Below, in pieces: positions 1-64,000 of a stretch of 64,000 nucleotides of DNA. The notes below the pieces were generated by a model that did no database searches, was not told the DNA's origin, and was given only the letters and a program-made list of their open reading frames with translations. The position numbers and the translations under genes were made by a program. The DNA is taken from contig NZ_CP041070.1 in the NCBI RefSeq assembly GCF_006459125.1, forward strand, positions 2,232,001 to 2,296,000. Reading direction: 5' to 3'. The stretch is from Halarcobacter anaerophilus (GTDB lineage Bacteria > Campylobacterota > Campylobacteria > Campylobacterales > Arcobacteraceae). Each line of letters begins with the position of its first letter. Position 1 is the stretch's first letter.

Positions 1-611
1 CCAAAACCCACTATTTTTCCGTTAATAGAATAAATAGGGAAAGTGATTCTTTCAATAAATCTTGAATAAAGTCCGTTTTGACCCGTATCTATTACCCCTA
101 ATTCTTTTGCCTCTGCTAGATTAAAATAGTTGTTTTTTAAAAAATTAATCGTATCTTTTGAACTTGGAGCATACCCTATTTCAAATTTTTCTACGGAGAA
201 CTCGGAAATTCCCCTTGAATAGATATACTCTTTTGCAGTTTTATTGGAAACAAAAAGTTTTTGATAAAATTTATTAACCTCTTCAAGAACTCTAAAATCT
301 TGTTTTTTTTGATTTGTATTATCGTAATTAAGCGTTACATTATACATTGAAGCCAATTTTTCAATAGTCTCAGGGTAAGAGAGTTTTTCATGCTCCATTA
401 CAAAACTTATAGCATCACCCCCTGCTCCGCATCCAAAACAGTGGTAAATCTGCTTTTGGGGACTTACTACAAAAGAGGGAGTCTCTTCACCGTGAAAAGG
501 ACAGCAGGCTTTAAAGTTTGCACCGCTTTTTTTAAGCTCGATAAATTGGGAAATTACATCAACAACATCAAGGTGATTTTTAAGGTTTTCAATAGAATCT
601 TTTGTTATCAT
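1..611 (-). CDS. dnaG: DNA primase, N-terminal part (runs off left edge)
   Basis: Makes RNA primers at the replication fork. Only the first ~203 codons are in the window; the gene continues past base 1. The start is an ATG (complement of 609-611) encoding MITKDSIENLKNHLDVVDVI, typical of primases. The N-terminal CHC2 zinc domain is clear: CCPFHGEE near residues 36-43 and HCFGCGAGGDAISF near 57-70, giving zinc ligands C37, H40, C58 and C61. It diverges from the TPR-protein operon that begins at 717. Family assignment is secure; nothing can be said about the missing C-terminal part. Confidence 0.95.
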   Translation of the reverse strand, partial: MITKDSIENLKNHLDVVDVISQFIELKKSGANFKACCPFHGEETPSFVVSPQKQIYHCFGCGAGGDAISFVMEHEKLSYPETIEKLASMYNVTLNYDNTNQKKQDFRVLEEVNKFYQKLFVSNKTAKEYIYSRGISEFSVEKFEIGYAPSSKDTINFLKNNYFNLAEAKELGVIDTGQNGLYSRFIERITFPIYSINGKIVGF

Positions 612-716
612 TTTGGGATTATACCAAATAAATGTAGATAAGTAGTTTAGATTTTTATTTGCTATGTATTTAAATTATGTTATATTATTTTTTCAAATTA
701 AAAAATAAGGTTTTAA

Positions 717-1766
717 TTGGACAGTTTAGTCTTAGAGTATAGAGATCCCCTATTTGGAGTTATTGTTTTTTTTGGTCTCATTTTTATAATTTCCTTTCTT
801 ACCTACTCTTTTTCTTTGTATAAAGAGAAAAGAGCCAGAAAAGATTATAGAAGACTTTTAAGAAGATTTGAGATCGGTAAATTAAAAGAAGAGGATTACG
901 TACATCTTTATAAAACCTATAATCTGCCCTTTGATTCTATTATTCTTTTGGCTTCTACTTTTGTTCATAAAGGAAATTATACCAAAGCAATTTCAGTCTA
1001 TCTGACTTTATTGGAACATGTAACAGACAGAGTAAAAAAAGAAGAATTACTTGAGCTTTTAGGAAGTACTTATTTTAAAAGCGGTTTTATGCAAAGAGCA
1101 AAAGAGATATTTTTAAGAATATTGAAATTCTCACCAAGAAATGAAAAGGCTTTAGACTATCTTCTAATAATAAATGAAAAACTAAAAGATTATCAAAGTG
1201 CAAAAGATAATATTGAGTGTTTAGAAGAGATCGGTGCAGATATTGAGAAAGAAAAAGTTTATATAGAAACTCTTTCTATAATAAACGATCCTCTTGAATC
1301 TTTTGAAAAAAAGAGTGAAAAGCTTTATAAAATATTTCAAACAAATCCGGAAGTTCAAAGATTAGTAGCACAATTTTATCTGCAATTCAACAAAAAATTT
1401 TTTTGGGAACACCTAAATGAATTTGATTTTAAAAAAATGGTTGATTTAATGTGGTACTTAAATTTTGATGATATAGATTTTGATGAAGTAGCAAAAAACG
1501 ATTTTCTAAACGAACTTTATAATGCAAAAGGGTATTTAGACACTTTAAATCACAGTAAAGATTTTGTTTTTGATATTTTAATTGCATTAAATAATCATGA
1601 CCATAAAATTCCTGCAACAATAGACTTTGAATTTATGTGTAATTCATGTAAACAGATTCACCCCATTTATGATTCAAGATGTCCGCACTGTCATGGAATA
1701 TTGACCTTAGAAGTAAAATATAATTTAGTAAAGAGTTTAAATGAAACAAATCAATCTCTACAGTGA
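717..1766 (+). CDS. Membrane-anchored TPR protein with C-terminal zinc ribbon (LapB-like layout)
   Basis: A 349-aa protein with one N-terminal membrane helix (about residues 13-34), a helical TPR-like region (about 75-240) and a C-terminal zinc ribbon with two CxxC pairs (CNSCKQIHP and CPHCHG, about residues 307-328). Helix, TPRs and rubredoxin-like ribbon is the plan of LapB/YciM, which controls LpxC and LPS synthesis in enterobacteria; that function here is only inference. The start is TTG at 717, preceded by AATAAGG at 704-710. The last 26 bases overlap rnhA, so the two are probably translationally coupled and form an operon with rnc and aroC. Confidence 0.75.
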   Translation: MDSLVLEYRDPLFGVIVFFGLIFIISFLTYSFSLYKEKRARKDYRRLLRRFEIGKLKEEDYVHLYKTYNLPFDSIILLASTFVHKGNYTKAISVYLTLLEHVTDRVKKEELLELLGSTYFKSGFMQRAKEIFLRILKFSPRNEKALDYLLIINEKLKDYQSAKDNIECLEEIGADIEKEKVYIETLSIINDPLESFEKKSEKLYKIFQTNPEVQRLVAQFYLQFNKKFFWEHLNEFDFKKMVDLMWYLNFDDIDFDEVAKNDFLNELYNAKGYLDTLNHSKDFVFDILIALNNHDHKIPATIDFEFMCNSCKQIHPIYDSRCPHCHGILTLEVKYNLVKSLNETNQSLQ

Positions 1767-2181
1767 CGGTTCTTCTTTGGGAAATCCGGGTCCAGGAGGC
1801 TGGGGAACAATTTTAGAGTATAAAGGCAAAGAGAGAGAACTTTGCGGCGGCAGGGAAGATACAACCAACAATCAAATGGAGCTTTTGGGCGTTATTGAAG
1901 GATTAAAAGCTTTAAAAGAGCCTTGTGACGTGACGATTATTTCGGATTCTAGTTATGTTGTAAAAGGGATAAACGAGTGGCTTAAAAGCTGGATAAAAAA
2001 CAACTGGAAAACGGCTGCAAAGAAACCTGTGAAAAATGTAGATTTATGGCAAGAGTATGTAAAAGTTTCAAAATCACACAAAATTAATGCATTATGGGTA
2101 AAAGGGCACGACGGACATGAATATAATGAAAGATGTGATATACTAGCCCGGTCATATGCAGAAAAATTAAAAGGAGAATAA
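1741..2181 (+). CDS. rnhA: Ribonuclease HI
   Basis: Cuts the RNA strand of RNA/DNA hybrids. The 146-aa length is normal for the family. Catalytic residues are visible: D9 (LYSDGSS), E47 (NQMELLG), D69 (ISDSSYV) and D133 (RCDILA), with the active-site H123 in KGHDGH. The basic handle [18 protein letters not shown] (about 82-99) is present. The gene begins inside the end of the TPR gene and ends 2 bp before rnc. RNase HII (rnhB) lies at 37.7 kb, so the organism carries both types. Confidence 0.97.
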
Positions 2182-2183
2182 AA

Positions 2184-2864
2184 ATGACAGATTACGCAAA
2201 ATTAGAAAAGTGTTTGGATTATCAGTTTAAAAATAAAGATCTGATAATCGAAGCACTTACACATAAAAGTTATAAGAAACCTTATAACAATGAAAGATTG
2301 GAATTCTTAGGAGATGCCGTATTAAATCTGATTGTAGGGGAGTATTTATTTAAAAAATTTCCTAATTCAAATGAAGGAGATCTTTCAAAAATAAGAGCTA
2401 GTTTGGTAAATGAAACAGGTTTTACAAAATTGGCAAACAAAATAAAACTAGGAGAGTATATCTTTATTTCAAATGCAGAAGAGAGAAATAAAGGAAGAAC
2501 AAAAGCTTCAATCCTTTCAGATGCTTTTGAAGCAATTATGGGAGCTGTCTATTTAGAATCAGGACTAGACACACTTAAACCTATAATTTTGAAACTGCTT
2601 GAAAGTTCATACGACAAAATTAATTTGGATGTTCTGTTCAGCGATTATAAAACAGCTTTACAAGAAGTTACCCAGGCTGAATTCGGGACAATACCTGAAT
2701 ATAAAATTGAGGGTTCGTACGGTCCTGATCATAAAAAAGAGTTTGAAGTTTCAATCTGGATTGACGGAAAAACTTACGGAAAAGCAATAGGAAAAAGCAA
2801 AAAACTGGCTCAACAAGCAGTTGCCAAGATTGCAATTGATAAATTAAAAGGGAAAAAGGGATGA
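2184..2864 (+). CDS. rnc: Ribonuclease III
   Basis: Double-strand-specific endoribonuclease for rRNA and mRNA processing. At 226 aa it is full length. The signature [13 protein letters not shown] is at about 36-48, and the second acidic pair is in [16 protein letters not shown] (about 112-127). A double-stranded-RNA-binding domain fills the C-terminus ([10 protein letters not shown]... to [15 protein letters not shown], about 153-222). An AAGGAG site lies just upstream of the ATG. The 3' end overlaps aroC by 4 bp (ATGA), indicating coupled translation. Confidence 0.97.
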
Positions 2865-3934
2865 ATAGCTTCGGTCAAAAATTTAGATTTACAACTTTTG
2901 GAGAAAGCCACGGAAAAGCTTTAGGCTGTATAGTTGACGGTATTCCGGCAGGACTTAAAATAGATGAAACTTTTATTCAAGAAGAGATGGATAGAAGAAA
3001 ACCCGGGAAAAATGCTTTTGCTACAGCAAGAAGCGAAGGTGACAAAGTTGAAATTCTAAGCGGAGTTTTTGAAGGATTAAGTACGGGAACTCCTATTGCC
3101 ATGGTTATTTTTAATGAAAATCAAAAAAGTAAAGATTATACAAATATAAAAGATCTGTTTAGACCCGGACATGCAGACTTTACCTACTTTCATAAATATG
3201 GAATAAGAGACTACAGAGGCGGAGGAAGAAGCAGTGCTAGAGAGACTGCCGCAAGAGTTGCAGCAGGAGCAATTGCAAAACTTATGTTAAACGAACTTAA
3301 TATAAAAGTTCAGAGCGGGATTTGTGAAATTGACGGAATAAAAGCTAGCAAAGCAGATTTTGAATTTGCAAAAAAATCGGAAATTTTTTCATTAGATAAA
3401 GATAAAGAGGATTTTCAAAAAGAAGCAGTTTTAAATGCTAAAAAAGAGCACAACTCGGTTGGAGGAGTTGCCCTTGTAAATGTAAAAAACTGCCCTATAG
3501 GACTTGGTGAACCGATGTATTTTAAACTTGATTCCCAAATTGCAAATGCAATGATGAGTATAAATGCCGTAAAAGGTGTTGAAATCGGAGACGGTTTTGA
3601 AAGTGCAAGTAAAAAAGGTCTTGAAAATAATGATGAAATAAGAAGTACAGGCTTTAAAACAAATCACAGCGGAGGGATTTTAGGAGGAATTAGTAACGGT
3701 GAAGATATAAACGTAAAAATATATTTCAAACCGACTCCTTCAATTTTCTTAAAACAAGAAACGATAGATATAAACAACAATGAAGTCGATTGTGAACTAA
3801 AAGGAAGACACGATCCTTGCGTAGCAATCAGAGGAAGCGTAGTAGCTGAATCAATGATGGCTTTGGTTCTTGCGGATATGCTTTTACTTAATATGAGTAG
3901 TAAAATTGAAAATATTAAAAAAGTTTACAACTAA
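2861..3934 (+). CDS. aroC: Chorismate synthase
   Basis: Last step of the shikimate pathway: 5-enolpyruvylshikimate-3-phosphate to chorismate, with reduced FMN. The 357-aa protein carries the family signatures [19 protein letters not shown] (about 12-30), [15 protein letters not shown] (about 121-135) and, near the C-terminus, [20 protein letters not shown]. It overlaps rnc by 4 bp and is the last gene of the operon; a strong hairpin terminator follows at 4013-4040. Confidence 0.97.
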
Positions 3935-4012
3935 AAATATTTTTTACTACTTTTAAAGATTTTTTTCGGGATAATAAAACTTCCTTTACTTTGGTTAAGT
4001 TGAAAGGAATCA

Positions 4013-4040
4013 AGCGAAGCTTTTGCTTCGCTTTTTTTTT
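4013..4040 (+). terminator. Rho-independent terminator after aroC
   Basis: Perfect 8-bp stem (AGCGAAGC at 4013-4020, GCTTCGCT at 4025-4032) with a TTTT loop, followed by an unbroken T-run to 4040. It ends the TPR-rnhA-rnc-aroC operon just before the ribosome binding site of the YnfA-like gene. Confidence 0.9.
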
Positions 4041-4061
4041 AGCTTATTTTAGGAGAGCTGT

Positions 4062-4397
4062 TTGATTTTTGAACTTATAATATACTTTTTGGCTGCCCTT
4101 TTTGAAATATTCGGATGTTATAGCTTTTGGATGGTATTTAAACTTCAAAAATCATATATTTGGCTTATACCAGGTTTTATTTCACTAATACTCTTTGCTT
4201 TTTTACTAACAAAAATAAATCTGGAATTTGCAGGCAGAGCTTACGCCGTATATGGAGGAATTTATATAGTTTCATCTTTAATTTGGCTTTTTATAATAGA
4301 AAAACAAAATTTCAATAAATGGGATATTTTAGGCTCTATTATAGTTTTTATAGGCATTACAATAATTTTATTAGGAAATAAAGGTTTTAGGTTTTAA
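4062..4397 (+). CDS. YnfA/UPF0060-family small membrane protein
   Basis: A 111-aa protein with four predicted transmembrane helices and the features of the UPF0060 (YnfA) family, distantly related to small multidrug-resistance proteins: an early ALFEIFGCYSFWM segment and the central GRAYAVYGGIYIVSSLIW motif. Function in the cell is not settled. The start is TTG (TTGATTTTTGAAC) with AGGAG at 4051-4055. It is a single gene between the aroC terminator and the convergent AraC regulator. Confidence 0.85.
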   Translation: MIFELIIYFLAALFEIFGCYSFWMVFKLQKSYIWLIPGFISLILFAFLLTKINLEFAGRAYAVYGGIYIVSSLIWLFIIEKQNFNKWDILGSIIVFIGITIILLGNKGFRF

Positions 4398-4411
4398 AAC
4401 TTTAAAAAAAT

Positions 4412-5374
4412 CTAATAATAAAACTTTCTGTTTTTAATAATATCTTTAGGTTTTACTCCATAATATTTAACAAAAGCCGTACTTAAATTGTGAGCTTGTT
4501 TATACCCTACTTCGTAAGCTATTTCACTGATATTTAATTCACTGTTTTCTAAAAGTTTTTTTGCTTTTATCATTCTGTTTTCGATTAAAAAATTTCTAGG
4601 AGTAGTATCAAAAAAATTTTTAAACCCGTATTTTAGTTTAAATTCATTTAATTTTATCATTTTGGAAAGTTCCGAGATAGAAGGAGACTCTTTTAAGTTT
4701 GAGCTTAATATCTCTTTTGCTTTATATAAAGCTTTTATATCATAAGAACTAAACTTTACATTTTGCTCTTTTTTATCCTTATTATTCTCAAATAAATCAA
4801 TTAACTCATAAGATAATATCTCTAAAACTTTGCCTTGAACAAATAAAACATCATAAGCGCTGCTACATAAACAATTATAGATTTCAAGGGCACAAACTTT
4901 TGTTTTAAGATCGGTTTTTTTTACCTTTATTGATTGACAAAATTCCTGAGTTTCAATACTTTTGATACTTCGTTTTGCTTTTTCGTTATTTCTAAAAAAC
5001 TCTTTTAAAAACTTCGGTTCAAGATATATCATAATATTTTTTATCTCAGAATCTTTTTTATAAAAAATTTGTCCTTTGTCTTTTGTAATATAATTTACAA
5101 TAGTATGATTTGCAAGAGGGTTTATCCTAAAATCCGATAACTCGCTTATATAAAAGTGGTTTGCGTTAAAACATATATTAATAGTAATTCCACTAAAATC
5201 CGATTCATAGTTTGCCACACTATCTTTATAGATTTTAAAATCATTTTTATATATTTTAATTCCACTGTTTACATTTATCGCTTCACTTTTTATAAAAGCA
5301 CTCTCTTTGGGAAGTTTAATTCTGCTATTAGATTTTACGGTATTAAAAATACTCTCTTTTATACCTGTTGACAA
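4412..5374 (-). CDS. AraC-family transcriptional regulator (PchR-like)
   Basis: The C-terminal ~100 residues form the double helix-turn-helix of AraC regulators (SISELSKMIKLNEFKLKYGF, then ELNISEIAYEVGYKQAHNLS). The N-terminal half resembles PchR-type regulators that sense ferri-siderophores. The open frame extends to 5632 but would run into the divergent receptor gene. I chose TTG at 5374 because an AGGAG lies 5 nt upstream, giving 320 aa (normal for the family) and leaving a free 106-bp promoter region. It probably activates the divergent operon at 5481-11605 when the substrate is present. The family is certain, the start is inferred. Confidence 0.85.
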   Translation of the reverse strand: MSTGIKESIFNTVKSNSRIKLPKESAFIKSEAINVNSGIKIYKNDFKIYKDSVANYESDFSGITINICFNANHFYISELSDFRINPLANHTIVNYITKDKGQIFYKKDSEIKNIMIYLEPKFLKEFFRNNEKAKRSIKSIETQEFCQSIKVKKTDLKTKVCALEIYNCLCSSAYDVLFVQGKVLEILSYELIDLFENNKDKKEQNVKFSSYDIKALYKAKEILSSNLKESPSISELSKMIKLNEFKLKYGFKNFFDTTPRNFLIENRMIKAKKLLENSELNISEIAYEVGYKQAHNLSTAFVKYYGVKPKDIIKNRKFYY

Positions 5375-5410
5375 AAATACTCCTAAGGTAATTTTTAATT
5401 CTTTTTTAGT

Positions 5411-5441
5411 AATTTCAATATTGATTTTGATTATTGAAATT
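5411..5441. promoter_or_regulatory. Inverted repeat in the divergent AraC/receptor promoter region
   Basis: AATTTCAATA (5411-5420) and its exact reverse complement TATTGAAATT (5432-5441) are separated by 11 bp. It sits between the AraC regulator (start 5374) and the receptor (start 5481). It is a candidate operator for the AraC protein or Fur. The spacer contains a Fur-like 15-mer, but only 10 of 14 positions match, so Fur control is doubtful here. Confidence 0.5.
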
Positions 5442-5480
5442 TGTATTATACACAAAAAACTTAAATAGGAGTTAAATGGT

Positions 5481-7589
5481 ATGAATAAGACAAAACGATT
5501 AATGTTCTCTTTTATAGCTAGTTCTTTATTAGTTAGTTGTGTAAATGCAGAGAAAATAAGTAACACTAAAAAAATAGAGGAAGTTACCGTTACGGCACAA
5601 AGAACGGAACAATCTTTAAGTACAGTAAGCAAAAGTGTTTCAGTAATTGAAAATGAAACAATACAAAGAAGACAAAGTGTAAATCTACCTCAACTTATGA
5701 ATGAAGAAGTAGGAGTCTCTTTTGCTCCTGACGGTATGCAATCAGGACAAGTAGTAATAAGAGGATTTAGTACTCAAAACTTTAGGGCTCCATTATTTGT
5801 AAACGGAGATAGATTTAGAGGAAGAAATACTTTAGAATATATGCTTTTAGATCCAAATCAAGTAGAAAGAGTAGAGATAATAAGAGGTCCGGCTTCTTCT
5901 TTATATGGAACCGACTCATTTGGCGGGGTTATAAACGTAATAACAAAAAGAGCAACAGGGGACGTAACTGCACCTTTTCATATGACAGACTCATATTATA
6001 ATGTAGAGTATCAAAGTGTAAATGACGGCTTGGCACATAGATTACAATTAGGAGGAATAGGTAACGGTTTTGATGTTCTTTTAGGCTTAAATTACAGGGA
6101 TGCAAATAATTATGAATCAGGTGACGGAATAATCCCCAACTCTGATTATAGATCAAAAGGATATGATGCAAGAATCGGTTATACGATTGCTCCTAATCAC
6201 AGAGTTGAATTTATAAGCAAATATACAACAGTTACAAGAGGAAGAGCAGGAGGTCAATTTGCAGCACCTGGAGCCGGTAATGCAAAAGGAGAATTGCAAA
6301 GAGTACAAAGAGAAGAGCCTATGAAAGAGCAGTATAACTCTTTTAGGTATGAAGGTGAGATTCCCTCTTTAGGTTTAGACTCTTTTGAAGCTTCTCTTTA
6401 CAGAAGAGAGTTAAATACTCATGTAAGTGTTATTCCAAATCTAAATAATCCTTCCGTTTATGTTGATTCATACGTAAACGGACCTACAGTTTACGGAGGT
6501 AAATTCATAGGTGTTCACGGAAAACATAAAAAAGCTCTAACCTCAACTTATGGAATGGATTGGTACTTTGAAGACAGAGACAGTAGCGAACAAAGTACAA
6601 AAGGAGCACCTAGAGTTAAATCTTCTCCTCAGTCAGAACAGTTAAACATAGGTGCTTTTATGTTGCATGAATATACTTTTGATAATGATGCAATTTTAAG
6701 CGGAAGTTTAAGATACGACTATGTAAAAACAAGTCTGGATACAGGTTATATAACCGACTCTACTACAAAAGAACTTTTTAATAAAGCAGGAGATACCACA
6801 AACTATAAAGCAACCGGAGGTTTGGGATTGATTTATCCTCTTTGGGACAATATAGATTTAAAAGCAAATGTAAATACTTCTTTTAGGGCTCCTTCCACGG
6901 CAGAAGTCTCAGCAGTAGGAACAGGTGTTTACAGTGACTTTAGAGTTCCAAATCCCGATATTAAACCTGAAGAAGGTATTACTTATGAAGTAGGAGCCAG
7001 ATATACAAATGATAATCTAATATCAAATTTAACCTTTTTTACAAGTGATTATGACAATTTAATTACTACAGAAAATATTACGTACAAAGGATTAGCCGCA
7101 AAACAGATTCAAAATATTGGAGAAGCAAGAATCTGGGGGATTGAGTTTGATTTGGATTATGACTTGCCTTATGACTTAAGTTTTAAAACAAACGTAAGTT
7201 ATTTAAAAGGGAAAGATAAAACTACAGATGAACCTCTTGAACAAATTATGCCTTTAAACGGATTTTTAAGTCTGAAATATGAACCTGAATCTTTACGCAA
7301 CTACTATATTGAATTAACTGCACAATGGGCTAAAAAAAGAACAAAAGTAGACAAAACAAGTGAAAGAGAGAGAAGCGGTTATTTTGTTCCCAATATATAT
7401 GCAGGTTTTGATATGGGAAAAGTTAATGCTTTTGATAATGTAAGTTTTAATTTCGGTATTGAAAATATTTTCGACAAAGCTTACTCAATGCCTACGGTTC
7501 CAGAAAATATCGCTTATGATACAAGTAAAACAAACCCTTTGCTGCAACCTGGAAGAAATTTCAAAATTGCCATGAAAATTGATTTTTAG
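5481..7589 (+). CDS. TonB-dependent outer-membrane receptor (iron/heme or siderophore type)
   Basis: A 702-aa receptor. A lipoprotein-like signal region (LLVSCVNAEK) is followed by a TonB box (EEVTVTAQR, about 34-42). The plug domain ends in RGPASSLYGTDSFGGVINVITK-type sequence near 135-155, and a 22-strand-type barrel ends in an aromatic residue (KIAMKIDF). FRAPSTAEV and a following NPDIKPEEG resemble the FRAP and NPNL boxes of heme receptors, although siderophore receptors can carry similar motifs. AGGAG lies at 5467-5471. First gene of a six-gene operon ending at 11605 and divergent from an AraC regulator, which fits substrate-induced uptake. Confidence 0.9.
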   Translation: MNKTKRLMFSFIASSLLVSCVNAEKISNTKKIEEVTVTAQRTEQSLSTVSKSVSVIENETIQRRQSVNLPQLMNEEVGVSFAPDGMQSGQVVIRGFSTQNFRAPLFVNGDRFRGRNTLEYMLLDPNQVERVEIIRGPASSLYGTDSFGGVINVITKRATGDVTAPFHMTDSYYNVEYQSVNDGLAHRLQLGGIGNGFDVLLGLNYRDANNYESGDGIIPNSDYRSKGYDARIGYTIAPNHRVEFISKYTTVTRGRAGGQFAAPGAGNAKGELQRVQREEPMKEQYNSFRYEGEIPSLGLDSFEASLYRRELNTHVSVIPNLNNPSVYVDSYVNGPTVYGGKFIGVHGKHKKALTSTYGMDWYFEDRDSSEQSTKGAPRVKSSPQSEQLNIGAFMLHEYTFDNDAILSGSLRYDYVKTSLDTGYITDSTTKELFNKAGDTTNYKATGGLGLIYPLWDNIDLKANVNTSFRAPSTAEVSAVGTGVYSDFRVPNPDIKPEEGITYEVGARYTNDNLISNLTFFTSDYDNLITTENITYKGLAAKQIQNIGEARIWGIEFDLDYDLPYDLSFKTNVSYLKGKDKTTDEPLEQIMPLNGFLSLKYEPESLRNYYIELTAQWAKKRTKVDKTSERERSGYFVPNIYAGFDMGKVNAFDNVSFNFGIENIFDKAYSMPTVPENIAYDTSKTNPLLQPGRNFKIAMKIDF

Positions 7590-7600
7590 GAGATTAAAAT

Positions 7601-8209
7601 ATGAAAGAAAAAATTTTATTTGTAACTTCTATTCCAAATCAAGCCAAAAGATTTTGGGATAGAAAAGAGTATGAAAATATAGTTGAAGCTATTAGTCAGT
7701 ATGAACTTGAAAATATAGATTTAAAAGAGTACAAAGCAATAATTTTCAGTATGTATATCGATCAATATATTCTTTGCAATATAGGAAATAAATTAAAAGA
7801 ATTTTTAGAAAACGGAAAAAAGATTTTTCTAAACGGACATATAATAAAACCTTTTTTTAAGGAACTTAAGACTTTTATTCCTATGAAAAGACCTACATTA
7901 GAAGAGTTTAAAATAATTAAATTACAAGAACATTTAGTTTATAAAAACATAGATATAGAGAAATTAAATAAAAGAAAAGGTGTAGCAGGATTTTTCTCAA
8001 GAGGAGGAAATCCTGCTCCAAAAGGAGCAGAACATATTATTGCAGTAAAACAAAAAGAAGTAATTGTTGATTGGGAATATAGAATCAATAACGGAAGTTT
8101 ATATGTACATTCAGGAAATGATTTATGGACTTGCATGGAAAAAGAGGAAGATAATTATGCTCTTTTTAACAATATTATAAACTGGATTCAAGGAGACAAA
8201 GATGAATAA
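7601..8209 (+). CDS. Unknown protein, possible glutamine-amidotransferase-like fold (pair member 1)
   Basis: A 202-aa protein without signal peptide, so probably cytosolic. I do not recognise a named family. The alternating strand/helix pattern (KILFVTSIP, AIIFSMYI, LKEFLENGKKIFLNG, SLYVHSGND) suggests a flavodoxin- or class I amidotransferase-like (ThuA-like) fold. It overlaps the next gene by 8 bp. That gene has the same size and a similar internal pattern, so the two may form a heterodimer. Their place between receptor and binding protein suggests handling of the imported ligand in the cytosol. Function unknown. Confidence 0.6.
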   Translation: MKEKILFVTSIPNQAKRFWDRKEYENIVEAISQYELENIDLKEYKAIIFSMYIDQYILCNIGNKLKEFLENGKKIFLNGHIIKPFFKELKTFIPMKRPTLEEFKIIKLQEHLVYKNIDIEKLNKRKGVAGFFSRGGNPAPKGAEHIIAVKQKEVIVDWEYRINNGSLYVHSGNDLWTCMEKEEDNYALFNNIINWIQGDKDE

Positions 8210-8816
8210 TATTGCAGCTTTAAACAGCGGTACGGCTTTTCATATAGTATCTTTAACAAAAGAGCCTTTTAATAAATATTTCAAAAAAGTTTTATATCTG
8301 CCTACTTTAAGTTTTGAAGAGCTTAAAGATATCGATATTTTACTTATTACCTGTTCAAGTATGTATGATCAACTACAAAAGAAAAAAGATATTTTTTACA
8401 AGTTTTTACAAGAAGGAAAAACGTTGGTTGTAATGGGAAGAAATGAGACAAAATATTGGTTAAAAGATATAAAAGAGGTGGAACTTCCTTTTAACTTTTG
8501 GTGGTGGTTAGATGAAAAAAACAGTATAGATTTAGAAGTCGTAAAACCTGAGTATCCTCTATTTAAACATATAAAACTAAAAGATATGTCTTGGCACTAC
8601 CATGGAGGCTTTGAAATTCCTAAAAATGCCTTAAACGTAATAGAGCAGAAGGATAGTAAAAAGAGTGTTTTTTTTGAGTTAGATAATTATTACGGAGGAA
8701 AGCTAATCGTAACTTCCCTTGATCCTTTTTATCATCACGGAAGTTTTTTTATGCCAAATGCCACAAAATTCGGTTTTGGTTTATTAAATTATTTAAAGGA
8801 TTTAAAAATCAAATGA
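8202..8816 (+). CDS. Unknown protein, possible ThuA/amidotransferase-like fold (pair member 2)
   Basis: A 204-aa protein, probably cytosolic. IDILLITCSSMYDQLQ, FLQEGKTLVVMGRNE, SWHYHGGFEIP and a C-terminal YGGKLIVTSLDPFYHHGSFF resemble ThuA-like/class I amidotransferase-like proteins. Several His and Trp residues cluster (FNFWWWLDE, MSWHYHGG, FYHHGSFF). The segment KFLQEGKTLVVMG parallels EFLENGKKIFLNG in the preceding gene, suggesting distant paralogy. It overlaps both neighbours by a few bases within the uptake operon. The role is unknown; release or processing of an imported chelate is one inference. Confidence 0.6.
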   Translation: MNNIAALNSGTAFHIVSLTKEPFNKYFKKVLYLPTLSFEELKDIDILLITCSSMYDQLQKKKDIFYKFLQEGKTLVVMGRNETKYWLKDIKEVELPFNFWWWLDEKNSIDLEVVKPEYPLFKHIKLKDMSWHYHGGFEIPKNALNVIEQKDSKKSVFFELDNYYGGKLIVTSLDPFYHHGSFFMPNATKFGFGLLNYLKDLKIK

Positions 8817-9862
8817 GACTTATAAAACTACTGTTTTTTTTAACTCTTTCAAGCTCTTTGTTATTTGCAAAAATCGAATTTTACGACCAGACAAATACTA
8901 AAATTATTTTAAAAAATGAAGCTAAAAAGGTAGTAAGTATTCCTATTCCTTTGGCTTCACTTAGTATTAGCATTGATAAAGATATTTCAAGACTAAGTTC
9001 AATTAACCCAGTAGCAAAAGAGGCAATAAAAAACGGAATTTTAGGAAAAATTTTTCCAAAGAGTTTAAATCTTTCTACAAAAGGAGTAGGAGAAAACTTT
9101 ATCCCAAATATTGAAGAACTTTTAAAATTAGATCCCGATTTGATTTTCCAATGGGCACACTTCGGTCAAAACTCAATAGAACCACTAAAAAATGCAGGTT
9201 TAAATGTTGCTCTTTTAAAATACGGCAAAGAGGAGTCAATTGAAGAATGGTTTAAAATATTAGGAAAAGCTTACGGCAAAGAAAAAAGAGTTAAAGAGAT
9301 TTTAAACTATAGACAAAGCGTAAAAAACAGATTAAAAAAGCTAACAAAAAATTTAAAAAACAGACCCAGAATTTTATACTTTTTAAGAGTAAATCAAAGC
9401 TTAAGAGTAGCAGGAGAAGACTCTTTTAACGATTACAGTATAAACTTAAGCGGAGGAGAAAATATAAAAAACTTTAAAAGCTTTAAAGAGGTGGGTATAG
9501 AAGAGATTTTAAAATATAATCCCGAAATAATACTTCTAAATAATTTTGAATCAAACTTAAGTTTAAATAAGATCTACGACAATCCTCTTCTTAGTCTTAC
9601 AAATGCCGCAAAAAACAAAAGAGTCTATAAAGTTCCTCTTGGAGGTGCAAGATGGGATCCACCGGGGCAAGAATCTCCTTTGATGTGGCTTTGGCTTTTT
9701 AAACTTTTACATCCTAAAACAGCAGATTTTGATTTTAAGCAAGAGATGAAAAAAGCCTACAGACTGCTTTATAATTATGATTTAAAAGAAGAGGAGATAA
9801 AAACTATTTTGCACTTTAATATAAATAAAAACAGTAAATATTATAAGGATTTAATTCAATGA
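8813..9862 (+). CDS. Periplasmic substrate-binding protein, class III (FhuD/BtuF type)
   Basis: A 349-aa protein with a cleavable signal peptide (LIKLLFFLTLSSSLLFAKIEF). Family hallmarks: an N-terminal half ending in FIPNIEELLKLDPDLIFQW and a C-terminal half with IEEILKYNPEIILLNN, NAAKNKRVYKVPLGG and WDPPGQESPLMWLWLFKLLHP. Such proteins carry siderophores, heme or cobalamin to a FecCD-type permease. The gene overlaps its neighbours by 4 bp on both sides, so it belongs to the permease and ATPase at 9859 and 10871. Confidence 0.92.
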   Translation: MRLIKLLFFLTLSSSLLFAKIEFYDQTNTKIILKNEAKKVVSIPIPLASLSISIDKDISRLSSINPVAKEAIKNGILGKIFPKSLNLSTKGVGENFIPNIEELLKLDPDLIFQWAHFGQNSIEPLKNAGLNVALLKYGKEESIEEWFKILGKAYGKEKRVKEILNYRQSVKNRLKKLTKNLKNRPRILYFLRVNQSLRVAGEDSFNDYSINLSGGENIKNFKSFKEVGIEEILKYNPEIILLNNFESNLSLNKIYDNPLLSLTNAAKNKRVYKVPLGGARWDPPGQESPLMWLWLFKLLHPKTADFDFKQEMKKAYRLLYNYDLKEEEIKTILHFNINKNSKYYKDLIQ

Positions 9863-10878
9863 AAATTATACAAAAATATCAAAATATTATTCTAATATTT
9901 TTTCTTTTATTCCTTTTTTTCTACTCCTTGAAAGTAGGAAGAATACAAATAGATATAAAAACTATTTTTTCTATACTTCTAAATAACTTTACAGATTTTA
10001 AATCAAACTATCAAGAGTTGGAAGAAAAAATAGTAGAACTCGTAAGACTTCCAAGAGTCTTAATGGCACTTGTTATAGGAGCAGGTTTAGCTGTAGCAGG
10101 AGCCTCTTTACAAAGTATATTTAGAAATCCTTTGGCAGGTCCCGAAATCTTAGGAGTATCTTCAGGGGCAGCTTTTGGAGGTTCTTTGGCTATTTTACTC
10201 TTTGACAAAGCCATTATGATAATTTCTCTTGCTTTTATTTTTGGCTTTTTATCTATTTTATTAATCTCTTTTTTAAGTAGGATAAACGGACAAAATCCTG
10301 TTTTAATGGTTGTATTATCAGGAGTCGTTATTGGCGCTTTATTTTCGGCTTTAACTTCGCTTCTAACTTTTATTGCAGATCCTGAGGATAAACTTCCTGC
10401 TATAGTTTATTGGCTTTTAGGAAGTTTAGCAGGAGCCGATTTTAATAAACTTTTAATAGTTTCAATTCCGACTATCTTTGGAATAATATTAATCTATCTT
10501 TTAAGATATAGGTTAAATCTTCTATCTTTGGGAGAAGAGGAAGCGAAATCTTTGGGAATAGATATAGAAAAAACCAAATGGCTGATTTTGGCTACTATTA
10601 CTCTAATAATCTCTTCTTGTGTGGCTATTTGCGGAATAATCGGCTGGGTCGGACTTATAATTCCTCATTTTGCAAGAATGTTAGTAGGAGCAAATCATAA
10701 AAGATTAATTCCCGTATCTATTTTTATAGGTTCTTCGTATTTACTTATTATTGACAATTTTGCAAGAACATTAGGACAAAGCGAAATTCCTTTAAGTATT
10801 TTAACGGCAATAATAGGAGCCCCTATATTTATCTACCTTTTAAGAAAAATGCAAAACAAAGGATGGAACAATGCTTAA
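9859..10878 (+). CDS. FecCD-family ABC transporter permease
   Basis: A 339-aa inner-membrane protein with about nine to ten membrane helices. FecCD signatures are present: RLPRVLMALVIGAGLAVAGA near 66-85, the FRNPLAGPEILGVSSGAAFG motif near 91-110, and GIIGWVGLIIPHFARMLVG near 262-280. It forms the channel for the binding protein encoded immediately upstream and overlaps the ATPase gene by 8 bp. Confidence 0.95.
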   Translation: MKIIQKYQNIILIFFLLFLFFYSLKVGRIQIDIKTIFSILLNNFTDFKSNYQELEEKIVELVRLPRVLMALVIGAGLAVAGASLQSIFRNPLAGPEILGVSSGAAFGGSLAILLFDKAIMIISLAFIFGFLSILLISFLSRINGQNPVLMVVLSGVVIGALFSALTSLLTFIADPEDKLPAIVYWLLGSLAGADFNKLLIVSIPTIFGIILIYLLRYRLNLLSLGEEEAKSLGIDIEKTKWLILATITLIISSCVAICGIIGWVGLIIPHFARMLVGANHKRLIPVSIFIGSSYLLIIDNFARTLGQSEIPLSILTAIIGAPIFIYLLRKMQNKGWNNA

Positions 10879-11605
10879 AATAGAAAATGCAACACTAAAA
10901 AGAGCTAAAAAAACAATCTTTGAAAACTACTCCTTTGAAATACATAAAGGTGATATAGTAGCAATTTTAGGTCCCAACGGAAGAGGTAAAACCACACTTT
11001 TAAAAGCTATTTTAAATCTTTTGCCTTTAGATAAAGGAGAGATTAAAAATAATGCACAAATTGCTTATGTACCCCAAAGTTCCCAATTAATATTTGATTT
11101 TACGGTTTTAGACGTAATCTTAATGGGAAGAGCCAAACATCTAAAACTTTTTTCAAACCCTTCAAAAAAAGATTATAATTTAGCCTATGAAGTTTTGGAG
11201 TTATTGGAGATCAAAGAGTTTGCCAATAGAAACTTCAGTGAACTTTCAGGCGGGGAGAAGCAACTTGTTTTAATTGCAAGAGCAATAGCTTCCCAGTGTG
11301 ATTTTTTGATACTTGATGAACCGGCTTCCGCTTTAGATTTTTCAAATCAAAAAAAAGTTTTAAATCAACTGAAACTTTTAAATTCTGAGAAGAAAATTAC
11401 AATACTTTACACCACCCACTATCCTCAACACGCTTTTTATCTTTCAAATAAAGTCTTACTAATGTTTAAAGATAATTATCTTTTTGATACAACGGAAAAA
11501 CTTATGACAAATGAGACTTTATCGCAACTTTATGGTATTGATATAAAAAAAGTCTGTTTTGAAGAAAAAGGAGAAAATATTCAAAGCGTAATTCCTATTT
11601 TTTGA
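10871..11605 (+). CDS. ABC transporter ATP-binding protein (FepC/BtuD type)
   Basis: A 244-aa ATPase. Walker A is GPNGRGKTT (about 35-43; the R between the glycines is unusual but leaves the P-loop intact). The Q-loop is YVPQSS, the signature LSGGEKQ, Walker B FLILDEP with the D-loop SALD, and the switch His is in TTHYPQHAFYLS. It energises the permease at 9859. Last gene of the AraC-linked operon; the next 100 bp hold the promoter of the following locus. Confidence 0.95.
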   Translation: MLKIENATLKRAKKTIFENYSFEIHKGDIVAILGPNGRGKTTLLKAILNLLPLDKGEIKNNAQIAYVPQSSQLIFDFTVLDVILMGRAKHLKLFSNPSKKDYNLAYEVLELLEIKEFANRNFSELSGGEKQLVLIARAIASQCDFLILDEPASALDFSNQKKVLNQLKLLNSEKKITILYTTHYPQHAFYLSNKVLLMFKDNYLFDTTEKLMTNETLSQLYGIDIKKVCFEEKGENIQSVIPIF

Positions 11606-11625
11606 TAAAAAGCAGTAATTTTAAT

Positions 11626-11696
11626 AATAGTTATTTAAATAACTATTTAAGCTACTGTTTATTGATTTTCATATACCATTTTAATAATTACTATCA
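11626..11696 (+). promoter_or_regulatory. Palindrome plus Fur-box-like site upstream of the tetrapyrrole methylase gene
   Basis: A perfect 22-bp palindrome spans 11626-11647 (arms AATAGTTATTT / AAATAACTATT). It is followed by a Fur-like 15-mer at 11682-11696: its complement TGATAGTAATTATTA matches the 7-1-7 consensus at 12 of 14 defined positions. The same two elements, in the same order and at similar spacing, recur before the receptor at 12613. Iron repression is likely; the palindrome may bind a second regulator, perhaps the MarR protein encoded at 17462. Confidence 0.65.
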
Positions 11697-11707
11697 AAAG
11701 GATAAAT

Positions 11708-12460
11708 ATGGAAAAAAATAGTACAAAAGATACATCTTCAAAAAAAGGTGAACTGCTTATCGTAAGCACGGGAGCCGGCGATTTGGATAATATGACCCTT
11801 AAAGCATATAAAGCTATAAAAAACGCTGATATTGTTTTCACAATGAAAGGAGAAGCGGGTAAATATAAAGAACTTATCGGCGAAAAACCTGTATATACAG
11901 CAGGGCATACCCTTTTTATGGAAGAAGGTGACACCAAAATGAGTGAAGATGAAACAAAAAAATTAGAAAATGAAGTAAGAAAGACTATAAGAGAAGCCTA
12001 CGATGAGGGAAAAAAAATTGTTATATTAGAAAACGGTGATACAACGGTTTACGGTCCTCAAATGGGGTATATGAAAGAGTTTAAAGATTTAAATCCGAAA
12101 ATAATTCCGGGAATTTCAAGTTTTAACGCAGCAAATGCAGCTTTACAAAATTCAATTATAGGCGGAACAAAAGATGAAAGCGGCGTTACCTTAACAGTTG
12201 GAAGAGCAGAAAATAAATTAATAGATAAACTATCACAAGCAGGGTCAACAATGGTATTTTTTATGAATAGAGAGTTTGACGGTTTTATAGAACATTTACT
12301 CACCCTTTATCCAAAAGATATGCCAATCGCCGTTGTAAGTGATGCCGGTTTTAAAGAAGAAGAAAAAGTTGTTATAGCAACACTAGAAACAATCAAAGAT
12401 AAAATCGGCGATAATCTACCTTTTTACAAACTTATTTATGTGGGTAATTTCCTTAAATAA
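11708..12460 (+). CDS. Tetrapyrrole-methylase-family protein (CbiF/CobM-like)
   Basis: A 250-aa SAM-dependent tetrapyrrole methylase family member. Seen: LLIVSTGAGDLDNMTLKAYK (SAM site, about 17-36), ENGDTTVYGPQMGYM (about 107-121), the strongly conserved IIPGISSFNAANAAL (about 133-147) and VTLTVGRAENKL. The PGISSF motif is closest to precorrin-4 methyltransferases (CbiF/CobM). No other cobalamin-synthesis gene is nearby. The gene lies in an iron/heme-type uptake locus with its own Fur-like box. It may modify an imported tetrapyrrole, but this is inference. RBS AAAGGATAA precedes the ATG. Confidence 0.8.
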   Translation: MEKNSTKDTSSKKGELLIVSTGAGDLDNMTLKAYKAIKNADIVFTMKGEAGKYKELIGEKPVYTAGHTLFMEEGDTKMSEDETKKLENEVRKTIREAYDEGKKIVILENGDTTVYGPQMGYMKEFKDLNPKIIPGISSFNAANAALQNSIIGGTKDESGVTLTVGRAENKLIDKLSQAGSTMVFFMNREFDGFIEHLLTLYPKDMPIAVVSDAGFKEEEKVVIATLETIKDKIGDNLPFYKLIYVGNFLK

Positions 12461-12509
12461 AAAATAAAACTTCTTAGAAAACAGATACTAAAAATCCTAA
12501 AAACAAATC

Positions 12510-12597
12510 AGCTTAAATAGTTATTCAAATAACTATTTAAGCTATAATTTATCTAAACTGCTGTACATTTTCATATCAATTTTAATAATTACTATCA
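12510..12597 (+). promoter_or_regulatory. 34-bp palindrome plus Fur-box-like site upstream of the 12613 receptor
   Basis: A near-perfect 34-bp palindrome spans 12510-12543 (arms begin AGCTTAAATAGTTATT and end AATAACTATTTAAGCT, differing only at the centre). A 15-mer at 12583-12597 is identical to the Fur-like site at 11682-11696. About 90 bp here are a diverged copy of the promoter upstream of 11708, so the two promoters probably share control. Confidence 0.65.
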
Positions 12598-12612
12598 TAA
12601 AAGGATTAAGAA

Positions 12613-14580
12613 ATGAATCTTAAAAAGCGAAGTCTATTTTTACTTACTGTTGCTTCAAGTACAATGTATGCACAAAACGATGCAGATAAAAATGTTCAAA
12701 AATTGGTTCCTCTAACCGTAGTGGAACAACAAGAAAAATCTTTAGATTTAATAGATGCTAAAAGATCAAATCCAAGAAACTTAAGTGAACTATTACGGCA
12801 TGACACTTCTTTAGATATTGCAGGAGGAAGTCCAAATGCAAAAAGATTTTACCTAAGAGGAATAAGTGAAGCTTTAACAAATATCACTATTGACGGAGCA
12901 AAACTTAGCAAAGATTTACATCAGCACAGAGGTGGATTAAGTAATATTGATACGGATTTGCTTAAATCAGTAAGTGTAAATCCAGGCGTAGCAACAGCAG
13001 ATTCTGGTCCAGGAAACCTTGGAGGTAGCGTAAAATTAGAGACTGTCGATGCACAAGACCTCTTAGAAGACGGGAAAAATATAGGCGCTTTTATAAAAAG
13101 CGGTTTTAGCAGTATTGACGACTCTTATAAAAACAGTTTGGCACTTTACGGGAAATATCAACATTTAGGAATTTTGTTTTACGGAAGTAAAGGTGACGGA
13201 GATGATTATAAAACAGGAAACGGAAGAACAGTTGAAGGCTCATCCGAAGAAGTTGACAACTATTTGGCAAAAATTTCTCTACTTAATTTAAAAAATCATG
13301 ATTTGAGAATAAGTACGGAAAAAAATACTCAGGAAGGATTATATCAAGCAGGCGGTCCGGGAAGTGATATGGGATATTTTGATCCAAATGGAACAAATGA
13401 ATTAGAGAGACAAAGAATTGAAAGAAAAACTACTATTTTAAACCATAAATACAATCCTCTAAATCCCTATATAAATACAAATTTTAAACTTTATAAAAAC
13501 GATACAACTCTTAGTTATTTAGAAAGGGATAGTTCAGCAGATATAGAAACCGAAGGTAAAGGTGGAGATATTAGAAATAGTTTTGAACTTGATAATAATC
13601 TTTTTTTAAACAAATTAACTCTTGGTGCAGATTATGAAGAAGAGGAAGGGATAAGCGATACTGGAAGAATTAAATATAAAAACAAAGGTTTATTTGTACA
13701 AAATAGAATGGCTTTTGAAAAAATCAACCTATCTTTTGGGGCAAGATACGATGATTTTGAAAATGATTTAATCTATAAAAAAGCAAGTGATGAAAACAGT
13801 TCTTTTAATATCAATGCCGATTACTCTTTAACCGATAACTTAGTACTTTTTGCAGGATATGGAGAGAGTGTAAGCGGAGCAAATACTATTCCTGTAGGCT
13901 GGCTTAGCAATTTATCTCCTAATCTTACTTTTAACGGTTCTTCTACAAAAGATTTAGATCCTCAAAAAGCTAAAAAAATTGAACTAGGTGCTACTTGGCA
14001 AAGCTTTAATGTTTTTTCAAATAATGATAATTTAGGTCTAAAACTTACACTCTTTAAAACAGATATTATGGATCCGATAATAGTTGGAACAGGAGGTCAA
14101 ATGGGAGCACCCATCAGTGATATTATAAATGACGATGATATCCAATCAAAAGGTTTTGAAATAAGCGGTGACTATAAAATTGAAAATTTCAAATTATCTC
14201 TTAGATATTCTCATGTTGATGTAGAACAAGACGGCAAAACTTTTATAGGAACAACAAAAAGATTAGCAGGGAGTTACGGGGATAAATTAATTACGGACTT
14301 TAGATACTTTCCAAGTGATAATTTAATGCTTGGTTACACAATTACGGGAGTTTTTGAAAATGATGATGCACCGGATAACGTAAATAATAAAGCAGGATAT
14401 GCAGTACATGATATTTCAGCCTCTTTTACTCCAAGGGAGTATAAAAATCTTACTTTTTCTCTAGCTGTTAACAATTTGTTCGATAAAGAGTATGTTGCAC
14501 AAACCTCACTTACAAGCGGCGGCATAGCTGTAGCAGAACCCGGAAGAGACGTAAGAGTAAGCTTAAAATATAGTTTTTAA
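12613..14580 (+). CDS. TonB-dependent receptor, heme/hemoglobin-receptor-like
   Basis: A 655-aa outer-membrane receptor with signal peptide (to about YAQNDA), TonB box LVPLTVVEQQ (about 31-40) and plug domain with RFYLRGISEALTNITIDGAK and GNLGGSVKLET. The barrel ends in SLKYSF. IDGAK followed by HQHRGG resembles the TonB-hemin/hemoglobin receptor group, but the ligand is unproven. The receptor at 18094 is a paralogue with aligned motifs (SLDGARQGKNMFQHRG; KDAQDF). It is preceded by a Fur-like box and followed 37 bp later by a complete ABC import set. Confidence 0.9.
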   Translation: MNLKKRSLFLLTVASSTMYAQNDADKNVQKLVPLTVVEQQEKSLDLIDAKRSNPRNLSELLRHDTSLDIAGGSPNAKRFYLRGISEALTNITIDGAKLSKDLHQHRGGLSNIDTDLLKSVSVNPGVATADSGPGNLGGSVKLETVDAQDLLEDGKNIGAFIKSGFSSIDDSYKNSLALYGKYQHLGILFYGSKGDGDDYKTGNGRTVEGSSEEVDNYLAKISLLNLKNHDLRISTEKNTQEGLYQAGGPGSDMGYFDPNGTNELERQRIERKTTILNHKYNPLNPYINTNFKLYKNDTTLSYLERDSSADIETEGKGGDIRNSFELDNNLFLNKLTLGADYEEEEGISDTGRIKYKNKGLFVQNRMAFEKINLSFGARYDDFENDLIYKKASDENSSFNINADYSLTDNLVLFAGYGESVSGANTIPVGWLSNLSPNLTFNGSSTKDLDPQKAKKIELGATWQSFNVFSNNDNLGLKLTLFKTDIMDPIIVGTGGQMGAPISDIINDDDIQSKGFEISGDYKIENFKLSLRYSHVDVEQDGKTFIGTTKRLAGSYGDKLITDFRYFPSDNLMLGYTITGVFENDDAPDNVNNKAGYAVHDISASFTPREYKNLTFSLAVNNLFDKEYVAQTSLTSGGIAVAEPGRDVRVSLKYSF

Positions 14581-14617
14581 ACTTAAATAAAAAAATATAA
14601 AACAAGGAGTTGAAAAT

Positions 14618-15688
14618 ATGAAAAATATAAAATTACTAATACTATTTTTTATATTAAATAGTTTTGCTTTTTCAAATGAGATAAAAATAAAAGATGTTCT
14701 AAACAGAGAAATTACGATAAATAAACCCGTAAAAAAGATAATTGCTTTAGGTACAAGTTTAAGTTATGTAACATATCTAAATGCAAAAGATACTGTTTTA
14801 GGTATAGAATCTATTGAATTAAAAGATATAAAAAAAAGAACTTATACTTATGTAAATAGAAATTGGGCAAAAAATATACCTATAGTAGGTCAAGGAGGAA
14901 GAGCAAAACGCCCTAACCTTGAAGCTATAAAAGTCTTAAATCCTGATGTTATTTTTACAATAACTCAAGATAAAAAAGAGGCAGATTTGCTCTCTTCCCA
15001 ACTAAATATTCCGGTAATTGTTGTAGGATACGGCTTAAACCAAATTGATTTTGAGCATATTTATAAATCTTTTGAAATCATGGGAAAAGTTTTAAACAAA
15101 GAAACAAGAGCACAAGAGTTAGTTAGTTATATAAAAGATCTGCAAAAACAGTTTAAAAAAATAGAAAATCCTAAAAATGCCTATATTGGAGCAGTTGCAT
15201 ATAAAGGTTTACAAGGAATTACAAGCACCCAAGCTGATTTTATGCCTTTTAAACTGGCAAATATTTCAAATATTGCCAAAGATATTCAAAAAACAGGTCA
15301 TCTTTTTGTAAATAAAGAGTATCTTCTTTTAAAAAATCCTCCTATTATATTTTTAGATTATGCAGGCTGGCAGTTAGTCAAAACAGAGTTTGACAAAGAC
15401 AAAGAGTATTTTAAAAAACTTAAAGCTTTAAAAAATCAAACATATATTACTCTTCCCAATACTTTTTATTATGTAAACCTAGATCAAATGCTGGCAAACA
15501 GTTTTTTTATAGCTAAACAGATTTATCCTGAAATATATAAAGATTTGGATCCTGTAAAAAAAGCAGATGAAATTTTTACTCATTTTGTAGGAGAACCTTT
15601 ATATAAAATGATAAAAGAGGACACAGGAGGTTTCCAAAAAGTAAAACTTGAAAATAACCAACTTCAAACAGAGAGTATAAAGCTATGA
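14618..15688 (+). CDS. Periplasmic substrate-binding protein, class III
   Basis: A 356-aa protein with signal peptide (LLILFFILNSFAFSNEI). Family features: ITINKPVKKIIALGTSLSYVTYL near the start, RPNLEAIKVLNPDVIFTI (about 102-119), ILRNPPIIFLDYAGWQ-like sequence about 240-253, and the C-terminal LKALKNQTYITLPN. It should deliver an iron complex or tetrapyrrole to the permease at 15685, whose gene it overlaps by 4 bp. AAGGAG precedes the ATG. Confidence 0.92.
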   Translation: MKNIKLLILFFILNSFAFSNEIKIKDVLNREITINKPVKKIIALGTSLSYVTYLNAKDTVLGIESIELKDIKKRTYTYVNRNWAKNIPIVGQGGRAKRPNLEAIKVLNPDVIFTITQDKKEADLLSSQLNIPVIVVGYGLNQIDFEHIYKSFEIMGKVLNKETRAQELVSYIKDLQKQFKKIENPKNAYIGAVAYKGLQGITSTQADFMPFKLANISNIAKDIQKTGHLFVNKEYLLLKNPPIIFLDYAGWQLVKTEFDKDKEYFKKLKALKNQTYITLPNTFYYVNLDQMLANSFFIAKQIYPEIYKDLDPVKKADEIFTHFVGEPLYKMIKEDTGGFQKVKLENNQLQTESIKL

Positions 15689-16698
15689 TATCACAAAAGA
15701 GTTTTTGGTTTTTTCTTTCTATTTTTGCCTTTTTAATTTTTGCTTTAACTCTAAAATTGGGCTATGTGGAGATGAGTTTTAAACAGAGTTTCAATGCACT
15801 ATTTTTTAATTCCCAAAACAGTAATCTAACATATTTAATCTGGGAACTTAGAATTCCAAGAATGTTATCGGCTTTTTGCGTAGGTGCAGTTTTAGCCCTC
15901 TCAGGGGCAATCTTACAAAGTGTTCTAAAAAATCCCCTAGCCTCGCCTTTTACCTTAGGACTTTCTCAAGGTGCGGCTTTTGGAGCCTCTTTTAGTATTA
16001 TTATTTTAGGCTCTGCAACTTTTAGTATAGCAGGTGAAAATATCAGCTTTATTGTTATTGGAGCCTTTGTAGGAGCATTAATCTCTTCTTTGTTTGTTTT
16101 AATCTTTTCTACAATTAAAAAGATAAATTCCCAAGGTCTTATTTTAGCAGGAGTTGCTATTGCCGCATTTTTTAATGCGGCAACAATGTTGCTTCAATAT
16201 TTTTCAAACGATGATCAATTAGCAGCAGCAATTTTTTGGACTTTTGGAGATTTAAGCAAAGGGAAATGGACAGAAATTATTTTCGTATCTTCTTTCTGGC
16301 TTATTGGGATGTTTTTTGTTATCTTAAGAGGCTGGGATTTTAACACTATTGTTTGGGGGGATAATCATGCAAAAAGTCTGGGAGTAAAAGTTTTTACCCT
16401 TAGAATTTATGCTCTTTTGTTTTCCTCTTTACTTGCGGCAATTGCAACTGCATTTTACGGAATCATAGGTTTTGTAGGTTTAATTGCTCCTCATATTATA
16501 AAACTTCTTTTTGAAAATCCCAAACATCATTTTTTGTTTTTTTCATCATCAATCTTAGGAGGAGTTTTTCTTATGGGAGCGGATTTACTTGCAAAATTAG
16601 TTTTATCTCCAATTACTATACCTGTAGGAATTTTAACCGCTTTTGCAGGAGTTCCCCTATTTTTATTTATTCTTATTAAAAGGTCGTTACGTGATTAA
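15685..16698 (+). CDS. FecCD-family ABC transporter permease
   Basis: A 337-aa polytopic membrane protein. Signatures: ELRIPRMLSAFCVGAVLALSG (about 53-73), LKNPLASPFTLGLSQGAAFGASF (about 81-103), and YGIIGFVGLIAPHIIKLLF near 258-276. It overlaps the binding-protein gene upstream and the ATPase gene downstream, so the three are one transporter. Confidence 0.95.
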   Translation: MISQKSFWFFLSIFAFLIFALTLKLGYVEMSFKQSFNALFFNSQNSNLTYLIWELRIPRMLSAFCVGAVLALSGAILQSVLKNPLASPFTLGLSQGAAFGASFSIIILGSATFSIAGENISFIVIGAFVGALISSLFVLIFSTIKKINSQGLILAGVAIAAFFNAATMLLQYFSNDDQLAAAIFWTFGDLSKGKWTEIIFVSSFWLIGMFFVILRGWDFNTIVWGDNHAKSLGVKVFTLRIYALLFSSLLAAIATAFYGIIGFVGLIAPHIIKLLFENPKHHFLFFSSSILGGVFLMGADLLAKLVLSPITIPVGILTAFAGVPLFLFILIKRSLRD

Positions 16699-17437
16699 AA
16701 CAGAAAATTTAAACTATTTTTTAAAAAACAGACAAATCTTAAAAGATATAAGTCTAAACTCTGTAAACGGTGATATTACTGCAATAATTGGACCAAACGG
16801 AGCGGGGAAAAGTACTTTTTTAAAACTTCTTAGAAAATTCATAACCCAAACTTCAGGAGAGATTCTAATAGCTAAAAAAAGAGTAGAACAATATAACAAT
16901 AAAGAGTTGGCAAAACTCATTTCATATCTTCCACAAACAACAAAAGCCGTTCCATGCAGTGTTGAAGATTGCATCTTATTAGGAAGAAAACCTCATATGA
17001 GATTTTTCCCGAAAAAAGAGGATTATATAAAATGTGAAGATATAATAAAAGAGCTTCATTTAAACGATTTTAAAAAGAAAAACGTCCTAAATTTAAGTGG
17101 AGGAGAATTCCAAAAAGTATTAATTGCAAGATCTTTAGTACAAGAAGGAGATATCCTTTTTTTGGATGAACCCATAAACCACTTAGATATAAAAAATCAG
17201 CTTGAAATTATGGATATAACAAAAAAAATGACCAAACAAAGAGTTCTTACGACTTTTGTAGTTTTACATGATTTAAATCTTGCTTTTAAATATGCAAATA
17301 AAATCTTGCTTCTAAAAAACGGCGAAAAGGTTTTTTACGGAGAAAAAGAGCAATTAAAAGAAGATACACTTTCAACTGCCTATGAAGTAGAGCTTAACTT
17401 AATAGATTTTAAAGGAGAAAAAAAAGTAATTTATTAG
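16691..17437 (+). CDS. ABC transporter ATP-binding protein (FepC type)
   Basis: ATPase of the second import set. Walker A GPNGAGKSTF, Q-loop YLPQTT, signature LSGGEFQ, Walker B ILFLDEP followed by INHLD, switch His in VVLHDLN. I start it at GTG 16691 (MIKTENLNYF), because an AAAAGG lies about 7 nt upstream and the extra 16 residues of the longer frame (from 16643) read through permease sequence without resembling an ATPase. This gives 248 aa. It overlaps the permease stop by 8 bp. Confidence 0.93.
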   Translation: MIKTENLNYFLKNRQILKDISLNSVNGDITAIIGPNGAGKSTFLKLLRKFITQTSGEILIAKKRVEQYNNKELAKLISYLPQTTKAVPCSVEDCILLGRKPHMRFFPKKEDYIKCEDIIKELHLNDFKKKNVLNLSGGEFQKVLIARSLVQEGDILFLDEPINHLDIKNQLEIMDITKKMTKQRVLTTFVVLHDLNLAFKYANKILLLKNGEKVFYGEKEQLKEDTLSTAYEVELNLIDFKGEKKVIY

Positions 17438-17461
17438 ATATTTTATTGTATTATATTTTTT

Positions 17462-17938
17462 ATGGATAAAAAAAGAGATGACGACAAAGCATGTTTAGGT
17501 TTTTTAATTGCCAGAGTTCATTCGAAGCTGCGACAAAGATTAAATCAAAAGCTTCGTAAATATGAAATTACTATTGAGCAAAGACAAATAATCTTAAAAC
17601 TATTTACTTACGGGGCTATGTCTCAAAGAGAATTATGCGAAAAAACGCTTACTGAACCCTCAAACCTTACCATGACTTTAAAAAGAATGGAACAAAAAGG
17701 TTATATCCGTAAAATCAAACATCCAAAAGATAAAAGAGCCCTGCTTATTGAAGCTACGCCTAAAGCTTTTAAACTAAAAGAAGAACTTGCACAAGTGGGT
17801 CAAAACAATATAGAACAACTCTTAGAGGGTGTAGAACAAGAAAAAATAGATACTACTTTTGAAGTACTTCAAGAAATATATAAAAAAGCTTTGGAAGAAG
17901 ATATTAATAACTCACTAAAGATTGAAGCGCTAATATAA
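17462..17938 (+). CDS. MarR-family transcriptional regulator
   Basis: A 158-aa winged-helix regulator. Seen: dimerisation helices at both ends, recognition region MSQRELCEKTLTEPSNLTMTLKRMEQKGYI (about 55-84) and wing IRKIKHPKDKRALLIEATPKAF. It starts 24 bp after the ATPase stop. MarR proteins bind short palindromes and usually respond to small molecules. Candidate targets are the paired TGCAACT-A-AGTTGCA repeats just downstream (18022-18074) and the AT-rich palindromes at 11626 and 12510; which of these it binds is unknown. Confidence 0.92.
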   Translation: MDKKRDDDKACLGFLIARVHSKLRQRLNQKLRKYEITIEQRQIILKLFTYGAMSQRELCEKTLTEPSNLTMTLKRMEQKGYIRKIKHPKDKRALLIEATPKAFKLKEELAQVGQNNIEQLLEGVEQEKIDTTFEVLQEIYKKALEEDINNSLKIEALI

Positions 17939-17985
17939 TTACTTAAATACTTTTGTTTTAGAAAGACTTTTTCCACACTATAAAT

Positions 17986-18000
17986 TGATAAAGATTATTA
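17986..18000. promoter_or_regulatory. Fur-box-like site upstream of the 18094 receptor
   Basis: TGATAAAGATTATTA matches the 7-1-7 Fur consensus (TGATAATNATTATCA) at 12 of 14 defined positions. It lies about 40 bp upstream of the -10 of the receptor promoter. Together with the two sites before 11708 and 12613, it supports iron control of this locus. Confidence 0.6.
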
Positions 18001-18019
18001 TAATAAATACCTATTTTAA

Positions 18020-18074
18020 TTTACAACTAAGTTGCATTTTGTATAATTCCGAAATTTAATGCAACTAAGTTGCA
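18020..18074 (+). promoter_or_regulatory. Promoter flanked by two inverted-repeat operators
   Basis: A -35 TTTACA (18020-18025) and -10 TATAAT (18042-18047) with a 16-bp spacer. Two 15-bp sites, TACAACTAAGTTGCA (18022-18036, overlapping the -35) and the perfect inverted repeat TGCAACTAAGTTGCA (18060-18074), lie 38 bp apart centre to centre. This layout suits a repressor; the MarR protein encoded just upstream is the obvious candidate. Confidence 0.65.
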
Positions 18075-18093
18075 AATATACAAAGAGGTAAAA

Positions 18094-20082
18094 ATGAAAA
18101 AATATATAAGTCTATCAATTCTTCTTTCTAGTTCGCTATTTGCGCAATCACAGACTTTAAATGATGTTGATGTAATTGCCCAATCATCAGAGGCAGGAAA
18201 TATCCAAATAGATTTGCAAAGAGCTCAAAATACTCAGGTAAATTCCCTTTTTGATTTGTTTAAAAACAATTCTTCAATTGATGTAGGAGGAGGAGCAATA
18301 AATGTTCAAAGAATTTATATAAGAGGTATTGAAAGCAGTAACTTGGATATCAGTCTAGACGGTGCTAGACAAGGTAAGAATATGTTTCAACACAGAGGAA
18401 ATGAACTTGGTATAAATCCCGATATTTTAAAACAAGTAGAGGTAAAAACATATACTGATGCTTCCGATAACTCGGGAGCTTTAGGCGGTTCTATTATAAT
18501 GACCACAAAAGATGCCCAAGATTTTGTTAGCCACGGGAAAAATTACGGTGGAATTATAAAAACAGGTTATGGAACAAATGCTAATACAAAACATGGAAGT
18601 TTAATAGCCTATGATGTAGTAAACTCTTATTTTGGAGTATATGCAAATGTATCTGCCGTAAATAATGACAACTACGAAGATGGAACAGGTAAAGATCAAA
18701 TAGCAACGGCATATAAAGATAGAGATTATTTGGTTAAATTTAGTTTGCTTGATGTAAAAGACAATGATCTAAGAGTAACAATAAGTCAAAATGAAAACAG
18801 TGGTGACTCACAATGGAGAGGAACCGATGCCATTCCTAATCCTACTGATTTAGAAAAAATCACTTCAACAACCACAAACTATGCACTACAACATAACTAT
18901 AATCCAACTAATTTAATAAACTTAGATACAAATTTAAACTTAAGTCAAATCGTATTAGAAAGAGAAGAGATAAATACGGAATACAAAAATAAGACCTTTG
19001 GTTTTAAAATTCAAAACCACTTTAACTTTGATTTTTTAAATACAAAAAATAAACTTTCCTTAGGTGCTCAATATGAGAAGCAGCACGGTATTTCAGATTA
19101 TTTCTACTCTGTTCATGATAAAACATATACGGATTTTGTATCAGATACATATTCAAAAAATAGAGCCCTTTTTCTTCAAAACAGAATGAATATTGAGAAT
19201 TTAAACATCTATTACGGTTTGAGATTTGATGATTATGAATTTGAGACGGGCTTTGGGAAAGCAACGGATAATACAATCTCTCCTAATATAGGATTTGATT
19301 ATGAACTAAATGAAAATTCAAAAATCTATGCCAATTATAGTCAAAGCAGCAGAATGACAGGAATTATTCCTTTCACTTGGCTGACAAAAGTTAAAGAAAA
19401 TACCTCTTATTCGGATAATCTAGAAGCAGAAACTGCAAAAAAATACGAAATCGGATATAAATATAATACAAATAATCTTCTTACGCAAAACGATTATTTC
19501 ACTTTTGATGTAAGTCTTTTTAAAACTACTATTGAAAATCTAATTTTAGCTAGAGATATTGACGGAGGAAGCGGAGAAGGTGGAAGAACCTTAGCAGATA
19601 TTTATAATAACTCAGATGATTTTAAAACAAAAGGTTTTGAGATTAAACTATTATGGAATTATGAAAACTATACAACAAATCTTTCATACTCATATATTGA
19701 TGCTCAAGAGATAAATGATAACTCTACAAGTACAACAGGAGTTGATGAAGCAATAGCAATTAGAAGAATAGGAGCATACGACAGCAAAAGACTTGTTTGG
19801 AATAATTATTATGATATAAATGAGACTCTAAATTTAGGATATACCTTAAATGCCATAAAAGGAATTGATAATCAAATAGATAGACCCGGATACGTTACCC
19901 ATGATATCAGTTTAAAATATACTCCAAAAGAGTACAATTCTTGGACATTTTACGCAGGAGTTGATAATATTACCGATAAAACTTACGGAAAACACTCTAC
20001 TATTGCATCTAAAAGCGATGAAGATTACTATAGATATGAACCTGGAAGAAACTTTAAATTCAGTTTGAAATATACTTTTTAA
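18094..20082 (+). CDS. TonB-dependent receptor, heme/hemoglobin-receptor-like (paralogue of 12613)
   Basis: A 662-aa receptor. I choose ATG 18094, after AGAGG at 18084-18088, rather than an in-frame TTG at 18070 that lies inside an operator. Signal peptide to about LFAQSQ, TonB box TLNDVDVIAQ, plug motifs RIYIRGIESSNLDISLDGAR and SGALGGSIIMTTKDAQDF, barrel ending in SLKYTF. Motif order matches the 12613 receptor closely, so they are paralogues that may have distinct ligands. It has no ABC genes of its own and may share those at 14618-17437. Promoter carries Fur-like and MarR-like sites. Confidence 0.9.
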   Translation: MKKYISLSILLSSSLFAQSQTLNDVDVIAQSSEAGNIQIDLQRAQNTQVNSLFDLFKNNSSIDVGGGAINVQRIYIRGIESSNLDISLDGARQGKNMFQHRGNELGINPDILKQVEVKTYTDASDNSGALGGSIIMTTKDAQDFVSHGKNYGGIIKTGYGTNANTKHGSLIAYDVVNSYFGVYANVSAVNNDNYEDGTGKDQIATAYKDRDYLVKFSLLDVKDNDLRVTISQNENSGDSQWRGTDAIPNPTDLEKITSTTTNYALQHNYNPTNLINLDTNLNLSQIVLEREEINTEYKNKTFGFKIQNHFNFDFLNTKNKLSLGAQYEKQHGISDYFYSVHDKTYTDFVSDTYSKNRALFLQNRMNIENLNIYYGLRFDDYEFETGFGKATDNTISPNIGFDYELNENSKIYANYSQSSRMTGIIPFTWLTKVKENTSYSDNLEAETAKKYEIGYKYNTNNLLTQNDYFTFDVSLFKTTIENLILARDIDGGSGEGGRTLADIYNNSDDFKTKGFEIKLLWNYENYTTNLSYSYIDAQEINDNSTSTTGVDEAIAIRRIGAYDSKRLVWNNYYDINETLNLGYTLNAIKGIDNQIDRPGYVTHDISLKYTPKEYNSWTFYAGVDNITDKTYGKHSTIASKSDEDYYRYEPGRNFKFSLKYTF

Positions 20083-20092
20083 AAAAGAAAAA

Positions 20093-20120
20093 GCTTAGCT
20101 CCTAAAATTAAGAGTTAAGC
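20093..20120 (-). terminator. Hairpin between convergent genes
   Basis: A 9-bp stem (GCTTAGCTC 20093-20101 with GAGTTAAGC 20112-20120). Read on the minus strand it is followed by a T-rich stretch (TTTTTCTTTTTT), so it mainly terminates the NifX-like gene, and it may also slow transcription from the receptor gene. Confidence 0.7.
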
Positions 20121-20449
20121 CTTTCTAATTTATCTTGAACAAAATCACTAAAAATATTTAATACTTTTTTATTTGTATCAACTTTATAAACAGATATACC
20201 GTTTTCTTGTAACTCTTTTATAGGTAAATGATTCTTTTTGGGTGACATTACGACATTTATATGTTCGTCTTTACACATTTCCATAAATTTATTTTCATTG
20301 TCCAAATAAGGATTTTGAATAATATCCACAGAATCAATCTCTTGTCCAATGCACGATAATATCGTTAAATATTCAGAATCTTCAAATCCAGATTCAACAG
20401 GAGATATATAACTTAACTGCTCTTTTGTAGGGAATACAAACTTAGTCAT
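20108..20449 (-). CDS. NifX/NafY-type (dinitrogenase iron-molybdenum cofactor family) small protein
   Basis: A 113-aa protein of the fold shared by NifX, NafY and MTH1175-like proteins: KFVFPTKEQLSYISPVESGFEDSEYLTI, then a DSVDIIQNPY strand, CKDEHINVVMSPKKNHLPIKELQENGISVYKV and a C-terminal helix. Relatives bind Fe-Mo cofactor precursors, but most stand-alone members are uncharacterised, so I give no function. AGGAA lies before the ATG. A long leader with a strong RNA fold precedes it. It diverges from a DUF134 regulator whose C-terminal half has a similar fold. Confidence 0.7.
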   Translation of the reverse strand: MTKFVFPTKEQLSYISPVESGFEDSEYLTILSCIGQEIDSVDIIQNPYLDNENKFMEMCKDEHINVVMSPKKNHLPIKELQENGISVYKVDTNKKVLNIFSDFVQDKLERLNS

Positions 20450-20470
20450 CTTTCATTTCCTAAAAGTTTA

Positions 20471-20557
20471 AAACATCAGCTTGGTGTCAGGATGAGTGAA
20501 AAAAAGTAATGACTAGGGAAAAGACAATTATGTGTTATCCTAACAAAACTGATGCTT
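20471..20557 (-). promoter_or_regulatory. Predicted structured 5' leader of the NifX-like gene
   Basis: Outer stem of 9 bp (20549-20557 with 20471-20479) and inner stem of 8 bp (20537-20544 with 20486-20493), enclosing a 43-nt loop. Read on the minus strand every pair is Watson-Crick or G-U. Read on the plus strand two pairs become C-A mismatches, so the RNA is most likely minus-strand and part of the leader of the gene at 20108-20449. The outer stem ends about 20 nt before the start codon. It could be a riboswitch or protein-binding leader; I do not recognise a known class. Confidence 0.5.
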
Positions 20558-20595
20558 AAAAATATATTCTGTTAAAGCTAATATTTATATACAAT

Positions 20596-20659
20596 TTGTA
20601 CAATAACGGAAACCAAAAAGGTTACCACTGAGAGAAGATCACTATTTTTTATTGTACAA
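20596..20659. promoter_or_regulatory. Two TTGTACAA palindromes / 11-bp inverted repeat
   Basis: TTGTACAATAA (20596-20606) and its exact reverse complement TTATTGTACAA (20649-20659). Each arm contains the 8-bp palindrome TTGTACAA, so this may be a pair of operators instead of an RNA stem. Between them is a small imperfect hairpin, GGAAACC and GGTTACC around an A5 loop (20608-20626). On the minus strand the left palindrome would lie in the promoter of the NifX-like gene. Confidence 0.4.
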
Positions 20660-20692
20660 GTGCACTAAAAAGTCAAACTAAATACTACTTAA

Positions 20693-20736
20693 TGAACATA
20701 TGACAGAATTGTATCAGTTTTTTGAACATATGTCAA
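20693..20736. repeat. Two GAACATATG repeats upstream of the DUF134 gene
   Basis: TGAACATATGACA (20693-20705) and TTGAACATATGTCAA (20722-20736) share 10 bp (TGAACATATG) and are 29-30 bp apart. They lie 55-98 bp before the DUF134 start and could be its own autoregulatory operators. Confidence 0.5.
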
Positions 20737-20790
20737 GTATTATTTAATTAATATATGATATTATTAAAATTATTGAAATAAGGTATAAAA

Positions 20791-21381
20791 ATGGCAAGAG
20801 AGAAACTGCAAAGAAAGTTAGAGTTAAAACCCGTTTCAAAATATTTTGGACCTAAAGATATAAAAGCGAAACAAGATGTAATACTACTGCATGAAGAGCT
20901 TGAAGCAATCCATTTAATGGACTCTTTTTGTATGTATCAAGAAGATGCGGCAAAAAAAATGAATGTCTCAAGAGCAACATTTGCAAGGATTATTAAAAGT
21001 GCAAGGAAAAAGATATCTTTAGCTTTGATTACAGGAAGTAATATAAAAGTTCATGAGATTAAAAACGAGTTTCATGTTGCAGCCTGTTCAAACAGTAATA
21101 CGGAACTTGATTATGCAGGACCTGAAGCTAAATATATTTGGATATTTTTTATTAAGGATTATAGATTAAAATCGTCTAACTGTATTCAAAACCCGGCATA
21201 CAACAATGAAAATGATGCTGCATGTAATGTCTTACCCGATGTGTTATACGATTATACGGTCAACTATTTTTTAATAGAAGATATTGATTATGATTTAAAG
21301 ATTTCTTTGATTGCAAAGGGAATTTATCCTATTTTGCAAGAAGAGGTTACAGAAGACAAACTTGTAAGTATTTTTCAATAG
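20791..21381 (+). CDS. DUF134-family HTH regulator with C-terminal NifX-like domain
   Basis: A 196-aa protein. The N-terminal half matches DUF134: ELKPVSKYFGPK, HEELEAIHLMDSFCMYQEDAAKKMNVSRATFARIIKSARKKI-type helix-turn-helix (about 32-75). The C-terminal half (NEFHVAACSNSNTELDYAGPE through ACNVLPDVLYDYTVNYFLIEDIDYDLKISLIAKGI) looks like a degenerate NifX/FeMo-cofactor-like domain, which could sense the same ligand as the divergent NifX-like protein. Targets are unknown. A hairpin terminator follows at once. Confidence 0.75.
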   Translation: MAREKLQRKLELKPVSKYFGPKDIKAKQDVILLHEELEAIHLMDSFCMYQEDAAKKMNVSRATFARIIKSARKKISLALITGSNIKVHEIKNEFHVAACSNSNTELDYAGPEAKYIWIFFIKDYRLKSSNCIQNPAYNNENDAACNVLPDVLYDYTVNYFLIEDIDYDLKISLIAKGIYPILQEEVTEDKLVSIFQ

Positions 21382-21405
21382 AAGCTAAAAAAAGCTTCTA
21401 TTTTT
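21377..21405 (+). terminator. Rho-independent terminator after the DUF134 gene
   Basis: Perfect 10-bp stem (AATAGAAGCT 21377-21386, AGCTTCTATT 21393-21402) with an A6 loop and a T-run to 21405. It begins within the last codons of the gene and reaches the end of the convergent htpX, so it may work in both directions. Confidence 0.85.
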
Positions 21406-22255
21406 ATAATTCATGTTTTAACTCTTCTAACCTTGCAATTCTATCTTCTGTCGAAGGGTGAGTTCTAAATAAAGATCCAAAAGCATCTTTCATCCCTGAA
21501 AAAGGATTTATAATAAACATATGTGCTGTTTCTTCCGTTGCATTATGAATTGGATGTCCGCCTTTTGCGTAATTATCCAATTTTGCCAATGCACTTTGCA
21601 GCCCTTCAACATTTCCCGTTAATCTTGCAGCGCCTTCGTCTGCCATAAACTCTCTGCTTCTGCTTACCGTCATTTGTATAATTGAAGCTGCCAAAGGAAG
21701 CAAAATTGCCATTAAAATCATAATAATCGGATTTCCGCCTTGTCTGTTGTTATTTCCTCCAAACATTGCAGAAAACTGCATCATATTTGCAATCATTGCA
21801 ATAGCTCCCGCAAAAACTGCCGCAATCGTTCCTATTAACATATCATAATGTTTTATATGAGAAAGTTCATGGGCAATTACGCCTTCTAACTCTTTTTCAT
21901 TTAACATCTCATATAATCCCATTGTAACGGCAACTGCCGCATTTTCATAGTTTCTCCCCGTTGCAAAAGCATTTGGAGTATGATCGGGAATCAAATAAAC
22001 CTTCGGCATAGGAAGATTTGCTTTTTGCACCAATTTTTGAGTTATTCTGTAAACAGGATGTCTTACATCTTCTATAGGTGTTGCATTGTAGTGTCTTAGA
22101 ACCTGTTTATCAGAATAGTAGTAAGCATAAAAATTCATTCCTCCTGCTAATAAAAAGGCTATAAGCATTCCATTTGTTCCACCGAAATAAAATCCAATTG
22201 ATACGAATAATACTGTCAAAAGAGTCAATAAAAATATTGTTTTAGCTTGTTCCAT
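21404..22255 (-). CDS. htpX: HtpX-family membrane zinc metalloprotease
   Basis: Membrane protein quality-control protease. The 283-aa protein has two N-terminal helices (about 5-45), the zinc site [10 protein letters not shown] (about 128-137) followed by two more helices (about 140-200), and the third ligand glutamate in [12 protein letters not shown]. The C-terminal [17 protein letters not shown] is typical of the family. It is a single gene; AAAGGAG precedes the ATG. Confidence 0.95.
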
Positions 22256-22382
22256 AAATCTCCTTTCAACATTTTTTTAATATTCTATCATTTTATGGTT
22301 AATAAAAATTTAATATTTTTTTCATTTTTGCAACGCAAACTGTAACGCAAAAGTTGTAGAATATATCTATAGGAGAAATAAG

Positions 22383-22685
22383 ATGAAAAAAATTACGCAC
22401 AAAGAAGACTCTTTTAAATTTTATGAGCATAGTAAAGATTTTGATTTTGAAAAAAGTATAGTCACAAATTTTATTGAAAAATTTTTACCGATAATTTTTT
22501 GGCTGGGATTTTCTATTATTATATTTAATGCTCTTAATGAGAGTATAGGCTTATTCAAATGGAATTTTCTAGAAGGAGTATTTACTTTTTGTAAAATTTT
22601 TGTGCCTTATACCATTGCATATTTAATTGTTTTTTATATTCTTTTTTTATTAAAAGGGATAAGAGACTCTCTTGATAAAAAATAG
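22383..22685 (+). CDS. Small predicted membrane protein, unknown
   Basis: A 100-aa protein with a charged N-terminal tail (about 35 residues, rich in K, D and E) and two membrane helices (about 37-57 and 66-92). I do not recognise a family. AGGAG lies upstream of the ATG. It sits alone between htpX and a convergent response regulator whose stop is 2 bp away. Confidence 0.6.
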   Translation: MKKITHKEDSFKFYEHSKDFDFEKSIVTNFIEKFLPIIFWLGFSIIIFNALNESIGLFKWNFLEGVFTFCKIFVPYTIAYLIVFYILFLLKGIRDSLDKK

Positions 22686-22686
22686 A

Positions 22687-23376
22687 TTATTTTAATTTAC
22701 AACCAAACCCCGGAATAGTTTCGATTAAATTAGGATCGGTTTTACAACGCAATCTGTGAATCAGACTTCTTGTTGTACTATCACAAACAACTCTTTCGGG
22801 CCAAATATAGTTTTCAATCTCTTCAAAGGTTAGGATTTTTCCTTTTGTATTTACTAAAAGGGTTAATAAAATTTTTTCGTTTTTACTTAATTTTATAGGA
22901 ATATCATCATAATATAAAGACTGGGATTCTTTATCATAGTAAAATTTGTCGTAAAGAAGTTCATATCCGTTTTCTTTAAGTTTTTCTTCTCTTTTTTGTA
23001 GTCTGTTAATTGCAATTTTTATCGTAGAATTAAGTTCATTTTTATTAAAAGGTTTTGTCAAATAACCTACGGGATCACAAGAGACGGCTCTGTCTATAGT
23101 CTCTTCATCTGAAAATGCCGTTAGAAAAATAATAGGTAAATTTTTAATCTTTTTTACCTGTGCTGCGGTAAAAATTCCGTCTTTTTCACTTCCTAAATTT
23201 ATATCCATTAAAACAATATCTATAACTTTAGTTCTTACGCAAGCAAGGGCATCTTCACAATTTCTTACGCAAGCTACAATTTCAAAACCCATTAGTTTTA
23301 ATGCTCTGCTTATATCCAATGCCACGATACTTTCATCTTCTACTATTAAAACTTTTACTTTGTTCTCTTTTTTCAA
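22687..23376 (-). CDS. Two-component response regulator, OmpR type
   Basis: A 229-aa regulator. Receiver domain with acidic residues E14-D15, phospho-acceptor D58 in IDIVLMDIN, T in FLTAFSD and K in LTKPFNK. A C-terminal winged helix (about 140-229, KLSKNEKILLTLLVNTKGKILTFEEI ... TRSLIHRLRCK) binds DNA. No sensor kinase is adjacent. The receiver start (VKVLIVEDESIVALDISRALKLMG) resembles regulators paired with PAS/cache kinases in Arcobacter relatives, but the partner cannot be named. Confidence 0.9.
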   Translation of the reverse strand: MKKENKVKVLIVEDESIVALDISRALKLMGFEIVACVRNCEDALACVRTKVIDIVLMDINLGSEKDGIFTAAQVKKIKNLPIIFLTAFSDEETIDRAVSCDPVGYLTKPFNKNELNSTIKIAINRLQKREEKLKENGYELLYDKFYYDKESQSLYYDDIPIKLSKNEKILLTLLVNTKGKILTFEEIENYIWPERVVCDSTTRSLIHRLRCKTDPNLIETIPGFGCKLK

Positions 23377-23533
23377 TAACTACCTTAAATAAGTTTTACA
23401 CAATTATTATATCAAAACTATCTATAATTTATTTTTTAAAGTTTTTTTTAAAAATAAAATAAAATGTTTATTTTTTTATAAAATTTTTATAATAAAAACA
23501 GATATAATGGAAAAACTTTTAAAAAGGGATAAT

Positions 23534-24028
23534 ATGAAAAGACTCTATTTAATAAGACATGCAAAATCTGATTGGTCCAATAAAGAACTTGAAGACTTTG
23601 ATAGACCTTTAAATAATAGAGGCAAAAAAAATGCACCTTTCATGGGTGATCTTTTATACAAAAAAAATGTTTTCCCTGATGTAATTATCTCTTCACCTGC
23701 TTATAGAGCAAGAGAAACAGCAAAAAAAATTGCAAAAAAAGTCGGATATCATGAAGATATTTTATATAACGAGTATCTATATGAAGCTTCATTAAAAACT
23801 CTTTTAGAAGTTTTAAACTTTATTGCGGACGAGTATGATGATGTTTTTTTAGTAGGACATAATCCCGGATTAAACCTTTTGGCTTTTTATTTAGTTGATT
23901 TTAATGAAAGACTGCCTACTTGCGGAATTGTTGAGATTGAGTTTGATTGCGACAGTTGGAGAGAAGCTACCAAAAAAAATGCAAAACTTATCTCTTTTGA
24001 GTATCCTAAGAAGTTTTTAAAAAAATAA
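23534..24028 (+). CDS. SixA-like histidine phosphatase 1
   Basis: A 164-aa member of the histidine phosphatase superfamily, SixA branch. Catalytic motif LIRHAKSDW at about 5-13, second His in LVGHNPGLNLLAFYL. SixA of E. coli dephosphorylates phospho-histidine on the NPr/ArcB systems; the substrate here is unknown. I start it at ATG 23534 after AAAAAGGGATAAT, because the nine extra residues of the longer frame lack the family pattern. A second homologous gene follows at 24110. Confidence 0.88.
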   Translation: MKRLYLIRHAKSDWSNKELEDFDRPLNNRGKKNAPFMGDLLYKKNVFPDVIISSPAYRARETAKKIAKKVGYHEDILYNEYLYEASLKTLLEVLNFIADEYDDVFLVGHNPGLNLLAFYLVDFNERLPTCGIVEIEFDCDSWREATKKNAKLISFEYPKKFLKK

Positions 24029-24109
24029 TTTTAAAAATCGGTTTTTTCAATTTTTTTTTATCATAAATGTTTTAGAATCTGCTTATAGTTTTATATACAA
24101 AGAGGTTTT

Positions 24110-24586
24110 ATGAAAGAGTTATATATTTTAAGACATGCACAAAAAGAGATTCAAAACGACTATGAATATGATTATGATATCTCTCTTAGTAAAAAAGGTT
24201 TTGAAGATGCCAAAAAAATAGGAAAACTTTTAAAACAAAAAGAAGTTCTTCCTGATTTAATAGTTTCAAGCCCTGCAATAAGAGCAAGACAAACAGCTCA
24301 AATAGTAGCTCAAGAGATTGGCTATGATAAGAATATCATGTTTAACGAAGTAATTTACCAAGCTTTTTTAAATGAATTAATTGAATCAATAACTTATACA
24401 TATGATAGTGTAAACTCACTTTTAATTGTAGGGCATAATCCTGCTCTTACAGCACTTGCCCTTACCTTCGGTAATCTTAAAGAAGAACTTCAAATGGGAA
24501 ATGCCGTAAAAATAGAGTTTAACTGTAATTCATGGATAGATATAGATAAAAGTAATTCAAACTTTGTAGAACTTATTAAAATTTAA
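24110..24586 (+). CDS. SixA-like histidine phosphatase 2
   Basis: A 158-aa paralogue of the preceding gene: LRHAQKEIQND (about 6-16), SSPAIRARQTAQIVAQEIGYD and the second catalytic His in LIVGHNPALTALAL. The two share the same order of motifs and probably arose by tandem duplication, but an 81-bp gap and AAGAGG site suggest separate expression. It converges on the flavoprotein gene with no gap. Confidence 0.88.
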   Translation: MKELYILRHAQKEIQNDYEYDYDISLSKKGFEDAKKIGKLLKQKEVLPDLIVSSPAIRARQTAQIVAQEIGYDKNIMFNEVIYQAFLNELIESITYTYDSVNSLLIVGHNPALTALALTFGNLKEELQMGNAVKIEFNCNSWIDIDKSNSNFVELIKI

Positions 24587-25816
24587 TTATTTTAAAAGTT
24601 TTCCTGCCAAGTTTCCGCTTGCAAAAGACCATTGCAAATTGTAACCGCCGCAAGGACCGTCCAAATCCATTACTTCACCGCAAAAATACAGACCTTCAAT
24701 TATTTTACTCTGCATAGTTTTTGGATTAATCTCTTTTAAACTAACCCCTCCTCTTGTAATCATCGCTTTTTCAAAGCCTACGTGATCAATCACCGTAAGA
24801 GGTGTCCAAACTATAGTTTTAACAAGTTTTTCTCTTGTAGAACCTTCTAAATCTTTAAACTTTTTCTTAAAATCTGCACCAACTAAAGTACAAATCTCTT
24901 TTATAACAGAAACCGGCAGCAATTTAGACAGAGTCTCTTCTATATTTAGTGTAGAAAACTTTTTAAAGTGTTGAAAAAGTTCTTCTTCATTTTTCCCTTT
25001 TATCATATTGACAAAAAGAGGAACCTCTTCATACTTTTCTAACAAAGGTGTTATCTCTCTTGAAAAATCCAATACAACAGGACCTCTGATTCCTTTTGGA
25101 GTAAAAATCAAATCCCCGCAGGCTTTAAGTTTTTTTGCTTTTTTTAAATTTATTCTAATTTCCGCTTTTGCTATAGTATCGGCTTTACAATTTGCAACCC
25201 ATTTCTCTTTTGTAATTAAAGGCAACATAGCAGGATATAACTCAGTTATTTTATGCCCCAAAGATTTAGCAAATTCAAAACCGTCTCCGTTTGCTCCAAG
25301 AGATGAAAAACCTAAACCTCCCGTAGCTACGATTATATTTGGAGCATAAAAATTTTTATCTTTTGCTATTACACCTTTTATAGTCTCATTTTCACATATC
25401 AGATCATTTACTTTTGTAGCTTTTTTTATCTCCACATTTACTCTTTGCAACTCTTTTTGCAAAGCTTCTATTATAGTTAAAGAGTTGTGGGTTACCGGAA
25501 AAACGCGAAAACCGTCTGGAATATGAGTATCAACTCTTATCTCTTTTAAAAAACTTATTAAATCATTATGATTGAAAGCTAAAATTGCTTCACTCATAAA
25601 TTTTCCGTTTTTACCGAAAGAGTTCATAAAATCTTCATTTGAAAGGGTATTTGTAAGATTACACTTACCTCCGCCTGTTGCTTTAAGTTTAGGTCCTAAT
25701 TTATCTTTTTGCTCACACAATAATACTTTTTTGCCCTCTCTTGCAGCGATAATCGCAGATATCATCCCTGCTGCACCTGAACCGATAACTATTAAATCAT
25801 ACTCACTATTTTTCAT
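24587..25816 (-). CDS. NAD(P)/FAD-dependent flavoprotein, BaiN/HI0933 family
   Basis: A 409-aa flavoprotein. N-terminal FAD-binding motif VIGSGAAGMISAIIAAREGKKVLLCE (about 9-34), the family sequence LGPKLKATGGGKCNLTN (about 41-57), and C-terminal GLYFCGEVMDLDGPCGGYNLQWSFASG. Members include BaiN and YhiN; the physiological reaction in this lineage is not known. It is a single gene with no obvious operon partner. Confidence 0.9.
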   Translation of the reverse strand: MKNSEYDLIVIGSGAAGMISAIIAAREGKKVLLCEQKDKLGPKLKATGGGKCNLTNTLSNEDFMNSFGKNGKFMSEAILAFNHNDLISFLKEIRVDTHIPDGFRVFPVTHNSLTIIEALQKELQRVNVEIKKATKVNDLICENETIKGVIAKDKNFYAPNIIVATGGLGFSSLGANGDGFEFAKSLGHKITELYPAMLPLITKEKWVANCKADTIAKAEIRINLKKAKKLKACGDLIFTPKGIRGPVVLDFSREITPLLEKYEEVPLFVNMIKGKNEEELFQHFKKFSTLNIEETLSKLLPVSVIKEICTLVGADFKKKFKDLEGSTREKLVKTIVWTPLTVIDHVGFEKAMITRGGVSLKEINPKTMQSKIIEGLYFCGEVMDLDGPCGGYNLQWSFASGNLAGKLLK

Positions 25817-25920
25817 GGCGATATATTATCCAAAATCTTTTAACAAGTAGTTTTATTGCTTAAATTATATTTTAGATTATTTACTATACAATTCTTAAAT
25901 ATAGTTTAAAAGGATACCTT

Positions 25921-26949
25921 ATGCTAATTGAATCATATAATGTGAATATGGAGTCGGCAAGTAGTTTTGTTCAACAACATGAGTCATCAGTAAGCCAAAC
26001 TTTGGTAAGCCAAAGACTCAATGATACTCAAAACCAAGAAATTGAAAAAAATATGAGTATATCTACAGAGTATTATTACTCCAAAACTTTGGTTTATAAT
26101 TCCGAAGATTTAATGTCAGCAGAAGATAGAATTAAAAAACTTATTATTGAGATACTGCTAGGCAAATTTCAAGGTAAAAAAGAGAAATTTGAACTTTTCC
26201 CTTTTGCAAATGTTGAGAAAAACAAAAATTATGATTTTAATCCCGGTTTTACAAGGGATATGAATATTAATACTTTTGCCGCAAGTTATGAAAGTACGGA
26301 AATATACTATCAGAAAAGTAGTATTGATTTTTCTTCTTCTGCACAAATAAATACAAATAACGGCTCTTTTAATATAGACCTTAATTTATCTTTTTCCCAA
26401 GAGTTTTATGAACAGCATAAAACAAAAATAGATATTGCAGGTATTAATTTACAAGATCCTCTTATTATAAATTATGAGGGAGAAACAAACCAATTTGATA
26501 ATATCAGCCGGAATTTAACATTTGAGTTTGATTTAAACAGTGACGGAATAGAAGAAGAGATTCCTTTATTAAAAAAAGGAAGCGGTTTTTTAGTATTGGA
26601 TAAAAACAATAACAATAAAATAGACAATGGAAAAGAACTCTTCGGTCCAAACAGCGGTGACGGTTTTGAAGAGTTAAGAGCTTATGATGAAGACGGAAAT
26701 AATTGGATAGATGAGGCAGATTCAATCTTTAATAATCTAAAAATCTGGCAAATAGACGAAAAAGGAGAAAATAAATTAATCACAATGTCCCAAAGCGGAA
26801 TAGGAGCAATATATTTATCATCTATTGCAACGGGATTTAATTATTCAGACGGTTATGCAGACCAAACTGCAAGTTTAAAAGAGTCTAGTATTTTTTTAAA
26901 AGAAAACGGGGAAGCAGGAGTTGTTACAAGCGTGGATTTAGTAGTGTGA
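25921..26949 (+). CDS. Unknown protein with EF-hand/dockerin-like calcium-binding loops
   Basis: A 342-aa protein without a signal peptide. The C-terminal third has calcium-loop patterns: DLNSDGIEEEI, DKNNNNKIDNGKE followed by LFGPNSGDGFEEL, and YDEDGNNWIDEAD (about 203-262), each followed by acidic residues. This block (LDKNNNGKID...GxELFG...DGFxEL) is common in large secreted repeat proteins and also occurs in small proteins such as this. The N-terminal half is low in recognisable features and rich in S, Q and N. Export by a type I route is possible but no transporter is nearby. AAAAGG precedes the ATG. Confidence 0.65.
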   Translation: MLIESYNVNMESASSFVQQHESSVSQTLVSQRLNDTQNQEIEKNMSISTEYYYSKTLVYNSEDLMSAEDRIKKLIIEILLGKFQGKKEKFELFPFANVEKNKNYDFNPGFTRDMNINTFAASYESTEIYYQKSSIDFSSSAQINTNNGSFNIDLNLSFSQEFYEQHKTKIDIAGINLQDPLIINYEGETNQFDNISRNLTFEFDLNSDGIEEEIPLLKKGSGFLVLDKNNNNKIDNGKELFGPNSGDGFEELRAYDEDGNNWIDEADSIFNNLKIWQIDEKGENKLITMSQSGIGAIYLSSIATGFNYSDGYADQTASLKESSIFLKENGEAGVVTSVDLVV

Positions 26950-26972
26950 AATAGTTTAATTTAAACTATTTC
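26948..26972. terminator. 12-bp inverted repeat between convergent genes
   Basis: GAAATAGTTTAA (26948-26959) and TTAAACTATTTC (26961-26972) lie around the stops of the EF-hand-like gene and mnmE. It lacks a T-run on either side, so terminator function is only possible. Confidence 0.4.
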
Positions 26973-28306
26973 CCTAAACAAAAAGCACCAAACATTACAT
27001 CTAACATCTCATCGTTTTCATAAGGTCTTGTAATATTTGAGATATTTAATAAAGCTTCATTTATATGATAAGCGAAGAACTCTAATTCACCGCTTTGTAG
27101 GGGCTCTGCAGCTTTGTTTATATGATGAAGCGTTTGTTCAACCGCTTCTATTTGTCTTGTAGAAACTAAAGTCATATCATCGCTATGAGTATTTGAATCC
27201 AAAATTATTTCAAGCTTTTTAATTAAAGGATTAATTGTCTCTTTTGTACTTAGTTCTATAAAATTATCAAGTTTTGTTTTATCAAAACAGTTTTCTAAAT
27301 CTGCTTTGTTTAATACCTTTATTATCTCTTTATTACCGCTGTTTTCCAAAAGTGTAAGAATTTTTTCATCTTCATTGTCACACTCTTTGTTATTATCAAA
27401 CAATGAAATAATAATATCAGCCTCTTCAACAGCTTTAATAGATTTTTCAATACCTATTTTTTCGATTATATCGTCAGCTTCTCTTATTCCTGCCGTATCT
27501 ACTATTTTGATAATATGAGTTCCGATTCTTACACTCTCTTCAATCGTATCTCTGGTAGTTCCCGCAATATCTGAAATAATTGCCCTGTCAAAGTTTAGAA
27601 GTTTATTTAATAAAGAGGATTTCCCTACATTGGGTTTTCCGATAATTGCTACTTTAAAACCTTCGATAAGACCTTCTCTTCTCTTACTAGCTTCCAAAGT
27701 ATCTTGTAGTTTAATTGTGATTTTATTAAGTTTATTTTCGATTTGTTGAAAAATGTCTTCGGGTAAATCCTCTTCGGCATAATCGATATTAACTTCCGTA
27801 TAAGCCAACATAAAAAGTAAATCTTCTCTAATATCATTTACAAAATTCGTTAATTCGCCTTTTAACTGTTTTGCCAGCAGTTTTACTGCATCTTCACTTC
27901 GTGCTTCTATTATATTGGCAATCGCTTCTGCTTTTGTAAGATCTATTTTTCCGTTTAAAAAAGCTCTTTTTGAAAACTCTCCCGGTTGGGCTAATCGTGC
28001 ACCGCATTTTAAAATTTCATTCATAATTATATTTGAAATAGCAATACCGCCGTGACATTGAAACTCAAGAACATCTTCACCCGTAAAAGAAAAAGGATTT
28101 TTAAAGTATATAAGAAGTGCTTCATCTATAATTTCACCGCTTAGATTATAAACTGAACACAAAGTTGCAAGTCTGTTTTTTAACTCTTTTTTCTTGGTAA
28201 GTTTTAAAGCTATATTTAATGCTTCGTTTCCGCTTACTCTGATTATCGATATAGAACCTATACCGTTTGCCGTAGCTATTGCTACAATTGTATCATCTTC
28301 TAACAA
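26966..28306 (-). CDS. mnmE: tRNA modification GTPase MnmE
   Basis: With MnmG it installs the 5-carboxymethylaminomethyl group on wobble uridine of certain tRNAs. The 446-aa protein has the folate-binding N-terminal domain (EDTIVAIATA, about 3-12), the G domain with GKPNVGKSSLLNKLL (P-loop about 226-240), TTRDTIEE, DTAG and NKAD, and the C-terminal FCLGK that supplies the conserved cysteine. It is the last gene of the rpmH-rnpA-yidD-yidC-jag-mnmE cluster, 3 bp after jag. Confidence 0.97.
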   Translation of the reverse strand: MLEDDTIVAIATANGIGSISIIRVSGNEALNIALKLTKKKELKNRLATLCSVYNLSGEIIDEALLIYFKNPFSFTGEDVLEFQCHGGIAISNIIMNEILKCGARLAQPGEFSKRAFLNGKIDLTKAEAIANIIEARSEDAVKLLAKQLKGELTNFVNDIREDLLFMLAYTEVNIDYAEEDLPEDIFQQIENKLNKITIKLQDTLEASKRREGLIEGFKVAIIGKPNVGKSSLLNKLLNFDRAIISDIAGTTRDTIEESVRIGTHIIKIVDTAGIREADDIIEKIGIEKSIKAVEEADIIISLFDNNKECDNEDEKILTLLENSGNKEIIKVLNKADLENCFDKTKLDNFIELSTKETINPLIKKLEIILDSNTHSDDMTLVSTRQIEAVEQTLHHINKAAEPLQSGELEFFAYHINEALLNISNITRPYENDEMLDVMFGAFCLGK

Positions 28307-28309
28307 TTT

Positions 28310-29203
28310 TTATTGCTCTTTACTTCTGTACTCATTTACAAGTACGTATTTATCTCCCCTAATATTTGTTTTTACTGCAACATATTTTTCAGGGAACTCT
28401 TCTCTTAGTTTTTTCAGCGCTATATGAACCAATATTCCGTCAAGAGGTTTTGTCTTGAAACTCCCTTTTTCTTTTATTATTTCAATAATAGGTTCTAAAT
28501 AGTTATGAATTGCAGATTCTTGATTTTTCAAAAATTCTGCTACTTCAAGTCTTAACATAAGCCCATATTTTTCATTTATCCAATTAAATAAAATATATGA
28601 AAGGGCTTTATATCTATAACCCTCTTTTCCTATTAAAAGTGCCGAGTCTTCACCTGTAAATTCAATATACAAAGTATTATCGTCGTAGAACTCTACTTTT
28701 ATATTATCAATTCCGTAACAAGTATCTTTAAATAAAGAGATTAAACCTTCATTAACCTCTTCTAAGATTTCATCTTTATCTTTTTTTACAATGATTTTCG
28801 AAACTTCTCTTCTTCCGTTATCTTCATTATAGAAGTTATCAAAAATTTTTTCTTTTGTTTCTACTTTTGGAACAGAGTGTAATTTCTGCTCCTTTTTTCT
28901 CTCTTCACTTCTTTTTCTTTGTTGAGCTTTTTCATCTTTTTTATGAGACTCCTCAACTCTTTTTGAAAACTCTTCGATTTTTATATCTTTTTTTCTAAAT
29001 TTATGTTCTTTGTGTTTTCTAAGATCTTTTCTTCGGCTCTTTTTAGGAATTGCCTCAATAACGGCACTCTTTTTCCCTATTCCTAAAAAGCCTTTTGCCG
29101 GTTGCTGAATTATATCTATGTCCAATTCCGTTATAGAACAACCAAACTCATTTGATGCTAACTCATAAACCTCTTCTAAACTTTTACCTTCGAATTGTTT
29201 CAT
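28310..29203 (-). CDS. jag: Jag/KhpB RNA-binding protein
   Basis: A 297-aa protein with three parts: the Jag N-terminal domain (about 1-52, MKQFEGKSLEEVYELASNEFG), a long charged linker (about 55-140, rich in K, E and R) and KH plus R3H domains (about 160-297, LYIEFTGEDSALLIGKEGYRYKALSYILFNW). KhpB proteins bind small RNAs and mRNAs and affect cell division in Gram-positives; in this group the role is less clear. It lies 12 bp after yidC. Confidence 0.92.
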   Translation of the reverse strand: MKQFEGKSLEEVYELASNEFGCSITELDIDIIQQPAKGFLGIGKKSAVIEAIPKKSRRKDLRKHKEHKFRKKDIKIEEFSKRVEESHKKDEKAQQRKRSEERKKEQKLHSVPKVETKEKIFDNFYNEDNGRREVSKIIVKKDKDEILEEVNEGLISLFKDTCYGIDNIKVEFYDDNTLYIEFTGEDSALLIGKEGYRYKALSYILFNWINEKYGLMLRLEVAEFLKNQESAIHNYLEPIIEIIKEKGSFKTKPLDGILVHIALKKLREEFPEKYVAVKTNIRGDKYVLVNEYRSKEQ

Positions 29204-29215
29204 AATAGTCTCCTA

Positions 29216-30829
29216 CTACTTTTTAGCAGCTCTTTGTCTCTCAAATATTTTATTTATAGAATATTGTTGAGCAATAGTAAATACGTTATTTACAAACCAA
29301 TAAAGAGTCAAACCTGCAGGGAACCATAAGAAGAAGAATGTAAATATTACAGGCAACATTTGGAAAATCTTCTTTTGCATCTCATCTTGCATAGTATTAG
29401 GTGTAATTTTTTGTTGAATAAACATAGATGCACCCATCAATATCGGTAAAATAAAATATGGATCCATCTCAGCTAAATCGTGTATCCATAAAATCCATTC
29501 GGCACCTTTTAGTTCAATAGAGTTCAATAAAACTCTATAAATTGCGAAGAATACCGGAATTTGAAGAAGTAAAGGCAGACAACCACCCATCGGATTTGCT
29601 CCGTGCTTCTTGTAAAGCTCCATCATATGCATAGATTGTTTTTGTTTATCATCTTTGTATTTAACCTGGATCTCTTTCATTTTAGGAGCAAGATCTTTTA
29701 GTTTTTGCATAGATACCATACCTTTGTATGATAACGGATATAAAATAAGTTTAATAATAATAGTCAAAACGACAATGGTCCATCCCCAGTTTCCTACATA
29801 TGAGTGAACAAACTGTAAGAAAGTAAACATAGGTTTGGCAATAAAAGTAAACCATCCATATTCAATTACGTCTGTTAACTCTGGATTTAAAGCTTTTAAA
29901 TCATTGAAGTTTTTAGGTCCCATATATCCTGAAAAATCTATTTCTCCCAAAGCATGTACAAAAGATTGTGGATTGTCGTTATTATCAGGCATTAATGATA
30001 TTTGCATTGAATTTTTAAAATTATAAATCACGGTTGCATAATATCTGTCAAAATTTGATACGAATTTAATTCCTGTATATGATTTAACTTTTTCTAATTT
30101 TTCATCAGAAGTTAATTCCATTGTTCCGTCGTTTAATTTTACGTAAGCTCCGTGGTCTGCATACATATCTGCTAAAACATTGGGTCTAAATCCGTTTGTA
30201 ATAAAAAACTGCTCTTTTTGAGAAGTTTTAACTTTTAGGTCATAATGTCCGTCAGGATAAACCGTAAAATCTTTTGTTAAGATAAGTCCATCTATATTTT
30301 GAGTTAAAGTGAAAGTTTGAGGCTGTTTTGTAGCATCAACAGAAGATGAAGTTGTAGTATATGCAACTTCAAAAGCTTTGTTATTTATATCGGTGTTTGC
30401 AAATCTAACTTCCAAAGGTCTTAACTGATCAGCTTCGAAAAGTTTTATTTGATTTCCCTCTTCATCTTTATATTTAGGTTCTAAAAGGGTAACTTGTGCC
30501 ACTCTACCTAATTTGTCTATTTCAATACTATTTTTTGCCGTTGTTATTGTTGTTATAATATCCGCTTTACCGATTGATTTGCTAGATAAAGCATTTATCG
30601 ATTTTGACATACTATCTTTTGTCGGTGCATTTTGAACCATTGAATCACCGGTTGCAACATCAGGAGCCGCATTCTGTTTTTGCTGTTTAGCTATTTCTTG
30701 TTGTTTCAGTTTTTCCTCTTGTTGAGGCTTTAATACTAAAAATTCATAAGCTATAAAAAAGATAAACACGACTAGCGTCATGATTAACATTCTTTTTTGC
30801 ATACCGTTATCTTGATTAAAATTATTCAT
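29216..30829 (-). CDS. yidC: Membrane protein insertase YidC
   Basis: Inserts proteins into the inner membrane, alone or with SecYEG. The 537-aa length suits a Gram-negative YidC: an N-terminal helix (about 10-28), a large periplasmic domain (about 30-320), then the conserved core VGNWGWTIVVLTIIIKLILYPL (about 343-364), MELYKKHGANPMGGCLPLLLQIPVFFAIY (about 402-430) and LTLYWFVNNVFTIAQQYSIN near the end. It overlaps yidD by 8 bp. Confidence 0.97.
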   Translation of the reverse strand: MNNFNQDNGMQKRMLIMTLVVFIFFIAYEFLVLKPQQEEKLKQQEIAKQQKQNAAPDVATGDSMVQNAPTKDSMSKSINALSSKSIGKADIITTITTAKNSIEIDKLGRVAQVTLLEPKYKDEEGNQIKLFEADQLRPLEVRFANTDINNKAFEVAYTTTSSSVDATKQPQTFTLTQNIDGLILTKDFTVYPDGHYDLKVKTSQKEQFFITNGFRPNVLADMYADHGAYVKLNDGTMELTSDEKLEKVKSYTGIKFVSNFDRYYATVIYNFKNSMQISLMPDNNDNPQSFVHALGEIDFSGYMGPKNFNDLKALNPELTDVIEYGWFTFIAKPMFTFLQFVHSYVGNWGWTIVVLTIIIKLILYPLSYKGMVSMQKLKDLAPKMKEIQVKYKDDKQKQSMHMMELYKKHGANPMGGCLPLLLQIPVFFAIYRVLLNSIELKGAEWILWIHDLAEMDPYFILPILMGASMFIQQKITPNTMQDEMQKKIFQMLPVIFTFFFLWFPAGLTLYWFVNNVFTIAQQYSINKIFERQRAAKK

Positions 30830-31154
30830 TACTACTCTTCCACTCCCGATTTTTTACTATGAGGTATCTATCGTTAGATATCGGAACAAACCAATATTTA
30901 ACTTTTATTTTTTTAAAATTTATATTATTATGTTTTGCAACTTTTACTATGGGATAGTCAAATCCACCTTCAAAAAATTGATTACATTTTAATATGCGCA
31001 ATATTGTAAAATAAATTGCCTTAAAGAAAGTATTGTTCTCAAACTGCCAAAGAGCATAATTTGAACATGTTGGATAATATCTGCAGCTGCCGTGTGAAAT
31101 AACCGACAGATATTTTTGATAAAATCTTATTAGATATTTAAAAAGTCTTTTCAT
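30822..31154 (-). CDS. yidD: YidD membrane-insertion efficiency factor
   Basis: A 110-aa protein with the YidD signature GSCRYYPTCSNYALWQFENN (about 21-40) and FEGGFDYPIV. It aids YidC-dependent insertion. It is slightly longer than the usual ~75-85 aa because of a C-terminal tail (from about 80). It overlaps rnpA by 17 bp and yidC by 8 bp. Confidence 0.93.
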   Translation of the reverse strand: MKRLFKYLIRFYQKYLSVISHGSCRYYPTCSNYALWQFENNTFFKAIYFTILRILKCNQFFEGGFDYPIVKVAKHNNINFKKIKVKYWFVPISNDRYLIVKNREWKSSNE

Positions 31155-31488
31155 TTTTAAATAATTGCAGCTTTTTTATTGCAAACAAAAAATCTTTTTG
31201 AAGTTCTTTGGAACCCCTATTAATTGCACTGTTTTTTGCGACAATAATATATTTCCCCGTTTGTACTTTGTTTTCATAATTTAGATACAAAGCTCTTAAT
31301 CTTCTTTTTGCCCTAGCTCTTTGTACTGCATTGCCCACTTTTTTTGAAGCGACAAAGGCTATTTGCAACTTTTCACCAGGCGTAAAAAAAGCGACAAAAG
31401 AAGCTGTGTGCCACTTTTTGCCGCTTTTATATATCTGATTGAAATCTTTAGAATTGTTAAGACGGTGTTTTTTGCTTAAACAGCTAAT
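31138..31488 (-). CDS. rnpA: Ribonuclease P protein component, apparent AUU start
   Basis: Protein part of RNase P, which matures tRNA 5' ends. The RNR motif region is [14 protein letters not shown], and the upstream sequence ([20 protein letters not shown]) is a normal RnpA N-terminus. Between the in-frame TAG, 9 nt upstream of the proposed start, and TTG 31368 there is no ATG, GTG or TTG. TTG 31368 would cut off about 40 conserved residues. The best start is ATT at 31486-31488, with AAAGG 9 nt upstream inside rpmH, giving 116 aa, the usual length. The start overlaps the rpmH stop by 13 bp, suggesting coupled translation. Confidence 0.85.
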
Positions 31489-31610
31489 CTTTTTCTACCT
31501 TTAGCTCTTCTTGCTTTGATAACTTTTCTTCCGTTCTTAGTTTTCATTCTAATTCTAAACCCGTGTGTTCTTTTTCTTGGCGTGTTATGTGGTTGATATG
31601 TTCTTTTCAT
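31476..31610 (-). CDS. rpmH: 50S ribosomal protein L34
   Basis: A 44-aa protein: [18 protein letters not shown] followed by [20 protein letters not shown] and RKRLAV, the unmistakable L34 sequence. It is too short for most ORF lists. AGGAAC lies 9-14 nt upstream of the ATG. First gene of the rpmH-rnpA-yidD-yidC-jag-mnmE cluster; its 3' end overlaps rnpA. Confidence 0.97.
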
Positions 31611-31658
31611 AATCTAAGTTCCTCTATTCACAAATTAAGTCGCGTATTATATTTAAAC

Positions 31659-31688
31659 AATACTTAAACTTTCTTTAGTTTAAGTATT
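31659..31688 (-). terminator. Hairpin after clpB
   Basis: A perfect 12-bp inverted repeat (AATACTTAAACT 31659-31670, AGTTTAAGTATT 31677-31688) about 10 bp past the clpB stop. On the minus strand it is followed by GTTTAAA, a weak T-tract. It separates clpB from rpmH. Confidence 0.6.
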
Positions 31689-31697
31689 TTATAATAA

Positions 31698-34274
31698 TTA
31701 ACTTATATTTGTTATTACTTGATCGTTTTGAATATCAAACTCTACTTTAGACCCTTCAGAGACTTTATCTTCTAAAATAAGATCTGCCAATCTATCCTCA
31801 ACTACTTCATAAATGGCTCTTTTAAGAGGTCTTGCTCCATATACAGGATCAAATCCTACTTTTGCTATATACTCTTTTGCTTTGTCGGTTAAAGAGATCT
31901 CAATATCTTTTTGTTCAACTCTTTTTTTAATATTAGCAAATAAAATATCTACTATATTGGTAATAGCTTCTAATCCTAATTGTTCAAAAATTATAATATC
32001 ATCAAGTCTATTTAGAAATTCAGGTCTGAAATAGGCTTTTAACTCATTTAATACCTCTTTTCTTCTCTCCTCTTTATCACTTATTTCAATGATTTTTGCA
32101 CTTCCTATATTTGAAGTTAAGATTATAATCGTATTTTTAAAGTCTACTGTAACACCTTTGTTATCGGTTAACCTACCGTCATCTAAAACTTGTAAAAGTA
32201 TATTAAAGACATCTGGATGTGCTTTTTCAATTTCATCAAACAAAATTACGCTATATGGTTTTCTTCTTACAGCTTCGGTTAATTGTCCGCCCTCTTCATA
32301 TCCTATATATCCGGGAGCTGCACCTATAAGTCTACTTACGGTGTGTTTTTCCATATATTCACTCATATCAAATCTAATAAGTGCTTTTTCATCATCAAAT
32401 AAAAATCTTGCCAAAGTTTTTGCACTTTCGGTTTTACCCACACCTGTAGGTCCTAAAAACATAAAAGAACCGATTGGTCGACTCTCTTCAGAAAGTCCCG
32501 CTTTATTTCTTTTAATGGCTCTGCTTATAGCTTTTAAGGCTTCATCTTGTCCTACAACATCTTTTTTAAGTTCATCTTCTACTCTTAAAACTTTTTGTTT
32601 TTCAGAATCCATCATTTTATTTACGGGAATTCCCGTCCATCTGCTCACAATACCTGCAATTGCTTCTTCATCTACGGAATTTCTAAGTAGAGTCCCCTCT
32701 TCTTGCATTCTTTGCCATTTTTCTTCATTCTCTTTAATTTTTTTCTCTAAAGCTGGGATTTCACCGTATTCGATTGATGCAGCCTCTTCGAAATTCGACT
32801 CTCTTTTTGCTCTTGCAGCTTTTACTCTAAGCTCTTCAATTTTTGATTTTAATTCACTTGCGGCATTAAAAGTCTGTTTTTCATTCTCAAATCTTGCTTC
32901 AAGATTTTGTTTTTCTTCATTTAAATTTGCAAGTTCTTTTTCAATTTCGGTTAATCTTTCATCATTTTTTTTAGATTTTTCCATTTTAAGAGCCTCTTTT
33001 TCCACATTAATAGTTTGTATTTCCCTTTTAATGTGTGATAAAGGTGTCGGCTCACTCTCTATTTGCATTTTAAGCTCTGCTGCTGCTTCATCAATTAAGT
33101 CAATAGCTTTATCAGGTAAAAATCTGTCCGTAATGTATCTGTCACTTAGTTTTGCAGCTGCTACAAGAGCAGAATCGTTGATTGTCACGTTATGGTGTGT
33201 TTCAAGTCTCTCTTTTATACCTCTTAAAATTTGTAAAGCTTCATTTACGCTTGGTTCGTCAACATTTACAGGCTGGAACCGTCTTTGCATTGCTGCATCT
33301 TTTTCAAAATATTTTCTATACTCTTTTAAGGTAGTTGCACCTATTGTATGAAGTTCACCTCTAGCCAAACTTGGTTTTAAAATATTTGCCGCATCCATTG
33401 AACCTTCGCTGGCACCGGCTCCTATTATTGTGTGAATCTCATCAATAAACAGAATAATATTTCCTGCTTTTTTTACCTCATCAATAACTTTTTTTAATCT
33501 ATCTTCAAATTCACCTCTATATTTTGCACCTGCAATCAAAGAACTCATATCAAGTGTTACGACTCTTTTATTTAGTAAAGAAGTTGGAACGTCTTTATTT
33601 ACTATTCTTTGAGCAAGTCCTTCTGCAATGGCAGTTTTACCTGTACCCGGTTCTCCCAATAAAATCGGATTGTTTTTTGTTTTTCTTATAAGAATTTGCA
33701 TCATTCTCGTAATTTGTTCATCTCTACCGATTACGGGATCAAGTTCACCGTCTATTGCTTTTTTGTTTAAGTCAATTCCGTATTTTTCCAAAGCTTCAAG
33801 GTTTTCATCGGCACTTGCACTGTCAATGGTAGTTCCCGCTCTCATTGCTTCAAGCTCTTTTTTTGCATCAAGTAAATTTACATATTTACCTAAAACCTCT
33901 TTCATAACTTTTGAATCAAAATTTGCCACAAGCCAAGTATCTACGGCAATAAATTTATCTCCGTTTTTTGCCATTTCTCCTTCTGCTTTTTGTAAACTCT
34001 CTACAAAAGCCCTTGATAGTTTAATATTCTCTTTCGTTAGGTTTGAAACTGACGGCAGTTTACTTGCATAAGATTTTGCTTCAAGCTCAATCGCAGCTTT
34101 GTCAATATTCATTTTATTTAAAAGTTGGTTTAAAACAGAATTTGTATTTGTTAATAATGCCCACAATAAGTGTATTACTTCAAGTTCTTGATTTTTATTA
34201 TGTAATGCCAAAGCTAAAGAAGAATCTATAGTTTCAGCCAGTTGGTTAGTTAATTTCTCGAATAATTTGTTCAT
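31698..34274 (-). CDS. clpB: ATP-dependent disaggregase ClpB
   Basis: Hexameric AAA+ chaperone that rescues aggregated proteins with DnaK. The 858-aa length is typical. Seen: N-terminal Clp repeats (about 1-140), first AAA domain with Walker A GEPGTGKT (about 205-212) and Walker B ILFIDEIH, the long middle coiled coil (about 405-525) that defines ClpB, and the second AAA domain with GPTGVGKTE and [16 protein letters not shown]. The start codon is flanked by a CIRCE element and a strong promoter, so it is probably heat-shock controlled by HrcA. Confidence 0.97.
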
Positions 34275-34301
34275 TTAGCACTCCTAATCTTTAATTGCTA
34301 A
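34275..34301 (-). promoter_or_regulatory. CIRCE element (HrcA operator) of clpB
   Basis: TTAGCACTC at 34275-34283, a 9-bp spacer, and AATTGCTAA at 34293-34301. The consensus is TTAGCACTC-N9-GAGTGCTAA; 16 of 18 positions match and the spacing is exact. It directly abuts the clpB start and contains its ribosome binding site (GGAG), with the promoter just upstream. Confidence 0.9.
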
Positions 34302-34305
34302 TTAG

Positions 34306-34335
34306 ATTATAGCAAGTTGAGTGTTATTTTGTCAA
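34306..34335 (-). promoter_or_regulatory. Sigma-70 type promoter of clpB
   Basis: On the minus strand: -35 TTGACA (34330-34335) and -10 TATAAT (34306-34311), both perfect, separated by 18 bp. It lies 32 bp before the clpB start and 5 bp from the CIRCE element. Confidence 0.85.
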
Positions 34336-34336
34336 G

Positions 34337-36508
34337 TTAAATTTCATAAATATAATCATTTAGTGAATTTTTAGGAAGTTTAATTGTAAAACAGCACCCC
34401 TTAAAATTTTGATTTTTATCTCTGTAATTAATATTTCTTACATAAAAATCACCTTTCATATGATCTACTATAATTTGGTGTGACATATAAAGTCCTATTC
34501 CTGTACCTTGAGACTTATGTTTTGTAGTAAAATAGGGATCAAAAACTTTATAAATAATACTATCGGGAATTCCTCCCGCATTGTCAAGTATTCTAAGTTT
34601 ATAACATTTTTCATGTATCTCTTCTCTTATTTCGATTATTCTATTTTCTATTTGATTAGACAAAAAAGCGTCTTTTGCATTGTTTATTATATTAATCAAA
34701 ACCTGAATAAACTCATTTGGATAACCTTCGACTATTATTTTTCTATTAGAAAATTTTGTTATAACTTTTATATTATGATTATATATACTTGAATGAAGAA
34801 GTTTTAAAGCCTTTTGAACAACTTCTTTTAACTCAAAAGATTCCAAACTCTTATCTGTTTTAAAGAAGTTTCTAAAATCATCTATTGTTTTTGACAAATA
34901 TAAAGCATTTTGCACAATTGTATCCATAGAATTGTTTAATTGTTTATCATCTAATACTCCAAACTCTTTTTCAAGTTTTACGCTGCTTGCACTTGTACTT
35001 ATTACATTTAAAGGTTGTCGCCATTGATGAGCAATATTTCCTATCATTTCACCCATAGATGCCATTTTTGTCTGTTGAAAAAGAAGTTTATCTTTATTTT
35101 TTACTTCAGTAATATCAATTAAAGCCGATACTCTTACTATTTTTGAATTTAATTCTAAAAATTTTCCTTGCACTAATGCATGAATAATAGTACCGTCATC
35201 TTTTATGCACTCTATTTCATAAGGCTCTTTTACATCTTTTTTAAGATTCTCTTTTATCACATCTTTGTAATCATCAACAATATAATCAAACATATTTTTA
35301 CCGATTACATCACTTTTTGATTTAAATCCAAAAAGTTTTACAGTAACATCATTTACATCTATTATTTCATCACAGTTTGACAATACGACAGATTCCATTG
35401 TTGAATTAAAAAGAGATTTAAAACTCTCAAGTGATTTTTCTAAACTATCCTCTCTTTTATCTATTTCTTTCTGCATTTTGTAAAAACTCTTTAAAAGTTT
35501 ATTAAATTCATCAAAAGAGGATTCTTCTACTTTTTCATCATAATTGCCGTTTGCAATATGCGAAGTAACAGCTTGAATTTTATCAAAATTAAGAAATATT
35601 CTTTTGGAAATTAAAAAAGACAAATACACTGCAATAATTATAAAAAAGATAATAAGAATAACATACGTTAAAATAACACTTTTTAGAGATTTTAATATCT
35701 CGCTAAAGCTCTCTCTTACAATAATATACCAGCCTGTTTTACTGTTTTTCAGATATGAACCGAATTGTTCTTCCTCGTCTAAAGCGGAGAAAAATATATC
35801 TTGTTTTAAAGGGCTGTTTTCTTTTACCAATTTAGTGAAAGTCTCTGTTGAACTGGCATTATATCTTTGCAATACGTATTTTATATCAACCGGGTTTATA
35901 ACCAAAACAGAATTTCTGTCAAAAACCCTGATCATATAACTCTCGTCTTGATTTCTAAATTTACCGATAAAATTTGAGATTTGGGTTATATCAATTAAAA
36001 TAACACCTATTTTATTTCTCATCTTAAAACTATAAGAAAGTGTGGGAGTTTCATCAATAGAAGATAAAAACAGATTTGACCAATAACTGTTTTTATCTCT
36101 TAACTTTTTATAATAGACTTTATTTGAGTAATCAAAACCTTTATATATATGATGTTCTCTCGTCTTTGCTTTTATATAAAAATTTTCTAAGATTCCATCT
36201 TTATTTAGTATAAAAATTGAAGAGATATCTCTATTTGTCTCCAATAGATTTTGTAAAGCTTGATTTGAACTATTTGTAGAATATTTTTTTGAGATATACT
36301 CTGAAATATATTCAATATTGTGTACCATAGAATAAATTTTATTATTTACTTGGTTTAACACTAAGTTTTGATTAAATTTTATTAAATCAACTTTTGAATT
36401 ATATATATTGATAATTGATAAAATTCCGATTATTACAATTACGGACATGGTAAAAAAGATTAAAACTTGTAAAATCACTCTTTTCAAACTTCTATTTTTC
36501 ATATTCAC
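34337..36508 (-). CDS. Sensor histidine kinase (cache-HAMP-PAS-HisKA-HATPase)
   Basis: A 723-aa membrane kinase. Membrane helix at about 13-32, a dCache-like periplasmic domain (about 35-270), a second helix (about 275-298), HAMP (to about 350), PAS (about 360-475), phospho-acceptor H-box NIAHQWRQP near residue 493, and an ATPase domain with DNAGGIP and TGIGLYMS (about 590-715). The gene follows its neighbour's stop with no gap: a separate periplasmic binding protein that may present the ligand. No response regulator is adjacent. Confidence 0.92.
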   Translation of the reverse strand: MNMKNRSLKRVILQVLIFFTMSVIVIIGILSIINIYNSKVDLIKFNQNLVLNQVNNKIYSMVHNIEYISEYISKKYSTNSSNQALQNLLETNRDISSIFILNKDGILENFYIKAKTREHHIYKGFDYSNKVYYKKLRDKNSYWSNLFLSSIDETPTLSYSFKMRNKIGVILIDITQISNFIGKFRNQDESYMIRVFDRNSVLVINPVDIKYVLQRYNASSTETFTKLVKENSPLKQDIFFSALDEEEQFGSYLKNSKTGWYIIVRESFSEILKSLKSVILTYVILIIFFIIIAVYLSFLISKRIFLNFDKIQAVTSHIANGNYDEKVEESSFDEFNKLLKSFYKMQKEIDKREDSLEKSLESFKSLFNSTMESVVLSNCDEIIDVNDVTVKLFGFKSKSDVIGKNMFDYIVDDYKDVIKENLKKDVKEPYEIECIKDDGTIIHALVQGKFLELNSKIVRVSALIDITEVKNKDKLLFQQTKMASMGEMIGNIAHQWRQPLNVISTSASSVKLEKEFGVLDDKQLNNSMDTIVQNALYLSKTIDDFRNFFKTDKSLESFELKEVVQKALKLLHSSIYNHNIKVITKFSNRKIIVEGYPNEFIQVLINIINNAKDAFLSNQIENRIIEIREEIHEKCYKLRILDNAGGIPDSIIYKVFDPYFTTKHKSQGTGIGLYMSHQIIVDHMKGDFYVRNINYRDKNQNFKGCCFTIKLPKNSLNDYIYEI

Positions 36509-37624
36509 CTAATAATTATATATTTTTTTAAATTCATTATCTTTAACAACGGTTAAATATTGTTCTCTTTGGATATCACCGTATTTGTCAAAAAGAAGAA
36601 ATCCTTGCAAACCTTCAAATTTTTTAATTGACAAAAGATTTGTTTTGAAATTTTTCAAATCTGAATCTTTTTCTAAAATTTTTAAAATTACTTTTCCTGT
36701 TTCATATGCCTGTGCAGAAAAAATAGTAGGTTCTATTTTAAATTTTTCTTTATATCTTTTTATAAAATCAAGATATTTTTTATTTACTGAATTTTCATTA
36801 TATGAACTTAAAAAAAGAGTTCCGTTGACTGCCTTTCCTCCGTCTTCAAGAAATTCATGGTTTTTAGCCCATCCCGAAGCACAAAACTTTTTATTTATAT
36901 TGTTTAACTTTAGAAATTGTATTAATCTTGAACTATCTACGGAATTTGCAACAATAAACACTCCGTCCAAATCTTTTTTCTCTTTAATCTTTTTTAGAAT
37001 TGTTTCAAAACTCTCTTTCATAGAGATCGTTTCTATAAAACTTTTTCCGCCTGAAGATATGAAAGATTCTTGAAAACTTGATAAATAATTTTTTGAATAA
37101 GAGCTGTTTTTATAATCATATACAGCCAACAAGCTTTTTATATTGTGTTTTATAAGATATCTGGAGAGAATATCAAATCTCTCTTTGGAAAGTGCTACTT
37201 GCGTTCTAAAAAAGTTATCATCTTTACCGGAAAATTCACCGCTGCTTGAAGTAACTGAAAAAAGAAAAGTTTTACTGTTTTTTAGAATTTGAGAAAGGGA
37301 AATTTTAGTCATTGCGCTTGTTGTATTTCCCACAATCAAGTCTATATTTTCTTTTATAAAAAAGTTAATAATACTTTTTGCAGACTCCTCGTTTTGTTTG
37401 TCATCTTTTACTATTATTTTAATTTTTTTATCATTTACTTCATAATCTACATCATCAAATGCCAATAAAAAGCCATTTAAAACAGAATGACCAAGGGTCG
37501 AATATTTGCCGCTTAAAGTACCTGAAAATCCTATTTTTATAGTTTCATCTTTTTTCAAAAAATATGTAAGGAATAACAGAATTACAACAATTATCACAAG
37601 TATTAAGAAAACATATTTTTTCAT
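36509..37624 (-). CDS. Periplasmic binding protein, LivJ/branched-chain amino-acid type
   Basis: A 371-aa type I periplasmic binding protein with an N-terminal signal/anchor helix (about 4-23). Family features: IKIGFSGTLSGKYSTLGHSVLNGFLLAFDDV (about 30-60), NTTSAMTKISLSQILKNSKTFLFSVTSS, and FKIEPTIFSAQAYETGKVIL near the C-terminus. No ABC permease is nearby. It is cotranscribed with, and ends right at, the sensor kinase, so it probably acts as a ligand-sensing subunit and not in transport. Confidence 0.85.
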   Translation of the reverse strand: MKKYVFLILVIIVVILLFLTYFLKKDETIKIGFSGTLSGKYSTLGHSVLNGFLLAFDDVDYEVNDKKIKIIVKDDKQNEESAKSIINFFIKENIDLIVGNTTSAMTKISLSQILKNSKTFLFSVTSSSGEFSGKDDNFFRTQVALSKERFDILSRYLIKHNIKSLLAVYDYKNSSYSKNYLSSFQESFISSGGKSFIETISMKESFETILKKIKEKKDLDGVFIVANSVDSSRLIQFLKLNNINKKFCASGWAKNHEFLEDGGKAVNGTLFLSSYNENSVNKKYLDFIKRYKEKFKIEPTIFSAQAYETGKVILKILEKDSDLKNFKTNLLSIKKFEGLQGFLLFDKYGDIQREQYLTVVKDNEFKKIYNY

Positions 37625-37642
37625 TTCTTCTCCGATTCTGTT

Positions 37643-37671
37643 TTGATATTATACAATTAATAAGCTATAAT
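37643..37671 (+). promoter_or_regulatory. Sigma-70 type promoter of rnhB
   Basis: -35 TTGATA (37643-37648) and a perfect -10 TATAAT (37666-37671) with a 17-bp spacer, about 45 bp before the rnhB start. Confidence 0.8.
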
Positions 37672-37717
37672 TTGGCTACATATAATAATTTTTTTATTAT
37701 TTATTTTAGGAGAGTTT

Positions 37718-38284
37718 ATGTTTTGCGGTATTGATGAAGCAGGTCGTGGTCCTATTGCAGGTCCCCTTGTTGTTGCAGGTGTTATTATTTTAGAAGAGAT
37801 TGAAGGATTAGATGATTCAAAGAAATTAACTGAAAAAAAAAGAGAAAAGTTGTATGAAGAGATAATAAAAAAATCTAAGTACCATATAGTTTTTAAAGAT
37901 AATCAAACAATAGATGAAAGAGGTATTAGTTATTGTCTTAAATCTTCTATTGAAGAGATAATAAAAGAGTTAGGTGAAAATAGTTACTTAATGGACGGAA
38001 ATACCTCCTTTGGAATAAAAGATTTGGAGCATAAAATAAAAGCAGATGCAACAATAAAAGAGGTAAGTGCAGCCTCAATTTTGGCAAAAGTAAGCCGTGA
38101 CAGATATATGTGTGAGGTTTCTTCAAAATTTCCAAATTATGATTTTGAAAAACATAAAGGGTATGGAACAAAAGCCCATGTTGAAAAAATCAAGAAATTT
38201 GGAAGATGCAGCCAGCATAGATACAGTTTTAAATTAAAAGCTTTAGGAGAAGAGAATATAGGATTTCAAAAGAGTCTGTTTTAG
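37718..38284 (+). CDS. rnhB: Ribonuclease HII
   Basis: Removes single ribonucleotides and RNA primers from DNA. The 188-aa protein starts CGIDEAGRGPIAGPLVVAGV with catalytic D6 and E7; a further catalytic Asp is in KADATIKEVSAASILAKVSRD, and YGTKAHVEKIKKFGRCSQHR is the C-terminal signature. AGGAGAG lies before the ATG. It converges on the thiamine-binding-family gene. Confidence 0.96.
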   Translation: MFCGIDEAGRGPIAGPLVVAGVIILEEIEGLDDSKKLTEKKREKLYEEIIKKSKYHIVFKDNQTIDERGISYCLKSSIEEIIKELGENSYLMDGNTSFGIKDLEHKIKADATIKEVSAASILAKVSRDRYMCEVSSKFPNYDFEKHKGYGTKAHVEKIKKFGRCSQHRYSFKLKALGEENIGFQKSLF

Positions 38285-38285
38285 A

Positions 38286-38600
38286 CTATTTTGAAACTTC
38301 ACCTATTTTATTTTCAACAGATTTTATTTTCCCCGTTAATCTGTTTTCATGACCTTTTCTAATATCAAAAGTTATAGGAGAATAAACTCTATTGCAACCC
38401 AAACTTTCAAGTTTGTCATAAGATTTTTGAATTATTTCCAAAGCATCACAAAGATTAGGAGTCTCTACAATTGTAGCCATTGAAGTTAATTGATAAGGGA
38501 AACCCGATTCTCTTATTACTTTTATAACTTGGGCAACATATTCACTTTTGCTCTCACTTTTATCAGTAGGGAACATTGCCATTTGTAATAAAACGCTCAT
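38286..38600 (-). CDS. MTH1187/YkoF-type thiamine-binding-family protein (UPF0045)
   Basis: A 104-aa protein of the MTH1187/YqgV family: VLLQMAMFPTDKSESKSEYVAQVIKVIRESGFPYQLTSMATIVET and LEIIQKSYDKLESLGCNRVYSPITFDIRKG. Some relatives bind thiamine. The ATG at 38600 has GAGGAAG right upstream; the 15 extra residues of the longer frame are not family-like. Role here unknown. Confidence 0.85.
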   Translation of the reverse strand: MSVLLQMAMFPTDKSESKSEYVAQVIKVIRESGFPYQLTSMATIVETPNLCDALEIIQKSYDKLESLGCNRVYSPITFDIRKGHENRLTGKIKSVENKIGEVSK

Positions 38601-38788
38601 TTCTTCCTCTTTTGTAATTTTCAAATATGAAAGAATAATACACAAAGTGTAATTATAGTTTATTAAAAAATTTTAATTTAATTCTTAATTTATTTTTTAG
38701 AGCATAAAAAATATACTTTATAAATATTTCAAGACAGATTCATAAAGTTTACGTTAATATTTAAAAATAAAAATACAAAAGGAGCATT

Positions 38789-39130
38789 ATGCAAATAGAA
38801 GTTTCACCTGAAGTTTTACTTTCACAATTAGGTTATACAAAAAGTGAATCATCTTTAAAACAAGCAGAAAATATAATGGAGCAAACAAAAGATTTTAATA
38901 AGTTTTCAAAACATGTTATCAGTTTAAACGATAACTTGAAAAAAATGAATGCTTATGTTGCACTATCAAATTCATCAGAACATTTGAAAATCAAATGCGA
39001 TGAAAATGATGCAAACGAGATTTTAGAAGAGTTTCATAATGAAGTAAATAATTGGGCGGACAAATATAATGTGAGCTTACAAAAACTTGACAATAAACCT
39101 GTTTATTATATTCTAGGAATAAAACAATAA
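38789..39130 (+). CDS. Unknown small protein
   Basis: A 113-aa, mainly helical protein without signal peptide or membrane segment (ENIMEQTKDFNKFSKHVISLNDNLKKMNAYVALSNS-type heptad pattern in the middle, then LKIKCDENDANEILEEFHNEV). I do not recognise a family. A good AAAAGGAG site precedes the ATG and an imperfect hairpin follows the stop. Confidence 0.6.
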   Translation: MQIEVSPEVLLSQLGYTKSESSLKQAENIMEQTKDFNKFSKHVISLNDNLKKMNAYVALSNSSEHLKIKCDENDANEILEEFHNEVNNWADKYNVSLQKLDNKPVYYILGIKQ

Positions 39131-39145
39131 TCAAATTTTTATAAA

Positions 39146-39170
39146 AGAGCGCCCCAAAAAAAGGCGTTCT
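39146..39170 (+). terminator. GC-rich hairpin after the 38789 gene
   Basis: AGAGCGCC (39146-39153) pairs with GGCGTTCT (39163-39170) with one G-U. No strong T-run follows, so it is a likely but not certain terminator. Confidence 0.55.
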
Positions 39171-39214
39171 TATACTACTGTTTTAAGTTTTCACTTTTAA
39201 ATTTTTACTTTTTC

Positions 39215-39246
39215 TTGACAAACGTTATGTATTATAATATACTACG
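39215..39246 (+). promoter_or_regulatory. Promoter overlapped by ModE-like operator 1
   Basis: -35 TTGACA (39215-39220) and -10 TATACT (39238-39243), 17 bp apart. A 24-bp imperfect inverted repeat at 39223-39246 (half-sites CGTTATGTA and TATACTACG, 6 bp apart) covers the spacer and -10. It matches the E. coli-type ModE pattern CGTTATATA-N6-TATATAACG at 15 of 18 half-site positions. This placement suits repression when molybdate is plentiful. Confidence 0.7.
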
Positions 39247-39306
39247 TTGTTCATTTACTTAACCTACTTGCTTTTTTTCTACAAAGTTAAGTAAAGGAAC
39301 ACTTTC

Positions 39307-39906
39307 ATGAATACTAAAAATTCATACATCAATTTAAAAAACGAACCCCTCCCGGATATAAAACAATTTAGCCAATGTGACATATCTCAAAAATTTAATC
39401 CAAACGGAATTAGAGAATTAATGGTTGACTTTGTTTTCCCGCCTGTTGCTTTTCCGCCTGATGAAATATATGAAAAATTTGGAGAAGAAAATATTATAAA
39501 GATGGTTTTTCACCACCATGGTTTATTAAAGAAAAGTTCCATTAAAAATCTCTTTACGCAAGATGAAGAGGAGTTTAAAACAATGACTTACAGAACTGCA
39601 GAGTTTTTTATTGAAGCTTTGGGTGGCGGTTCCAGATACTCTTCAAAACACGGGCATCCCCATTTACGTTCAAGACATTTCCCTTTTACAATAGATGAAC
39701 ATGCAAGAGAAGTCTGGCTTATGTTTTATAAAAAAACATTAAAAGAGATAAACTTTCCAAAAGAGTATTTAAAAGCTTTTTGGGAATGGATAGAGTCTTT
39801 GTCTATTAGAATGATAAATAGAAGAAGTTCTATGGAACCTCCCAAAAGATTCCCTTTTGAAGAGATAAAACATGAATTTTTTAAAGGAGGAGAAAATGAA
39901 AAATAA
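39307..39906 (+). CDS. Group II truncated hemoglobin
   Basis: A 199-aa heme protein. The globin segment (about 50-180) ends in group II features: LGGGSRYSSKHGHPHLRSRH (about 103-122, with the proximal His in RSRH), FPFTIDEHAREVWLMFYKK (the conserved Trp at position G8) and LSIRMINRR. About 35-45 N-terminal residues precede the globin fold. Such globins bind oxygen or NO. It is the first gene after ModE-like operator 1 and overlaps a binding-protein gene, an odd partner for a globin. Family secure, role unknown. Confidence 0.85.
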   Translation: MNTKNSYINLKNEPLPDIKQFSQCDISQKFNPNGIRELMVDFVFPPVAFPPDEIYEKFGEENIIKMVFHHHGLLKKSSIKNLFTQDEEEFKTMTYRTAEFFIEALGGGSRYSSKHGHPHLRSRHFPFTIDEHAREVWLMFYKKTLKEINFPKEYLKAFWEWIESLSIRMINRRSSMEPPKRFPFEEIKHEFFKGGENEK

Positions 39907-40933
39907 ATTCCTTTTCTTTATTCTGTTTTCATTTATATGCCTTACTCAACTCTCATCAAAAACAATAACAGATATGAGTAATAACAAAATTGTAGTTCCG
40001 GACAAAATTGAAAGAGTTTTCGGTTCTGCTCCTCCTACTACGTTTTTAATCTCGTTATACAAACCTGACCTTCTTGTGGGTCTTAACTTTCCCTCTTTTA
40101 ATATGAATAATTTTGGAGATTCATACTATTTAGGTGAAAAATTTATGAACCTTAAATCATTGGGAGGTTGGCAAGGAAGTCAAAAAGGTGCAAGCGTAGA
40201 GATGCTTTTAAAGCTAAAAACTCAAATTATTTTAGGCTGGAACAATGACTTTTTACTAAAAAAAATGAACAAAAGTCTAAATAACATAAATATTCCCACT
40301 GTAATGGTAAACGGTGATGATTTAGAAAAAATGCCTGAAACTTTTGAATTTTTAGGAAATCTTTTTGATATGCCAAAAAGAGGTGAAGAGTTGGCAACTT
40401 ATGCACAAAATTCTTTAGAATATATCTCTAATATGACAAAAAATATTGAGAAAGGCAAAGAAGTTACTTTTTATTATGCAGAGGGACAAAACGGATTAAC
40501 AAGCGATTGTACTTACTCTTTTCACACAACGCAGTTTAGATATATTCATGCAAAAAATATTTACGAGTGTCAGCAAAAAGATATTATGGGAATGGAAAGC
40601 ATAAATTTCGAATCTATTCTAAAAGCAGATCCTGATGTAATAATCGTACAGTCACCGAAATTTTATACAAATATTTTTAAAAATCCGAAATGGAAGATGC
40701 TAAAAGCAGTAAAAGCAAAAAAAGTGTATCTAGTTCCTAGAATACCTTTTAATTGGATAGACAGACCGCCTTCATTTATGAGACTTCTTGGAATACATTG
40801 GTTAAGTTCTGTTATGTATCCCCAATATTACAAAAAAGATATAAATGAAGAGATAAAAACTTTTTATAAAATATTTTTTAAAGTTGATCTTGATGAAGAA
40901 AAATTAAAAGAGATTAAAAAAAGAGCCTTTTAA
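39896..40933 (+). CDS. Periplasmic substrate-binding protein, class III (candidate Mo/W or metallophore binder A)
   Basis: A 345-aa protein with a signal peptide (FLFFILFSFICLTQLSSKT). Typical C-terminal motif: LKAVKAKKVYLVPRIPFNWI followed by DRPPSFMRLLGIHWL (about 286-300), shared with the binding protein at 41691. I start at ATG 39896, right after AAAGGAGGA. Class III binding proteins of this kind include the molybdate/tungstate binder MolA of Haemophilus; the ligand here is inferred from the ModE-like operator only. Confidence 0.85.
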   Translation: MKNKFLFFILFSFICLTQLSSKTITDMSNNKIVVPDKIERVFGSAPPTTFLISLYKPDLLVGLNFPSFNMNNFGDSYYLGEKFMNLKSLGGWQGSQKGASVEMLLKLKTQIILGWNNDFLLKKMNKSLNNINIPTVMVNGDDLEKMPETFEFLGNLFDMPKRGEELATYAQNSLEYISNMTKNIEKGKEVTFYYAEGQNGLTSDCTYSFHTTQFRYIHAKNIYECQQKDIMGMESINFESILKADPDVIIVQSPKFYTNIFKNPKWKMLKAVKAKKVYLVPRIPFNWIDRPPSFMRLLGIHWLSSVMYPQYYKKDINEEIKTFYKIFFKVDLDEEKLKEIKKRAF

Positions 40934-40956
40934 AAGAGGATTTTTCCTCTTTTAAA
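40929..40956. terminator. Bidirectional terminator
   Basis: A perfect 12-bp stem (TTTAAAAGAGGA 40929-40940, TCCTCTTTTAAA 40945-40956) with a TTTT loop lies between the convergent binding-protein and methyltransferase genes and includes both ends. Confidence 0.75.
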
Positions 40957-41689
40957 CTCTCCAAACTAAAACACCGATATTTGAAAAAGTCTCCCTTAGA
41001 ATTTTCCCGTCCTCTTTTATATGAGGCTTTAAAAGCTCCTGAATTTTTTCTTTATCTTCGCTAATTTCTCTTAACTTTAAATGCTGCAGCACATCATTAG
41101 TCATTTCATCCAACGTTCCTTCATTTGACCAATTATGTTCAAAATATTCATCTTTTATTTCATACCCTAAAGAGTTAATATACTCTTTTGTATCAAAAAA
41201 TTTATTTGACATTTTACTTGCATATCCAAGTGTTTCAAGAATATTATCCATTAAAGGGCTGTGTCTTTGTTTTGAAAAAGAAATATAAATACAGATATCT
41301 TTTGATAAATTAATCATGCTGTCAATATCTGCAAAAGAGCTTATTGCAGGTGTCATTGCACTTAAAACAATATCATACTGATTTTGTTCGTTAAACTCTT
41401 TAAAATCCATTTTTTTCAACTCTATATTTTTTATGTCATTCATTTCTATAAAATTTTTAAAATGATTTAACATCCCGTTTGAAAGGTCGACTCCTAAAAT
41501 CGAATTTGCCTCTTTGCACATCAAAGAACTATAAAGCCCTGTTCCACAGCCGATATCTAAAATATTCTTTGATCTAAAATCAATACCGAACTCTTTTACT
41601 TTCGATAAAACTCTATTTGGGGTAACAAGACCGTACTCATCCATAGGCGTAGGATAATTTTTTGATTTAAAATCCCAAAACTTTTCCAT
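40952..41689 (-). CDS. Class I SAM-dependent methyltransferase
   Basis: A 245-aa Rossmann methyltransferase. Motif I NILDIGCGTGLYSSLMC (about 39-55), the acidic residue in LGVDLSNGML and motif IV YDIVLSAMTP (about 104-113). Resembles UbiE/COQ5-type small-molecule methyltransferases. It is cotranscribed with the binding protein at 41691 (1-bp gap) under the divergent promoter region with ModE-like operator 2, so it may act on an imported ligand. Substrate unknown. Confidence 0.85.
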   Translation of the reverse strand: MEKFWDFKSKNYPTPMDEYGLVTPNRVLSKVKEFGIDFRSKNILDIGCGTGLYSSLMCKEANSILGVDLSNGMLNHFKNFIEMNDIKNIELKKMDFKEFNEQNQYDIVLSAMTPAISSFADIDSMINLSKDICIYISFSKQRHSPLMDNILETLGYASKMSNKFFDTKEYINSLGYEIKDEYFEHNWSNEGTLDEMTNDVLQHLKLREISEDKEKIQELLKPHIKEDGKILRETFSNIGVLVWRV

Positions 41690-41690
41690 T

Positions 41691-42650
41691 TTATTCTCCT
41701 TCTAATAAATTTTTTACTTGATTATCACTTAAAGAAACATTTAAAAAAAGTTTGTAAAACTCTTTTACTCTCTTTTCTATATCTATATTATAAATATCTT
41801 TATAAACAATATTTCCCAACCATTGCGCACCTAAAATCTTCATAAATGACGGAGGTCTGTCAAACCAGCTAAAAGGTGATTTCGGAATAAAGTATATATT
41901 TCTGTTTTTTACGGCTTTAAGCTGTAACATTTTTTCATCTTTATAAACATTTTTATAAAAATTCTCTTCTTGAGTAATAATAATATCAGGGTCATAGAGT
42001 ATTAACTGTTCCAGTGAAATTCTTTCTCTTCCAAAACCGGCTTTATTAGGACATTTATGGGGATTTATTGCACCTACATACTCTATTAAATCAGCATGAA
42101 CGGAACTATCACATTCTGTTTGTAGACCATCAGCTCCTTCTGCATAATATACTGATTTTTTCTCTTTAACTCTTTTTTTCAAACTCTTTAACTCATCCAA
42201 ACTCTTTTTTGTATATAAAGATAATTGCTCTGCCCTACTTTTTAAGCCTAAAGTCAAACCTAAATCTTTATATGCTTTGCTATAATCTTCCAAAGAGTTT
42301 ATATTTATACTAAAAGTTTTAAAACCCAAACTATGCAGTTTATCATCTACTTTTTTAAAACTGTTATTAAAATTCCAAGTTACTACCAAATCAGGATTTA
42401 CCTTTATAAGTGTTTCAAAATTCGGTGTATTTCCCTGCCCAAACCAACCGCCTATAAGAGGCAACTTATTCATATCTTTTCTTAAATATTCTAATTCTCT
42501 ATTTACAAAAGTATAATTTATACCTGCTATTAAATCGGGATTTAAAGAATATAAAAAGTAAGTTGCAGGAGGAGAAGCACCGAAAACAGTTACACTCTGC
42601 TTAGCAAACATTACACCTACAATAAAAAAAATAGACAGTATTTTTTTCAC
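41691..42650 (-). CDS. Periplasmic substrate-binding protein, class III (candidate Mo/W or metallophore binder B)
   Basis: A 319-aa protein with a short signal peptide (KKILSIFFIVGVMFAKQS). LKAVKNRNIYFIPKSPFSWF and DRPPSFMKILGAQWL (about 258-291) match binder A at 39896. It diverges from the luciferase-like/permease/ATPase operon, and the shared 119-bp region contains ModE-like operator 2. It is the most likely partner of the permease at 43685, since no other permease lies in this locus. Confidence 0.85.
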   Translation of the reverse strand: MKKILSIFFIVGVMFAKQSVTVFGASPPATYFLYSLNPDLIAGINYTFVNRELEYLRKDMNKLPLIGGWFGQGNTPNFETLIKVNPDLVVTWNFNNSFKKVDDKLHSLGFKTFSININSLEDYSKAYKDLGLTLGLKSRAEQLSLYTKKSLDELKSLKKRVKEKKSVYYAEGADGLQTECDSSVHADLIEYVGAINPHKCPNKAGFGRERISLEQLILYDPDIIITQEENFYKNVYKDEKMLQLKAVKNRNIYFIPKSPFSWFDRPPSFMKILGAQWLGNIVYKDIYNIDIEKRVKEFYKLFLNVSLSDNQVKNLLEGE

Positions 42651-42709
42651 AAAAACTCCTTCTTTTTAATTTTTGTATAAAAATTATACAATTTAACAAG
42701 TCTTATTTG

Positions 42710-42746
42710 TTGACTTTTTCCTCGTTATATAATACAATACATAACG
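42710..42746 (+). promoter_or_regulatory. Promoter overlapped by ModE-like operator 2
   Basis: -35 TTGACT (42710-42715) and -10 TACAAT (42733-42738), 17 bp apart. A 24-bp inverted repeat at 42723-42746 has half-sites CGTTATATA and TACATAACG, 6 bp apart; 17 of 18 positions match CGTTATATA-N6-TATATAACG. It covers the -10 of the rightward promoter and could also control the leftward genes at 40952-42650. Confidence 0.8.
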
Positions 42747-42769
42747 AAAAATTGCAAGTAGGTTGGAAA

Positions 42770-43681
42770 ATGAATATAGGTTTAATGCTTTTATATGAAA
42801 ATTGGAACGAAGACTTTTCAAAAGCTTTTCAAAATCAACATGAAATAATTATGCTAAGCGAACAACTTGGATTTAATGAAGTTTGGATAACAGAACATCA
42901 CTTCAATAAATTTAGTCTAAGTTCTTCAATTATGACTCTCATGGCATATATTATTGCAACAACAAAAAAAATAAGAGTAGGCACCGCTTCAATACTTACT
43001 CCTATTTATAATCCCATCATTGTAGCTGAGGCTATAGCCACATTAAATATCCTCAGTAATAATAGATTTAATTTTGGCGTTGCAAAAGGTGGTCCCTTCA
43101 AAAAACAAAATCGAATGTTTGACTTTGAAAACTCGAGAGAGACTATGCTTGAGAATCTTGATCAAATATTTTCATATTTAAAGGATGAAAGCAGTGTTTA
43201 TCCAAAACCTATTGGTAATATTCCCACGTTTATAGCTTCAAAAAATGAGCAGTCCATAAAGTTTGCAGCCCAAAGAGATATTGGGTTAATGGCTGCCCAT
43301 CTTTGGTCTACTGAAATTATAAAAGACATTATTGAGCAATATAAGAAAGCCAATTATCTTAACCTTCCTCCCCAAATTATGTGTTCAAGAGGCTTTTATA
43401 TGGCAAGTAGCAATGATGAAGCTATAAATGAGGCACTTCCTGCTCTAACACGATTTAGAGAACAAATGGAAAAACAAGGAATCAGCAGTCCTATTTTTTA
43501 TGATGAAGATTATTGGATTGAAAATGGAATAATAGGAGATAAAGAGACCTGTTTAAAAAAAGTAAAAGAGTTAAAAGACTTAGGTATTACAAACTTAGCA
43601 TTAAAACCGATTTCAAATGAGGTTGAAAAAAATAAAAATTCTTTAGAACTGTTCGCTAAAGAAATTTTGGTTAATTTATAG
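42770..43681 (+). CDS. Luciferase-like flavin monooxygenase
   Basis: A 303-aa bacterial luciferase-family (F420/FMN) TIM-barrel protein. Seen: LGFNEVWITEHHFNKF (about 35-50), KIRVGTASILTPIYNPIIVAEAIATL and a C-terminal GDKETCLKKVKELKDLGIT. I start at ATG 42770 after AGTAGG; the upstream 21 codons of the longer frame lie inside the ModE-like operator. It is the first gene of the permease/ATPase operon. Family members oxidise organic ligands; cleaving an imported chelator is an inference. Confidence 0.85.
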   Translation: MNIGLMLLYENWNEDFSKAFQNQHEIIMLSEQLGFNEVWITEHHFNKFSLSSSIMTLMAYIIATTKKIRVGTASILTPIYNPIIVAEAIATLNILSNNRFNFGVAKGGPFKKQNRMFDFENSRETMLENLDQIFSYLKDESSVYPKPIGNIPTFIASKNEQSIKFAAQRDIGLMAAHLWSTEIIKDIIEQYKKANYLNLPPQIMCSRGFYMASSNDEAINEALPALTRFREQMEKQGISSPIFYDEDYWIENGIIGDKETCLKKVKELKDLGITNLALKPISNEVEKNKNSLELFAKEILVNL

Positions 43682-43684
43682 AAT

Positions 43685-44680
43685 ATGAAACCGATTTTAG
43701 TGCTTTTTATACTGCTTGTTATTATTGCTGTTTTTTCTTTGTCTTTAGGACAATATGAACTTTCAGTTTCAGAAATAATAAATTTTTTTTTATACAAAAT
43801 TGGTATAGGAACTATTGATAATGTGCAGCTTATGCAAAATATAATTATTGAGATAAGGTTTCCACGAATCGTATCTTCAATATTAATAGGTGCATCTTTG
43901 GCAATTTCAGGAGTTGCTTTTCAATCAATGTTTAAAAATCCTTTAGTCTCTCCCGGGATATTGGGCGTTTTATCAGGTGCCTCTTTCGGCGCCGCACTTG
44001 GAATGATATTTTTCAAAGAGTTTTTACTTATACAAGCTTCATCGTTTGTATTTGGTATTGCAGCAGTTTTTATTGCTCTTTTTATATCAATGTTTAATAA
44101 ACAAAATCAATTAATACTTCTTATTTTAGGCGGTGTCGTAAGTTCTGCATTTTTCAGTTCTATGTTATCTATTACAAAATATATGGCAGATCCATATGAT
44201 GAACTTCCTGCAATCGTTTATTGGATGATGGGAAGTTTGGCACTTATTGACAAACAGACTATTTATGTAGTCTCTATACCTATTTTATTAGGAATATTTT
44301 TAATGATTTTTCTTTCAAAATATTTGAATATTTTAAGCTTAGGAGATGAAGAGGCAAAAAGTTTGGGAATAAATGTAAAACTTATGAGATTTGTAATTAT
44401 TCTTATTGCAACTTTTATCAGTGCTTTTACCGTTGTACTTGCGGGAATGATAGGTTGGGTAGGTTTAGTAATTCCTCATATCGCAAGATTATTATTTGGC
44501 TCAAACAATATTATAATTGTTCCTATATCAGCCCTGCTTGGAGGAATATATCTCTTAATAATAGACAATGTTTCAAGAACAATGTTTAGTGTTGAGATTC
44601 CTATAGGTATTTTAACCTCTTTAATAGGAATCCCGTTTTTTGCTTATGCTTTAAAAAACGTCAAAAAAGGATGGGGATAA
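43685..44680 (+). CDS. FecCD-family ABC transporter permease (MolB-like)
   Basis: A 331-aa inner-membrane permease. EIRFPRIVSSILIGASLAIS (about 56-75), FKNPLVSPGILGVLSGASFG (about 82-101) and GMIGWVGLVIPHIARLLFG (about 258-276) are FecCD signatures. It starts 4 bp after the luciferase-like gene and overlaps the ATPase start by 1 base. It is the only permease between 39 and 57 kb, while three binding proteins and four receptors are present, so they may share it. Confidence 0.95.
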   Translation: MKPILVLFILLVIIAVFSLSLGQYELSVSEIINFFLYKIGIGTIDNVQLMQNIIIEIRFPRIVSSILIGASLAISGVAFQSMFKNPLVSPGILGVLSGASFGAALGMIFFKEFLLIQASSFVFGIAAVFIALFISMFNKQNQLILLILGGVVSSAFFSSMLSITKYMADPYDELPAIVYWMMGSLALIDKQTIYVVSIPILLGIFLMIFLSKYLNILSLGDEEAKSLGINVKLMRFVIILIATFISAFTVVLAGMIGWVGLVIPHIARLLFGSNNIIIVPISALLGGIYLLIIDNVSRTMFSVEIPIGILTSLIGIPFFAYALKNVKKGWG

Positions 44681-45438
44681 TGTTTAAAGTAGAAGATTTA
44701 AAATTCTCATATGGGAAAAAAGAGATTTTAAAAGGAATCAGTTTTGAAATAAATTCATCTGATATAGTCTCAATTTTAGGTCCAAACGGTTGTGGAAAAA
44801 CGACTTTGCTAAAAATTATGTTAGGTTTTTTAAAACCAAGCCAGGGAAAAGTATATTTCGGCGGAAAAGATATAAGCAAAATAAAACCCAAACATTTTTT
44901 TCAAAGAGTTGCATATATACCCCAAATTCATGACGGAGCTTTTGGCTATTTGGTAAAAGATGTCGTCTTGATGGGAAGAATGCCATATAAGTCAATTTTT
45001 TCAAATTTTAATAAAGAGGATAAAAAAATAACTCTCAATGCTTTAGAAGTAATGGGAATAGAACATTTAAAAGACGAAATTTATACTACATTAAGCGGTG
45101 GACAAAGACAATTAGTTTTAATAGCAAGGGCAATTGCCCAACAAGCCGACATTTTTATAATGGATGAGCCTGTCAACGGATTAGACTTTGGAAACCAATA
45201 CAAACTTCTTAATAAAATCAAAGAACTATCAAAAAAAGATTTAACTTTTATAAAAACAAGCCATTATCCGGATCATGTCTTTTTTGTATCAAATGAAGCT
45301 ATTTTTTTAGACAAAGGCAAAATTCTGGAAAAAGGCAATCCCGAAACAATCATAAGAGAAGAAAATATAAAAAAAGTTTATAAAATAGAATCAAAAATTA
45401 TCAATATTAATAATAGAAATATCTGTTTAGCTGTGTAA
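44680..45438 (+). CDS. ABC transporter ATP-binding protein (MolC/FepC-like)
   Basis: ATPase of the 43685 permease. Walker A GPNGCGKTT, Q-loop YIPQIHDG, signature LSGGQRQ, Walker B IFIMDEP with VNGLD, and the switch His in TSHYPDHVFFV. I use ATG 44680 (MFKVEDLKF), which overlaps the permease stop as TAATG, giving 252 aa; a start at 44671 would add three residues. The receptor at 45492 follows after 53 bp containing ModE-like operator 3. Confidence 0.93.
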   Translation: MFKVEDLKFSYGKKEILKGISFEINSSDIVSILGPNGCGKTTLLKIMLGFLKPSQGKVYFGGKDISKIKPKHFFQRVAYIPQIHDGAFGYLVKDVVLMGRMPYKSIFSNFNKEDKKITLNALEVMGIEHLKDEIYTTLSGGQRQLVLIARAIAQQADIFIMDEPVNGLDFGNQYKLLNKIKELSKKDLTFIKTSHYPDHVFFVSNEAIFLDKGKILEKGNPETIIREENIKKVYKIESKIININNRNICLAV

Positions 45439-45454
45439 ATATTTTTTTAATTAT

Positions 45455-45478
45455 CGTTATATACTTATTTATATAAAG
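45455..45478 (+). promoter_or_regulatory. ModE-like operator 3
   Basis: A 24-bp inverted repeat: CGTTATATA, 6-bp spacer, TATATAAAG; 17 of 18 positions match CGTTATATA-N6-TATATAACG, and it is preceded by AT as in the E. coli modA site as I recall it. It lies just before the ribosome binding site (GAAGGAG) of the 45492 receptor, between the ATPase and receptor genes, so the receptor operon may have its own Mo-controlled promoter. Confidence 0.75.
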
Positions 45479-45491
45479 AGAAGGAGAATAA

Positions 45492-47702
45492 ATGCAACAT
45501 AAATCACAAATTTTATTTTTAAGTCTTTGTAGTTTGGCAATTGCTCAAGAAGATATAAAAATAAAACCTATTGATATTAATGAGAATAAAATCAGTCAAT
45601 TTTATGATTTTACTGAATCTTCACAAAAAAGAGTCATAAATAAAGATTTACTTGAAGTTTTGCAAGGAACTAGTTCAACAAACTATTTTAAAAGTTTGGA
45701 ATTAATACCTTCTATAAATTTGGAAACTCATGATCCTTATTCTTTAACTGTTGATCAAAATATGTTCAGAGTCAGGGGACAAGTTGCAGATACTTTTAGT
45801 AAATTGAGTGCAACTATTGAAGATATACCTTTTGGTGTTAATGTTGGGAATGGGGCAACAGGATATTTAATAGATAAAGAAAATCTTTCACAAGCAGAGT
45901 TTATTACAGGGATAACCCCAGCAAACAAGGGACTTGGTTTAGGAGATACAGCTGGTTCTTTAAATTTAAAACTTCTAAAGCCTAAAGATAAAATGGGTGC
46001 AACTTTATCTTTGGGAGCTGGAACTGATGCTTTCAAAAAAGCTCATTTTCGTTTTGACAGTGGAAAAATTAAAGACAAAGCTAAATTTTTTATTTCAACT
46101 TCAGCTATGGAAAATGATAAATACAAAGGTGAAGGTGATATAAAAAGAAAAAACGTTGAAGCTATGACAACAGTAGATTTAACAGATAATGTTCAATGGG
46201 AACTTTTTGGAACTTATAATACCTTTGACAGGTATGAATATAGACCTTTAACATATGAAGAAACAAAATCTTTAAGTTCAAATTATAATCTTGATTATAA
46301 TACTTCAATAACAGGAAATAGTAAAGAAGATGCTAATTACTATGATTTTTATAAACAAGATTTTCACGAGTATTTTATTTATACAGCTTTAAATTCAAAA
46401 ATTGGTGAGACTGCTATAAAAATAAAACCTTATACTTTTGGCAGTGCAGGTACAAGATATCAAGGAGATACGTCAAAAGGTACTGTCAAAAAAATGAGTA
46501 TCGAACAAGAAGCATATGGAATCAATCTTGAATTAAATCACCCTCTTGCTGGTGGTGATTTATATGGTGGTTGGTGGTATCAGAGAATGGAATCAACCCC
46601 TCCTCCTAAAATGATGAAAGTTTATAAAATTCAACCTGATGGTAGTTTAAAATATGCTTCAACAGGTATGTTAACTAATGTTGAAGATAGAGTTTCAAAT
46701 TCTCCTTTTATTGGTTATGAAAAAAGATTTAACAATACTTATATAAATGCAGGATTAAGATATATAATGTTTGATTTTCCTGCCGTTACAGGATATGACA
46801 CTTCAGGACTTCCAAATCTTTCTTATGATGATGCAAAATCTGCTTCAAGTGGAGTGAAAGATGGAATGAAAGTAGATGCGAGTAGTTATGACAAACTCCT
46901 TCCAAGTATAGCAATAGAACAAATTTTAAATGATAATTGGAAAATTGGTGGAGGTTATGCAAAAAATTATGCAAATCCATGGCAAGGTCCCTTGTGGTCA
47001 GTTTATAATTCAAATACTGCAAAATTTCAAGCAGCAGGTATTAGTTTACAGGATTTATGGGATGAACTAAAACTTGAAACTTCAGACAATTTTGAAATTT
47101 TTGCCCAATACTCTAATGATAAATTTTCTATAAAAAATACATTTTTCTACGGTAAATACAAAAATAAACAAGTTACTGTATATGATTCAAATCTTGATTT
47201 AAGTTATTATAAAAGTGACGCAGAAGCTACTTCAATGGGTGCAGAACTTGAAGCAAATTATCAATTAAGTACAAATTCTACAATATTTGCTTCTGTATAT
47301 TACAACAAATTTGAATTTGAAGATGATATCTTATTAACAACAAATAGCTACTTAAAAACCCAAGGAAATCAAATTCCTGATGTAGCTAAAATAGGTGCAA
47401 AAGTAGGAGTTAATTTTAGATATAACAACTTTACAATAACTCCAATCGCAAGATATGTAGGGAAAAGATATGGTGATGCTGAAAATAATGAAGAGGTTGA
47501 CCCTTATACTGTTTTTGATTTAAATGCAAAATATGTTTTGAAAAAAGATCAAATAGAGCTTTCACTGGCACTTCAAAATATTTTTGACAAGGAATACGTA
47601 GGAGTAGTTAAAAACAGTCTTGATGATACAAGAACAGGTTCAACTTCATATTATCAAGGTGCTCCATTCTCAGCAGTTCTAAGTATGGTATTTAGGTTCT
47701 AA
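45492..47702 (+). CDS. TonB-dependent receptor, Mo-island receptor 1
   Basis: A 736-aa receptor with signal peptide (LFLSLCSLAIAQED), TonB box IKIKPIDINEN (about 23-33), plug motif FRVRGQVADTFSKLSATIED and NKGLGLGDTAGSLNLKLL, and barrel ending in SVLSMVFRF-like sequence. Directly follows ModE-like operator 3. Ligand unknown; if the operator is real, a molybdenum or tungsten complex is plausible. CCA is used more often for Pro than in most genes here. Possible operon with 47704-57421. Confidence 0.88.
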   Translation: MQHKSQILFLSLCSLAIAQEDIKIKPIDINENKISQFYDFTESSQKRVINKDLLEVLQGTSSTNYFKSLELIPSINLETHDPYSLTVDQNMFRVRGQVADTFSKLSATIEDIPFGVNVGNGATGYLIDKENLSQAEFITGITPANKGLGLGDTAGSLNLKLLKPKDKMGATLSLGAGTDAFKKAHFRFDSGKIKDKAKFFISTSAMENDKYKGEGDIKRKNVEAMTTVDLTDNVQWELFGTYNTFDRYEYRPLTYEETKSLSSNYNLDYNTSITGNSKEDANYYDFYKQDFHEYFIYTALNSKIGETAIKIKPYTFGSAGTRYQGDTSKGTVKKMSIEQEAYGINLELNHPLAGGDLYGGWWYQRMESTPPPKMMKVYKIQPDGSLKYASTGMLTNVEDRVSNSPFIGYEKRFNNTYINAGLRYIMFDFPAVTGYDTSGLPNLSYDDAKSASSGVKDGMKVDASSYDKLLPSIAIEQILNDNWKIGGGYAKNYANPWQGPLWSVYNSNTAKFQAAGISLQDLWDELKLETSDNFEIFAQYSNDKFSIKNTFFYGKYKNKQVTVYDSNLDLSYYKSDAEATSMGAELEANYQLSTNSTIFASVYYNKFEFEDDILLTTNSYLKTQGNQIPDVAKIGAKVGVNFRYNNFTITPIARYVGKRYGDAENNEEVDPYTVFDLNAKYVLKKDQIELSLALQNIFDKEYVGVVKNSLDDTRTGSTSYYQGAPFSAVLSMVFRF

Positions 47703-47703
47703 G

Positions 47704-48723
47704 ATGAAAAAATTTACTCTATTTTTTATTGGAATTCTTTTTTCTTTTAATTTATTTGCCACTTCTATTAAAGATATGGCAAATAGAGACATTGAAGTAC
47801 CTGAAAAAATTGAAGGTATTGTAAGTGTAGGTGGGACTCCTGCAATAAATGCTTTTTTATTTGCCTTTAAAAAAGCCGACCTAATAAAAAATGGTGTCGA
47901 AAATGAAAATTTAAAAAAAATGCCATTTTGGAGACACCAACAATGGTTTATGCCAAATATTTTTGATTTGCCGCAAGTTTCATCAAATCCACCTTCATGG
48001 ACACCAAATTTTGAAAAGCTTGCCCTTACAAAATTTGATATTGCTTTTGTAAATAATTCATTAGCTGCAAATATGCTTGAAAAAAGAGCTTATAAAACAG
48101 CAGTAATAAACTGGCAAGGTGAAAATAATATTCAAAAAAGTATGAATTTTTTAGGTGAATTTTTCAATATGCAAAACCATGCAAAAGAGTATGAAAATTA
48201 TTATACAAAGATTATAAAGCTGATTGAAGAAAGAACAAAAAAGATAAAAACAAAAAAAACAGCTTTATATATAAGACTTGATAATTTAATGATGCCAATG
48301 GTAACAACAGCAAATACAATCTTTAAAAAAGCAGCTGTTATCTCTTCTTCCGAACATATAAATAAAGAACATGTTTCAATAGATATGGAAAAATTATATC
48401 TTATGAATCCAGATTTTCTTTTTGTTTGGGGAGAAAAAAATGTAAAACTTGCATTAACTAATCCAAAATTCAAAAATCTAAAAGCTGTAAAAAACAAAAA
48501 TGTATTCTCTGTACCAATGGGAATACATTTTTGGACACATTATACTCCAGAACAAATTTTATGTATTTTGTGGGTGGCAAAACATGCTTATCCAGAAAAT
48601 TTCAAAGATATAAATATATTTGAAGAAACAAAATCATTTTATAAACAATTTATGGGAAAAGAACTCTCAAAAAATCAAATAAATGAAATTTTAAATTTAA
48701 ACACACACAAGGAAACAAAATGA
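47704..48723 (+). CDS. Periplasmic substrate-binding protein, class III (binder C)
   Basis: A 339-aa protein with signal peptide (LFFIGILFSFNLFATSI). SIKDMANRDIEVPEKIEGIVSVGG is the usual family start, and LKAVKNKNVFSVPMG with WTHYTPEQILCILWVAKHAYP the C-terminal region. It lacks the DRPPSFM motif of binders A and B, so it probably has another ligand or partner. Proline codons are CCA in 10 of 14 cases, against 1 of 16 in binder A, which hints at a different origin. The gene lies between two receptor genes, 1 bp after the first. Confidence 0.85.
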   Translation: MKKFTLFFIGILFSFNLFATSIKDMANRDIEVPEKIEGIVSVGGTPAINAFLFAFKKADLIKNGVENENLKKMPFWRHQQWFMPNIFDLPQVSSNPPSWTPNFEKLALTKFDIAFVNNSLAANMLEKRAYKTAVINWQGENNIQKSMNFLGEFFNMQNHAKEYENYYTKIIKLIEERTKKIKTKKTALYIRLDNLMMPMVTTANTIFKKAAVISSSEHINKEHVSIDMEKLYLMNPDFLFVWGEKNVKLALTNPKFKNLKAVKNKNVFSVPMGIHFWTHYTPEQILCILWVAKHAYPENFKDINIFEETKSFYKQFMGKELSKNQINEILNLNTHKETK

Positions 48724-50789
48724 AAACAAAATTATCTTTAATTGCAGCAACACTTTGCTCATTAACTTACGCACAAGAGGTGAAACTATCCGATATAGAT
48801 ATCAATGACAAATTAATTTCCGAACAAACACCCTTAAGTAGTTCAAAAAAAACAATTAATGTAAAAGATGATGTTCAGTCAACTTCAATAAATGATTCTT
48901 TAAAAAAAGCATTTTTTGTTGATTTTAAAAAATCAAGTGAATATGAATCCGAACCATATATAAGAGGTAGAGGGAATAAAGGTGTTCCCGTATTTTTAGA
49001 AGGAATGAGGGTAAATGAAGGGCATAGTGATTCAACTAATATTTTCGGTTTAAGCGATATTGCCCAAATTGATGTTTATAGAGGAGCTTCAGGAGCAAAG
49101 CTTGGAATGGGAGCAATGAGTGGAGCTGTCGTCGTTAAATTTAAAGAACCCATCTTCAGTGATAAAGAAGAGCTTAGTCTATCGGGATTTGCAAATGCAA
49201 AAAGTTCATTTTTATCAAAAGAAGGTTCTTCAAATTCAATGGGAGTAAATCTTTATAATAATAAGGTAAATATCTCTTTGAGTGGAGGAATCAGCGATTA
49301 TGATAATTATGAAGATGGAGATTCCAACGAAGTTTTACATTCAAAATATGAAACAAAAAGCTTAAATGGAAGCGTTTCAATTAAAACAGGAGAGGACAGC
49401 TACATTTATGCAAGATATATGAGAGATAGAGCAGATTCAGAAGATCCTTATACAAGGTTTTTAAATGCAGCAAATAATCTTTGGACCTATTACGACAGAC
49501 CAAATGATGATTCAAAAACTTATTTTGTAGGATTTAGAAAAAAAAGAGTTGCAGGATTTGATAACTTTGATATTCAATACTTCAAAAATGAATCTCACTA
49601 TGACTACAATGTAAAAAGAGAAGCAACAGTCTCAGAACAACAAGAACTTTTTAGAGAGAGTGATACTAAAGGTTTAAAAATCTCTGCAAATAAAAATTTA
49701 GGAAAACATAATCTTGAACTATCTACAAAATATCAAAAGATGGAAGTAGTAAACGGTTTAAGAAGATATGATTACGGTACATCTACTTGGGGAGACTGGA
49801 CGGCTGCTCCCGGAATTACAGGAGGTGAAATTAAAACATTTATGTTAAATGCCTCTGACGATATTTTTATTGACAAAGCATTTTTCAATCTTGCAGCAGG
49901 ATATGAACATATAAAAAGAGAAGTTACCTCAAATGTAAAAACAGGAGCTTACTCTTCACTTCTTCCTTCTGAATTATTATCTCAAGTAGTACAAGATGAT
50001 ACTGATGAAAAAGATAATGTTTTATCTCTAAGTGCAACAGCAGGGTATGAAATTTCTCCTGCATTTATTCCTTATATCAAAGTCTCAAGCGCAGCTAGAA
50101 CACCATATTTTAACGAACAATACGGGAACAATCCAAATAACGGTTCTTTGATACCAAACCAAGATTTAGACAACGAAAAAGTATACGGTATTGATTTAGG
50201 AGCGGACGGACAACTCGGAAAGTTTTACTATTCAAGTGCTTTTTATTATCAAAAATATAAAGATTATATCGAGCTTGTAAATACAGGATATAAAACAACA
50301 GGAAATCTTCCTATAAAACAGTATGTAAACTTGGACGATGCAGAAGTTTACGGGGTAGAAGCAATGATAGGATATAACATCACAAATGACATTTTTGCAC
50401 AAGCTACATATACATACACTAGAGGAAAAAATAAAGATGATAATACCTCATTGGCTTACATAGCACCGCAAAAGCTTATCTTGTCTATTGCGCAAGTAAA
50501 ACCAAAAGGCTTAAACTGGAGATTAGAACAAGAACTTGTTGACAATCAAGACAAAATCTCTGAAGTTAACGGAGAAAAAGAGACAGCAGGATATGGAGTT
50601 ACGAATGCTTCAATAGCATATAACTTTGATAAATTTTCAATGTTTAAAAGTGCAACACTATCTTTTGAACTAAATAATATCTTTGATAAAACTTATAAAG
50701 AACACCTAAGTAAAGTTTCCAGCACTTCTTACTATATACCTTATGAATCGGGTATCAACGGTGCGATTGCTTTAAATCTAAAATTTTAA
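48720..50789 (+). CDS. TonB-dependent receptor, Mo-island receptor 2
   Basis: A 689-aa receptor with signal peptide (LSLIAATLCSLTYAQEV), TonB box VKLSDIDINDK, plug motif YIRGRGNKGVPVFLEGMRVN and RGASGAKLGMGAMSGAVVVKF, and barrel end GAIALNLKF. It overlaps binder C by 4 bp and is followed after 12 bp by receptor 3, so the genes are cotranscribed. The ligand is unknown. Confidence 0.88.
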   Translation: MKTKLSLIAATLCSLTYAQEVKLSDIDINDKLISEQTPLSSSKKTINVKDDVQSTSINDSLKKAFFVDFKKSSEYESEPYIRGRGNKGVPVFLEGMRVNEGHSDSTNIFGLSDIAQIDVYRGASGAKLGMGAMSGAVVVKFKEPIFSDKEELSLSGFANAKSSFLSKEGSSNSMGVNLYNNKVNISLSGGISDYDNYEDGDSNEVLHSKYETKSLNGSVSIKTGEDSYIYARYMRDRADSEDPYTRFLNAANNLWTYYDRPNDDSKTYFVGFRKKRVAGFDNFDIQYFKNESHYDYNVKREATVSEQQELFRESDTKGLKISANKNLGKHNLELSTKYQKMEVVNGLRRYDYGTSTWGDWTAAPGITGGEIKTFMLNASDDIFIDKAFFNLAAGYEHIKREVTSNVKTGAYSSLLPSELLSQVVQDDTDEKDNVLSLSATAGYEISPAFIPYIKVSSAARTPYFNEQYGNNPNNGSLIPNQDLDNEKVYGIDLGADGQLGKFYYSSAFYYQKYKDYIELVNTGYKTTGNLPIKQYVNLDDAEVYGVEAMIGYNITNDIFAQATYTYTRGKNKDDNTSLAYIAPQKLILSIAQVKPKGLNWRLEQELVDNQDKISEVNGEKETAGYGVTNASIAYNFDKFSMFKSATLSFELNNIFDKTYKEHLSKVSSTSYYIPYESGINGAIALNLKF

Positions 50790-50801
50790 GAGGAGATTAA
50801 A

Positions 50802-52727
50802 ATGAAGAAGAAAATTTTATGTTCAGTTTGTATGGCAACACTTTTATATGCAAATGAAAGTGAACAGTTTAATCTAGGGGAAATAGATATCAGTGAAACA
50901 AAAAATGTAAGTAACAAAGAAGAGATTCTAAGTGAAGATATGCAGCTGCATAACTCAACCGATATATCTGAAGCTTTAAGCAATACAGCGGGAGTTTTCT
51001 TATCAAACAGCGGTGCAAGAGCTGAAAAAACTATTTCAATAAGAGGGTTTAATTCTACAAGAGTAGCTGTGTTTATGGATGGTATCCCGATTTATGTTCC
51101 TTATGACGGAAATTTTGATTATGGAAGATTTACAACGGCTGATTTATCAAAAATTGATATTTCAAAAGGGTTTTCATCTGTTAGATACGGAGCAAATACT
51201 ATGGCGGGAGTTGTAAATTTGATTTCAAAAAAACCGACAAAAGAGTTTGAAGGGAATATCTCTCTTGGTTCAAACTTTGATGACGATTTTGGAGTAAGTC
51301 AATATACAACATCCGTAAATTTGGGAACAAAACAAGAAAAATATTATCTGCAATTTGCAGGAAGCATTAGAGACAGAGACCATTTTGATATCTCAAGTGA
51401 TTTTAATAAAACTGAAAACCAACCAAAAGATGAGAGAATTCATTCCTCTTCAAACGATAAAAAATTTAGTATAAAAGCGGGTTGGACTCCCGATGATAAC
51501 AGCGAATATGCAATTATGTATTCAAAAATAGATGCAGAAAAAGAGCAGCCTAAGATTACCGACGGCTCTTTAGGAAGAGAAAGAGAATGGGATTGGCCAC
51601 AATGGGACAAAGAAGGAGTTTACCTTTTTACGGATAATAACTTTGGACAAAACTATTTAAAAACAAGATGGTTTTACGATAAATTTGAAAACTACTTAAT
51701 TCAATATAGAAGAGATTCCGACTGGGATACTTTTCAATGGGGAAGCAGATATGATGATTATAGTTACGGAGGTTCGGTAGAGTTTGGAATGCCTTTGAAA
51801 AATCATGAAATAGTATCCTCAGTTAGTTATAAATATGATTCCCATAAAGGTTATGATGAGGATGATGTAAAAAATGAAGATTATGCAGATGAAACGATTT
51901 CAATTGCTTTGGAAGATACTTATTCTATAACAGATTCTTTGGCTCTTGTTGCAGGTATTAGTTACGACCGATTAGAAGATGATAAAATCTGGGATGAAGA
52001 CGGGAAATACTCTATTAAAAGTATAGATAGTTTTAATCCGCAAATCGGTCTGTTTTATGATATAGATACCAAACAAAAAATAAGTTTCACGATAGCTAGA
52101 AAAACCCACCTTCCTACCATGAAAGAGAGGTATTCGGAAAAAATGGGAGACGGTCTTGCAAATCCAGATTTAAAAGAGGAAAAAGCTACTCATTATGAAC
52201 TTTCATATACAAACTTTTTAACAGATAATTTTAATTTCAAAACAAATCTTTTTTTAATAGATTATAAAGATGCTATCCAAAGTGTTAGTGTAGGAAGTTT
52301 AGATCAAAATCAAAATATAGGTGATTTTAGACATGAAGGAATTGAATTAGAGTTAAACGCTTACTTTGATAGATTTAGCTCGGGACTAAATTATACCTAT
52401 ATTGATATTGAAGATAGAGACGATAGTGACTATGAAAGAACAGGCATCCCTGAACATGCGATATTTGGTTTTGCAAAATATAATTTTACAAAAGATTTTT
52501 CTTTTTACGGAAACGTTAAACATGAAAGAGGAACCAAATTAGAGTATGACGATAACAAATATAAAAAGAATAATTACACAACTGTAGACACAAAGCTGAT
52601 CTACACCTACAATGATTTGACTTTTGAAGCAGGAGTTAAAAATTTACTTGATGAAGATTACTACTATGATTTAGGTTATCCAGAAGCAGGAAGAGAATAT
52701 TTCGTAAATATGAGATATACCTTTTAG
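50802..52727 (+). CDS. TonB-dependent receptor, Mo-island receptor 3
   Basis: A 641-aa receptor. Signal peptide to about YANESE, TonB box NLGEIDISETK, plug with TISIRGFNSTRVAVFMDGIPI and RYGANTMAGVVNLISKK, and a barrel ending in FVNMRYTF. Smaller than its neighbours and with the most typical plug motifs of the four. AGGAG precedes the ATG. It is followed 10 bp later by the small molybdopterin-fold protein. Confidence 0.9.
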   Translation: MKKKILCSVCMATLLYANESEQFNLGEIDISETKNVSNKEEILSEDMQLHNSTDISEALSNTAGVFLSNSGARAEKTISIRGFNSTRVAVFMDGIPIYVPYDGNFDYGRFTTADLSKIDISKGFSSVRYGANTMAGVVNLISKKPTKEFEGNISLGSNFDDDFGVSQYTTSVNLGTKQEKYYLQFAGSIRDRDHFDISSDFNKTENQPKDERIHSSSNDKKFSIKAGWTPDDNSEYAIMYSKIDAEKEQPKITDGSLGREREWDWPQWDKEGVYLFTDNNFGQNYLKTRWFYDKFENYLIQYRRDSDWDTFQWGSRYDDYSYGGSVEFGMPLKNHEIVSSVSYKYDSHKGYDEDDVKNEDYADETISIALEDTYSITDSLALVAGISYDRLEDDKIWDEDGKYSIKSIDSFNPQIGLFYDIDTKQKISFTIARKTHLPTMKERYSEKMGDGLANPDLKEEKATHYELSYTNFLTDNFNFKTNLFLIDYKDAIQSVSVGSLDQNQNIGDFRHEGIELELNAYFDRFSSGLNYTYIDIEDRDDSDYERTGIPEHAIFGFAKYNFTKDFSFYGNVKHERGTKLEYDDNKYKKNNYTTVDTKLIYTYNDLTFEAGVKNLLDEDYYYDLGYPEAGREYFVNMRYTF

Positions 52728-52737
52728 GAGTTAAGAT

Positions 52738-53196
52738 ATGAAGCTTTTATTTGCACTCTTAATTACTTGTATACAAATCTTTGCTCTTAATTTAACAGTT
52801 CAAGGGGACGTTAAGAACCCCCTTAATCTGTCAGAAAAAGAGTTTAAAAACTTACCTCAGACTACCCTTGAAAACGTAAATGTAGTCTGTGCTTCGGGAG
52901 AAGAGAAACAAAAGCCTAAAAATTTAAAAGGTGTTTTACTTATGCAGCTTGTTCAAAACGCAAAAATTGATATAAAAAGTAAAAAAAAGCTTAATCAAAT
53001 AGTAATTTTGGCAACGGCAACCGATAACTATGCCGTTGCTTTTAGCTATAACGAACTATTTAACACGGATATCGGAAATTATGTTTTAGTAGTTTATGAA
53101 AATAACAGCTTCTCTTTATATTCAAAAAAAGACTTTTTAACAGGACCTAGACATGTTTATGATCTTAATAATATAAAAATCAAACTAATCAAATAA
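52738..53196 (+). CDS. Small exported protein with oxidoreductase molybdopterin-binding (SUOX-like) fold
   Basis: A 152-aa protein with signal peptide (KLLFALLITCIQIFALN). The rest resembles the sulfite-oxidase molybdopterin-binding domain: LTVQGDVKNPLNLSEKEFKNLPQ, a conserved-position cysteine in VNVVCASGEE, LKGVLLMQLVQ and YAVAFSYNELFN. It is far shorter than SUOX or YedY enzymes, so it is probably a binding or accessory protein, not a full oxidoreductase. It sits between two receptors in a locus with ModE-like operators. Fold fairly likely, function unknown. Confidence 0.65.
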   Translation: MKLLFALLITCIQIFALNLTVQGDVKNPLNLSEKEFKNLPQTTLENVNVVCASGEEKQKPKNLKGVLLMQLVQNAKIDIKSKKKLNQIVILATATDNYAVAFSYNELFNTDIGNYVLVVYENNSFSLYSKKDFLTGPRHVYDLNNIKIKLIK

Positions 53197-53205
53197 GGAG
53201 AAGAG

Positions 53206-55194
53206 ATGAAAATCACACACACAAGTTTAATCGCATCATTGTTGTTTTCATCGGCACTTTTTGCTGATGAAAACTATAAATTAAAAGAGATAAGTATAGT
53301 AGATAAAACAAATAAAACTATGCAGGATATAGCTTATGAACAGATGAATGAACCTACAGTTCCTACAGCCAGTTCGACATTATCTACAGAAACTTTTACC
53401 CAAAAAGATATTGAAGAGATAAAACCTAAAAACGTATATGAGATTTTAAATAATGCTCAAAGTGTAAATATCTCTCAAATGGGAAGAAAACACCCTTATA
53501 CAATCTCTTTTAGAGGAAGTTCAAGCGGTGTAGGAAGTAGTGCTTTTGGAATTATTTTAGACGGAGCGCTTCTTAGCGATAATAGTGCAATGAGAATATT
53601 AGAAGTTTTACCGCCTGAAACAATACAATCTTTGCAAATAGTAAGAGACTCTACAGCATTAAGTTTAGCTCCTATTCAATCATTTGCAAATCCAAACGGT
53701 TCTACTCTGCAAGGTTTTATTGTAATAAAAACAAAACAACCTACACAAAACGGAGGAGGAATGAAATTATCATATGAAACCTTCAACACAAAAAAAGGAA
53801 ATGCTTATTACGGAGGAAAAAGCGGAGATCTCTACTATATGGCAGCCGTAAACGGTATTGATACGGAAGGGAAAGACGGTTTTAATATGGCAAATGAAGG
53901 AGGAAGTGCTTTTTTAAAAACAGGTTTGGCAAAAGATGATTTTAATATTGAATTAAATGTTTTTTACTCAAGATATTTTCAAGAGATTCAAACAAACAAC
54001 TCACCTCTTAGCGGAGCCTATGATGTTTATTGGAAATATGAACCTTTTGAAAATAGATTAGTAAGTTTATCTATGGCTAAAAACTGGTCTCAAAACCAAA
54101 TAACAAATATAACTCTTTCACATGCAAAAGCCAGTTGGGATCATGACCAAGATACCACAGGAGATACGGACAGTTATTTTGTCGGTACCCAAAAAAATGA
54201 TTCTATAGATATAAAACATACAATGAAACTATCAGATACAATCTTAAAAGTCGGTGGTCAGGCAATCTGGTATGATGCTCCAAACGGAGAATTATTTTAT
54301 GAAGGAAGAGAGAGAAAAGAGCAAATTTACGGAGCATTTGTTCAAGCTGAGCATTTTATAAGTGATAAATTAGTTATTGATGAAGCCATTAGAATAGATA
54401 AAAAACATACCGATAAATTATATGAAATTTATGCTCCAAGTATGGAAGTAAATAAAAAAATAAAAATGGGTCTTTTACAACTAACTACCATTGACGATCA
54501 ATGGTCAAAAGCCGCTGTTAATATGGCTTTGGGAGCTTTATATAAATTAGATGACAATAATTCATTGAGTGCAAAATTCGCATACTCTACATATTCACCT
54601 GTAGACGGATCTACAAATAGTGAAGGAGGCTCTTTAGAAGATGAAGAGCAATTTAAGTATGAAATAGGTTTTGAAAATGTATTAGGAAATCTTACTTCAA
54701 AAATGAATATCTTCTATTATGATATAAGAAATCTAAAATTTGCAGAATACGGTGTTTCTTTAGATAATCCCGTAACTTTTTATCAAGAAGATCAAAAAAG
54801 ATGGGGAACAGAGATATCGTTTGACGGAAGAATTGATAATTTTAGCTATCTTTTAAATTATGCTTTTGTAAAAACTAATTATAAAGATGAAGAGATACCA
54901 AACCATTTAGTCTCTGCAAAATTGGGATATACTTATGAAAATATCACTTCAAATGTTTTAGTAAAATACGTAAGTAATTATGAATCTAATTTCTTGGTAA
55001 AAGACGGTTCATACCATGAAGTAGGAGATTTTACTACTTTAGATGCTTCTATTGATTATCATCATAAACTCTACAGTCATGATGCAACAGTTTCTGTATA
55101 CGGAAAAAATATTACAGATCAAGAGTATTCTACAAAAGTCGGTTGGGAAAATGTAGGTTCAATTTTCGGCGTTAGTTATGCAATAAATTTTTAG
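53206..55194 (+). CDS. TonB-dependent receptor, Mo-island receptor 4
   Basis: A 662-aa receptor with signal peptide (LIASLLFSSALFADEN), TonB box YKLKEISIVDK, plug motif PYTISFRGSSSGVGSSAFGIILDGALL and ending FGVSYAINF. The plug uses VRDSTALSLAPIQSF where most receptors have RGPxSxLYG, an atypical form. It follows the SUOX-like gene after 9 bp with AAGGAGAAG upstream. Confidence 0.87.
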   Translation: MKITHTSLIASLLFSSALFADENYKLKEISIVDKTNKTMQDIAYEQMNEPTVPTASSTLSTETFTQKDIEEIKPKNVYEILNNAQSVNISQMGRKHPYTISFRGSSSGVGSSAFGIILDGALLSDNSAMRILEVLPPETIQSLQIVRDSTALSLAPIQSFANPNGSTLQGFIVIKTKQPTQNGGGMKLSYETFNTKKGNAYYGGKSGDLYYMAAVNGIDTEGKDGFNMANEGGSAFLKTGLAKDDFNIELNVFYSRYFQEIQTNNSPLSGAYDVYWKYEPFENRLVSLSMAKNWSQNQITNITLSHAKASWDHDQDTTGDTDSYFVGTQKNDSIDIKHTMKLSDTILKVGGQAIWYDAPNGELFYEGRERKEQIYGAFVQAEHFISDKLVIDEAIRIDKKHTDKLYEIYAPSMEVNKKIKMGLLQLTTIDDQWSKAAVNMALGALYKLDDNNSLSAKFAYSTYSPVDGSTNSEGGSLEDEEQFKYEIGFENVLGNLTSKMNIFYYDIRNLKFAEYGVSLDNPVTFYQEDQKRWGTEISFDGRIDNFSYLLNYAFVKTNYKDEEIPNHLVSAKLGYTYENITSNVLVKYVSNYESNFLVKDGSYHEVGDFTTLDASIDYHHKLYSHDATVSVYGKNITDQEYSTKVGWENVGSIFGVSYAINF

Positions 55195-55239
55195 AAAGCA
55201 TAAAAGTGATACTCTTTTAATCAAAAAAGGTACTTTAAA

Positions 55240-55872
55240 ATGAATATGAAAAAAGAAAAAAGAAAAACAAGTCCAAATGGATTTGACAAAATAGTCAGGG
55301 AAATTTTTGCACCTATTTATCCGGCAATTGCTAAACAAATTCTTGAAAAAACAAATTTAGTAGAAGGAAAATGTCTTGATGCAGGATGCGGAACAGGGGC
55401 TTTGGGACGAGCTTTGGCAAAATATAGTAAAATGGAACTTATCTTTTTCGATAAGTCCCAAGATATGTTGGAATTAACAAAAAAATACGTAAAAGAAGAA
55501 AAGTTAGAGAAAAGAAGCTCTTTTCTTCTTGGTGATATTCATAAAATCCCTTATGAAGACGAAAGCCTGGATTTGATAATAAGCCGTGGTTCAAATCCTT
55601 TTTGGGAGGATTGGGAACAAGCTTATAAAGAGATATACAGAGTTTTAAAAAAAGGCGGAAAAACTTATATAGGCTGCGGATTCGGCAGTAAAAAACTTTA
55701 TGATGAAGTAATGGGAAAAATGAAAGAAGAAAATCCAAATTGGAAGCATCCTGAATTTGAAGATTTGCAAACAAAAAAAGAGAGCCTGCCTAAAATAATG
55801 CAGCAATTAAAACCTAGCAAATTTGAAATAATCGACAATGAAAGCGGCTTTTGGCTTTTTATGGAAAAATAA
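55240..55872 (+). CDS. Class I SAM-dependent methyltransferase
   Basis: A 210-aa UbiE-like methyltransferase: CLDAGCGTGALGRALAK (motif I, about 45-61), acidic residue in IFFDKSQDML, LDLIISRGSNPFWEDWEQAYKEIYRVLKKGG (about 107-137). Second methyltransferase of the island. It lies between receptor 4 and exbB in the same direction. The substrate is unknown; modification of an imported chelator, or release of metal from it, is only inference. Confidence 0.85.
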   Translation: MNMKKEKRKTSPNGFDKIVREIFAPIYPAIAKQILEKTNLVEGKCLDAGCGTGALGRALAKYSKMELIFFDKSQDMLELTKKYVKEEKLEKRSSFLLGDIHKIPYEDESLDLIISRGSNPFWEDWEQAYKEIYRVLKKGGKTYIGCGFGSKKLYDEVMGKMKEENPNWKHPEFEDLQTKKESLPKIMQQLKPSKFEIIDNESGFWLFMEK

Positions 55873-55882
55873 AGGAAAAGAT

Positions 55883-56311
55883 GTGATTGATACAATTAAA
55901 CTCTATATGGAGTACAGTATAATGGGAGTTTTAGCCTTTATGAGCTTTTTAACTCTTTGGTTTACTTTAGAAAGATATTTTTTTCTTTCTAAAGTAAAAA
56001 TAGAGGAGTTTAAAAAAAAGGGAGAGTTAGAAAATACCCTGACGAATAATCTTACAACCATATCTACTATAGCTTCAAATGCTCCATATATAGGTTTATT
56101 CGGTACTGTATGCGGTATTATGATTACCTTTTACAAGATTTCCGAAAGTTCAAACTTTGATACAAGCAGCGTAATGTTAGGTCTTGCTTTGGCGTTAAAA
56201 GCGACTGCTTTTGGTATTTTAGTAGCTATTTTTGCAACTATCGTTTATAACGGTCTTGCTAGAAAAGTTGAAGTTTTAATGACTAAATGGGAAGATTTAA
56301 ATGAGAATTAA
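55883..56311 (+). CDS. exbB: ExbB-like proton-channel protein
   Basis: A 142-aa inner-membrane protein of the MotA/TolQ/ExbB family. Helix 1 (about 7-29), then the conserved SNAPYIGLFGTVCGIMITFYKIS (about 63-85) and ALKATAFGILVAIFATIVYNGLARK (about 104-128). The start is GTG 55883 (MIDTIKLYM) with AAAGGAAAAG upstream; the longer frame from 55838 overlaps the methyltransferase. With ExbD and TonB it powers the receptors. Confidence 0.92.
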   Translation: MIDTIKLYMEYSIMGVLAFMSFLTLWFTLERYFFLSKVKIEEFKKKGELENTLTNNLTTISTIASNAPYIGLFGTVCGIMITFYKISESSNFDTSSVMLGLALALKATAFGILVAIFATIVYNGLARKVEVLMTKWEDLNEN

Positions 56312-56681
56312 AAAATTTGACTCAATGAATGTTATCCCATTTATTGATATTATGCTTGTATTGCTAGCTATTGTGTTAACTTTTTCAACCTTTATAGCAC
56401 AAGGCAGAATTGAGCTTACCCTGCCAAAATCAAATACTACCGAGCAAGTAGATATAAAATTAAAAGAGATAGCAATAGATGCAAAAGGACAAATTCTTTA
56501 TGAAGATGAGGTTATTGAACTAGATAAACTAAAAGAGGTTTTGGAACAATTGCCTAAAAATACGAATATCTCTTTAAGAGCTGATGAGAATACTCCTTTT
56601 AAACTCTTTGTTCAAGTAATTGATATATTCAAAGAATTAAAGCTAGATAAAATCTCAATAATTACAGAGTTAAATCGATGA
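56301..56681 (+). CDS. exbD: ExbD-like protein
   Basis: A 126-aa protein with a single membrane helix (about 13-35). The proton-carrying Asp is D16 in NVIPFIDIMLVLL, and the periplasmic part ends RADENTPFKLFVQVIDIFKEL. It overlaps exbB by 11 bp and tonB by 4 bp, so the three are made together. Confidence 0.94.
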   Translation: MRIKKFDSMNVIPFIDIMLVLLAIVLTFSTFIAQGRIELTLPKSNTTEQVDIKLKEIAIDAKGQILYEDEVIELDKLKEVLEQLPKNTNISLRADENTPFKLFVQVIDIFKELKLDKISIITELNR

Positions 56682-57421
56682 AAAATTCTTTGACAGCTTT
56701 TATAATCTCTTTATTGGTACATATTTCAGTTTTTGCAGCAATTTTATATACTCCAATACAAATAAAAGAGAAAGAGACCGTTATTTTGAGTATGAATATG
56801 ATAAGTGAAATTGTTCAGACGAAAAAACAGGTTGAACAAAAACAAGAAGTAACGACAAAAAAGCAAAAGAAGCAAGTAGAAGAGAAAAAAATTGAAAAAA
56901 TTCAAAAAAAAGTTGAGCCCGTAAAAAAAGAGCCTAAGCCTGTAAAAAAAATAAAAAAGCCTAAACTAAAGAAAAAAATAGTAAAAAAAGAACCAAAAAA
57001 AGAGATAAAAAAACCTGTACAAAAAGTAAGAAAAGAGAAACCTGTAGAAGAGGTGAAAAAAGAACCTGTTGAAAAAATCACCTCACAAAAAAAACAAGAA
57101 GAGAGTATAAAAAGAGTTAAAAGCGGAGAGAACTATCAAGAAAAATATATTAAAACAAATCTTGAAAGTATAATTGCAGCAATTAAAAAACACAAAAATT
57201 ACCCTTATTTGGCAAAAAAACGCGGATTTGAAGGGAAAGTAGTAATTCAGTGTACGATTATGGCAAACGGTAAGATAAAAGATATAAAAATTATAGATGA
57301 ATGTAAATATGATATCTTAAATAAAAACAGTATAAAAATTTTAAAACTTGCATCAAAAGAGTTTGAAGCGCCTAAAAAAGATGTCCAACTAACAATCCCT
57401 TTTAATTATTACCTCAACTAA
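56678..57421 (+). CDS. tonB: TonB energy-transducing protein
   Basis: A 247-aa protein: one N-terminal membrane helix (about 7-25) with the conserved His after SLLVH, a long Lys/Glu/Pro-rich periplasmic linker (about 48-150, repeated KK-EP-VKK patterns) and the C-terminal domain with YPYLAKKRGFEGKVVIQCTI (about 172-191). It ends the receptor operon and gives this locus its own TonB system. Confidence 0.94.
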   Translation: MKNSLTAFIISLLVHISVFAAILYTPIQIKEKETVILSMNMISEIVQTKKQVEQKQEVTTKKQKKQVEEKKIEKIQKKVEPVKKEPKPVKKIKKPKLKKKIVKKEPKKEIKKPVQKVRKEKPVEEVKKEPVEKITSQKKQEESIKRVKSGENYQEKYIKTNLESIIAAIKKHKNYPYLAKKRGFEGKVVIQCTIMANGKIKDIKIIDECKYDILNKNSIKILKLASKEFEAPKKDVQLTIPFNYYLN

Positions 57422-57439
57422 CTCTTCTGCTTCTCAAGA

Positions 57440-58294
57440 TTAAAAAATCTTTTTATATGTATGACAATAGGGAGTTTTCCCTGTCTTTGCATAATAATCT
57501 TGATGATACTCCTCTGCTTCATAAAATTTTGAAGCTTCATATAAAGAGGTAGCAACTTTATACCCTTTATCCTCTAATTGGTCTATTAACTCCAAAGCTG
57601 CTTGTTTTTGTTTTTCATCTACATAAAATATGGCAGAGAGATATTGATTTCCTATATCCGGCCCTTGACCGTCTGTTTGAGTAAAATTATGAATCTCAAA
57701 AAAATGTTTTGCCAACTCTTTAAAAGAGACAACGCATTCATCATACTCTACCCTGACTGTCTCCAAATGCCCCGTCATCCCCGTACAAACTGCCTGATAA
57801 GTCGGATTTTCAAAATGTCCGCCCATATAACCTGAAACAGCAGAATGAACGCCTCTGAATTTTTCAAATTGATGTTCAACACCCCAAAAACATCCGGCTG
57901 CAAAATATGCAAAAGCATGCTCTTCACAACACTTTTCTTTATCTTCAAATTTTAAGGAAATAGAATTAACACAGTGTCTTGTATCTTTAGAAGTGAAACC
58001 TTCTCCTTCAAATACATGTCCAAGATGAGCACCGCAAGAAGCGCAGACAATTTCAGTTCTTCTTCCGTCTTTATCGGGAACTCTTTTTACGGCTCCTTTG
58101 ATTTCATCATCGAAACTAGGCCAACCGCAACCTGAAGTAAATTTACTTTCAGATTTATACAAAGGTGCATTACACTTTTTACAAAGATACGTCCCTTCTT
58201 TATAAAAATCATTGTATTTACCTGAAAAAGGTCTTTCTGTTCCTTTATGTTCTATTACGTATGACTCTTCGGGGCTTAATTCATTATATTTCAT
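57440..58294 (-). CDS. Fused methionine sulfoxide reductase MsrB-MsrA
   Basis: Repairs both R- and S-methionine sulfoxide. The 284-aa protein has MsrB first (about 1-115): zinc cysteines in CKKCNAP and CASCGAHLGHVF and catalytic Cys in RHCVNS. MsrA follows (about 127-284): catalytic GCFWGVEHQF and GHFENPTYQAVCTG. Many fused enzymes have MsrA first; the B-A order seen here also exists in some lineages. No signal peptide, so it is cytosolic. It converges on tonB. Confidence 0.95.
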   Translation of the reverse strand: MKYNELSPEESYVIEHKGTERPFSGKYNDFYKEGTYLCKKCNAPLYKSESKFTSGCGWPSFDDEIKGAVKRVPDKDGRRTEIVCASCGAHLGHVFEGEGFTSKDTRHCVNSISLKFEDKEKCCEEHAFAYFAAGCFWGVEHQFEKFRGVHSAVSGYMGGHFENPTYQAVCTGMTGHLETVRVEYDECVVSFKELAKHFFEIHNFTQTDGQGPDIGNQYLSAIFYVDEKQKQAALELIDQLEDKGYKVATSLYEASKFYEAEEYHQDYYAKTGKTPYCHTYKKIF

Positions 58295-58436
58295 TTTTTC
58301 CTCAAAATTGTAAAATTTAAGGAATTCTAGCCAAAGAAAAACAAAGGCAGGATTAATTTAATATATAGTTTTTTGTTTTAATTGATTTTAAATATTTCTA
58401 CTTTTTTTATAAAAAATATTTCATAGAAGCAGAATT

Positions 58437-59051
58437 TTACAAAACTTTAAAACTCTCTTCTACAAGCACTTTTTCGTCAAATAAAATTTTTCCTAAAAAA
58501 GTATCTCCTACTTTAAACTCTCCCACACCTTTTGGCGTTCCGCTCATCAAAATATCTCCGTCTTCAAAAGATAAAAAAGTATTTGCCTCTTTTATAATTT
58601 GTTCTGGTTTATTTATCATTAAAGAGTAACCGCCTTTTTGTTTTAATTCACCGTTTATATAAAGTTCGATTGAAAGTTTTGTAATATCGTCGTCAAAAGG
58701 AACAAACTTTGAAAAAACAGCTGAATTGTCAAAAGCTTTTGCCCTTTCCCAAGGAAGACCTTTTTTCTTTAATTTACTTTGTACTTCTCTTAACGTAAGG
58801 TCTAAACCAAAAGCTACGGCACTTATTTTATTCTCTTCAAGTAAAAAAGATATTTCAGCTTCATAATGACAGGTTTTATGCCCTTTAGGAAAAACCAATT
58901 TATCACTGACTGCTGAATTTGGTTTTATAAAAAACACCATTTCATCGGGAGTTTCATTATTAAGCTCTTTTATATGTTCAGTATAGTTTCTTCCTATACA
59001 TACTACTTTTGAAGGATATATTGACTGATTATCCAAAATTATATGATTCAT
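58437..59051 (-). CDS. Fumarylacetoacetate hydrolase family protein
   Basis: A 204-aa FAH-domain protein (YcgM-like acylpyruvase group): VVCIGRNYTEHIKEL, EMVFFIKPNSAVSD, a metal-binding Glu pair in CHYEAEISFLL (about 61-71), RAKAFDNSAVFSKFVP and ILMSGTPKGVGEFKVGD. Such proteins hydrolyse or decarboxylate small keto acids. Substrate unknown. It is a single gene with a 142-bp upstream gap that I find featureless. Confidence 0.9.
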   Translation of the reverse strand: MNHIILDNQSIYPSKVVCIGRNYTEHIKELNNETPDEMVFFIKPNSAVSDKLVFPKGHKTCHYEAEISFLLEENKISAVAFGLDLTLREVQSKLKKKGLPWERAKAFDNSAVFSKFVPFDDDITKLSIELYINGELKQKGGYSLMINKPEQIIKEANTFLSFEDGDILMSGTPKGVGEFKVGDTFLGKILFDEKVLVEESFKVL

Positions 59052-59113
59052 ATTTTACCTTTTGCAATATTGTAATATAATAGTTTTCAATATTATATCT
59101 AAAGGTTTTATAA

Positions 59114-59455
59114 ATGAAAGAGAATTTATTAATAGTTTGGTCAAGTGGTGATAAAGAGGTTGCAAACAAATTTCCTCTGCTTTACTCATCTGTTGTTTTG
59201 CAAAGAGAGTATTGGAAAAAATGCCATCTTATGTTATGGGGTCCTTCAATTCTTTTAGCAAAAAAAAATAAAAAAATTCAAAAACAGTTAAAAAAAATAC
59301 TAGAAACAGGGGTATCAATGAGTGCTTGTACCGTATGTGTGGATGATTATAAAGCAAATAAAAAATTGGAAAAATTAAATATCCAAATCAATCATACGGG
59401 AGAACTTTTAACAGAAGCATTAAAAGATGAAGCTTGGGCTGTAATGACTATTTAA
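59114..59455 (+). CDS. DsrE-like family protein
   Basis: A 113-aa cytosolic protein resembling the DsrE/DsrF-like fold: LLIVWSSGDKEVANKF, HLMLWGPSILLAKKNKKIQKQL, and a pair of cysteines in MSACTVCVDDYKAN (about 70-83). DsrE proteins transfer sulfur via a cysteine; relatives without other sulfur genes have unknown roles. AAAGG precedes the ATG. It converges with the Nudix gene, overlapping by 4 bp. Confidence 0.7.
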   Translation: MKENLLIVWSSGDKEVANKFPLLYSSVVLQREYWKKCHLMLWGPSILLAKKNKKIQKQLKKILETGVSMSACTVCVDDYKANKKLEKLNIQINHTGELLTEALKDEAWAVMTI

Positions 59456-60105
59456 AACTTTTTTAATAAGTCATTTATTATAACAGCTGTCAAGCCCCAG
59501 ATTATTTCACCTTTGTAATTATATACCCAAACTTTATGACGTCTGTGTCCCCAGGGTTTATGATAAGTTTTGGGTAAGCCCAACTCTTCTACGGGGAAGA
59601 GGACAACTTTTTCTCCGTTTTCATCTATTGTATAAGGATGAACTTCATATTTTAAAGTATATTCAACGGGAGGATTTTTTTTAAAAAAATCTATTGGTAT
59701 CAAAAAAGTTTTTTCAACCTCATTTTTATCAACTTTCATCTTCTTTAAAGCCCTTTTTTTTACTCTTGCGACAAAAGGTTCTACAAGTGCACCGATCGGT
59801 GCTACGTAACTGTCAAGCTGACCGAATATTTTTATATCTTTTTTCTTGATTCCAAGCTCTTCATCAATCTCTCTTAAAGCTGTGTGTTTAAAAGATTTAT
59901 CTTCTTTTTCATAACCTCCGCCGGGAAAACATATATCTCCGCCTTGCCTTATATTTTTTGCTCTTTTTTGAAAAAGAAGATAATACTTTTTATCAATTTT
60001 TATAATAGGAATAAGAACAGCCGAATTAAAATATCTCTCTCTTGCCATTACACTTGGATTTTCAGGCAAATTTTTTATTAACTTTTTAAAATCTTTTTTA
60101 TTCAT
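59452..60105 (-). CDS. Nudix hydrolase, CoA pyrophosphatase (NudL) type
   Basis: A 217-aa Nudix protein. The Nudix box starts GGGYEKEDKSFKHTALREID and ends with EELGI (about 69-93), preceded by the NudL-type LLFQKRAKNIRQGGDICFPG. NudL hydrolyses coenzyme A and its derivatives. I start at ATG 60105 (MNKKDFKKLI); a TTG four codons earlier is less likely. It converges on the DsrE-like gene. Confidence 0.88.
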   Translation of the reverse strand: MNKKDFKKLIKNLPENPSVMARERYFNSAVLIPIIKIDKKYYLLFQKRAKNIRQGGDICFPGGGYEKEDKSFKHTALREIDEELGIKKKDIKIFGQLDSYVAPIGALVEPFVARVKKRALKKMKVDKNEVEKTFLIPIDFFKKNPPVEYTLKYEVHPYTIDENGEKVVLFPVEELGLPKTYHKPWGHRRHKVWVYNYKGEIIWGLTAVIINDLLKKF

Positions 60106-60209
60106 TTTTACTCTCAAACTAAAATATATAATATATTAAAGCTTTTATTATAGCCTATTTTAGGCTCAACTTCTTTTTTGGATGTTTATATTTTATGGAT
60201 TGTTTATTA

Positions 60210-62804
60210 TTATGCTTTTAATTTTATTATAAAAGATGCCCCTTTATAAGCTCTATTTTCAAAAGTATATTTTACGTTTTTTGCCTCTAAGGTACCTTTT
60301 ATATGTTTATCAATAATCTCTTTGCACATATACAACCCTATTCCAGTACCGTGATATTGATGTTTTGTCGTAAAATAAGGATCAAAAATTTTATCCATTA
60401 TTTCTTTTTTGATTCCTCCTGCATTATCTTTTATCTCAATAGTTACTTCATCGTTGTTTACTTTTGCTTCTATAAAAATATACATTTTATCTAAGCTTGC
60501 TTCTTTAAAAGCATCTCTTGAATTATTTATTATATTTATTAAAATTTGAATAAACTCATTTTGAAAACTATTTATAGAAATATCATCGACATTTTTAATA
60601 ACTTCTATCTCTTTATCATCAACATTACAATTAAAAATACCCAAAGTTTTTTCTATAACATCATCTAATTTAAAGACTTCTTTGTTTTTATTGGGTTTAA
60701 AATAGTGCATAAAATCATCAATAGTATTCGATAAATGTGCAGTAGTCGTAATTATTTTGTCCAAAGTTTCATCTAACATTTTATCATCAAGTTTTCCGTC
60801 TATCTCTTTTTTTACTTTTAGTCCGCTTGCCCCTGTTGAGATTATAGATAAAGGCTGTCTCCACTGATGGGCAATATTTTGAATCATCTCTCCCATTGCT
60901 GCAAATTTTGACTGTTTTGATAAAACTGCATCTTTTTTTAAGTTCTCTTCAACCTCTTTTTTTACCCTTTTTTCAAGGTCTGCATTTATTTTTTGTAACT
61001 CTTTTGTTTTCTCTTTTACCATTAATTGTAAAGTATCATTCATCTTTCTAAGAAGTCTCTGTTTATAAATGATAAAAGAGATAATCACCAAAAAGATAAT
61101 AAGTATTTTCCAGATTAAATCATTATCAAACTCTTTTTTATACTCAATAGTAAGCCACTTTTGAAGAATTTCATCTTTTTTCTCTTTTGAAATAGAATCT
61201 ACTGCTTTTTCTAAAATTTTATACAAAATAAAATCATCTTTTTTTATAGCTATAGAAAGAGGAACAGAGAGATTCAGTTTTGCGGATATTTTTAACTTTT
61301 CAAACTCATTTTCCTGAATTTTATCCCAAGAAGTTAAGAGTAAATCTATATGACCGAAGAGTTCTCCTTTTTTGATTTTTTCAATACTCTCTTCTATACT
61401 GTTTACATCTACAAAGTTATGGTTGGGATATTTGTTTTTCAAAGTTTTATTAAAAGAGTAGTACTTATATATTCCTATTTTTTGATCTTTTAAAACAGTA
61501 ATATCATCAACAAAACCCCTATTATCTTTTGTAATAAGAACCAAAGAGATATCAATAAACGGTTTAGTAAAATTTGCAAAATCCCTTCTCGTTTTTATAT
61601 CTTCTGCCGAAGAGAGAATATCGCATTTCCCGCTTTTTAGATACTCTAAGCTCTCTTTAAAAGAAGATGTTCTTACAAGATTAAATTTAAAAGAAGTTCT
61701 TTTTTCGATAAGTTTTATATAATCTGCGACAAAACCTTTAAATTCGCCTGTTTTTCCAATAAAACTATAAGGTTTGATATTAGGGATTACGCACATATTG
61801 ATTTTTTTATTGTTATTTAAATATGTATACTCTTCTTTATTTAAAAAAATTTCAGAACTGTTTTTTAATAAAAGTTTTTTTACATCTATTTGTTTGTCAA
61901 TTAAACCTAATACATTATATAAATCATATATTCTTTGTATTTTCTCAAGTTTTATCTCTCCTAATTTTTCTTTTGCAGGATATGCCAAATCCCTTAAAAC
62001 TTTTCCCTCATATTTAATAGCATCCAAACTTAGATTTTGTTCATTATATTTATCAAAAATCAACCGGGAAGTTTCATCAATATTTGAAAAAGCATATTTC
62101 CAGCCTTTTAATGCCGCCTCTTTAAAAGCCAATACTGTTTGCAGATTATTTTTTACTAAATCTTCATTTGTGATTAAGAAGTCGCTATACATATCAAAAC
62201 CGTAATCTTTTGGAGAAAAAATATTATATTTGATATTCATTTTCTTTAGATTATAAGGGGACTTTGAAACATATGCCGACATAATATCGACTTTACCGTT
62301 GATTAGATCATTTATATTATGAGTATGTTTTATAAAGTTCAAAGTTTTAAAATCAAGATTTTTTGATTGAAGCATAGCTTTTATCGAGATTTCACTTGCA
62401 TCATCAACTGTTGTCATTATTTTTTTGTTTTTAAATTTTTCAATAGAGTCTATACCCGATTTTTTTAAAGATAGAAGAGCTAAAGGAGAATCTTGGAAAA
62501 GAGCATATAAAGCAACAACTTTTTTGCCTGCAACCCTGTCAAGAATCAAAGTTTCCCTGGCTATAGAAAAATCTGCTTTTTTTGAGTCTACATCTAAAAC
62601 GGCATTTATGCCGAAATGAAAAGGTTTAATAGTAACATCTAAACCGTAATCTTTGAAATAACCTTTCTGTTTTGCTACATAATAACCGGCAAATTGAAAT
62701 TGATTGAACCATGAGAGTTGAAGAGTTACTTTCTTTAACTCTTCAGCATTTAAGAAGCTAATTAAAAATAAAAAAATAGTTAAAATATACTTGATTTTAT
62801 ACAT
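60210..62804 (-). CDS. Sensor histidine kinase with NMT1-like and SBP_bac_3-like periplasmic domains
   Basis: An 864-aa membrane kinase. Signal peptide (about 1-20), then an NMT1/THI5-like binding domain (about 24-320: LQLSWFNQFQFAGYYVAKQKGYF), then a bacterial extracellular solute-binding family 3 domain (about 335-570: IKPYSFIGKTGEFKGFVADYIK), a membrane helix (about 580-600), a coiled coil, the H-box NIAHQWRQPLS (phospho-acceptor near residue 643) and an ATPase domain with DNAGGIKK and TGIGLYMC. Two periplasmic domains imply two ligands, possibly pyrimidine- or amine-like and amino-acid-like. No regulator is adjacent. Confidence 0.92.
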   Translation of the reverse strand: MYKIKYILTIFLFLISFLNAEELKKVTLQLSWFNQFQFAGYYVAKQKGYFKDYGLDVTIKPFHFGINAVLDVDSKKADFSIARETLILDRVAGKKVVALYALFQDSPLALLSLKKSGIDSIEKFKNKKIMTTVDDASEISIKAMLQSKNLDFKTLNFIKHTHNINDLINGKVDIMSAYVSKSPYNLKKMNIKYNIFSPKDYGFDMYSDFLITNEDLVKNNLQTVLAFKEAALKGWKYAFSNIDETSRLIFDKYNEQNLSLDAIKYEGKVLRDLAYPAKEKLGEIKLEKIQRIYDLYNVLGLIDKQIDVKKLLLKNSSEIFLNKEEYTYLNNNKKINMCVIPNIKPYSFIGKTGEFKGFVADYIKLIEKRTSFKFNLVRTSSFKESLEYLKSGKCDILSSAEDIKTRRDFANFTKPFIDISLVLITKDNRGFVDDITVLKDQKIGIYKYYSFNKTLKNKYPNHNFVDVNSIEESIEKIKKGELFGHIDLLLTSWDKIQENEFEKLKISAKLNLSVPLSIAIKKDDFILYKILEKAVDSISKEKKDEILQKWLTIEYKKEFDNDLIWKILIIFLVIISFIIYKQRLLRKMNDTLQLMVKEKTKELQKINADLEKRVKKEVEENLKKDAVLSKQSKFAAMGEMIQNIAHQWRQPLSIISTGASGLKVKKEIDGKLDDKMLDETLDKIITTTAHLSNTIDDFMHYFKPNKNKEVFKLDDVIEKTLGIFNCNVDDKEIEVIKNVDDISINSFQNEFIQILINIINNSRDAFKEASLDKMYIFIEAKVNNDEVTIEIKDNAGGIKKEIMDKIFDPYFTTKHQYHGTGIGLYMCKEIIDKHIKGTLEAKNVKYTFENRAYKGASFIIKLKA

Positions 62805-62865
62805 ATTAAAAACCTAAAAATAATATTTCCCAATATTATCCAAAGATTCATAAAAGCTGTATTTA

Positions 62866-64000
62866 TCAGTATTTAATACTTTTTATGGCTTCAATCATTG
62901 TTCTAACAACTTTTCTAAGCTCTTCTTCACTTATGATATAAGATACAATAGAGTATATAAGTTTTCCAAAAGGTCTTATCCAGACACCGTGATTAACACA
63001 ATAGTTCTGAATCTCTTCTGCATAAAAGCTCTCTTTTAACTCAATTACGCCTATTACTCCTATATTTCTAATATCTTCTACAAGTTCCAAATCTTTTGCT
63101 TTTTCAAGTTCTTGAGAAAATATTTTTTCAATATTTTGAACTCTTTGCTGCCAAGGTGATTCAAGTAATAAATCTATACTCTCAATAGCAACACTGCATG
63201 CAAGTGGATTTCCCATAAAAGTAGGTCCATGCATTAAAGCGCCTAAAGAAGAATTAGAAATTGTATCACTTATTTTTTTGGTAGTAATCATTGCAGCCAT
63301 CGTCATATAACCGCCTGTCAAACCTTTTCCTACAGTCATAATATCAGGTTTAACCCCTGCCCACTCGCAAGCAAACATCTTACCTGTATGACCAAATCCC
63401 GTTGCTATTTCATCTGCTATCATAATTAAATCGTATTCATCGCAAAGTTCTCTAACTCTTTTTACATATAAAGGATTATAGATTCTCATTCCTCCTGCAC
63501 CTTGAACCACAGGTTCGATAATAATCCCAGCACACTTGGAATGATGAAGTTTTACTTTTTCTTCCAAATCTTTTATCGATTCACTGCAATCTGCATCAAA
63601 TCCCATTTTTGGTGCTTTTGTAAAAATATGTTTAGGTAAATAAGAGCCATAGATAGAGTGCATTGAGTTTTGAGGATCACATACACTCATTGCTGCTAGT
63701 GTATCTCCGTGATAGGCGTGTTCTAAAGCTATAAACTTATATCTTTTTTTTCCTAATGCTTCTTGATACTGTATAGCAGTTTTTAATGCAACTTCAACGG
63801 AAACAGAACCTGAATCACATAAAAATACGCTGTGAAGTCCTGTTAAGTCAACCAATTTTTTAGATAGTATTGCTGCTTTTTCATGGGTTAATCCACCAAA
63901 CATAATATGAGGCATAATCTCAATTTGTTTTTTTAAAGCATTATTTAATTTTTCATTATTATATCCATGAATAGCACTCCACCAAGAACTCATTCCGTCA
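62866..64000 (-). CDS. bioA: Adenosylmethionine-8-amino-7-oxononanoate aminotransferase, partial (runs off right edge)
   Basis: Biotin-synthesis aminotransferase using PLP. The coding frame is open at the right edge: bases 63991-64000 encode the family motif DGMSSWW, of which the internal ATG at 63993 is only the Met, so the true start is outside the window. The PLP aspartate is in IMIADEIATGFGHTGKMF and the PLP lysine in TVGKGLTGGYM. The C-terminal IRPFGKLIYSIVSYIISEEEL is also typical. About 378 of the usual ~430 residues are present. Confidence 0.93.
   Translation of the reverse strand, partial: DGMSSWWSAIHGYNNEKLNNALKKQIEIMPHIMFGGLTHEKAAILSKKLVDLTGLHSVFLCDSGSVSVEVALKTAIQYQEALGKKRYKFIALEHAYHGDTLAAMSVCDPQNSMHSIYGSYLPKHIFTKAPKMGFDADCSESIKDLEEKVKLHHSKCAGIIIEPVVQGAGGMRIYNPLYVKRVRELCDEYDLIMIADEIATGFGHTGKMFACEWAGVKPDIMTVGKGLTGGYMTMAAMITTKKISDTISNSSLGALMHGPTFMGNPLACSVAIESIDLLLESPWQQRVQNIEKIFSQELEKAKDLELVEDIRNIGVIGVIELKESFYAEEIQNYCVNHGVWIRPFGKLIYSIVSYIISEEELRKVVRTMIEAIKSIKY

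Follow-up and report, generated by a model that had tools for sequence, protein, structure and literature searches.

Known molybdenum transport systems and related TonB clusters

The usual account has molybdate entering by diffusion through porins, and in Salmonella it is thought to cross them (PMC8264917). In Escherichia coli, Mo-loaded ModE represses modABC through an operator of the CGTTATATA-N6-TATATAACG type, an architecture shared by the locus analysed here; however, E. coli ModE controls ModABC and not a TonB system. MolBCA of Haemophilus influenzae (HI1470-1472; structures 2nq2 and 3psa/3psh), the cargo of which is molybdate/tungstate, resembles the present locus in combining a FecCD permease and an ATPase with a class III binding protein, but is an inner-membrane transporter only, with no dedicated outer-membrane receptor described in the part of the source available.

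Our literature search turned up a single earlier prediction that a TonB receptor serves molybdate (others may exist), in the Mo cluster Achr_39320-39230 of Azotobacter chroococcum, where the receptor lies beside modE; in the available part of that report, the prediction is from gene context only (PMC4465626). The same part describes one receptor and modE, names no private ExbBD-TonB, globin, monooxygenase, or methyltransferases, and does not analyse operators; all of these are present in the island of Halarcobacter anaerophilus (PMC4465626). As far as the literature found shows, the way in which Mo and V carried by secreted catechols (as in Azotobacter) return to the cells has not been worked out. 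In Zymomonas mobilis, the TonB receptors ZMO1815 and ZMO1822 are located in a nif cluster with modE, and have been described as iron-associated (PMC8594446). This arrangement resembles the theme of the island, and in L073 a distance of 5-6 kb separates a relative of the island permease from a modE-like gene; no ModE operator was found within four mismatches in the examined part of L073. Fur-controlled ferric siderophore systems (FepA/FecA-type, CeuE, and YiuA) share with the island both the protein families and the route from a TonB-dependent receptor through a binding protein, FecCD permease, and ATPase with ExbBD-TonB, while the island has ModE sites in place of Fur boxes and a permease outside the FhuB, HmuU, and BtuC branches.

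Gene organization of the island

The island of H. anaerophilus, a nitrogen-fixing Campylobacterota bacterium, occupies positions 39223-57421 (approximately 18 kb) of the window, i.e., the whole stretch of 64,000 nucleotides analysed. It encodes four TonB receptors, a single FecCD permease and a single ATPase, three binding proteins of class III, and a private ExbB-ExbD-TonB, and carries three ModE-like palindromes. All members of the transporter gene list that the sequence-only reading had given for 39307-57421 were recovered by ORF calls and Pfam; we moved the start to 39223, because the first ModE box would otherwise fall outside. A truncated haemoglobin, luciferase-like monooxygenase, two methyltransferases, and small secreted protein with a likeness to the SUOX fold had been absent from that list.

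Operator 1 (39223-39246; CGTTATGTATTATAATATACTACG; two mismatches) overlaps the -10 of TTGACA-N17-TATACT and is kept in L028 and L030. It is followed on the plus strand by the genes for the truncated haemoglobin (Bac_globin, 199 aa; 39307-39906), the best solved relative of which was 4nk1, and for binding protein 1 (39872-40933), which overlap by 35 bp. The minus strand carries SAM-dependent methyltransferase 1 (245 aa; 40952-41689; Pfam) and binding protein 2 (Peripla_BP_2, 319 aa; 41691-42650), belonging to the same family as binding protein 1. Operator 2 (42723-42746; CGTTATATAATACAATACATAACG; no mismatches) lies in the divergent promoter region and covers the -10 of TTGACT-N17-TACAAT. The gene for the luciferase-like flavin monooxygenase (42770-43681, plus strand) starts at ATG 42770, from which the homologues align, and not at the mechanically called TTG 42707, so operator 2 is wholly upstream of it. 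The plus-strand genes for the FecCD-type inner-membrane permease (43685-44680) and its ABC ATPase (44671-45438) follow, with an overlap of 10 bp.

Operator 3 (45455-45478; CGTTATATACTTATTTATATAAAG; one mismatch) stands immediately before a ten-gene operon, also on the plus strand. This operon encodes TonB-dependent receptor 1 (736 aa; 45492-47702), with a predicted canonical plug-barrel fold; binding protein 3 (Peripla_BP_2, 339 aa; 47704-48723), from a distinct subgroup; receptor 2 (689 aa; 48720-50789; Pfam); receptor 3 (641 aa; 50802-52727), the receptor type most widely kept in Campylobacterota islands; the small secreted protein (152 aa; 52738-53196), similar to PF00174 (SUOX fold) at an E value of 8.4e-5, below the cut-off; receptor 4 (662 aa; 53206-55194; Pfam); SAM-dependent methyltransferase 2 (210 aa; 55240-55872), which recurs in Campylobacterota and Syntrophales islands; and ExbB (55838-56311), ExbD (56301-56681), and TonB (56678-57421), all assigned by Pfam. 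The island thus has plug-barrel receptors together with ExbB, ExbD, and TonB, as expected of TonB-dependent uptake.

ModE-like operators and their conservation

The three palindromes compare with 0.06 expected from dinucleotide shuffling of the window; they follow the E. coli-type pattern CGNTATATA-N6-TATATNNCG, are located at promoters, and two overlap a -10. The whole 3.02-Mb genome contains only six such sites with up to two mismatches: three in the island, two between modE and nifK (the modE promoter region), and one before another receptor/binding-protein pair. The genome encodes a ModE protein with HTH_1 and two TOBE stretches (C1:77598-78380), with nifHDK adjoining its gene and ModABC encoded beside it. 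At up to three mismatches, the true motif gave ten genomic matches and the reversed pattern six; the four additional sites (314012, 1017598, 1860050, and 2571564), two intragenic and the other two near genes for an EamA-type transporter, hydrolase, alcohol dehydrogenase, or glycosyltransferase, were assigned to the background, since the reversed pattern also yields six matches.

Among other Arcobacteraceae, L028 keeps all three operator positions, and L029 and L030 keep two or three. In 18 Campylobacterota loci, selected by permease homology alone, 24 sites with up to two mismatches were detected, compared with a mean of 0.025 and maximum of 1 for permuted palindromes (n=40); a further 59 loci had 23 sites with up to three mismatches (mean of 0.4 for permuted motifs). 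ModE-like sites were therefore strongly enriched beside the permease family in about 77-80 loci from many phyla. Among gap variants of the motif in the relatives, 4, 5, and 8 gave no matches and 7 gave six. A chance origin of the three palindromes in an AT-rich genome draws on the AT-rich consensus and the reversed-pattern count, but the expectation of 0.06, the retention of the same positions in relatives, and the excess over permuted motifs across 77 loci make it negligibly probable; shuffles, footprints, and permuted motifs led us to rule it out. The three ModE-like sites reported by the sequence-only reading were consequently borne out.

Linkage with modE, mod, nif, and vnf genes

A modE gene was found within 10 kb of the permease in 18 of the 31 Campylobacterales genomes with a close permease, and beside none of 20 distant FecCD genes (p 1e-5), while nifH was present in 18/31 of these genomes versus 32/188 (p 4e-6). 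In Sulfurovaceae, Sulfuricurvum, and Sulfurospirillum, the island directly adjoins modE/mop/modABC, and across loci modE, modABC, nif, and vnf genes are associated with the permease family. Relatives of the island occur in Nitrobacter, Syntrophales, Acidithiobacillus, Variovorax (beside nifHDK), and a vnf-bearing alphaproteobacterium, and the family member in L064 lies beside vnfDGK; gene maps of high-GC loci came from a simple longest-ORF caller, and their details are unreliable. The monooxygenase, globin, and methyltransferase genes recur in Campylobacterota islands, with a truncated haemoglobin gene accompanying the permease family in 16 of 21 loci, and homologues of the PF00174-like protein adjoin the same permease in L028, L087, and L090. 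The comparison of gene content around ModE boxes in other Campylobacterota that had been proposed thus revealed enriched sites, recurrent accessory genes, and linked modE. Together with the sites in the modE promoter region, this genomic pattern supports the earlier proposal of ModE control and a Mo/W role.

An importer of tungsten rather than molybdenum, feeding W enzymes, is a rather improbable reading. ModE-type regulators generally sense both molybdate and tungstate, which would suit it; however, the nifH association across Campylobacterales and local modE-nifHDK adjacency favour Mo as the main need, although the sequence itself is compatible with either metal. A further point on the side of tungsten is that MolA accepts both oxyanions (PMC4031551).

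Relationships of the permease, binding proteins, and receptors

The best solved relative of the permease was MolB HI1471 (2nq2; 8.5e-72) with 245.7 bits, leading the next, FhuB (196), by 50 bits; HmuU and BtuC scored 159 and 136, respectively. In the tree, the permease and HI1471 shared a clade (support 98/96) excluding HmuU, BhuU, BtuC, and FhuB; the permease is therefore nearer to MolB than to permeases for haem, B12, or hydroxamates. HI1471 fell outside the 26-row island clade and joined the island permease only in the wider clade. Since this wider clade also holds the FecCD permease of the other TonB cluster of the window, the MolB kinship leaves the substrate unfixed.

The closest fold to binding protein 1 was 4pag (Z 40.5), with MolA (3psa) fourth best at Z 26.9 and YiuA, a ferric-catecholate protein, at Z 25; these scores are too near for the fold to discriminate between MolA and YiuA. 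The island binding proteins have their own conserved motifs (YYAEGxDGL and NWIDRPPSFMR) and approximately 22% identity to MolA. A fold search with receptor 1 retrieved nothing beyond the TonB-receptor family in general, at 12-17% identity, and is thus uninformative on the ligand. Receptors 2 and 3 gave weak TonB-hemin matches (160 and 148 bits), far under the cut-off of 316.85, and a haem-uptake reading was rejected on these scores.

No Fur-like 7-1-7 box with up to two mismatches was found in the island promoters, whereas the iron-type TonB cluster in the same window, serving as a positive control, had three. Control by Fur alone, named beforehand as evidence against a Mo/W role, was accordingly looked for, and the island promoters proved to be free of such boxes. 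An island for iron-siderophore or haem uptake, in which ModE sites add Mo-linked tuning (e.g., because nitrogenase and molybdoenzymes need both Fe and Mo), appears improbable. Every transporter family is of the siderophore/haem uptake type, receptors 2 and 3 have the sub-threshold hemin matches, the binding-protein fold is also near YiuA with iron-catecholate, and the ModE-box receptor at 427 kb carries a Fur-like box too; however, the Fur-box distribution, the proximity of the permease to MolB over FhuB, HmuU, and BtuC, and the physical linkage of modE and modABC in many genera argue against it.

Proposed function

The gene content, operators, conservation, linkage, and MolB kinship of the permease, as read from the sequences, point to a TonB-driven Mo/W importer, repressed by Mo-ModE, that very probably operates from the outer membrane to the cytoplasm, with complexes made by others as its probable cargo. 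When molybdate is plentiful in the cell, Mo-loaded ModE on the three palindromes would block three transcription units. The first comprises the genes for globin and binding protein 1; the second, those for the monooxygenase, permease, and ATPase, with the divergent pair for binding protein 2 and a methyltransferase; and the third, the ten-gene operon with the receptors and ExbBD-TonB. Under Mo shortage, these units would be expressed, and the four receptors, powered by the island ExbB-ExbD-TonB, would pull Mo/W species across the outer membrane, for capture by the class III binding proteins and transfer by the MolB-like FecCD permease and ATPase to the cytoplasm, where the monooxygenase, globin, and methyltransferases may act on a chelator to open or modify it.

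The cargo is most likely a chelated Mo/W complex, because naked molybdate is already served by the ModABC of the genome. This class of binding protein does not in itself demand a chelate, since MolA binds naked molybdate at low affinity (PMC4031551). Uptake of naked molybdate at extreme dilution, with receptors binding the oxyanion and accessory enzymes serving another Mo-linked purpose, is less likely: MolA, the best characterised relative of the binding-protein type, binds molybdate itself (PMC4031551), and chelator-synthesis genes were not found genome-wide, but the presence of three binding proteins and four different receptors suggests ligands of several shapes, modE has ModABC encoded beside it, and the recurrent monooxygenase, globin, and methyltransferase genes fit poorly with a bare oxyanion as cargo.

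For the chelated cargo preferred here, Condensation (NRPS) and IucA_IucC had no match in the genome, and isochorismate synthase remained below the cut-off; since recognised siderophore-synthesis genes are missing, the complexes would be taken from other organisms. The suggestion that Mo/W is imported on catechol-type chelators of others agrees with this absence, while catechol itself as the ligand stays conjectural. Biosynthesis is not strictly needed by a piracy system.

A more specific scheme, molybdophore piracy, is offered tentatively. The receptors might import Mo (in relatives, perhaps V) on foreign chelators, and the complex might enter whole via the MolB-like permease; the monooxygenase, with O2 coming from the truncated haemoglobin and with the methyltransferases assisting, might then destroy the chelator, releasing molybdate for ModE and nitrogenase, with the member beside vnfDGK as a vanadium counterpart.

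These results suggest that some bacteria may actively pull scarce, probably chelated, Mo through the outer membrane rather than await diffusion; if so, Mo limitation of nitrogen fixation may partly depend on competition for chelated Mo. The conserved ModE-marked TonB island in diazotrophic Campylobacterota and relatives provides named genes for testing active outer-membrane Mo uptake, and numerous receptors and "iron" permeases that are labelled as iron uptake within nif regions may transport Mo or V. A possible role is also suggested for 4pag, a solved binding protein without an assigned function.

Gene content and ModE-like sites of the TonB island

The genome of Halarcobacter anaerophilus, placed by its relatives in Campylobacterota close to Arcobacter, consists of one contig of 3.02 Mb and contains nifHDK. 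Seventeen genes at 39307-57421, identified by Pfam assignments (no NCBIfam equivalog scored above the cut-off for the ten proteins searched), were divided by spacing and orientation into three transcription units. In unit 1, the genes for a truncated haemoglobin and binding protein 1 share 35 bp. Unit 2 comprises a luciferase-like monooxygenase, FecCD permease (43685-44680), and ATPase and includes, in divergent orientation, the genes for binding protein 2 and a methyltransferase. Unit 3 runs from receptor 1 through binding protein 3, receptors 2 and 3, a PF00174-like small secreted protein, and receptor 4 to methyltransferase 2, ExbB, ExbD, and TonB, with intergenic gaps of -35 to +45 bp. When CGTTATRTA-N6-TAYATAACG was searched with up to three mismatches, three matches were found in the window, against 0.06 expected: 39223, 42723, and 45455 (boxes 1-3), each just 5' of one of the units. 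Since homologues of the monooxygenase align from ATG 42770, this was assigned as its start, and box 2 is therefore upstream of the gene. Gene calls, Pfam, and the motif scan thus bore out the sequence-only reading of a TonB island clustered with three ModE-like sites.

The motif matched the Escherichia coli ModE operator form, ATCGNTATATA-N6-TATATANCGAT (PMC545781, PMC2700814). At up to two mismatches, only six sites were present in the whole genome (coordinates C1): the three island boxes, a pair in the interval that separates modE (C1:77598-78380) from nifK, and a single site at C1:427 kb, 18 bp 5' of another TonB-receptor/binding-protein pair. The two copies in the modE promoter region are an independent anchor for the putative ModE assignment. 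Boxes 1 and 2 cover the -10 elements of TTGACA-N17-TATACT and TTGACT-N17-TACAAT promoters, respectively, which points to repression by occlusion. In the modE locus (L008:5053-14903; C1:73052-82902), nifH, nifD, and nifK came directly before modE, and two ModE palindromes lay in the nifK-modE interval; modE was followed by modA, a TOBE gene, modB, modC, another binding protein/permease pair, and a Mop gene.

Conservation in relatives and linkage to modE, mod, and nif genes

In three Arcobacteraceae loci (L028, L029, and L030), the boxes were kept wherever orthologous units existed, with much of the flanking intergenic DNA changed. A permease-only scan of 84,980 species genomes gave 80 loci. Eighteen of the Campylobacterota loci, together 346 kb, carried 24 sites at two mismatches or fewer (22 intergenic), against a mean of 0.025 (maximum one) for forty composition-matched permuted palindromes; the 59 other loci carried 23 sites at three mismatches or fewer, spread over 15 loci, against a mean of 0.4 (maximum one) for twenty permuted motifs. 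Site-bearing loci outside Campylobacterota included Syntrophus, Nitrobacter, Acidithiobacillus, Thiobacillus, Chromatiales, Oceanobacter, and Variovorax.

Among 219 Campylobacterales genomes, 31 had a permease of at least 50% identity. modE was within 10 kb of 18 of these 31 close permeases versus none of 20 lower-identity FecCD matches (Fisher p 1e-5), and genomes with a close permease more often had nifH above the cut-off (18/31 versus 32/188; p 4e-6) and modE (30/31 versus 104/188; p 2e-6); gene pairs were taken from tables by hand, and the p-values are not corrected for shared ancestry. The same gene set (binding proteins, receptors, permease and its ATPase, Ton motor, globin, monooxygenase, and methyltransferase) was contiguous with modE in Sulfurovaceae, Sulfuricurvum, and Sulfurospirillum and, in many of these, also with mop and modABC. 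In one Campylobacterales genome (G112), the permease lay within 9.7 kb together with a Mop-like gene and nifH, and in Variovorax (L087) it was ~5 kb from nifHDK. In an alphaproteobacterial locus (L064, 939-15367), a receptor, binding protein, FecCD (46% identity to the island permease), and ATPase adjoined nifEN and vnfDG(K), VNFD and vnfG being above the cut-off; this permease-family transporter may serve a vanadium nitrogenase. ModE sites and modE/mod/nif genes thus recurred beside the permease family in other Campylobacterota and nitrogen fixers, and the proposed ModE responsiveness was supported by the modE-promoter copies, conserved sites, enrichment over permuted motifs, and modE linkage.

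In Spirochaetaceae (L088, L091, L094, and L106), a gene for a ModE-like DNA-binding domain was directly 5' of FecCD-ATPase, a 224-aa protein, and a binding protein. No TonB receptor was seen in these four loci, whose arrangement was simpler and MolBCA-like.

Relationship to MolB-type transporters

The best solved relative of the permease was MolB HI1471 (245.7 bits), followed by FhuB (196). In the tree, the permease belonged to a clade of 26 rows with full support (100/99), many of whose members are linked to ModE, nif, or vnf; HI1471 joined only in a wider clade (98/96) that excluded HmuU, BhuU, BtuC, and FhuB and also took in the ModE-linked Spirochaete permeases and the permease at 9859. 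These sequence relationships therefore support a MolB-type transporter rather than one-to-one orthology with MolB.

In a fold search with the predicted model of binding protein 1 (39872-40933; pLDDT 90), the nearest folds were 4pag (Z 40.5), 4hn9 (28.8), 4ovk (28.7), MolA 3psa (26.9), and YiuA (about 25). The 4pag structure is of a binding protein from Sulfurospirillum deleyianum, with no ligand named in the entry title. The protein shares 41% identity with binding protein 1 and is a member of the same ModE-linked family, in which YYAEGxDGL..C..SFH and NWIDRPPSFMR are strongly conserved; its pocket is worth re-inspection for Mo/W ligands. Receptor 1 had an ordinary TonB-receptor fold in the predicted structure.

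Iron regulation and siderophore synthesis

Three Fur-like 7-1-7 boxes (up to two mismatches) were found in the 64-kb window, at 11682, 12583, and 17986, all at the other, iron-type TonB cluster (4412-20082) and none in the island. This cluster contained no ModE box, an internal contrast to the island, and its permease at 9859 had 42% identity to the island permease. Genes for an AraC and a MarR regulator, three receptors, and two sets of binding protein, FecCD, and ATPase made up this cluster. The earlier remark that siderophore-synthesis genes are missing was borne out genome-wide for the families searched: there was no NRPS condensation domain and no IucA/IucC, and no isochorismate synthase scored above the cut-off. 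The genome is therefore unlikely to encode its own catechol or hydroxamate chelator of the usual kinds. The 727-aa receptor and class III binding protein at 427 kb (L021:7003-7123; C1:427002-427122) carry a Fur-like box (one mismatch) as well as a ModE-like box (two mismatches), suggesting joint Fe and Mo control and that one receptor may serve both metals.

Known systems and putative mechanism

Molybdate entry to the periplasm is usually ascribed to porins (PMC8264917), MolBCA is a low-affinity molybdate/tungstate importer (PMC4031551), a TonB receptor for molybdate beside modE has been predicted from gene context in the Mo cluster of Azotobacter chroococcum (Achr_39320-39230; PMC4465626), and the Zymomonas mobilis nif cluster includes modE and two TonB receptors called iron-associated (PMC8594446); this kind of system was therefore already foreshadowed. 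An island that combines several receptors with operators, a Ton motor of its own, and accessory enzymes and that is spread over several phyla was not found in the literature searched.

The sequence-only reading of TonB-dependent Mo/W import, with Mo/W as the probable substrate, was supported by the ModE sites, modE/mod/nif linkage, MolB kinship, and the lack of a Fur box in the island. Parts, operators, conservation, and linkage can be read from the sequence itself; beyond these, Mo-loaded ModE would repress the island, and when Mo is scarce the island's own Ton motor would drive the receptors to carry Mo/W species into the periplasm, where the binding proteins would pass them to the MolB-like permease. 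A complex is favoured as cargo over bare molybdate because ModABC is already encoded beside modE, because the island encodes four receptors and three binding proteins, and because monooxygenase, globin, and methyltransferases recur with the transporter, as if a ligand needed opening; our guess is that these accessory enzymes might open the ligand of the imported complex.

The small secreted PF00174-like (SUOX-fold) protein (52738-53196) was also found beside the permease family in Campylobacterota and betaproteobacterial loci (L028:16843-17298, L087:8221-8637, and L090:8272-8682), the L087 copy being beside nifHDK, and is possibly a periplasmic Mo-handling protein.
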